IMG/VR virus record: IMGVR_UViG_3300029989_000161
Location: 1 to 22,716 of that record
Source of the DNA: a virus
DNA length: 22,716 bases
Strand: one strand, 5' to 3'
The notes under the pieces were generated by a model that saw only the letters and a program-made list of their open reading frames with translations, made no database searches and had not been told where the DNA came from. The position numbers and the translations under genes were made by a program. Positions within the stretch are counted from its first letter, which is position 1; each line of letters begins with the position of its first letter. Below, in pieces: positions 1-22,716 of this stretch.

Positions 1-2
1 TA

Positions 3-2036
3 GTTGCGTTCTGTAAAGTAATAATCGATGGTGCACCCGCAATTGCTGAGGCGATAGGTGCAGTTCTAGTCGGATTTATGAATGTGATTATTACGTCGGT
101 TCCAAAAATTGTAGAGACTATTATGGTGTTATTAGGAGCACTATTAGATGCTATAGTACAATTCATACCTAAACTGGTTGACGCTGGTATGAAAATACTT
201 ATAGGATTTCTAAAGGGCATATCTGATAACATTCAACAGGTTGTCGAGACTGCTATATCCATAATCGTTAACATACTTAAGGGTATTGCTAATAAACTGC
301 CCGATGTTATTCAAGCAGGTGTTGACCTAATCATTAGTTTTATCGATGGTTTGGCTAGTGCCATAACTAATAACAAAGACAGAGCTATAACATCGATGAA
401 CAACCTTATAGGTTCGTTGCTTGATGCCGCGGTTAGTGTAATAACAAATCCGATTACGGGTATATTGTCCGTAGGAAAACATATCATCACTGGTTTAATA
501 GAAGGTCTTGGTATGAACGTTGCGGATATTACAAAAGCCGCACAAGATGTTGGCAATAACATCCTTGGAGCCATCAAAAGCTTCTTCAGGATCAAATCAC
601 CATCACGTCTAATGAGGGACGAGGTAGGTAATTACATTGTTCAGGGTATAGCAGAAGGTATAACAAAAGATATGAGTGCTGAGGATGCAGCGACTAAGAA
701 AGCACAGAACATTATGAGTGCTTTTAAGGACGCTCTTGCAAATATAGATCTATCTTCCAGTGCTACTGCTGTTGAGAATGAGTTATGGAATGCTACGAAC
801 AGAGACTCTGCGACCGAATCCGAGAAGTTTAATAAAGATATGGCTAAGACGGTAAAAGATATAGAGGATCAGAAGAAGAAAATAGAAATAGCGGATGCCC
901 TCTATAACAGAATGCTTAGTGACTATGGTCCAGAAAATAAGGACACCAAGCAAGCTTATGTAGACTCTCTAAAGGAGCAGGCAACTCTTGCTAATCTCTC
1001 AAACAAACGTACCGATGCTCAAAAGGCTGAGAACGAAAGATTGATAAAGGTTAAAGAGGACTTCATTGCATCAAATGCAAATACAAACAAATTAGAAAAT
1101 GAGTTATGGAATGCTCAGAATGGTAAGAACGCTTCCGAGTTAGAGAAATCTAACAGAGCATTAGATCTTGCCGCTAAGGATTTACAAACACAACAAGATA
1201 ACCAAAATATAGCGGCTAATAAATATAACGAGTTGCTTGGATCTCTAGGTGCTGAAGATAGTCAGGTTAGAAATGCGTATAATAAGTTCTTGGAAGAGAA
1301 AGTGAAGACAAGTAATCTGTTAAATCAGTATCGGGACTTAAATAAAGAAAATGCCGATAGACTTAATAAGTCAAGACTTGATTATTACGATTATCTCACT
1401 AAGAACCAGAAAATGTTATCCGACATGGGCATCACTCAGGCGGAAATAGATGATGCAGCAAGAAAAGTATCAGGTTATAACCCAGATTCCGCAGTTGCAC
1501 AATCAATGAAGACTAACGTTGAAGGCGCTGTTACGGACGCAATGACTACGGTTACAACCGTCTACGAGCAGAAAGCAGATCAAACATTTGTTGGACTTGT
1601 TAGTTCGTTTGGGGATTATGGCAAAACATATGCTGACGCATTAGGTACTGGTTTCTTAAGTGCATTTGACGTTGTTATGGAAAGTATTAAGCAAGCACTC
1701 AATGGATTAGAGTTAGAAATGCAAACTCGACTAAATAACATGAGCGAACAGATGAACAAAGTGTCAATAGCTAATGGCGGGTCGAGAGTTAGTCCTATTA
1801 TCGACTTAACAAGCGCATCATCGAAGGCTAAGACTATTAGTGCATCTACTTCAACGGCAAAAGCACAGTCGATAAGTAAGACAGCATCGACCACTGACAA
1901 AACAAGTCAAAATGGAAGTACTTCTACGGCCGAAAAGTCCATTGTATTTCAACAATACAATAATTCTCCTAAAGCTTTAGACCGCATTGATATTTATAGG
2001 CAAACACAAAATCTATTAGCAGGGAGGACAACCTAA
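3..2036 (+). CDS. Phage tail tape measure protein, C-terminal part (5' end outside window)
   Basis: The frame is already open at base 3, so the gene begins upstream; the first ATG inside the window is at 78. The tape measure sets tail length and sits in the tail tube. Visible here are hydrophobic amphipathic segments, then a Gly-rich stretch and the motif FFRIKSPSRLMRDEVGNYI, which is typical of tape-measure C-termini in Gram-positive siphophages. After it come two coiled-coil repeats of about 107 residues, each beginning ENELWNA (DNA near 774 and 1096), then a Ser/Thr/Ala/Lys-rich tail. The stop TAA overlaps the next start (TAATG), so the two genes are probably translationally coupled. The family call is firm; the exact start is unknown. 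Confidence 0.88.
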   Translation, partial: VAFCKVIIDGAPAIAEAIGAVLVGFMNVIITSVPKIVETIMVLLGALLDAIVQFIPKLVDAGMKILIGFLKGISDNIQQVVETAISIIVNILKGIANKLPDVIQAGVDLIISFIDGLASAITNNKDRAITSMNNLIGSLLDAAVSVITNPITGILSVGKHIITGLIEGLGMNVADITKAAQDVGNNILGAIKSFFRIKSPSRLMRDEVGNYIVQGIAEGITKDMSAEDAATKKAQNIMSAFKDALANIDLSSSATAVENELWNATNRDSATESEKFNKDMAKTVKDIEDQKKKIEIADALYNRMLSDYGPENKDTKQAYVDSLKEQATLANLSNKRTDAQKAENERLIKVKEDFIASNANTNKLENELWNAQNGKNASELEKSNRALDLAAKDLQTQQDNQNIAANKYNELLGSLGAEDSQVRNAYNKFLEEKVKTSNLLNQYRDLNKENADRLNKSRLDYYDYLTKNQKMLSDMGITQAEIDDAARKVSGYNPDSAVAQSMKTNVEGAVTDAMTTVTTVYEQKADQTFVGLVSSFGDYGKTYADALGTGFLSAFDVVMESIKQALNGLELEMQTRLNNMSEQMNKVSIANGGSRVSPIIDLTSASSKAKTISASTSTAKAQSISKTASTTDKTSQNGSTSTAEKSIVFQQYNNSPKALDRIDIYRQTQNLLAGRTT

Positions 2037-2941
2037 TGATCAAATCAGTAACTGTAATGAATTACTTAGGTGAGTCTATCACCCTTGAATTGGCCAACCC
2101 GGAGGAATCTGGGTTCGCTGTTCAAAAGATAGATGGGCTTGGTCCTGTAAAGGCAAACATTAATACAACGTCCTCTGCTACGACAGATGGGGCATTGTAT
2201 AACTCAGCAAGAACTAACTCACGTAACATTGTGATGTCATTGAAGTTCTTGTTCAAACCAACGATAGAGGAAGTACGTCAATTATCTTACAAATACTTCC
2301 CTGTTAAGAAACAAATCAAGTTGTTGTTCGAGACGGACATTCGTACGTGCGAGATCTATGGATATGTAGAGTCAAATGAACCAGATATATTCAGTAGTTT
2401 CTCAACTACACAAATCTCGATCATATGTCCAGATCCATATTTCTACTCGGTTGGTAAGACAACTACCATATTCTCTGGAGTGGAGTCAACATTTGAGTTC
2501 GAGTTTGAAAATAACTCTCTAGTTGACAAGACACTTGAGTTCGGTAACATACTTAACCTAACAATGCAAAACATATACTACTCTGGAGACTCAGAAATTG
2601 GAGTAGTGATCACTATGCATGCCTTTGGTGTGGCAACTAATATCACAATATACAACACTGATACGTACGAGTTAATGAAGATAGATACTGTTAAGTTAAC
2701 TGCTTTAACTGGATCAGGAATTGTTGCTGGTGACGATATAATCATCTCCACTGTACAAGGAGATAAATACATCAAGCTTCTTAGGAATGGTGTCTACACT
2801 AATATCCTAAATTGTCTTGATAAGAACGTTGATTGGTTTCATCTTGTCAAAGGCGATAATGTCTTTACTTATACGGCCGAGACTGGAGTAAACAATCTAC
2901 ATTTCATGATCGAGAATCAAACAATATATGAGGGGGTTTAA
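2036..2941 (+). CDS. Distal tail protein (Dit-like, siphovirus tail family)
   Basis: A 301-residue protein directly after the tape measure and before the Gp37-like protein, which is the classical place of Dit, the hub joining tail tube to baseplate. The N-terminal half (about residues 1-135) has the Dit-like layout: short strands, a long loop, and a conserved end ISIICPDPYFYS. The C-terminal half is beta-rich and probably a galectin-like or carbohydrate-binding-type domain, though that is inferred from position only. The SD is GGGAGGAC before ATG 2036, which overlaps the upstream stop. The 3' end reaches the region of the next gene's SD. Structural role is strongly supported by synteny, moderately by sequence. 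Confidence 0.8.
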   Translation: MIKSVTVMNYLGESITLELANPEESGFAVQKIDGLGPVKANINTTSSATTDGALYNSARTNSRNIVMSLKFLFKPTIEEVRQLSYKYFPVKKQIKLLFETDIRTCEIYGYVESNEPDIFSSFSTTQISIICPDPYFYSVGKTTTIFSGVESTFEFEFENNSLVDKTLEFGNILNLTMQNIYYSGDSEIGVVITMHAFGVATNITIYNTDTYELMKIDTVKLTALTGSGIVAGDDIIISTVQGDKYIKLLRNGVYTNILNCLDKNVDWFHLVKGDNVFTYTAETGVNNLHFMIENQTIYEGV

Positions 2942-2942
2942 T

Positions 2943-4010
2943 ATGGACTTATTAGTATTGGATGCTAACCTGCAAGCTATCGGTATATTTGATACTTTTG
3001 AGTCCCTCATATGGACCGATCGATACTACAAATATGGAGATTTTGAGATCTATACACAGGTTAATCCTGATGCATTGGTGGCCCTAACCGAGGACTACTT
3101 CCTTTACTTGAGGGGATCAGATCATGTTATGATTATAGAAGATTTGAAGATAGATACAAATGCCGAGACCGGTAATTACCTTACGGTCACAGGTAGATCT
3201 ATGGAATCGATTCTTGATCGTAGGATTATATGGGGACAAACAACCCTTACAGGAAATCTTCAAAATGGGATACAAAAACTATTAAACGAGAATATTATAG
3301 CTCCTACAATTGCTAATCGAAAGATAGATAACTTTATATTCGAAGCATCAACCGACCCAATAATTACAGCGTTGACTATAGACGCTCAGTATAGTGGGGA
3401 AGACTTATATGAAGCTATCCAAAAGTTATGCGAGACAAATAACATTGGGTTTAAGATAACTCTTACGGCCGATAACAAGCTAAAGTTCAAGTTATATGCT
3501 GGAGTTGATAGGTCATATGATCAATTAGCTAACCCATACATTGTATTCTCCCCGAAATTTGGTAATCTAATCAATAGTAATTATACGAGGTCTAAGAAGG
3601 CACTTAAAACCATCACTCTTATTGGCGGAGAAGGTGAAGGATCGGCTCGTAAAACTGCCATAGCTGAGATACCATCTGGCGGAGGTTCTGGATTATCCAG
3701 GAGGGAAAAGTTTACGGACGCTAAGGATGTTTCTTCGGCTGTAGACGGGGCAACCCTTACTCTACCAGTATATACTACCCAACTTATTCAAAAAGGATTA
3801 GAATCCCTAGCTGAGAGTGTATCCACCAAGGCCTTTGACGGCCAGGTAGAGACTACTAGTATGTATAAGTATGGTGATGATTTCTTTATGGGGGACATTA
3901 TTCAAATAGCGAACGAATACGGTCATGAAGCAAAAGCAAGGGTGGTTGAACTTATACATTCTCAAAGTTTGTCAGGTATAGATGTATATCCGACATTTAT
4001 AAAAGTTTAA
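2943..4010 (+). CDS. Siphovirus ReqiPepy6 Gp37-like tail protein (Tal position)
   Basis: This 355-residue protein resembles the Siphovirus ReqiPepy6 Gp37-like family, which lies at the tail tip where tail-associated lysin/hub proteins are found. Family-like features are the opening DLLVLDANLQAIGIFDTFES, the segment SMESILDRRIIW near residue 85, NPYIVFSPKFGNLINSNY near 195, and GEGEG followed by the GLSRREKF segment. The ATG at 2943 is chosen rather than the in-frame ATG at 2928 because AGGGGG (2931-2936) gives good SD spacing. It follows Dit within one base. No peptidase motif is evident, so enzymatic activity should not be assumed. The 3' stop sits in a short hairpin that also holds the next SD. 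Confidence 0.8.
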   Translation: MDLLVLDANLQAIGIFDTFESLIWTDRYYKYGDFEIYTQVNPDALVALTEDYFLYLRGSDHVMIIEDLKIDTNAETGNYLTVTGRSMESILDRRIIWGQTTLTGNLQNGIQKLLNENIIAPTIANRKIDNFIFEASTDPIITALTIDAQYSGEDLYEAIQKLCETNNIGFKITLTADNKLKFKLYAGVDRSYDQLANPYIVFSPKFGNLINSNYTRSKKALKTITLIGGEGEGSARKTAIAEIPSGGGSGLSRREKFTDAKDVSSAVDGATLTLPVYTTQLIQKGLESLAESVSTKAFDGQVETTSMYKYGDDFFMGDIIQIANEYGHEAKARVVELIHSQSLSGIDVYPTFIKV

Positions 4011-4022
4011 AGGAGGCCTTTA
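4008..4022 (+). promoter_or_regulatory. Short hairpin containing the SD of the fibre gene
   Basis: TAAAGG (4008-4013) is a perfect complement of CCTTTA (4017-4022), with AGG as a three-base loop. The hairpin contains the stop codon of the upstream gene and the whole SD (AAAGGAGG) of the fibre gene at 4024. Folding would hide the SD unless a ribosome finishing the upstream gene opens it. Six base pairs, half of them A-T, is weak, so the effect is inferred. Confidence 0.4.
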
Positions 4023-4023
4023 T

Positions 4024-5484
4024 ATGGCTGTAACATCTGGATTCTTTAATTCAGTAAATCATGATAGAAAATACAATGCTAACCAGTTCTCTACATTGTT
4101 TGAGGGTATTATCAATGATGGTGTATTTGCATCTATTGGCACTTCGCTTGTAGTTACTGCTAATGCAGGAATGAATATCAATGTTGGTGTTGGACGAGCA
4201 TGGTTCAATCGTACATGGACAGATAACGACGCAATATTACCTCTAGTAGTACCTGCTGCAGAAATGGTTCTAAATAGGATTGACGCTGTAGTGGTAGAAG
4301 TGGACACATCAGATGCCGTACGTCTAAATACAATTAAGGTCGTTAAAGGTATTCCTGCATCGGTACCAGTTAATCCTGTTATGACTGAAACGGCTACAAT
4401 CCATCAACATCCACTATGTTATATTTATGTTGGAGCTACAGTAACAGTTATAAATCAAGTAAATATAACAAATCTTGTAGGTACAGTAACTTGTCCGTTC
4501 ATAACTGGTATATTAGAAACCATGACTATAGAAGGGGTAACCACAATGCTTGAGGCCGAATTCAATACATGGTTCGATAACCTTAAGGCTCAATTAGAAG
4601 GTAATGTAGCTACAAATCTACAAAACCAAATAAACGATATTAATGAACTTAAAACTAGTACTCCAGATGTTAAAAATATAATTTATGAGACACAAATTGG
4701 TTCTTATATGCAATTTTGTGCAAATACGAGTGCTACATCATTAAACGCCGCTTTTGGCGCTATTAACGAAAGTCTTATTGGAAATATCGGAAAACAAATG
4801 GCGATGTATGCTTGGTTTATGGGTAGAGATAAATTAGCTTATCCATATTTAAATCTAAGTACAAAAAATACTTTGGCACAAATAGTTGCTGATATACCTT
4901 TAAAAGAATCCATTGTTGTGGACTCTGTGTTGTTGACCCTAATATTAAATAGTCCATGGGCGTGTTCAGCGTTCTTTAGTTTAGCGAGTCCATTAAGTGA
5001 TGCTGTTAGAACAACGATTTTATTTGACTCAACATTAAGGACTTTGGTTTTAAATAATGCTAATGCACGTACAGTATTATTTGGACAGTCTAGACCGATT
5101 ATAGTATATGATAAAGGTGATGAGAAATTAACCATAACCAATGGATATACTGCAGGAGGTAATTATGGAGGTACAGGCACAAAAATGGCAACGCAATTCT
5201 TATTGACGGGGGCGTCAAGTGGAGGAAGTGGTGCTATGTCAACTACTTTGAAATTCTTATTGCCAAATATAAATAGATGTGTTATGAATTTAATTGAGAA
5301 CAATAGTTCTAGTAACTATTTTAATTTATTGGCAACTCAACAATCTGCAGCCACAATGGGCTTATTAATAACTACAGGTTTACGAACTATTACAATGGGA
5401 ACAACAAGTGTGGATTTAAGCTTCATGACGCAAGGGTCCGGGGGTAGACTAGCTCTTGATTATGTTGCATTCTATTGCGCGTAG
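4024..5484 (+). CDS. Tail fibre / baseplate receptor-binding structural protein
   Basis: A 486-residue protein. Residues 1-190 follow a layout common in Gram-positive phage baseplate proteins: it opens with SGFFNSVNHDRKYNANQFS, has a run of strands around GRAWFNRTWT, then RIDAVVVEVD and a short amphipathic helix MLEAEFNTWFDNLKAQLEG at about 176-194 that probably trimerises. The C-terminal 290 residues have a different character, with many small residues and a Gly-rich segment (GGNYGGTGTK, about 378), and are the likely host-contact part. It sits between the Gp37-like protein and the XkdX-like protein, exactly where receptor-binding fibres lie. The specific receptor cannot be read from sequence. 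Confidence 0.75.
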   Translation: MAVTSGFFNSVNHDRKYNANQFSTLFEGIINDGVFASIGTSLVVTANAGMNINVGVGRAWFNRTWTDNDAILPLVVPAAEMVLNRIDAVVVEVDTSDAVRLNTIKVVKGIPASVPVNPVMTETATIHQHPLCYIYVGATVTVINQVNITNLVGTVTCPFITGILETMTIEGVTTMLEAEFNTWFDNLKAQLEGNVATNLQNQINDINELKTSTPDVKNIIYETQIGSYMQFCANTSATSLNAAFGAINESLIGNIGKQMAMYAWFMGRDKLAYPYLNLSTKNTLAQIVADIPLKESIVVDSVLLTLILNSPWACSAFFSLASPLSDAVRTTILFDSTLRTLVLNNANARTVLFGQSRPIIVYDKGDEKLTITNGYTAGGNYGGTGTKMATQFLLTGASSGGSGAMSTTLKFLLPNINRCVMNLIENNSSSNYFNLLATQQSAATMGLLITTGLRTITMGTTSVDLSFMTQGSGGRLALDYVAFYCA

Positions 5485-5495
5485 GAGGATAAAAT

Positions 5496-5660
5496 ATGTT
5501 AACAATGGAACAACGACTTGAACAGCAGTTAACCGCACAAGAACTTATTTTGATAGAGCAGGGACAGGTTCAAACAGATCAAGAACTGACTCTAATCGAA
5601 CAAGGTCAAATGCAGACTGACTTAGAATTACAAATCATTGAGTTAGGAGGTGCCGTATGA
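5496..5660 (+). CDS. Small Gln-rich repeat protein at end of tail module
   Basis: A 54-residue protein beginning MLTMEQRLEQQLTAQ, preceded by AGGAGGATAAAAT. It contains a repeat of about 14 residues, seen as LILIEQGQVQTDQE then LTLIEQGQMQTDLE then a partial third copy LQIIELG. The pattern suggests an amphipathic or coiled-coil strand. It overlaps the next gene by ATGA, showing translational coupling. Small proteins in this slot are common between fibre and lysis genes in Gram-positive phages, but the function is unknown to me. Too short to be classified by family with confidence; the reading frame is supported by SD, coupling and repeat conservation. Confidence 0.7.
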   Translation: MLTMEQRLEQQLTAQELILIEQGQVQTDQELTLIEQGQMQTDLELQIIELGGAV

Positions 5661-5836
5661 GCAAAATTGAGAAAATAAAAGACCGTTATGAGAAAGGCTT
5701 CATAACTCCTGAGCAATTGCAAAAATATGTTGACCTACAGGTGATTACTCCTGAGCAGTTCACTGAAATAACAGTAATACCGGAGGTAGTTGTAGAGACC
5801 CCAATAGAAGCGCCGCAAGAAGAACCAATCAACTAA
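5657..5836 (+). CDS. XkdX-like small tail protein
   Basis: A 59-residue protein starting MSKIEKIKDRYEKGFIT. The pattern of K-I-x-x-Y-x-K-G-x-I-T, then V-x-x-x-V-I-T-x-E-Q-(F/Y)-x-E-I-T, matches the XkdX family of short proteins found after the fibre genes of PBSX-like and other Gram-positive phages. The tail of the protein is acidic and Pro-rich (about residues 41-59) and differs from the family core. The start overlaps the previous stop (ATGA), with GGAGGTG as SD. Its job in the virion is not established; the family match is based on motif recall. Confidence 0.75.
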   Translation: MSKIEKIKDRYEKGFITPEQLQKYVDLQVITPEQFTEITVIPEVVVETPIEAPQEEPIN

Positions 5837-5857
5837 TAGAGAGAAGGTTGACGTAAA

Positions 5858-6145
5858 ATGGATTTGGTAATGATACAAGAGATAATTAAAGGGTCAAGTT
5901 CACCCTTATTATCAGCGGCTATTATTTATGCAGCTAAAAAAATAAGTAAAACATACTCTGATAGTAAAAAAGATTGTGCATGGCATAAAGAGCAAACCAT
6001 AACACAAAACTTTGCTTTGGATGCTGTTCTTGATTACATAGAAAGAGATGCAGTAAGACATGATATAGCGCTTAACGGTCGTTTTGCTCGCGCACGAAAA
6101 CATATTGATGGAAATATGGAAAAAATAGAGAAAGGAGAAAATTAA
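5858..6145 (+). CDS. Small protein between tail and holin, function unknown
   Basis: 95 residues, SD GAGAAGG before ATG 5858, ending one base before the holin start. Residues 9-27 (SSSPLLSAAIIYAAKKISK) form a short hydrophobic or amphipathic segment; the rest is charged and helical with several His and Arg residues. Position directly before a holin suggests a lysis accessory or membrane-associated protein, like the small partner proteins in other phage lysis cassettes, but I do not recognise the family. The SD of the holin lies in its last codons, so expression of the two is probably coupled. Confidence 0.65.
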   Translation: MDLVMIQEIIKGSSSPLLSAAIIYAAKKISKTYSDSKKDCAWHKEQTITQNFALDAVLDYIERDAVRHDIALNGRFARARKHIDGNMEKIEKGEN

Positions 6146-6146
6146 T

Positions 6147-6485
6147 ATGCCAAATAAGATTACACTAGCGTGGTTCGTAGCCGCGCTTACACGTGCAGTA
6201 AAAACATCAGCTCAAACGATGCTTGGAATGTTTACAGTAGGTAGTGCTATTAACGAGATCAGTTGGTCTCGTATAGTATCTATCTCATTGGTGGCAGGTC
6301 TATTCTCAGTTCTTACTAGTATAGTTACTGGTCTGCCAGAAGCTGTTACGGACGGGACATTGAAAGTAGATCCAAGCAATCCTGAGAAAGATGTTTACAA
6401 ATTTGAGTTCAACGATGAGCTTGAGAATCTTGCTAAGAAGAAAACTGTTACGTTTATAGTTGATTCCACATCAACCAACTCCTAG
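6147..6485 (+). CDS. Holin (phage r1t-type family)
   Basis: 112 residues. The N-terminal part, with WFVAALTRAVKTSAQTMLGM then GSAINEISWSRIVSISLVAGLFSVLTSIVTGLPE, follows the pattern of the lactococcal phage r1t holin family: two membrane helices (about residues 8-30 and 43-64) joined by a short turn with a conserved Trp, then the GLPE motif. Such holins form membrane lesions that let the endolysin reach the wall. The C-terminal 45 residues are hydrophilic and acidic, and longer than the minimal family. SD AAAGGAGA precedes ATG 6147. No endolysin follows directly; the only wall hydrolase in the window is at 11671. Confidence 0.8.
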   Translation: MPNKITLAWFVAALTRAVKTSAQTMLGMFTVGSAINEISWSRIVSISLVAGLFSVLTSIVTGLPEAVTDGTLKVDPSNPEKDVYKFEFNDELENLAKKKTVTFIVDSTSTNS

Positions 6486-6489
6486 TCAC

Positions 6490-6514
6490 TCGCAATTAAA
6501 ACACGCCTTATAAT
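6490..6514 (+). promoter_or_regulatory. TCGC/ACA/-10 phage promoter, copy 1
   Basis: TCGC at 6490-6493, ACA at 6501-6503, TATAAT at 6509-6514, followed by GAAAG. No TTGACA-like -35 box is present. It starts just after the holin stop and serves the gene at 6542. Confidence 0.75.
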
Positions 6515-6541
6515 GAAAGAAATTTGAGAGGAGAAGGCGAA

Positions 6542-6826
6542 ATGATATTTAAGCCAAAAAAGACAGACAGTTTGACGAAAGAAATGGAATCAATAGTAAC
6601 AAAGATGTCACAATTAGAACCGAACACAGATGAATACACTGCGATGGCGAAGAACCTAGCTACACTTTACGATGCAAAAAGTAAAGTAAAAGATCGAAAG
6701 ATTAGCTGGGATCCGATAGTCACAGGTGCATTTAGCTTGTTAGGCATACTGATAATTGTGCTACATGAAGATGTTAACGTGATAACAAGTAAGGCACTGG
6801 GGTTAGTCGTAAAAGGGCGTGTGTAA
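6542..6826 (+). CDS. Small membrane protein of phage end-of-tail region
   Basis: 94 residues with SD GAGAGGAGA before ATG 6542; upstream TTG 6524 lies before the SD and is rejected. Residues 1-55 are charged and helical, suggestive of a coiled coil. One membrane helix covers about residues 59-75 (DPIVTGAFSLLGILIIVL), followed by a conserved-looking tail VNVITSKALGLVVKGRV. I recall similar small membrane proteins in many Gram-positive phages near the lysis genes, without a known role. The gene has its own promoter (6490) and its stop codon lies in the loop of a terminator hairpin, making it the first single-gene cassette. Confidence 0.75.
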   Translation: MIFKPKKTDSLTKEMESIVTKMSQLEPNTDEYTAMAKNLATLYDAKSKVKDRKISWDPIVTGAFSLLGILIIVLHEDVNVITSKALGLVVKGRV

Positions 6827-6845
6827 CAACACGCCTTCCCCTTTT
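6816..6845 (+). terminator. Intrinsic terminator with the stop codon in its loop
   Basis: GGCGTGT (6816-6822) pairs perfectly with ACACGCC (6829-6835). The six-base loop GTAACA contains the TAA stop (6824-6826) of the upstream gene. The tract TTCCCCTTTT follows. A strong 7-bp GC-rich stem; the T-tract is interrupted by C. Confidence 0.75.
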
Positions 6846-6869
6846 CGCATAATTTACAACCCATCTTAA
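6845..6869 (+). promoter_or_regulatory. TCGC/ACA promoter-like copy with a degenerate -10
   Basis: TCGC at 6845-6848 and ACA at 6856-6858 have the standard spacing, but the -10 position (6864-6869) reads TCTTAA. It overlaps the end of the terminator tract and sits 32 bases ahead of a good copy, so it may be a weak or decayed promoter or an extra binding site. Confidence 0.45.
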
Positions 6870-6876
6870 ATTTTCC

Positions 6877-6901
6877 TCGCATATTTTACACGGACTATAA
6901 T
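6877..6901 (+). promoter_or_regulatory. TCGC/ACA/-10 phage promoter
   Basis: TCGC at 6877-6880, ACA at 6888-6890, TATAAT at 6896-6901 followed by GAAAT. It serves the cassette at about 6929. Confidence 0.75.
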
Positions 6902-6928
6902 GAAATTAAATTATTAACAATTGAAGAA

Positions 6929-7141
6929 TTGATAGTTATCAAATCAGAATATACAATGAAGGCATGCGAAGAAGACGGCAAGAATAAGAGAACAAACACA
7001 ATCTTGTGGTACGCTTCACATGCAATATTGATATATAATAGATTTGGTACGACATCAAAGATCGAAAAAGACGTTAAAGAATTTAAACAAACAGTTGGTG
7101 AATTAGTACTTAATTTCAAAGAATTAAAGAATGAAGCTTAG
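6929..7141 (+). CDS. Small helical protein without a visible RBS (start uncertain)
   Basis: Read from TTG 6929 the product is 70 residues; from ATG 6956 it is 61. The frame stays open upstream to about 6899 and would encode KLLTIEELIVIKSEY, which looks like genuine protein sequence, yet no ATG/GTG and no SD lies between the terminator at 6816 and 6956. This is the only gene in the cassette series without an SD. Possibilities are a leaderless message, a rare start codon, or loss of the start region by a small indel. Content: charged helices and a hydrophobic patch around WYASHAILIYN. The C-terminus NEA-stop is dictated by the terminator hairpin. No family recognised. Confidence 0.5.
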   Translation: MIVIKSEYTMKACEEDGKNKRTNTILWYASHAILIYNRFGTTSKIEKDVKEFKQTVGELVLNFKELKNEA

Positions 7142-7154
7142 GCTTCTTTCTTTT
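7133..7154 (+). terminator. Stop-in-loop terminator (GAAGC-TTAG-GCTTC)
   Basis: GAAGC 7133-7137 pairs with GCTTC 7142-7146; the loop TTAG ends with the TAG stop 7139-7141. Beyond one T/T mismatch the flanking A-rich and T-rich stretches can extend pairing. Tract TTTCTTTT follows and its last T is the T of the next TCGC box. Confidence 0.7.
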
Positions 7155-7178
7155 CGCATTTAAAACATAGCCTCTAAT
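7154..7178 (+). promoter_or_regulatory. TCGC/ACA/-10 phage promoter
   Basis: TCGC 7154-7157, ACA 7165-7167, -10 TCTAAT 7173-7178 followed by AGAAA. The first T is shared with the preceding terminator tract. Serves the gene at 7201. Confidence 0.72.
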
Positions 7179-7200
7179 AGAAATTAAAGGAGGAGATAAT

Positions 7201-7353
7201 ATGAAAAAGACTTTTGAAGAAAAATCAGAAAGTGTCGTTTTATTACTATGTCTGGGAGCATCGCTATTTGTAGCGGGTTACTTGGTAGGAAGATTTACGG
7301 CAATATCAGATTTACAAAAAGGATATTTGAATTGTTTTATACCGAAAAATTAA
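7201..7353 (+). CDS. Tiny single-pass membrane protein
   Basis: 50 residues, beginning MKKTFEEKSESVVLLLC, with SD AAAGGAGG (7189-7196) and its own promoter at 7154. One membrane helix spans about residues 12-31 (VVLLLCLGASLFVAGYLVG); a short charged N-terminus precedes it. Function unknown. Unlike its neighbours it stops at TAA 7351-7353, six bases before the GAAGC-TTAG-GCTTC hairpin, so its stop is not in the loop. The DNA from 7350 on is nearly identical to that at the end of the gene at 12332, where it is read in another frame to give KTEA-stop. Confidence 0.7.
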   Translation: MKKTFEEKSESVVLLLCLGASLFVAGYLVGRFTAISDLQKGYLNCFIPKN

Positions 7354-7358
7354 AGACG

Positions 7359-7380
7359 GAAGCTTAGGCTTCTTTCTTTT
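7359..7380 (+). terminator. GAAGC-TTAG-GCTTC terminator, copy outside the reading frame
   Basis: GAAGC 7359-7363, loop TTAG 7364-7367, GCTTC 7368-7372, then TTTCTTTT. The upstream gene already stopped at 7353. The terminal T overlaps the next promoter. Confidence 0.68.
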
Positions 7381-7404
7381 CGCATTTAAAACATTGCCTA
7401 TAAT
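7380..7404 (+). promoter_or_regulatory. TCGC/ACA/-10 phage promoter
   Basis: TCGC 7380-7383, ACA 7391-7393, TATAAT 7399-7404 followed by AGAAC. Serves the gene at 7434. Confidence 0.78.
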
Positions 7405-7433
7405 AGAACTATATTTTAAAAGGAGGTTTTAAA

Positions 7434-7562
7434 ATGTTTTGGGATATTATAGAAAGTAGAGAAGCAATGATCGTAGGATTGTTGTGGTTAATACCATTAC
7501 TAATAGTAGGACTTACATGGGCAAACAAAGATGAAGAAATAGAGTTAGAAGAGGAAGCATAG
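7434..7562 (+). CDS. Tiny single-pass membrane protein
   Basis: 42 residues, beginning MFWDIIESREAMIVGLLW, with SD AAAAGGAGG upstream and its own promoter at 7380. The membrane helix covers about residues 12-29 (MIVGLLWLIPLLIVGLTW); the C-terminus is acidic and ends EEEA-stop. The stop TAG (7560-7562) is in the loop of a terminator variant. Function unknown. It resembles its neighbours in design (one short helix plus charged tail) but not in sequence, suggesting independent cargo in a common expression frame. Confidence 0.7.
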   Translation: MFWDIIESREAMIVGLLWLIPLLIVGLTWANKDEEIELEEEA

Positions 7563-7573
7563 GCTTTCTTTTT
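7554..7573 (+). terminator. Stop-in-loop terminator, ATAG variant
   Basis: GAAGC 7554-7558, loop ATAG 7559-7562 (TAG is the stop), GCTTTC from 7563, then CTTTTT. The stem includes a G-T wobble and can extend into the GAGG upstream. No promoter copy follows, so the gene at 7598 would need read-through. Confidence 0.6.
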
Positions 7574-7597
7574 ATTAAATTTATGGAGGTATTACAA

Positions 7598-7978
7598 ATG
7601 AAAATATCAGATTTTTACACCTTATGTGACGAACAATTAAAAACTTGTAGAGAAATATTAATGCAAAAAAATAAGGAATATTCAACTGATGATAGATTAC
7701 ATACTTTTAAAATGGCAGCAGTATTACAAAACATTAGCACACGTAAAGCAATTATTGGTATGATGGATAAGCATGTTGTATCTATACACTCTATGTGCTC
7801 CGGTAATGAGGAGTATACCCTTGATATATGGGAGGAAAAGATTACTGATAACATCAATTATTTAATACTTTTACGTGCTGTAGTATCAGAAGAAATGCAA
7901 AACCAAAAATCAAATATAGTCATTACCGATGATAATCATGTAAGAGATTATATGAAAAAGATAGAGGAGGAAGCTTAG
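7598..7978 (+). CDS. DUF1599 / Nmad1-like nucleotide-modification-associated protein
   Basis: 126 residues from ATG 7598, chosen because TGGAGG (7584-7589) is well spaced; the upstream in-frame ATG 7583 precedes the SD. The pattern C-R-E-I-L-M-Q-K-N-K-E-Y-S with a later F-K-M-A-A, then MMDKHVVSIHSMC and EKITDNINYLILLRAV, fits the all-helical DUF1599/Nmad1 family found in phages and linked in the literature to nucleotide modification or hydrolysis. Conserved acidic, Lys and Asn positions at E-K-I-x-D-x-I-N-Y are visible. The substrate is not known. There is no promoter copy between the 7554 terminator and this gene. The C-terminus EEEA is set by the terminator hairpin. Confidence 0.72.
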   Translation: MKISDFYTLCDEQLKTCREILMQKNKEYSTDDRLHTFKMAAVLQNISTRKAIIGMMDKHVVSIHSMCSGNEEYTLDIWEEKITDNINYLILLRAVVSEEMQNQKSNIVITDDNHVRDYMKKIEEEA

Positions 7979-7991
7979 GCTTCTTTCTTTT
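7970..7991 (+). terminator. Stop-in-loop terminator (GAAGC-TTAG-GCTTC)
   Basis: GAAGC 7970-7974, loop TTAG 7975-7978 with the TAG stop, GCTTC 7979-7983, tract TTTCTTTT running into the TCGC box at 7991. Confidence 0.72.
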
Positions 7992-8015
7992 CGCATTGTT
8001 TACAACCCCTATAAT
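7991..8015 (+). promoter_or_regulatory. TCGC/ACA/-10 phage promoter
   Basis: TCGC 7991-7994, ACA 8002-8004, TATAAT 8010-8015 followed by AGAAT. Serves the gene at 8046. Confidence 0.78.
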
Positions 8016-8045
8016 AGAATAAAAATTATTAGGAGGATTTATATT

Positions 8046-8306
8046 ATGAACAAAAGTGAAAAAGCATTATTGGTTATTGTAGGTTTAGGAGTAGTAACTA
8101 GTTTGGCAATACTTGTAAAAGGGTATGGACAAATGAGATATTACGATGGACGTATCAGTAAGTATAATGAATTGAAACCAGTTTTGGAAGGAATGCAGAT
8201 GATACTTAATAAAAACAAAAAAGAAGAATTGACTAATCAAGGACGTGAAGAATTATTCTCAGAAGTAGAACGTATCATGGGAATAAGGAAAAACGAAGAA
8301 GCTTAG
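8046..8306 (+). CDS. Small membrane-anchored protein
   Basis: 86 residues with SD TTAGGAGG. A membrane helix lies at about residues 6-25 (KALLVIVGLGVVTSLAILVK); the rest is a charged, helical, probably cytoplasmic domain with a coiled-coil look (residues 40-80). Ends NEEA-stop with the TAG in a terminator loop. It has its own promoter at 7991. I do not recognise a family; the N-terminal anchor plus helical tail resembles other tiny phage membrane proteins. Confidence 0.72.
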   Translation: MNKSEKALLVIVGLGVVTSLAILVKGYGQMRYYDGRISKYNELKPVLEGMQMILNKNKKEELTNQGREELFSEVERIMGIRKNEEA

Positions 8307-8322
8307 GCTTTCTTCTTTATTT
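8295..8322 (+). terminator. Stop-in-loop terminator, extended stem
   Basis: GAAGAAGC 8295-8302 pairs with GCTT (8307-8310) and CTTC (8312-8315), with one bulged T at 8311. Loop TTAG contains the stop TAG 8304-8306. Tract TTTATTT follows. Confidence 0.72.
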
Positions 8323-8346
8323 CGCGTCAATTACACCACCTATAAT
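8322..8346 (+). promoter_or_regulatory. TCGC/ACA/-10 phage promoter
   Basis: TCGC 8322-8325, ACA 8333-8335, TATAAT 8341-8346 followed by AGAAT. Serves the gene at 8375. Confidence 0.78.
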
Positions 8347-8374
8347 AGAATCATATTTTAAGGAGGAAATTAAA

Positions 8375-8611
8375 ATGTCAGATGATAAAATTGTAAAAAT
8401 TGCAGCAGTAACGATTGTTGCGGTAATAGCTATACCTATATTGGTAAAGACAGCTGTTATCGTGGGAAGCGCGACTTATTGCGGAATTACAAATGCAATC
8501 AACACGGCGAAATATAAAAAGAAAATTAAAAAAGGTTTAAAAGATGGAAGCATAGTAGAACGCGATGGCCAATACTTCGAAGTAGAAGTTACAGACATTG
8601 AGGAAGCTTAG
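8375..8611 (+). CDS. Small membrane protein
   Basis: 78 residues with SD TTAAGGAGG. Residues 6-40 are strongly hydrophobic (IVKIAAVTIVAVIAIPILVKTAVIV region), possibly one long or two short membrane helices; a Lys-rich stretch (KYKKKIKKGLKDG, about 49-61) and an acidic end follow. The segment GSIVERDGQYFEVEVTD looks like a small beta hairpin. Ends EEA-stop with TAG in the loop of the next terminator. Own promoter at 8322. Function unknown. Confidence 0.72.
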   Translation: MSDDKIVKIAAVTIVAVIAIPILVKTAVIVGSATYCGITNAINTAKYKKKIKKGLKDGSIVERDGQYFEVEVTDIEEA

Positions 8612-8624
8612 GCTTCTTCTTTTT
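8600..8624 (+). terminator. Stop-in-loop terminator, 8-bp stem
   Basis: GAGGAAGC 8600-8607 pairs with GCTTCTTC 8612-8619 (one G-T wobble); loop TTAG 8608-8611 holds the stop. TTTTT at 8620-8624 follows. No promoter copy comes next, although the ligase gene starts 31 bases downstream. Confidence 0.75.
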
Positions 8625-8655
8625 GCTAACCATATGATTAAAGGAGGTGAATAAA

Positions 8656-9906
8656 ATGAGCATTATTAACAAGGAAGCGCGTATGGCAGATCTAATTGAC
8701 ATTCTGTATGATGCTAGAAGTAAATATTATTCTGGCGAAGAGGAGTCGCCTATTACGGACGCTCAATATGATAGATATTTAGTAGAGTTAGCAAATCTAG
8801 AAGAGGAAACACATACTCGCTTGTACGAATCCCCAACGACAAAAGTTGGTTTTGAAGAACTAGAAGGCGGTAGAATAAAACATTATATGTCCATTCTTTC
8901 GTTAAAAGATACTAAGAATATAGACGATTTGTTATATTTCCTTGGCGAACGAGAAGGAGTATTATCATGGAAACTTGATGGTATGTCTATTGTTTTGTAT
9001 TACTTGGATGGTATATTGCAAAGAGCTGTAAGTCGTGGTGACGGTCATTATGGTAAAGATATCACGAGAAATGTTATACTTATGCGCAATGTACCGAAGA
9101 CCATAAATATGAAATCCATGAAGGGCGAAGTAATTATACGTGGAGAAGGCTGTCTATCTATTAATGAATTTGCCCATATTAAGAAAACTCAAGAGGGAGA
9201 ACGATTCAGCAACCCTCGTAATATGGCCGCAGGGCTTATAAATGCTACTAAAACTTCATCAACCTTATTAAGGCATTTATCCTTTGTTGCTCATTCTGTC
9301 ATATTGTTACAAGGATTACCATGGCATACAACACAAAGAACAGAGGAATTGGCTCACCTAAGAGATTTCGGTTTTAATGTAGTTCCATATTCTAAGGTAT
9401 TAAATTTTGAATTAAAACATCTGATTGAGCATTATACGAACGAAGTAGAAAACTTTGAATTTCCTGTGGATGGGCTCGTGTTGACTCTAAACGATATAGA
9501 ATATGGCAGCTCTCTAGGTGCTACAGCCAGATTCCCTAAGCATAGCATGGCTTTTAAGTGGCCCGATATATCTGCTTTAACTACTGTTATTGGTATGAAA
9601 TGGAGTGTTAGTGGCACAGGATTGATAACACCTGTTGTATTGTTCGACCCCGTGCAACTTGAAGGGACAATAGTTAAACAAGCAAACTTACATTCATTGA
9701 GGATATTCGAAGGATTGGGTATAGGCATAGGCGATAGTTTAGATGTATTCAAGGCCAATAAGATAGTCCCCGAAGTTAAGGAGAACTTGACAAGATCGGG
9801 AACTGAGAAATATCCACGTAAATGCCCATTTTGTGGAGAAGATACAACAGTAATAGATGGTGATAAGACAAGAAAATTATATTGCTATAATTGTGCCGAT
9901 CGATAA
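8656..9906 (+). CDS. NAD+-dependent DNA ligase, short phage form
   Basis: 416 residues, against about 670 for bacterial LigA. It seals nicks using NAD+. The NMN-binding Ia domain is at about 10-65 (SPITDAQYDR). The nucleotidyltransferase domain has the KLDG adenylation site (Lys106), SRGDGHYGKDITRN (127-139), IRGEG (161-165), FSNPRNMAAG (184-193), and AFKWP with Lys301. The OB-fold part has LITPVVLFDP, and a four-Cys zinc finger (Cys390, 393, 410, 413) closes the protein. The HhH and BRCT domains are absent. Motif IV reads DGLVLT (272-277) where LigA enzymes usually have DGVVIK, so that Lys is Thr277 here. Start ATG 8656 follows AAAGGAGGTGA; GTG 8647 lies inside the SD and is rejected. Confidence 0.92.
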   Translation: MSIINKEARMADLIDILYDARSKYYSGEEESPITDAQYDRYLVELANLEEETHTRLYESPTTKVGFEELEGGRIKHYMSILSLKDTKNIDDLLYFLGEREGVLSWKLDGMSIVLYYLDGILQRAVSRGDGHYGKDITRNVILMRNVPKTINMKSMKGEVIIRGEGCLSINEFAHIKKTQEGERFSNPRNMAAGLINATKTSSTLLRHLSFVAHSVILLQGLPWHTTQRTEELAHLRDFGFNVVPYSKVLNFELKHLIEHYTNEVENFEFPVDGLVLTLNDIEYGSSLGATARFPKHSMAFKWPDISALTTVIGMKWSVSGTGLITPVVLFDPVQLEGTIVKQANLHSLRIFEGLGIGIGDSLDVFKANKIVPEVKENLTRSGTEKYPRKCPFCGEDTTVIDGDKTRKLYCYNCADR

Positions 9907-9907
9907 T

Positions 9908-9932
9908 TCGCGAAAATTACACATTATATAAT
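9908..9932 (+). promoter_or_regulatory. TCGC/ACA/-10 phage promoter ahead of leader RNA 1
   Basis: TCGC 9908-9911 within the palindrome TTCGCGAA, ACA 9919-9921, TATAAT 9927-9932 followed by GAAGAG. It begins two bases after the ligase stop and drives the structured leader and the 10088-11314 genes. Confidence 0.78.
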
Positions 9933-10066
9933 GAAGAGAAACATTGTAGTGATACGAATGTAGGTACCGTCCAGTTTGCGAATTGGATACCGAGAGGTAA
10001 GGAAGGTCCCCGCAATGTTTAATAAGAGGTAGTTCGACACTCACCGACATCTCTTCATATTTTTAT
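9933..10066 (+). ncRNA. Structured 5' leader RNA 1 (upstream of DUF6353 locus A)
   Basis: About 130 non-coding bases between the promoter and the SD. Nested pairings by eye: GAAGAGA (9933-9939) with TCTCTTC (10050-10056); AACATTG (9940-9946) with CAATGTT (10013-10019); and inside these a hairpin of GGTA (9963-9966) with TACC (9988-9991), a CCG bulge, then TCCAGTT (9970-9976) with AATTGGA (9981-9987), capped by TGCG. A GTTCGAC segment lies at 10032-10038. The outer stem is followed by ATATTTTTATTT. It could be a riboswitch-like attenuator, a protein-binding operator or a stabilising leader. The first few bases of the outer stem may lie at or just upstream of the transcription start, which weakens that stem. 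Confidence 0.55.
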
Positions 10067-10080
10067 TTCTTGAAAGGAGA
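10066..10080 (+). promoter_or_regulatory. Repeated SD hairpin, copy 1
   Basis: TTTCT (10066-10070) pairs with GGAGA (10076-10080) around a TGAAA loop, using G-T wobbles. The SD of the gene at 10088 is in the 3' arm. Part of a family with the core TCTTGAAAGGAG. Confidence 0.5.
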
Positions 10081-10087
10081 AATAGTA

Positions 10088-10279
10088 ATGTTCACTATGA
10101 CCAAATGGCAAGGACGAATCTACAAAGATGTAGATGGTAAGTTGTATTTTATGACTAAAAATAAAGTTGTTGAATACAAAAATTGCACTAAAGAAACATT
10201 CGTATTTACACCTATCGATAAATTGTCAAAGGAGGAGTATGACGAGTTTCTTAAAGATTCACAATACCCAGGTTATTAA
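10088..10279 (+). CDS. Small protein, first gene of DUF6353 locus A
   Basis: 63 residues, beginning MFTMTKWQGRIYKDVDGKLYF. ATG 10088 is chosen by the AAAGGAG SD; an upstream TTG (10070) falls in the SD hairpin. It looks like a compact mixed alpha/beta fold with two N-terminal strand pairs and a C-terminal helix (KLSKEEYDEFLKD). No membrane helix and no recognised family. It follows leader RNA 1 and is followed 34 bases later by the DUF6353 gene, so it is probably co-transcribed with it. The matching position in locus B (21118) holds an unrelated membrane protein. Confidence 0.7.
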   Translation: MFTMTKWQGRIYKDVDGKLYFMTKNKVVEYKNCTKETFVFTPIDKLSKEEYDEFLKDSQYPGY

Positions 10280-10313
10280 ACTACAAAAGATTAAATCTTG
10301 AAGGGAGTCACAA

Positions 10314-11117
10314 ATGAAAAGTTTTAGTGAAGGTAATGGATTAACTCAAGCAGCAAAAAACCTCGGGGGTGTAATTTCTCAAAATAGTCCGACAATTCTC
10401 ACCGGAATTGCTGTTGCTGGGCTTGTAGGTACGGTTGTGTTTGCGGTTAAAGCAACTCCAAAGGCACTATCTATTATGGATCAGGAGTTGGATAACAGAG
10501 GGTATTATAATGATAGTCTACCCGATATGATATTGCCTGATTTGACGAAGATGGAGATTATTAAATTAACATGGAAATGTTATATCCCGGCAGTATCAAT
10601 GGGCATCATAACCATAGCATGTATCATAAGTGCGAATAATATCTCGTTGAGACGTAACGCCGCACTAGCTAGTCTATATGGTTTGACAGAGGCAGCGTTT
10701 AAGGAATACCAGTCAAAGGTAGTAGAAACTATAGGTAAAAATAAAGAACTAAAGGTTAGGGATGACATATCTGCTGACCGTGTGAAAAATAACCCAATTA
10801 GTAAAAATGAGGTCGTATTTACAGGAAAGGGTAGTGTGATATGTTATGATAGTCTGTCTGGTAGATACTTTAAGAATGATATTGAGCAGATAAGACGTGT
10901 AGTAAATGACCTTAATCATTCTTTAATGAATGATGGATTTATGACCCTAAATGAACTATATTATGGACTTGGTTTATCTGCAAATAAGCTTGGCGACGAA
11001 ATGGGTTGGGATCTTGATAAGGGTTTAGTTGAGATATCGTTTAGTACACAATTAACCGGGGACAACGAACCTTGCATAGTTTTAAACTATGATGTTGTGC
11101 CTAAATTTAGGAGGTAG
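10314..11117 (+). CDS. DUF6353-family phage membrane protein (locus A)
   Basis: 267 residues. It has the family layout as I recall it: an N-terminal helix ending near ISQNSPTILTGIAV, a first membrane helix (about 24-44), a charged stretch, the motif LTWKCYIPAVSMGIITIACIISA containing the second membrane helix (about 81-105), RRNAALASLYGLTE, a helical region with AFKEYQSKVVETIGK, and a soluble C-terminal part with VICYDSLSGRYF and LNELYYGLGL...GW. Both membrane segments are flanked by basic residues. Function unknown. A divergent, longer copy lies at 21301. SD is GAAGGGAG in a weak version of the repeated SD hairpin (10296-10307). Confidence 0.82.
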   Translation: MKSFSEGNGLTQAAKNLGGVISQNSPTILTGIAVAGLVGTVVFAVKATPKALSIMDQELDNRGYYNDSLPDMILPDLTKMEIIKLTWKCYIPAVSMGIITIACIISANNISLRRNAALASLYGLTEAAFKEYQSKVVETIGKNKELKVRDDISADRVKNNPISKNEVVFTGKGSVICYDSLSGRYFKNDIEQIRRVVNDLNHSLMNDGFMTLNELYYGLGLSANKLGDEMGWDLDKGLVEISFSTQLTGDNEPCIVLNYDVVPKFRR

Positions 11118-11122
11118 CTAAT

Positions 11123-11314
11123 ATGCCAGAAATTATAGAAACTGTAGAGCTCACAAGAGAAGAACAAGACGTCATCATAGCAATATCTAAAAGGGTTGGA
11201 TGCGACAGGGATGGGGATATCCTGTCCTTCTTTGTAAAAGAGGATGAGGGAATTTCAAGTCTTATTCCTAGGAGATCAATGACCATTCCGTCCTTCGAAC
11301 CACCAAGAAAATAG
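11123..11314 (+). CDS. Small acidic protein, function unknown
   Basis: 63 residues, SD TAGGAGG overlapping the end of the DUF6353 gene (11109-11115), ATG 11123. Sequence starts MPEIIETVELTREEQDVIIA and has a Pro/Arg-rich C-terminus (PRRSMTIPSFEPPRK). No membrane helix and no recognised motif. Close spacing to the DUF6353 gene suggests it belongs to that operon. The stop TAG at 11312-11314 is immediately followed by the next TCGC promoter. Confidence 0.65.
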   Translation: MPEIIETVELTREEQDVIIAISKRVGCDRDGDILSFFVKEDEGISSLIPRRSMTIPSFEPPRK

Positions 11315-11315
11315 C

Positions 11316-11340
11316 TCGCAAGAATTACATATGCTATAAT
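11316..11340 (+). promoter_or_regulatory. TCGC/ACA/-10 phage promoter
   Basis: TCGC 11316-11319, ACA 11327-11329, TATAAT 11335-11340 followed by AGAAA. Serves the gene at 11377. Confidence 0.78.
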
Positions 11341-11376
11341 AGAAATAAAAATACTATATGAAAAGAGGAAATCATC

Positions 11377-11604
11377 ATGGACGAAAAGAAAGGTACATTG
11401 GTTGAATTCATTAAAGGAAACAAAGGTAAAATCATTAAAGGAGCATTAATTGTTGTAGGCGTGGTAGCGGGGATTGTAATAATCAGAAAGCTATCTAGCG
11501 GAGGCGATGAGCTATTAGATGTGATGGACACTTTGTCACCAGGTGAAGCAATCATGGACGGACTTGGAAACATTGGCGAAGTCGCTGAGAACATAATACG
11601 ATAG
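11377..11604 (+). CDS. Small single-pass membrane protein
   Basis: 75 residues, SD AAAAGAGG. N-terminal charged segment (MDEKKGTLVEFIKGNKGKIIK), then one membrane helix at about 23-38 (GALIVVGVVAGIVIIRK), then an acidic helical tail with several Gly residues. Function unknown. The gene stands alone between its promoter (11316) and a strong terminator hairpin (11615), another single-gene cassette, but this terminator is of a different sequence and does not contain the stop. Confidence 0.72.
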   Translation: MDEKKGTLVEFIKGNKGKIIKGALIVVGVVAGIVIIRKLSSGGDELLDVMDTLSPGEAIMDGLGNIGEVAENIIR

Positions 11605-11614
11605 AACTATAGTG

Positions 11615-11651
11615 GAGACATTTAAGAAATTAAGTGTCTCTTCTTATTTTT
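11615..11651 (+). terminator. Strong intrinsic terminator with GAAA tetraloop
   Basis: GAGACATTTAA (11615-11625) pairs over 11 positions with TTAAGTGTCTC (11630-11640), one of them a wobble, capped by GAAA. TTCTTATTTTT follows. The tail CTCTTCTTATTTTTACTT closely resembles the end of both leader RNAs (CTCTTCATATTTTTATTT). Confidence 0.85.
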
Positions 11652-11670
11652 ACTTTAAGGAGACAAAAAT

Positions 11671-12276
11671 ATGATAAGATACAAAAGCCAAAAAGAAAGA
11701 GAAAAAAGGGAACTTCGTATGCACTATATATGGGCATTCGTATTGATAATACTCATAGCCACCATATTAAACCAGTGTGCAATACATAAAAATACCGAGG
11801 TCATTGCAACCCCTATGACCGTCGAATTAACACATGCGGATATTGAGGATGTCATACCTGTTACGGACGTACGGCATGAGGAACATGAAAAGCTCCAATA
11901 CGGATTCACCGAGAAGGAAATATATCTACTTGCTCAGTTGCTATGTGGAAGTAAGAATATTGATGGCGATGGAGAGTATGACTTTGATTTTATGAACGAA
12001 ATTGATTATGGAGAAGTTGGAAAAGTGCTTGGTGTTATTATGAATCGTATTGATTCTGGTAAGTTTCCAGATAATGTAAAAGACGTTGTACTTGCAAGGA
12101 ATCAGTTCCCAAATACAATGCCTAGAAATATAACAAAAACACCATCAGATAAGGCTTTAAAAATCGTTAGAGAGTGGTGCGGGGCATATGATCATTATGC
12201 TCCAGGAATACAATCTATACCAAGAAATCATATATATTTTAATGGTAATGGTAAGACAAATACCACAAGGTCTTGA
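11671..12276 (+). CDS. SleB-like (Hydrolase_2) cell-wall hydrolase, membrane anchored
   Basis: 201 residues. A Lys/Arg-rich N-terminus is followed by one membrane helix (about 19-38), so the enzyme is probably anchored with its domain outside the membrane. The C-terminal domain (about 78-201) shows the SleB-type order: EKEIYLLAQLL, GEVGKVLGVIMNRIDSGKFPDNVKDVV, NQFPN, and HIYFNGNGKTNTTR at the end. At the place where SleB proteins have their catalytic Glu, this one reads CGS (92-94), with acidic DGDGEYDFD shortly after, so activity is uncertain. It may serve in lysis or in DNA entry. SD TTAAGGAGA lies 3' of the strong terminator; no promoter copy precedes it. Confidence 0.72.
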   Translation: MIRYKSQKEREKRELRMHYIWAFVLIILIATILNQCAIHKNTEVIATPMTVELTHADIEDVIPVTDVRHEEHEKLQYGFTEKEIYLLAQLLCGSKNIDGDGEYDFDFMNEIDYGEVGKVLGVIMNRIDSGKFPDNVKDVVLARNQFPNTMPRNITKTPSDKALKIVREWCGAYDHYAPGIQSIPRNHIYFNGNGKTNTTRS

Positions 12277-12278
12277 TT

Positions 12279-12303
12279 TCGCGGATAAAACACACTCTAT
12301 AAT
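12279..12303 (+). promoter_or_regulatory. TCGC/ACA/-10 phage promoter
   Basis: TCGC 12279-12282, ACA 12290-12292, TATAAT 12298-12303 followed by AGAAT. Starts two bases after the hydrolase stop and serves the gene at 12332. Confidence 0.78.
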
Positions 12304-12331
12304 AGAATCTAAAATTGAGAGGAGAATTATT

Positions 12332-12607
12332 ATGAGTAAAGCATTAAAAGTGGTAAAGATAACAGGAGCAATAGTTATATCAATAGGTATAGGTGCAGTT
12401 GCTGGTAATCTGATTAAAGTAACAACCCTTGAAGGTACAAAAAAAATAGGAAAAATTTGTATTGCAGTGGGAAGTTTCTTTGTAGCGGGATTAGCAGCAG
12501 ATGCGGCGAGTACTAAGTTTGAGAACACTATAGACCGAGTTGTAAAAACCATAAATGTATGGACAGCAGATAAAGAGAACAAAGAAGATTTAAAGACGGA
12601 AGCTTAG
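12332..12607 (+). CDS. Small membrane protein with two hydrophobic segments
   Basis: 91 residues from ATG 12332 with SD GAGAGGAGA. Two hydrophobic helices: about 9-30 (ITGAIVISIGIGAVAGNLI) and 41-60 (ICIAVGSFFVAGLAADAA), separated by a short charged loop; the tail is charged. Function unknown. Ends DLKTEA-stop, with TAG in the loop of the GAAGC-TTAG-GCTTC hairpin. Its last 31 bases plus terminator match those after the gene at 7201 almost perfectly but in a different frame. The upstream in-frame extension to 12188 overlaps the hydrolase and promoter and is not supported. Confidence 0.72.
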   Translation: MSKALKVVKITGAIVISIGIGAVAGNLIKVTTLEGTKKIGKICIAVGSFFVAGLAADAASTKFENTIDRVVKTINVWTADKENKEDLKTEA

Positions 12608-12620
12608 GCTTCTTTCTTTT
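12599..12620 (+). terminator. Stop-in-loop terminator (GAAGC-TTAG-GCTTC)
   Basis: GAAGC 12599-12603, loop TTAG 12604-12607 with the stop, GCTTC 12608-12612, tract TTTCTTTT. It is the last hairpin of this family and precedes the long operon at 12649, which lacks its own promoter copy. Confidence 0.72.
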
Positions 12621-12628
12621 ATTTAAAC

Positions 12629-12645
12629 ATCTCTTGAAAGGAGAT
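12629..12645 (+). promoter_or_regulatory. Repeated SD hairpin, copy 2
   Basis: ATCTCT (12629-12634) pairs with GGAGAT (12640-12645) around TGAAA: five Watson-Crick pairs plus one wobble. The SD of the gene at 12649 lies in the 3' arm. Confidence 0.6.
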
Positions 12646-12648
12646 ATT

Positions 12649-13077
12649 ATGTTTGTAAAAATGAAACCAGTTTGCGATTGTGGATTTGTTTTAAACGAGC
12701 TTATAATTGGATATGCTAACGATGAGCTTCTTATACAGCCAGTAAGTAATGCAAAGATGGCATTCCCTAGGGTTGTTAAGTGTCATCCGGATGTTTGTCC
12801 TAGTTGTGGGGAGAAAATAGAAGGTGTAAAGTATCAAGTTCCAGACCTATTAATAAGATATTTGTATATAATGGACAAAAATATACGGAGGCGGAGAAAC
12901 ATGAAAATAAATAAAGGGTTTATATTTAGTGTGGCACTCGATGACGATGGCACTGGCGTGTTGGTTGTTGGCGAACAGATAGATGGTAAAACAGAAGTTA
13001 TAAATGCGTTTGAAGGAAAAGAAGCTTGGGATCTGTTTAACAAATTAACTATTAAAGAGGAGGAAAAGAAAATATGA
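12649..13077 (+). CDS. Zinc-ribbon protein fused to small C-terminal module
   Basis: 142 residues. The N-terminal part has CDCGF (about 9-13), a further Cys at 45 and CPSCGEKIE (about 50-58), a zinc-ribbon-like arrangement. Around residue 85 the sequence MKINKGFIFSVALDDDGTG begins a second module that resembles the C-terminal part of the gene at 16207 (both end with a G-x-T-x-x-x-N-x-x-x-G-x-x-A-x-D-L-x-x-x-L pattern). A separate SD (GGAGG, 12887-12891) and ATG 12901 lie exactly at the module boundary, so a 58-residue second product is possible. The stop overlaps the next start (ATGA). No function known. Confidence 0.68.
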   Translation: MFVKMKPVCDCGFVLNELIIGYANDELLIQPVSNAKMAFPRVVKCHPDVCPSCGEKIEGVKYQVPDLLIRYLYIMDKNIRRRRNMKINKGFIFSVALDDDGTGVLVVGEQIDGKTEVINAFEGKEAWDLFNKLTIKEEEKKI

Positions 13078-13571
13078 AAGTCAAGATAAACGAGTTTGGT
13101 ATTGTTGCTGGTGCATGTGTTGTAGGCATTTGTATAGGATCTTATATCCAGCAGAAAAGGGATATAAGAGTATTCAAAAAGGTCACTAAAGAGTTAAGTA
13201 AAGATGTAATAAATGAATTAGATAAAATTTTTAAAGATCCTATTGGAAAGCCAGCAAATGTTGATGATGCAGTATGCTGTGCAGTGGAAAGATTGAAAAA
13301 GGAAAAAAATCCAGCACCAACAGAAATAATATTTGATACCTTGGCCGATGCGGAGAAAGTACTAAATCAATTATTAAGTCTAATTGAAAATTATGGTCAT
13401 GCATCTTTGCTGGACCTTTATGATTTGATTGGTCATTATAATTGTTTTAATCCTTTTAACTTCAGAGACGATAAACGTGGTTGGAAAAGTTTATTTGGAG
13501 TAGAAATTAATAAAGTAAAAAAAGGTTATGCTATAGTATTTCCTAAGCTTGTGGAATTGAAAGGGGAATAA
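13074..13571 (+). CDS. Membrane-anchored protein with YG-ASLxDLYxLxG...GW domain
   Basis: 165 residues. An N-terminal membrane helix lies at about 8-26 (FGIVAGACVVGICIGSYIQ), followed by a charged linker and a C-terminal domain starting near residue 83: EIIFDTLADAEKVLNQLLSLI, YGHASLLDLYDLIGH, DDKRGWKSL, KKGYAIVFP. The same domain closes the gene at 14059 and resembles the C-termini of the DUF6353 proteins, so it is a recurring phage module. Start ATG 13074 overlaps the previous stop (ATGA), SD GAGGAGG. Function unknown; membrane location inferred. Confidence 0.72.
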   Translation: MKVKINEFGIVAGACVVGICIGSYIQQKRDIRVFKKVTKELSKDVINELDKIFKDPIGKPANVDDAVCCAVERLKKEKNPAPTEIIFDTLADAEKVLNQLLSLIENYGHASLLDLYDLIGHYNCFNPFNFRDDKRGWKSLFGVEINKVKKGYAIVFPKLVELKGE

Positions 13572-13573
13572 CT

Positions 13574-13951
13574 ATGAGCGCCTTTGATATTACGAAAATT
13601 AGCAAAGAAGATCTTTTTGATCTTATGACTGAATATGATAGTTACATTTATAATGATGGAGAACCTTGGAGTCCAGATCGTCAACCAGTTGGATTATTTG
13701 AATTCTATAATAATGAATATCAAGAGATAATAAAAACGACGTCAAAGAAAGTTGTTATTTGGTTAGAGGAAATAATTGCGGCTATGTCTGCTACTGCTCA
13801 AACCATCAGCTTTGAATCTCGGTTAAAACATGAGAGATTAGATTGTCCACAAGAAAAATATGGCTTCTACCTAAGAATGCCAGATGACACTGAATTTGCT
13901 GTTACTATTACTGCGAAAGGAGAATCACTATGCGAAAATACGGATTGCTAG
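13574..13951 (+). CDS. Phage protein of unknown function
   Basis: 125 residues, SD AAAGGGGA, starting three bases after the previous stop. Soluble, acidic, mixed helix and strand; residues such as SYIYNDGEPWSPDRQPVGLFEFYNNEY and YGFYLRMPDDTEFAVTI suggest a compact fold. I do not recognise the family. The last 22 bases overlap the start of the next small membrane gene, whose SD (AAAGGAG) is inside this gene, indicating coupled expression. Confidence 0.65.
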   Translation: MSAFDITKISKEDLFDLMTEYDSYIYNDGEPWSPDRQPVGLFEFYNNEYQEIIKTTSKKVVIWLEEIIAAMSATAQTISFESRLKHERLDCPQEKYGFYLRMPDDTEFAVTITAKGESLCENTDC

Positions 13952-14037
13952 CATTCTTGTTTGATGTATTTATGTTTGCTATAACAAGTGGGCTTTGGCT
14001 TATTTGGATATTCATAAGAGAAATGCGTAGGCGCTAA
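13930..14037 (+). CDS. Tiny 35-residue membrane protein
   Basis: A short gene with product MRKYGLLAFLFDVFMFAITS plus GLWLIWIFIREMRRR. It has SD AAAGGAG (13917-13923) and overlaps the previous gene by 22 bases in another frame. A hydrophobic helix (about 5-28) ends in the aromatic belt GLWLIWIFIRE and a basic tail MRRR, which orients the C-terminus into the cytoplasm. Proteins with this G-G/S-L-W-L-I-W-I-x-I-R pattern occur in many Gram-positive phages, without assigned role as far as I know. Confidence 0.7.
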   Translation: MRKYGLLAFLFDVFMFAITSGLWLIWIFIREMRRR

Positions 14038-14058
14038 AAATAGAGAGGAGGGCATACA

Positions 14059-14763
14059 ATGAGGAACGACGATCAAGAAAAGAAATTATTGAAGGACAAT
14101 TTCCCATCAAACTCAAAAATGACTCGTAATGAGCCAGAAAAAGAGAAATGCGAAGAACGAAAAGTTGAAAAAGTTGTAACTGGATTGGTTAAAAAACAAA
14201 AGAGATCTTTCTCTAAGAAACTTGCGGAGACCTTTCTCGAGGATAATACCACAAGTGTTGGTAATTATATATTCCATGATGTACTCATACCAGCTGCTAA
14301 GTCTATGATTTGCGATATGGTTGGTTGGGGTGGATTTGCTGAGATATTACTATTCGGCGAAAAACGTGGGCGCAATACCAGAAGAGATGGTAACAGATCG
14401 TTCACAAGTTATGGGTCATATTATGGTGGGCAATCAAATAGAGACTCTGGTAGGGATAGAGATACTAGAGACTCTGGTAGGGATAGAGGTTCAAGAGATA
14501 TATCTAAACAAGGACGCGCTAGGCATGATTTTGATGAGATTGTATTGGATAATCGTGGCGAAGCAGAGGAAGTATTATCTCAATTAGTTGATTTAACAAT
14601 TGATTATGGTATGGCTAGTGTGGCGGATCTATATAGTCTTGTTGGTATTACGGGCAACTTTGCAGATGATAAATATGGTTGGTACGAATTACGTACTGCT
14701 AATGTCAGTCGAGTACGTGGTGGATATCTGATTAACCTTCCACGAACGCAACCATTAGATTAA
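14059..14763 (+). CDS. Phage protein with RD-repeat linker and YG-ASVADLYxLVG C-terminal domain
   Basis: 234 residues in three parts. The N-terminal 1-60 is highly charged. Residues about 60-98 hold FLEDNTTSVGNYIFHDVLIP and a hydrophobic helix AAKSMICDMVGWGGFAEILLFGE. A low-complexity Arg/Asp/Ser/Gly linker follows (about 100-155), with a 27-bp DNA tandem repeat at 14440-14488. The C-terminal domain (about 155-234) reads FDEIVLDNRGEAEEVLSQLV, YGMASVADLYSLVGI, DDKYGWYEL, RVRGGYLINLPR. I recall this overall architecture as a common hypothetical protein of Gram-positive phages. The gene at 13074 carries the same C-terminal domain. Function not established. Confidence 0.75.
   Translation: MRNDDQEKKLLKDNFPSNSKMTRNEPEKEKCEERKVEKVVTGLVKKQKRSFSKKLAETFLEDNTTSVGNYIFHDVLIPAAKSMICDMVGWGGFAEILLFGEKRGRNTRRDGNRSFTSYGSYYGGQSNRDSGRDRDTRDSGRDRGSRDISKQGRARHDFDEIVLDNRGEAEEVLSQLVDLTIDYGMASVADLYSLVGITGNFADDKYGWYELRTANVSRVRGGYLINLPRTQPLD
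14440..14488 (+). repeat. 27-bp tandem repeat coding for the RD-rich linker
   Basis: The 22-base core starting AGAGACTCTGGTAGGGATAG occurs at 14440 and again at 14467 without mismatch, encoding RDSGRDR twice. The repeat is in frame, so copy number could vary without breaking the gene. Confidence 0.85.
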
Positions 14764-14775
14764 GGAGATGGTCTT

Positions 14776-15216
14776 ATGTTAAGAGGTATGTATGGTGGAT
14801 ATATGGAGCCCATATTTCCATTCCTGTTTAAAAAATATACATCAAAAGCAAAAAATGGTGTTATACACCAGGAAACTTGTCCTGAATGTGGAAAAACATT
14901 ATGTAACTTATATTATCGTAACGACACATGGAGATGTAAAAAGTGTTGCGATAAAGCTGTTCAATCTACACCGACCAAAAATGGTACAGTTACAAAATTG
15001 GAGACGAGGCAAGGAGACAATGGTCCTTATGGAAATTGTCCATATTGTGGTGAGCACAATTCGTCTTGTACTTCCATTGAAGATGAATTTGAAGTGACCT
15101 ATAATATACAGGATTACGAAATATTTAATAAAACTGAAAAATATTTAGGCACCAAATATCATTATCCTAATTGTGTTGCATGTGGGAGAGATTTAACTCC
15201 CATAGTGGAGGATTAG
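14776..15216 (+). CDS. Multi-Cys zinc-ribbon protein
   Basis: 146 residues with three Cys pairs or clusters: CPECGKTLC (about 35-43) with CKKCC (54-58); CPYCGEHNSSC (88-98); and CVACGRD near the C-terminus (133-139). This suggests two zinc ribbons. SD is TTAAGGAGATGG before ATG 14776. No other domain. It may bind nucleic acid or partner proteins, but this is inference from the zinc ribbons only. The next gene begins two bases after its stop. Confidence 0.7.
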   Translation: MLRGMYGGYMEPIFPFLFKKYTSKAKNGVIHQETCPECGKTLCNLYYRNDTWRCKKCCDKAVQSTPTKNGTVTKLETRQGDNGPYGNCPYCGEHNSSCTSIEDEFEVTYNIQDYEIFNKTEKYLGTKYHYPNCVACGRDLTPIVED

Positions 15217-15217
15217 T

Positions 15218-15568
15218 ATGGAACCTATTCAAAGATATCAACTTACAATTGGTGTGATTGGACGGTCGCCAAGGATTATAATGGAACAGGCATTCAAATT
15301 GATTAAAGAAATGGAGAATGAGGAGCTCGTAGTAAAGAGCTCTTTATACTCTGGCGAACTTTATTATAGTGATAGTTCTCGTTATAGAATGCTTCATGAC
15401 CAAAATAAATTTGCTGGGTCACGTCTAGATCAAATTATAATTTGCGACGACAAGCGTTGGAATGTTTATGACGAAAAACAGGAGCTTATAGAATGTGCTA
15501 AGTATATATTATCAAAATACTCTTGTGTTCCTGAAGAGTTTCAAATTATTAATTTAGAATTACCTTAA
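15218..15568 (+). CDS. Phage protein of unknown function
   Basis: 116 residues, SD GTGGAGG inside the end of the preceding gene. Starts MEPIQRYQLTIGVIGRSPRI; the core is mixed alpha/beta with a central FAGSRLDQIIICDDKRW segment resembling a buried strand with acidic end. No membrane helix, no Cys cluster, no family recognised. It lies in a run of tightly spaced small genes and is probably translated from the same message as its neighbours. Confidence 0.65.
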   Translation: MEPIQRYQLTIGVIGRSPRIIMEQAFKLIKEMENEELVVKSSLYSGELYYSDSSRYRMLHDQNKFAGSRLDQIIICDDKRWNVYDEKQELIECAKYILSKYSCVPEEFQIINLELP

Positions 15569-15581
15569 AGGAGGAAATATC

Positions 15582-16214
15582 ATGGAATCTTTTAACACGT
15601 TTAATCTTGGAGACGCAGTTATAAGCAAATTAGGTATAGCTGGCATAATTGATAGATTTATTGTTCCTGTAGGAGAAGACGAAGAGTATATTGTAGTCAA
15701 GAATCCTGAGACTGGGAACGAATATCAAGCACCAACAAGAAATTGGAGTTTATGCGTTGACGGCTTAAAAACAGACTTTACGGCTATAAACAATAAGATA
15801 TTTAGACCGGAGTTCATGAATCAATCGTTCAATACTCCATTATGTTCTATTTGTGGCGCTCGTGTAATATTAGGGCATAAACTTTGTGTTGATTGTGAGG
15901 ATGCCGACCGAATATATGCACAAAGTAAAACAATGAGTCCTTCCAATATGATGAGCAATGTCATGTCTGTATATGATACGAAAGGAGATATTAAAATGTG
16001 CACATTTAATTTATTGATAATGTTCAACAATCCGAATATGATTTTGAAAAATAAGATTATAGAAGGGGTCTCGAATTATGGTTTAGATGCTGATGGAAGA
16101 GTATTTTGGTATATTAAGAACGGACATAAAAGCTATGCAACTGTTGATTGCGTTAAATTCTTTGGTAGAGAATTTGATTTTTCTAATGCAAAGGAGATAA
16201 AAACTGATGATTAG
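15582..16214 (+). CDS. KOW-like domain plus zinc ribbon protein, possibly a fusion
   Basis: 210 residues, SD AAAGGAGG. Residues about 8-50 (LGDAVISKLGIAGIIDRFIV ... GNEYQAPTRNW) look like a small SH3/KOW-type barrel and match the starts of the genes at 19865 and 20700. A zinc ribbon follows (CSICGARVILGHKLCVDC, about 87-105). At residue 139 a new module begins with its own SD (AAAGGAGA, 15980-15987) and ATG 15996, giving a possible 72-residue product. The C-terminal overlap with the next start is 8 bases. Function unknown. Confidence 0.68.
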   Translation: MESFNTFNLGDAVISKLGIAGIIDRFIVPVGEDEEYIVVKNPETGNEYQAPTRNWSLCVDGLKTDFTAINNKIFRPEFMNQSFNTPLCSICGARVILGHKLCVDCEDADRIYAQSKTMSPSNMMSNVMSVYDTKGDIKMCTFNLLIMFNNPNMILKNKIIEGVSNYGLDADGRVFWYIKNGHKSYATVDCVKFFGREFDFSNAKEIKTDD

Positions 16215-16602
16215 TAGATTTCTTGAGACAATAGGTTTAAAAGAACAAAGAAAAGATGATTGGAAAAAGGCAAATCCTATCATGTTCGGAGACATAGGAA
16301 TGTTAGATTTAGGGTTAACATACGAAGGAAGAAGGGATAATCGAATGAACAACACATGTATTTGCTGTGGCGGGTTGGTGCCCGAGGGAAAACAAGTCTG
16401 CCCAAATTGTGAACAAGCTCCTAAGGTGAACGAACGTTTTATAATTGGCATAGATATAAATGGGCCAGAAGATGAGGCATGCATAGTAGTTTGTAAACGA
16501 TCAGGTCGTGGGACAGTGTTTGTCAACAAGATAACCGGAACTAAAGCAAGGGATCTTTATGAGATTCTAAAGGGTGATGAAAATGAAAAATCTTTTACTT
16601 AA
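16207..16602 (+). CDS. Zinc-ribbon protein with C-terminal module shared with the gene at 12649
   Basis: 131 residues from ATG 16207, supported by AAAGGAGA upstream. The first 46 residues are charged; at residue 47 a second in-frame ATG (16345) with an AAGGAAGAAGGG SD starts the recognisable part: CICCGGLVPEGKQVCPNCE (a zinc ribbon), then FIIGIDINGPEDEACIVV and VFVNKITGTKARDLYEIL, which parallel the end of the gene at 12649. The start is therefore ambiguous and two products are possible. Overlaps the next gene by about 20 bases. Function unknown. Confidence 0.65.
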   Translation: MISRFLETIGLKEQRKDDWKKANPIMFGDIGMLDLGLTYEGRRDNRMNNTCICCGGLVPEGKQVCPNCEQAPKVNERFIIGIDINGPEDEACIVVCKRSGRGTVFVNKITGTKARDLYEILKGDENEKSFT

Positions 16603-16906
16603 ATTTCTACGCTTCATATTTGGAGTTCGTAGCCCTAGCAAAGAGTGGTTAAAAGCGATGAAAGGTGATAAAAATAGCAAATTTATTACCTTTAAAGAAG
16701 CTTATGAAGAGGCGGTTGGAATGTCTATTGACCCTATCTTCTTTATCATTAAGAATATTGATCCATATGAGAAATTTGACCCCATGCATGATAAATTACG
16801 TTTAAAGCCAATTGTTAGTCATTATGGTGATTGGTTAGTGTATCATTCCTACGACTTCAAGTTTAAATGTTATGTGCTGAAAAGAGATACATATGGACTG
16901 GAATGA
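16583..16906 (+). CDS. Phage protein of unknown function
   Basis: 107 residues from ATG 16583 (SD AAGGGTGAT just upstream; ATG 16577 is the alternative). The N-terminus MKNLLLKFLRFIFGVRSP is basic and hydrophobic, perhaps an amphipathic membrane-surface helix. The rest is soluble with many Lys/Asp/Phe/Tyr. It overlaps both neighbours (upstream by 20 bases, downstream by 14). No family recognised. Confidence 0.6.
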   Translation: MKNLLLKFLRFIFGVRSPSKEWLKAMKGDKNSKFITFKEAYEEAVGMSIDPIFFIIKNIDPYEKFDPMHDKLRLKPIVSHYGDWLVYHSYDFKFKCYVLKRDTYGLE

Positions 16907-17057
16907 TATAGGCAAATGTATATACTGGCTTATAGTTGTCGCTATAGCCACCGATTCATTAATCACAAAAAAGAAAGAGCCTATGAGTGTAGTATTTCAA
17001 CTTTGGGCTTCGGTTCTATGTTTTATGCTTTTTACAATGGTCCAATCAATAAAATAA
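16893..17057 (+). CDS. Tiny two-helix membrane protein
   Basis: 54 residues starting MDWNDIGKCIYWLIVVAIAT. Two hydrophobic helices (about 8-24 and 31-50) are joined by the basic turn TKKKEP, so it is probably a helical hairpin. It overlaps the previous gene by 14 bases in another frame; the SD is weak (AAAGAGA). Function unknown; its design resembles small holins or other tiny phage membrane proteins, but nothing specific supports that. Confidence 0.55.
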   Translation: MDWNDIGKCIYWLIVVAIATDSLITKKKEPMSVVFQLWASVLCFMLFTMVQSIK

Positions 17058-17061
17058 ATTA

Positions 17062-17076
17062 TCTCTTGAAAGGAGA
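17062..17076 (+). promoter_or_regulatory. Repeated SD hairpin, copy 3
   Basis: TCTCT (17062-17066) pairs with GGAGA (17072-17076) around TGAAA. It carries the SD of the gene at 17082. Confidence 0.58.
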
Positions 17077-17081
17077 AACCG

Positions 17082-17458
17082 ATGTTTAAAAAGATTAAAA
17101 AAGCAATAAAGACTTTTATACTTCGAATAGGATATTCTAATTGCTACACCGAGCATGAATACACTGGATTTGCATCGATGGGTCTTTGTAGTGGTATATA
17201 CGATGAAAAAACTGGTTATAAATGGATAACCGCTAAATGTGCAGCATGCCCATATTTTGCAGATCCTACTGGCATTGTTGAATATACAAAAAAAGATGTA
17301 GAACTTACAACAAAGGCATGGAATGCTATAAACGAAAAAAAGATGTAGAACTTACAGCAAAGGAATGGAATGCTATAAACGAAAAACAAATCGAAGAAGC
17401 ACATATGTTCTTAAAAGAAGTTGATGCATCTCTTATTATACCAAAGGAGGAATTATAA
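17082..17458 (+). CDS. Cys-containing small protein, interrupted; possible -1 frameshift product
   Basis: In the zero frame the gene stops at TAG 17346-17348 (88 residues). A 47-bp tandem duplication (copies at 17288 and 17335) shifts the frame. At 17336-17342 the sequence is A AAA AAG in the correct phase for -1 slippage; after it the -1 frame runs to TAA 17456-17458, which overlaps the next start as TAATG and contains the next SD, as expected for the true 3' end. The full product would be 125 residues ending KEEL. Visible features: basic N-terminus MFKKIKKAIKTF, and Cys residues in CYTEH, GLCSG and KCAACPYF that may bind zinc. It could be a decayed gene or a functional frameshift. Confidence 0.6.
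17288..17381 (+). repeat. 47-bp direct tandem duplication
   Basis: Copy 1 at 17288-17334 and copy 2 at 17335-17381 differ at only two positions that I can see. Each begins with seven A and reads GATGTAGAACTTACA next. Because 47 is not a multiple of three, the second copy is out of frame. Confidence 0.85.
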
Positions 17459-17829
17459 TGTCACTAATTAAAATTGAACTTGTCGATGCACAAACAGGAA
17501 AAAGACCTAATGAATATAGACATGTTGTCTCGGACGTTGATTTAAAGTCCAAAGAAATTGTTCGAGCAGAATTGCTACAAGCCATAGATATATTTCTAGA
17601 TGGATGTCCAATTGAAAAGGTGCCTCAACGTTCTGGACAATATCCTTGGGGCGATGAAAGACAAGTGGCTATTAATTATGGTAAAACTGTTGAGCCTGAT
17701 GAGTATATCAACAATTACGGACGGTATGTGATTGACTTTGCAAGGAATAACGGCATATCTATAGAAGAGGCTTATGCTCACCCAACAGTTAAGGCACGTT
17801 TTGATGTCTTTAGCTCCACGGGTTATTAG
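17458..17829 (+). CDS. Phage protein with YG..V..FA..GIS.EEA..HP.VKAR C-terminal module
   Basis: 123 residues; ATG 17458 overlaps the -1 frame stop of the preceding gene (TAATG), SD AAAGGAGG. The N-terminal two thirds are soluble with a Pro/Arg/Gly-rich central segment. The C-terminal 40 residues (NNYGRYVIDFARNNGISIEE then AYAHPTVKARFDVFSSTGY) match the end of the gene at 19865 and a motif I recall in many small phage proteins. Function unknown. The next SD (AGGAGGTGA) starts in its stop codon. Confidence 0.68.
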   Translation: MSLIKIELVDAQTGKRPNEYRHVVSDVDLKSKEIVRAELLQAIDIFLDGCPIEKVPQRSGQYPWGDERQVAINYGKTVEPDEYINNYGRYVIDFARNNGISIEEAYAHPTVKARFDVFSSTGY

Positions 17830-17841
17830 GAGGTGATGTTA

Positions 17842-18012
17842 ATGTCTAGTTTAGCCGATCAATATTTGTCAGAGGTGTCTATTAGAAAAAGAAATTTAGA
17901 GACTAAACAACAAATACAAGCTGCCGAGAATAAAAAAGAGCATGAAATGTTAATGCTTTGGGAGAGCTCCTTGGAAAAGATAAAGGAGAAGAGCGATGAA
18001 AAAAAGGCATAG
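17842..18012 (+). CDS. Small helical (coiled-coil) protein
   Basis: 56 residues starting MSSLADQYLSEVSIRKRNLE, with a full consensus SD AGGAGGTGAT. The composition (Glu, Lys, Gln, Leu, few hydrophobic clusters) and heptad-like spacing predict one long helix or coiled coil. It overlaps the next gene by 17 bases. Function unknown. Confidence 0.65.
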   Translation: MSSLADQYLSEVSIRKRNLETKQQIQAAENKKEHEMLMLWESSLEKIKEKSDEKKA

Positions 18013-18283
18013 GCATCTTAGAGATATCAAAAAGCGCAAATATATTAGAAGTGGTGGATGGGAAGATCATATTGACAAGGAATGGATATCCTCAAAAATA
18101 GATGGGCATGGTGGTAGTTATGGATTTACGACTACTACCGGTCCTGTCCAGATTGATTATATAGGAAGTACCTCCAAATGGAAAGTGTTTGGATATAATA
18201 TTACTCTATATTTAAGGTGGATAAAAAGAAGTCTAAAAGCCAGATTCAAACGTAAGATAAAAAGCCCATATGAAAGGTGGTAA
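17996..18283 (+). CDS. Very basic small protein
   Basis: 95 residues, SD AAAGGAGA inside the preceding gene. The N-terminus MKKRHRHLRDIKKRKY and the C-terminus RWIKRSLKARFKRKIKS are very rich in Lys and Arg; the centre (GGSYGFTTTTGPVQIDYIG) is a likely beta hairpin. Such charge suggests nucleic-acid or ribosome binding, but no known fold is evident. In a tight operon with the genes on either side. Confidence 0.62.
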   Translation: MKKRHRHLRDIKKRKYIRSGGWEDHIDKEWISSKIDGHGGSYGFTTTTGPVQIDYIGSTSKWKVFGYNITLYLRWIKRSLKARFKRKIKSPYERW

Positions 18284-18289
18284 TTAAAA

Positions 18290-18784
18290 ATGGAAAGAGC
18301 ATGTAATAAATGTTTACACAGACATAATATAGATACTTGTCCTCCATCTAAATATTGTTATGACACGACGCGAAGAGCTTACTTTATACCAAAAAAGAAG
18401 CCTTTAAAGACACGGATGGCTAATATGCTAGAAGACCATATAACGATTGGTAAGCTAACCATATTTGGGGATAATGCGATGCACTTTGGTTGTCACTATT
18501 GGACAAAGAAGTTTGGTTATATTTGTTGGAGATTACCATTACCTTGTGGTATTGCTGATGTAATAAGATATGGTAAAAAACATCAAAAAATATATTGGAA
18601 ACCGTTATATTTCTGGATAAGTAGGAATGCTACTCCTTGGGCTTCCGTATTCTTTATCGGCAAAAAGGCAAATCCAAAAGAATGGGCACTATCAAGAGTT
18701 AGGAAAGTAGCCTTTGGCTGGAATTATGATTCGGATAACCCAGAACACTACGAACGACTGTTAAAGATACGTAATATACTATGA
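18290..18784 (+). CDS. Zinc-binding phage protein with C..C / CPPSKYC N-terminus
   Basis: 164 residues. The N-terminus has CNKCLHRHNIDTCPPSKYC (about 5-23) and then a YF motif, a pattern I recall in many short phage proteins and likely a zinc site. The remaining 130 residues are aromatic-rich (Trp, Tyr, Phe) with HFGCHYWTKKFGYICWRLPL and KPLYFWISRNATPWASVFF, possibly a beta-rich fold. The stop overlaps ATG 18781 (ATGA). Function unknown. Confidence 0.68.
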   Translation: MERACNKCLHRHNIDTCPPSKYCYDTTRRAYFIPKKKPLKTRMANMLEDHITIGKLTIFGDNAMHFGCHYWTKKFGYICWRLPLPCGIADVIRYGKKHQKIYWKPLYFWISRNATPWASVFFIGKKANPKEWALSRVRKVAFGWNYDSDNPEHYERLLKIRNIL

Positions 18785-18834
18785 GACATGTCGATAGTGT
18801 GGCAAGCATGTGTTATGGAATGATGATAAAAAAC

Positions 18835-18849
18835 TCTCTTGAAAGGAGA
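18835..18849 (+). promoter_or_regulatory. Repeated SD hairpin, copy 4
   Basis: TCTCT (18835-18839) pairs with GGAGA (18845-18849) around TGAAA. It provides the SD for ATG 18856 but lies within a longer in-frame ORF that starts at 18781. Confidence 0.58.
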
Positions 18850-18855
18850 AAAAAT

Positions 18856-19329
18856 ATGAAAGTAATAATTGTAAAGACAAAGACTATATTAAAACCAGAA
18901 GCAATAGCAAAACTTGAGGAACTTATGGCTATATCACTAGATAGAGGCCTAATCGTATTAGATGGCAACTACGAATATGAGGTTGTAGAATTGGATAAGA
19001 TGTATTATGATTCGAGTAAACTATTACGCTCACTTGAAATCTTCCCAGACAAAGGATTAGAATCAGTTGCGGGAAAGTGGATATGGAACTTTCCATCAGA
19101 TTTAAAGAGTGGAGACCCTTATTCATGTATACTGTATAAAGGACCTTCTGTAGTGGAAGCAAAAGCAACATATGATTTCCTTGACAAAAATAAGAAGAAT
19201 GAAACTCCAATTATGTTAGGAGATACTGAATTCGGCGTGTTAATAACCGATTTAAATATGCTTGAAAATTATCTAACAACATTTGACGGTCATGATTACT
19301 CCGTATCATTCTCAGGAGTGTTGGTATAA
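18856..19329 (+). CDS. Phage protein of unknown function (possible longer form from 18781)
   Basis: 157 residues from ATG 18856, which has the repeated SD hairpin. An in-frame ATG at 18781 overlaps the upstream stop as ATGA and would add 25 residues read straight through the hairpin (NSLERRKN), so a coupled longer form cannot be excluded. The protein is acidic and soluble, starting MKVIIVKTKTILKPEAIAKL, with a first alpha/beta part (about 1-50) and a second part around KGLESVAGKWIWNFPSDLKS. No motif recognised. The stop overlaps ATG 19329 (TAATG). Confidence 0.68.
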   Translation: MKVIIVKTKTILKPEAIAKLEELMAISLDRGLIVLDGNYEYEVVELDKMYYDSSKLLRSLEIFPDKGLESVAGKWIWNFPSDLKSGDPYSCILYKGPSVVEAKATYDFLDKNKKNETPIMLGDTEFGVLITDLNMLENYLTTFDGHDYSVSFSGVLV

Positions 19330-19580
19330 TGTGTGAAGGAAGGACTGGTCCTTTTGGAGAAAATCCTCATAATATGTGTATATATTATGAGCCTAGTATA
19401 AATAGGTTCGTTGGCGAGATGGGCGAAATAATTTATAATATTCATAAATATGTGACTCCGTCTCAAATAGCACTATTTACAAGTAAAAAAGAATGTATGG
19501 CATTTGTAGATGCTAGTACACATTCATATATTGTTGAGTTGATTTATCCTGATCCATACGAGAATAAAATAGACTCTTGA
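19329..19580 (+). CDS. Small protein, paralogue of the gene at 22250
   Basis: 83 residues starting MCEGRTGPFGENPHNMC; ATG overlaps the previous stop (TAATG) and no strong SD is visible, suggesting re-initiation. The core CIYYEPSINRFVGEMGEIIY then NIHKYVTPSQIALF resembles the gene at 22250 (WWDEENNMFYDECGQLVSNI then FEMVTPNDLFLF). In both genes the TGA stop lies in the TGAAA loop of a repeated SD hairpin for the next gene. Function unknown. Confidence 0.65.
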   Translation: MCEGRTGPFGENPHNMCIYYEPSINRFVGEMGEIIYNIHKYVTPSQIALFTSKKECMAFVDASTHSYIVELIYPDPYENKIDS

Positions 19581-19587
19581 AAGGAGT
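19573..19587 (+). promoter_or_regulatory. Repeated SD hairpin, copy 5 with a compensatory base pair
   Basis: ACTCT (19573-19577) pairs with GGAGT (19583-19587) around TGAAA. Compared with the other copies the outer T-A pair is A-T, changing both sides together. The upstream stop TGA (19578-19580) lies in the loop. Confidence 0.6.
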
Positions 19588-19593
19588 TTACTA

Positions 19594-19872
19594 ATGAAAA
19601 GAATTTATTGGACATGTCCTGTATGTAACGGTAATTTTGATTATGGTGAGAAATGTGATTGTGGTGAGACTATTCAGGAAACCCCTGGAGTAGCTGAGTG
19701 TTTAGATCCAGTCGAAGAAGTTAAAAATGAAAAAGAGAAATCTATTGAGTCCCTTATTACTGCCGTAGAAAATATGAGAATATCTTTTGATAATTACAGG
19801 AAAGCCATGAACGAAAGTATTACAGCTTTTAATAAGGCCATTAAAGAAGCTGGGGAGAATGCTGATGGCTAG
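19594..19872 (+). CDS. Zinc-ribbon protein with C-terminal coiled coil
   Basis: 92 residues. The N-terminus has CPVC (about 8-11), then CDCGE (about 22-26), likely one zinc site. Residues about 45-90 are a long helix with heptad spacing (SIESLITAVENMRISFDNYR), suggesting a coiled-coil dimer. SD from the repeated hairpin at 19573. It overlaps the next gene by 8 bases. Function unknown. Confidence 0.67.
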   Translation: MKRIYWTCPVCNGNFDYGEKCDCGETIQETPGVAECLDPVEEVKNEKEKSIESLITAVENMRISFDNYRKAMNESITAFNKAIKEAGENADG

Positions 19873-20194
19873 ACGGATCAACATTGGTGATAAGGTTGTA
19901 TGTTGTGTAAGCGGGGTAGTAGGTAAAATACTAAAGTTTTATACCCCAAATTCTTGCGAAGAACAAACCTTAATTGAGACCTTGGACGGGCGTAAATATC
20001 ATGCGCCCACAAGGCTTTTCAATAAGATGACAGTATTATCTACACCTGGATATACAGTGCCAAGTGAGATATTGACCCCATATGGTCAACTTGTAATACG
20101 GTTTTCTAAGAGTCATGGAGTTACATACGAGGAAGCACTTAGACATAATATATGTAAAGCTAGAATACAAATATTCAAAGAAATGGGCATATAG
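19865..20194 (+). CDS. KOW-like domain protein with GxxYEEAxxHxxxKAR C-terminal module
   Basis: 109 residues from ATG 19865 (SD GGGGAG at 19852-19857; ATG 19859 is too close to it). Residues 5-48 (NIGDKVVCCVSGVVGKILKF ... RKYHAPTRLF) form a KOW/SH3-like pattern also seen at 15582. The end (LTPYGQLVIRFSKSHGVTYE then EALRHNICKARIQIFKEMGI) matches the gene at 17458. The protein thus joins two modules found separately elsewhere in the window. Function unknown. Confidence 0.66.
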   Translation: MARRINIGDKVVCCVSGVVGKILKFYTPNSCEEQTLIETLDGRKYHAPTRLFNKMTVLSTPGYTVPSEILTPYGQLVIRFSKSHGVTYEEALRHNICKARIQIFKEMGI

Positions 20195-20203
20195 GAGGAA
20201 AAA

Positions 20204-20716
20204 ATGTATTATGTGAATCTGTTAGTTGCTGTTATGAAATATGTAGAAAATTTACATGACAATGAAATACCAGTATGTAATGAACTTTTAAAATTAAGGG
20301 AGGAACAAAAAATGGGTAATAAATTATTCTTTTGGGTATGTCCGGTATGTGGAAATAAAGACTACAACATGAGTAACATGTGGCTTGCGCCTAGATCATC
20401 CATGACGGAAGACGAGATACGTTCAATATTAGTTGCTATAAATTCTGTTTATGGGTTACCAAAAAGTAAAAATATTGAAGAGTTCGCGGTTGAACTCACA
20501 TTAGATTATGACGGAGATGAGCAGCCACTTATTAATTGGGATAAGGTTAAGGACAATAAAATTAAAACTTTTTATATATGTGATAGAAAAGCCTGTGAAG
20601 ATTGTAGTTACGATTGTCATCACACAAGCGATATCACACACGCAATCAACTTCGAGAAGAGTTTTAATGGAGTGGATTACCGTGAGAAGGAGGATAAAGA
20701 TGGATCTGAAAGATAA
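20204..20716 (+). CDS. Zinc-binding phage protein with CEDCSxxCHHTSD motif
   Basis: 170 residues from ATG 20204 (SD AGGAGG). After a helical 36-residue N-terminus, a second in-frame ATG (20312) with its own AAGGGAGG SD starts the recognisable part: FWVCPVCGNKDYN, then a middle region, then CDRKACEDCSYDCHHTSDIT followed by HAINFEK. The last motif, with four Cys and two His, is one I recall from many phage zinc proteins. The N-terminal 36 residues may be a fused small ORF. The 3' end overlaps the next gene by 17 bases. Confidence 0.68.
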   Translation: MYYVNLLVAVMKYVENLHDNEIPVCNELLKLREEQKMGNKLFFWVCPVCGNKDYNMSNMWLAPRSSMTEDEIRSILVAINSVYGLPKSKNIEEFAVELTLDYDGDEQPLINWDKVKDNKIKTFYICDRKACEDCSYDCHHTSDITHAINFEKSFNGVDYREKEDKDGSER

Positions 20717-20900
20717 AGAACCAGAGATGCAAGACGAAGTAAAGTTTAAAGGTAAGAACTCCGATAAAACAGGTACAGTCATTGCTAAATATCCTCTCGG
20801 AAATGGAAATATTGTTCTGGATATTCGTCTTACCGAGGAGAAGATATATTATGCTTCGCCTGTCGGCAACTGGGAAGTTACAAAAGCGTGTGACGAGTAA
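20700..20900 (+). CDS. Small KOW/SH3-like protein
   Basis: 66 residues from ATG 20700 with SD AAGGAGG; the longer upstream in-frame extension overlaps the previous gene and lacks an SD. The core DEVKFKGKNSDKTGTVIAKY then DIRLTEEKIYYASPVGNWEV shows the G-x-V-x-x-x-G...I-x-Y-x-A-P-x-x-N-W pattern shared with the genes at 15582 and 19865. It is the isolated version of that module. Stop overlaps the next start (TAATG). Confidence 0.66.
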   Translation: MDLKDKEPEMQDEVKFKGKNSDKTGTVIAKYPLGNGNIVLDIRLTEEKIYYASPVGNWEVTKACDE

Positions 20901-20980
20901 TGAAATACCTTGTAGGGCTTCATATTATATATTTTATGATATTAGTAATGTTTCTCGTGCTCTGGTACTGGCCTAAATAG
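20900..20980 (+). CDS. Tiny 26-residue membrane peptide
   Basis: Product MKYLVGLHIIYFMILVMFLV followed by LWYWPK. It is one hydrophobic helix with an aromatic end, coupled to the previous gene by TAATG. There is no independent SD, so it depends on re-initiation. Very short, so the evidence is the coupling and the clean membrane-helix composition; it is directly followed by a promoter copy. Confidence 0.5.
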   Translation: MKYLVGLHIIYFMILVMFLVLWYWPK

Positions 20981-20984
20981 TAAT

Positions 20985-21009
20985 TCGCGGCGAATACACA
21001 GTATATAAT
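20985..21009 (+). promoter_or_regulatory. TCGC/ACA/-10 phage promoter ahead of leader RNA 2
   Basis: TCGC 20985-20988 within the inverted repeat ATTCGC-G-GCGAAT (20983-20995), ACA 20996-20998, TATAAT 21004-21009 followed by GAGGA. It drives the second DUF6353 locus. Confidence 0.78.
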
Positions 21010-21094
21010 GAGGAGTAAAATTTATTAGGAAGTCACGTTCGATTCGTGAACCACATATCTGTGGATTGGAGAAAGATTACTCTTCATATTTTTT
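21010..21094 (+). ncRNA. Structured 5' leader RNA 2, with a tRNA T-arm-like hairpin
   Basis: Non-coding stretch between promoter and SD. Outer stem GAGGAGTAA (21010-21018) with TTACTCTTC (21077-21085), nine pairs with one wobble. Inside, TCACG (21033-21037) pairs with CGTGA (21045-21049) around the seven-base loop TTCGATT, the size and sequence of a tRNA T-arm; and CCACA (21051-21055) pairs with TGTGG (21060-21064) around TATC. ATATTTTTTATTT follows the outer stem, as in leader 1, and the last 29 or so bases before the start are nearly the same as in leader 1. The interior differs from leader 1. Confidence 0.55.
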
Positions 21095-21111
21095 ATTTCT
21101 TGAAAGGAGAT
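21095..21111 (+). promoter_or_regulatory. Repeated SD hairpin, copy 6
   Basis: ATTTCT (21095-21100) pairs with GGAGAT (21106-21111) around TGAAA, using two wobbles. It holds the SD of the gene at 21118. Confidence 0.52.
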
Positions 21112-21117
21112 AAACTA

Positions 21118-21276
21118 ATGGATGAAGCTCAAAAGAAAAAAATGTCCAAATTGTTACTCATCGGAGGAGCAATAATAGCAATAACCTGGATTTATAACAA
21201 AGGGCGTAATGATCAGCTCTTAAAAATCTGCAACAAGGCAACAGTATTAGTAATAAAAACACGTTTCGAAAAATAA
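21118..21276 (+). CDS. Tiny single-pass membrane protein, first gene of DUF6353 locus B
   Basis: 52 residues starting MDEAQKKKMSKLLLIGGAII. A charged N-terminus, one membrane helix (about 11-26) with Trp/Tyr at its end, then a basic tail. ATG 21118 is set by the AAAGGAG SD in the repeated hairpin; an upstream ATG at 21046 is within the leader RNA. It sits where locus A has an unrelated soluble protein (10088). Function unknown. Confidence 0.68.
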   Translation: MDEAQKKKMSKLLLIGGAIIAITWIYNKGRNDQLLKICNKATVLVIKTRFEK

Positions 21277-21300
21277 ATAATAAAAAGGGGATAATTAGTT

Positions 21301-22230
21301 ATGAAAATCACAAATGTAATTAGTAGTTTATCAAAACTAACAGGTCGTACTGGCCTAGTAGTGCAAAAAAATAGTCCTGAAATATTATTGGTTGTTGGTG
21401 TAGTGGGGACAATCGCATCCACTGTATTAGCTTGTCGTGCAACTTTAAAGGTTGAGTCTGTTCTTGATGCTCATAAAGAAAAGACAGATAAAATAAACGA
21501 ATGTTGGGATAAAGTACAAAATGGCGAAATATCTACTGGCGAGTATTCACAAAACGATCATAAAAAAGATTTAACAATAATGTATGGAAAAACAAGCCTT
21601 GAATTTATTAAGCTTTATGGTCCTGCTTTCACCCTTGGCGTAGCATCTATTGCTTGTATTATTGGAGCACATGGTATAATGAAAACACGTAATGTTGCGC
21701 TTATGGCTGCATATAAAGCTGTTGAAGAAAGCTTTACAGCATATCGCAAACGTGTCATCGAAGAACATGGCGAAGATGTGGATTACATGTATAAAAATGG
21801 CTTAAGAAGTGAAGTTGTAACCGAAACAGAAGTTGACGCTGATGGCAAATCACATAAAGTGAAAAAAACAAATGTGGTTCAAGATCCAGGCATGCCAAGC
21901 ATGTATGCTAGATTTTATGATGAGTCATGCGCTAGATGGTCTCCAAACGCCGAATATAATCTAATGTTCCTAAGATCTCAGCAGAATTATCACAATGAGA
22001 TGCTTAAGGTTAGAGGCCATGTATTCCTAAATGAGGTGTATGATGCTCTTGGTATTGACAGAACTAAACCTGGCTCAGTAGTAGGTTGGGTGCTTGGCGA
22101 TGGGGATAATTATATAGATTTTGGCATATTTGATGGAAACAGAGAGAGGGCTAGAGCTTTTGTTAACGGCCAAGAACGTAACATATTGCTTGACTTCAAT
22201 GTTGACGGTGTGATTAACGATCTTATATAA
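21301..22230 (+). CDS. DUF6353-family phage membrane protein (locus B)
   Basis: 309 residues, a longer paralogue of the gene at 10314. Shared features: GLVVQKNSPEILLVVGVVGT then a first membrane helix; ACRATLKVESVLDAH; FIKLYGPAFTLGVASIACII with the second membrane helix (about 98-121); TRNVALMAAYKAVEESFTAY; ARFYDESCARW; and a C-terminal VFLNEVYDALGIDRTKPGSV then VGW. An insertion rich in charged residues (about 155-200) and an extended C-terminus account for the extra length. SD is AAAAGGGG. It follows the small membrane gene by 24 bases. Function unknown. Confidence 0.82.
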   Translation: MKITNVISSLSKLTGRTGLVVQKNSPEILLVVGVVGTIASTVLACRATLKVESVLDAHKEKTDKINECWDKVQNGEISTGEYSQNDHKKDLTIMYGKTSLEFIKLYGPAFTLGVASIACIIGAHGIMKTRNVALMAAYKAVEESFTAYRKRVIEEHGEDVDYMYKNGLRSEVVTETEVDADGKSHKVKKTNVVQDPGMPSMYARFYDESCARWSPNAEYNLMFLRSQQNYHNEMLKVRGHVFLNEVYDALGIDRTKPGSVVGWVLGDGDNYIDFGIFDGNRERARAFVNGQERNILLDFNVDGVINDLI

Positions 22231-22249
22231 TAGATAATAGGAGGAGCCA

Positions 22250-22483
22250 ATGATTTTATATTTCTGGTGGGATGAAGAAAATAACATGTTTTATGATGAA
22301 TGTGGTCAACTTGTTAGTAATATTTTTGAAATGGTAACTCCTAATGATCTTTTCTTATTCATGAATGATCCTGGGCATTGTATATTTCCTCACCGAGATA
22401 GTAAGGACATATCATGTGAGTTTGTTACTGATGAGAACATGAAAGACATTTTGAATTATTATGCTTATAGAAAAATCTCTTGA
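22250..22483 (+). CDS. Small protein, paralogue of the gene at 19329
   Basis: 77 residues starting MILYFWWDEENNMFYDECGQ, SD AGGAGG. The pattern W-D-E-E-x-N-x-(hydrophobic)-x-D-E-x-G-x-L-x-x-N-I-F-x-x-V-T-P-x-D-L-x-L-F matches the gene at 19329. Its TGA stop (22481-22483) is in the TGAAA loop of the next SD hairpin, again as in 19329. The duplication therefore includes the link to the downstream SD hairpin. Function unknown. Confidence 0.66.
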   Translation: MILYFWWDEENNMFYDECGQLVSNIFEMVTPNDLFLFMNDPGHCIFPHRDSKDISCEFVTDENMKDILNYYAYRKIS

Positions 22484-22490
22484 AAGGAGA
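22476..22490 (+). promoter_or_regulatory. Repeated SD hairpin, copy 7
   Basis: TCTCT (22476-22480) pairs with GGAGA (22486-22490) around TGAAA. The upstream TGA stop is in the loop; the SD serves ATG 22497. Confidence 0.58.
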
Positions 22491-22496
22491 ATGAAT

Positions 22497-22716
22497 ATGG
22501 CGCATGCTTTTTATCGCGGGCATCCAATCATTTTTGTAAATAATATATGGGTGTATGAGGATAATAACGTATCAATTGATAAAGAAGAAAGATCATGTAT
22601 TAGATGTGGAAAGGCTCCTACAAAAGAAGGATATGATGCTTGTCTTGGTCATATTCTTAATGCAACTTCGGCTTGCTGTGGGCATGGAGTAGAAGCGCCT
22701 TATGTTTTGAAAGGGG
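22497..22716 (+). CDS. Zinc-binding phage protein (3' end outside window)
   Basis: Open to the window edge, 73 residues visible, starting MAHAFYRGHPIIFVNNIWVY. ATG 22497 has the better SD spacing; ATG 22491 directly abuts the hairpin. The visible part has CIRCGKAPTKEGYDACLGHI (about 34-53) and ACCGHGVEAPYV (about 59-70), a family of small Cys/His phage proteins I recall from many Gram-positive phages (usually continuing a few residues after APYV). Likely zinc binding; role unknown. Confidence 0.72.
   Translation, partial: MAHAFYRGHPIIFVNNIWVYEDNNVSIDKEERSCIRCGKAPTKEGYDACLGHILNATSACCGHGVEAPYVLKG

Follow-up and report, generated by a model that had tools for sequence, protein, structure and literature searches.

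The window analysed here (a 22,716-nucleotide stretch of viral DNA, analysed at its full length) contains eleven copies of a rigidly spaced element, TCGC-R-N4-WW-ACA-N5-TATAAT-RRRR, which are probably complete promoters for a single-chain two-barrel RNA polymerase encoded by the phage itself. This promoter is common to a large phage family and is distributed, lineage by lineage, across viruses of Gram-positive bacteria (Firmicutes and Actinobacteria), and every phage with the promoter seems to encode one and the same single-chain RNA polymerase (phrog_4291). Judging from sequence patterns, transcription seems to begin immediately past the hexamer, a position too early for a promoter of the host type.

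Promoter copies in the window

An earlier note had listed eleven sites with an invariant TCGC and with ACA and a -10 hexamer at fixed distances from it. Direct inspection of the window letters confirmed all 11 with their spacing intact (Table 1), together with the absence of a TTGACA -35 box. A search of both strands with TCGC-N7-ACA-N5-TMTWAW returned exactly these 11 sites, all on the forward strand, and the dinucleotide-shuffled window gave a mean of 0.00 matches. The exact TATAAT form occurs nine times on the forward strand and zero times on the reverse strand (0.001 predicted from base composition). TCGC and ACA accompany only 9 of the 32 TATAAT hexamers on the forward strand. The full element is longer than first described, the additions being a purine 3' of TCGC, WW 5' of ACA, and a purine tetrad 3' of the hexamer. 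Its spacing is fixed: TCGC-N7-ACA was found 163 times, against once for every other spacing tried combined, and ACA-N5-TATAAT was likewise found 163 times against once for the alternatives. Copy 2 is probably decayed, and copy 4 is a genuine variant rather than a decayed copy.

The polymerase gene itself is absent from the window, which is a 22.7-kb fragment. Neither Rfam families nor tRNAs were found in the window, and the structured RNA that follows copy 8 likewise had no Rfam match.

Table 1. Promoter copies, structured RNAs, and neighbouring genes in the window.
Feature	Position	Strand	Description
Structural arm	78..6485	+	Tail genes (tape measure end, Dit-like, minor tail) and r1t-type holin; 0 promoter copies
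Promoter copy 1	6490..6514	+	TATAAT, then GAAAG; next ATG at 6542 after GAGGAGAAGG
Promoter copy 2	6845..6869	+	TCTTAA, no purine run; probably decayed; 32 bp 5' of copy 3
Promoter copy 3	6877..6901	+	TATAAT, GAAAT; 5' of ORF 6929-7141
Promoter copy 4	7154..7178	+	TCTAAT, AGAAA; immediately 3' of terminator-like hairpin GAAGCTTAGGCTTCTTTCTTT; downstream ORF 7201-7353 presumed driven
Promoter copy 5	7380..7404	+	TATAAT, AGAAC; 3' of hairpin GAAGCTTAGGCTTCTTTCTTT; small ORF from ATG 7434 presumed driven
Promoter copy 6	7991..8015	+	TATAAT, AGAAT; 3' of hairpin GAAGCTTAGGCTTCTTTCTTT; ORF 8046-8306 presumed driven
Promoter copy 7	8322..8346	+	TATAAT, AGAAT; ORF 8375-8611 presumed driven
Promoter copy 8	9908..9932	+	TATAAT, GAAGAG; followed by structured RNA 9933-10056, then ORF with ATG 10088 presumed driven
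Structured noncoding RNA or leader, family R1	9933..10056	+	Closing helix GAAGAGA/TCTCTTC from hexamer+1; T-tract after; covariance model matches and covariation
DUF6353 family gene	10314..11117	+	Core marker of the phage family (19/19 genomes)
Promoter copy 9	11316..11340	+	TATAAT, AGAAA; 5' of ORF 11377-11604
Cell-wall hydrolase gene	11671-12276		After ORF 11377-11604
Promoter copy 10	12279..12303	+	TATAAT, AGAAT; directly 3' of cell-wall hydrolase gene; next ATG at 12332
Promoter copy 11	20985..21009	+	TATAAT, GAGGAG; followed by structured RNA 21010-21085, then ORF with ATG 21118 presumed driven
Second structured RNA or leader, family R2	21010..21085	+	Closing helix GAGGAGTAA/TTACTCTTC from hexamer+1; T-tract after
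DUF6353 gene	21301-22230		3' of ORF with ATG 21118

Distribution among phages and bacteria

The window phage fits the 1706-like family, its ORFs matching gene clusters found in all 19 genomes compared (a core including DUF6353, tape measure, and phrog_4079). Megablast of the whole window against phages gave no match; a close relative, G099, shares ~76-93% nucleotide identity in most aligned blocks and has the same promoters and polymerase. The combination of promoter and predicted polymerase occurs in at least 250 sequenced phage records, with Gordonia, Arthrobacter, Streptomyces, and Lactococcus as laboratory hosts.

The search of related phage genomes proposed in the earlier note recovered the element in many relatives. 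The 19-base form was found only four times across one genome each of 84,980 bacterial and archaeal species, with ~2 matches expected by chance, which bears out the proposal of a phage-specific element distinct from housekeeping promoters; being virtually absent from bacterial genomes, the motif is not an ordinary promoter across host chromosomes. It is therefore very improbable that the sites are ordinary strong host sigma-A promoters whose flanks are alike through recent duplication in phage genomes: the perfect TATAAT in 9 of the 11 window sites would suit such an origin, but the spacer letters vary between the window copies while TCGC, ACA, and their spacing hold, and phages spanning 32-59% GC, with hosts in two phyla, share the element.

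Association with a phage RNA polymerase

Among IMG/VR contigs 40 kb or longer picked by the DNA motif alone (at least two copies), the two-barrel single-chain RNA polymerase phrog_4291 was present in 37 of 38, compared with 1 of 22 control contigs picked by the reversed pattern (Fisher P 6e-14). The lone exception, G036, is a contig that stops at the helicase, just short of the VRR-Nuc/Cas4/RNAP genes. Conversely, contigs picked by the polymerase alone carried the motif in 21 of 23 cases, always in a single orientation per contig, and the reversed pattern gave 0 matches. Tested both ways, the motif appears confined to phages that encode the polymerase.

The polymerase is one of ~13 gene clusters common to all 19 genomes compared; co-occurrence of this kind reflects common descent and thus does not by itself single out the polymerase, and other core proteins (the 83-aa protein encoded after the polymerase, phrog_4079, 4695, and 4678) could act as reader or helper. 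That a phage protein reads the element, as the earlier note had suggested, is still the best inference from these sequence comparisons, the constant partner being a phage RNA polymerase and no sigma factor.

One form of the polymerase reading, and hence overlapping with it in probability, is that the phage polymerase transcribes while a small phage protein such as the 83-aa product (phrog_4303) confers specificity in a sigma-like manner. This arrangement is conceivable but rather doubtful. The protein is encoded in all 19 genomes, 3' of the polymerase gene wherever gene order was checked, and jumbo-phage RNA polymerases such as the AR9 nvRNAP, which require a separate promoter-specificity subunit, would offer an analogy; against this, it has no Pfam match and no recognisable DNA-binding domain, while the polymerase bears helix-turn-helix (HTH) domains at both ends.

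A promoter copy lies 930-1090 nt 5' of the GRYP codon of the polymerase gene in 15 genomes or genome fragments, in addition to a variant copy in G074. As a general rule, the proposal that every polymerase gene has its own promoter copy was rejected, since near one lineage 7 of 70 loci have a copy and 63 lack one.

The polymerase protein

phrog_4291 is predicted, on the basis of a structural model, to be a single-chain two-barrel RNA polymerase with a QDE-1-type fold. The motif LSGADFDGD is invariant and supplies the DxDGD triad in a double-psi beta-barrel, and the HTH domains comprise an N-terminal tandem and a single C-terminal domain. QDE-1 could be aligned to region 229-722 of the AF2 model (pLDDT 80.8) with Z 16.4, and the model also matches the RNA polymerases of phages P74-26 and P23-45 (8f5m, Z 13.9; 8f72, Z 12.7); the crAss-phage RNA polymerase 6vr4 was a weak match in the fold search (E 0.44). 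The Pfam RdRP model PF05183 scored below its family cutoff (E 7e-5 to 0.02), and the PHROGs label is 'RNA-dependent RNA polymerase' (E 0). A database note in the ReqiPepy6 record applies the term 'structural protein' to the homologue, gp75 of Lactococcus phage 1706. The N-terminal sequence SGRYPWGSG was considered as a shared virion tag and rejected, as among the loci compared it was seen in the polymerase only.

Structured RNAs and the predicted start site

In two independent RNA families, R1 and R2, the closing helix begins at hexamer+1, so that 'TATAAT' would probably occupy -6 to -1, as in T7 promoters. Four of the six closing pairs of family R1 (6 sequences) have changed on both sides, with pairing in 97% of cells, and the covariance models recovered members outside the training set (L332 and L325), each with a promoter immediately 5' of it. 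When only helices abutting a T-tract were considered, the outer base lay at -3 to +1 in 27 of 52 (~8 expected). A strict Watson-Crick scan of 295 sites for helices at hexamer+1 found two of at least 8 bp against ~1 expected, too small a number to judge by. The start-site argument presumes that the 5' strand of the helix is made from the promoter and is not processed read-through.

The surroundings of the sites also bear on whether they are promoters at all. Since the promoter reading rests on sequence, repeats of another kind, acting in replication or packaging or as processing signals, deserve consideration, yet this alternative is hardly credible: the orientation is strict, the purine run resembles a start, and the sites lie directly 5' of ribosome-binding sites, tRNA-like genes, and structured RNAs and directly 3' of terminator-like hairpins.

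Departure from sigma-type promoters

In a sigma-type -10 sequence, position 2 is A and position 6 is T; most window copies fit this pattern, but whole lineages that share the element fail it. A was found at position 2 in 0 of 12 sites in FP_oengus, 1 of 6 in G016, 3 of 15 in G040, and 7 of 19 in G100. The lineage hexamers are CTTTAT in FP_oengus and TCTAAT in G100, and T or C is the commonest base at position 2 in these two and in G040. The -35 sequence of sigma-A/sigma-70 promoters (TTGACA at 16-18 bp) is also missing from the window sites, and the alternative TGn extension of the -10 box is present at just 12 of 306 related sites.

These data disfavour a sigma-factor promoter, because lineages lack the essential A at hexamer position 2 and the RNA helices begin at hexamer+1. 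The earlier suggestion that an activator or a modified sigma factor works over a normal -10 box is, for the same two reasons, probably wrong. In its most developed form, the host sigma-A holoenzyme would read TATAAT and a phage activator at TCGC/ACA would replace the -35 contact, as with MotA and AsiA of T4. In its favour, the hexamer of most lineages, the window's among them, matches the sigma-A consensus, TCGC/ACA lies close to the MotA-type binding position, and the absence of both -35 and extended -10 sequences would fit. We nevertheless consider such sigma appropriation unlikely, given the position 2 bases and a helix start that precedes the sigma-A position by ~6 nt; moreover, no activator, MotA-like, or sigma-like family was recognisable in the set of core genes scanned, some core proteins being of no known function. 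Under the phage-polymerase reading, the identity of TATAAT with the exact sigma-A consensus in most lineages would be a coincidence.

Proposed mechanism

If the phage polymerase does recognise these sites, phrog_4291 would be the reader of the motif: TCGC and ACA, one helical turn apart, would be recognised in double-stranded form, most likely through the HTH domains of the polymerase, the AT-rich box would melt, and the RNA would begin at the purine directly after it. A start at this position places the box at approximately -6 to -1 and TCGC at approximately -25 to -22. The window copies would drive small, mostly single genes and the two structured RNAs, located between the lysis and replication genes, and these may be early genes. 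In many relatives, an extra copy would drive the polymerase operon, constituting positive feedback, and the polymerase may travel in the virion. A more extended scheme is put forward tentatively and is, in our view, somewhat less probable than its alternatives: a sigma-independent transcription system kept across phages of two phyla, in which the HTH-bearing polymerase, which reads the promoter itself, is packaged in the virion, is injected, initiates at hexamer+1 of TCGC/ACA/TATAAT promoters, produces the earliest phage RNAs (structured RNAs among them), and afterwards transcribes its own gene.

Comparison with known systems

Little is known about the promoters that two-barrel single-chain RNA polymerases use, and in these phages the enzyme and the start site, both predicted, come with a sharply defined promoter as a testable set. 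If the assignment is true, the two would form a compact orthogonal promoter/polymerase pair, and the protein, whose only labels in these genomes are now 'helix-turn-helix' or 'RNA-dependent RNA polymerase', would receive a new annotation.

The statement in the earlier note that no described class has this layout needs correction, as a TATAAT motif is already in print for Gordonia cluster DJ phages, according to the portions of the two reports consulted: five copies of a 50-bp MEME motif with TATAAT in Vardy (PMC9671010) and five copies of a 43-bp motif in Conley (PMC10868162). There it is described as intergenic, located mid-genome, and a sigma-70 -10 sequence within one cluster (PMC9671010, PMC10868162). 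Duffington, of the same phage group, has exact copies of the present motif, Vardy has the same polymerase gene, and the cluster DJ logo presumably represents the present element. In those portions, the two papers give no TCGC/ACA architecture, polymerase link, reader, start site, or cross-phylum spread (PMC9671010, PMC10868162).

T7-type promoters combine upstream duplex recognition with a TATA melting box directly 5' of +1 and a purine-rich initial sequence. The present promoter shares this working layout, but the enzyme fold is unrelated and the recognition sequence and spacing differ. T4 middle promoters (MotA/AsiA) have a phage box near -30 and TATAAT without a -35 sequence, start ~7 nt past the hexamer, and are sigma-70 dependent; the box near -30, TATAAT, and lack of -35 are shared, whereas the evidence for a hexamer+1 start and the variable sigma-critical base set the present element apart. 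Crass-like phages have Bacteroidales as hosts. Their member phi14:2 encodes gp66, a two-barrel DNA-dependent virion RNA polymerase for which packaging has been shown (as cited in the part of PMC10770324 consulted); gp66 is a much larger protein than phrog_4291, and both are two-barrel, the latter according to its model.

YonO of SP-beta is, by its description, like phrog_4291 a ~100-kDa single-chain RNA polymerase with an aspartate triad from Firmicutes phages (PMC5467207). It differs in that late genes are made from one start, and the promoter sequence that it recognises was explicitly left open (PMC5467207). A parallel in promoter usage is provided by Thermus phage P23-45, whose two-barrel single-chain RNA polymerases have their own conserved promoter motifs (PMC10770324). 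P23-45 belongs to another phage family, its motifs are AT-rich or GC-rich, and its virion polymerase is fused to the tape measure; as in the present phages, however, the enzyme is a two-barrel phage RNA polymerase, the phrog_4291 model matching the structures of P23-45 gp64 and P74-26 gp62, and the motif of the virion polymerase occurs only in relatives having that polymerase (PMC10770324).

Promoter copies in the window

All eleven sites of the form TCGC-N7-ACA-N5-hexamer that the earlier note had placed in the window are present as described, and a pattern search of both strands returned no further matches; shuffled window sequence yielded none. The exact TATAAT form accounts for nine sites, all forward and none reverse, against 0.001 predicted by base composition. 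The copy at 6845 (TCTTAA, with no purines downstream) is probably a relic adjoining that at 6877. A fused intergenic cassette was also observed, comprising a stop codon, a terminator-like hairpin and the promoter, with TCGC following directly. The hairpin, GAAGC-TTAG-GCTTC, contains the gene end GAA GCT TAG, and T-rich sequence lies 3' of it.

In this 22.7-kb virus fragment, tail genes and an r1t holin are followed by many small genes, an NAD ligase and DUF6353 genes. Its proteins match gene clusters found in 19/19 genomes of one phage family, which includes Lactococcus phage 1706, Faecalibacterium phage FP_oengus and a Gordonia phage, and DUF6353 relatives also tie it to Rhodococcus, Arthrobacter, Streptomyces, Curtobacterium and Microbacterium phages. 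The nearest near-complete relative, contig G099 (51.8 kb), shares about 76-93% identity across most aligned blocks. The ligase ends at approximately position 416 of 656 in phrog_3869, and among the genomes compared only G041 has a close homologue.

Features identified in the window and in related phage contigs and loci
Feature	Location	Remarks
Polymerase gene with HxGxxRxSGRYPWGS	L137 544-3258	also in relatives
NAD-dependent DNA ligase	window 8647-9906	419 aa; adenylation and OB domains
Cassette hairpins	window 7134-7153, 7360-7379, 7971-7990, about 8302-8321	
R1 structured RNA	window 9933-10056; L320 8271-8368; L331 7788-7887; L332 9544-9641; L325 6626-6725; L302 8778-8862 (-)	
R2 structured RNA	window 21010-21085; L319 9549-9624; L332 15449-15519	
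tRNA-like genes directly behind the promoter	G099 12963; G041 43555; ReqiPepy6 41206 (tRNA)	

Distribution and variants of the motif

A DNA-only scan of IMG/VR revealed many multi-copy contigs with the copies on one strand and a GC content of about 32-55%. The same element occurs in Duffington, Argan, DrGrey, ReqiPepy6 and Camille, with variant forms in 1706. A loose pattern gave 306 forward versus 16 reverse matches in 31 genomes or fragments. Each of the two gaps is fixed (163 versus 1 for spacing), and conservation extends to positions left free by the pattern: TCGC is followed by R, ACA is preceded by WW, and a run of four purines comes behind the hexamer. A 19-base form of the motif occurred 4 times in 84,980 bacterial and archaeal species (one genome per species).

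The hexamer varies by lineage: TATTAT in G002, mostly TCTAAT in G100, TATGGT/TATGAT in Camille, and NCGC-N7-NCA-N5-CTTTAT as the whole form in FP_oengus (13 forward, 0 reverse), with a similar form in G074. Sigma-70 factors require an A at hexamer position 2, which they flip out; some of these variants have another base there, and this A is thus not conserved.

Association with a phage RNA polymerase

The motif-selected set comprised 48 contigs of at least 40 kb, of which 38 have at least two copies and 10 only one. phrog_4291, a predicted single-chain RNA polymerase, is encoded in 37 of the former and 4 of the latter; the one exception among the 38 ends at the helicase, ahead of the polymerase location in relatives. 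Among same-sized controls fetched by the reversed pattern, 1/22 was positive, and this was G074, which has the variant promoter. Conversely, contigs selected by the protein contain the motif in 21/23 cases. With about 13 core gene clusters common to all of these phages, co-occurrence by itself does not point to the polymerase in particular; no sigma factor or activator domain was found in the other core genes scanned. Separately, the phrog_4291 profile matched 1/14 named control genomes, that of Sulfolobus acidocaldarius, possibly through the HTH part or as a distant match.

The protein (about 900 aa) has a tandem HTH at approximately residues 32-113, a central DFDGD and a C-terminal HTH. SGRYPWGS is invariant near its N-terminus, with the longer, likewise invariant HxGxxRxSGRYPWGS lying within the first ~30 residues; among the loci compared, the latter is confined to the polymerase. 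In the AF2 model (pLDDT 80.8, pTM 0.66), residues 229-722 match QDE-1 and Thermus phage RNAPs. A promoter copy lies 930-1090 nt 5' of the GRYP codon in 15 genomes or fragments, preceding the VRR-Nuc, Cas4 and RNAP genes; G074 has a variant copy ahead of the polymerase, and another lineage mostly lacks a copy at this place. The motif is most likely the promoter of this phage-encoded, predicted two-barrel polymerase.

Structured RNAs at the putative start site

Structured RNAs lie directly after the copies at 9908 (R1) and 20985 (R2). R1 (about 85-125 nt) shows strong covariation, with both sides changed in 4/6 modelled closing pairs, and had no Rfam match in the window; R2 is thin, at three distinct sequences. 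Covariance models from a few relatives recovered further members, all but one directly 3' of a promoter, in which the closing helix begins at the first base after the hexamer (hexamer+1) and a T-rich tract follows the 3' strand. One R1 member, that of G002, has no promoter but keeps the closing helix, and the helix is thus part of the RNA. Across all sites, helices abutting a T-tract start at -3 to +1 in 27/52, with about 8 expected. Individual stem examples were chosen partly for having a stem, and weight is placed on the T-tract scan and the covariance-model results. Were RNA to begin 7 nt downstream, as at a sigma-type promoter, only half of the closing helix would be made.

R2 also has a TTCGATTC loop resembling the tRNA T arm, and its closing helix starts at the putative +1. 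In two tRNA-like cases behind the promoter, the 5' leader and 3' trailer pair as a terminator-like helix.

Relation to known promoters

The earlier note knew of no described class with this layout, but five copies of a TATAAT motif have been reported for the cluster DJ phages Vardy (PMC9671010) and Conley (PMC10868162). The motif is a real promoter class that had been seen in part without being understood. In P23-45, a phage RNAP-specific motif is confined to relatives carrying that RNAP (PMC10770324), and published work on YonO left its promoter sequence open (PMC5467207). With its box directly before the putative start, our motif would resemble a T7 promoter more than a sigma-70 promoter. 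T7 promoters carry TATA and then GGGAGA at +1, and the layout appears closer to theirs because the closing helices start at hexamer+1.
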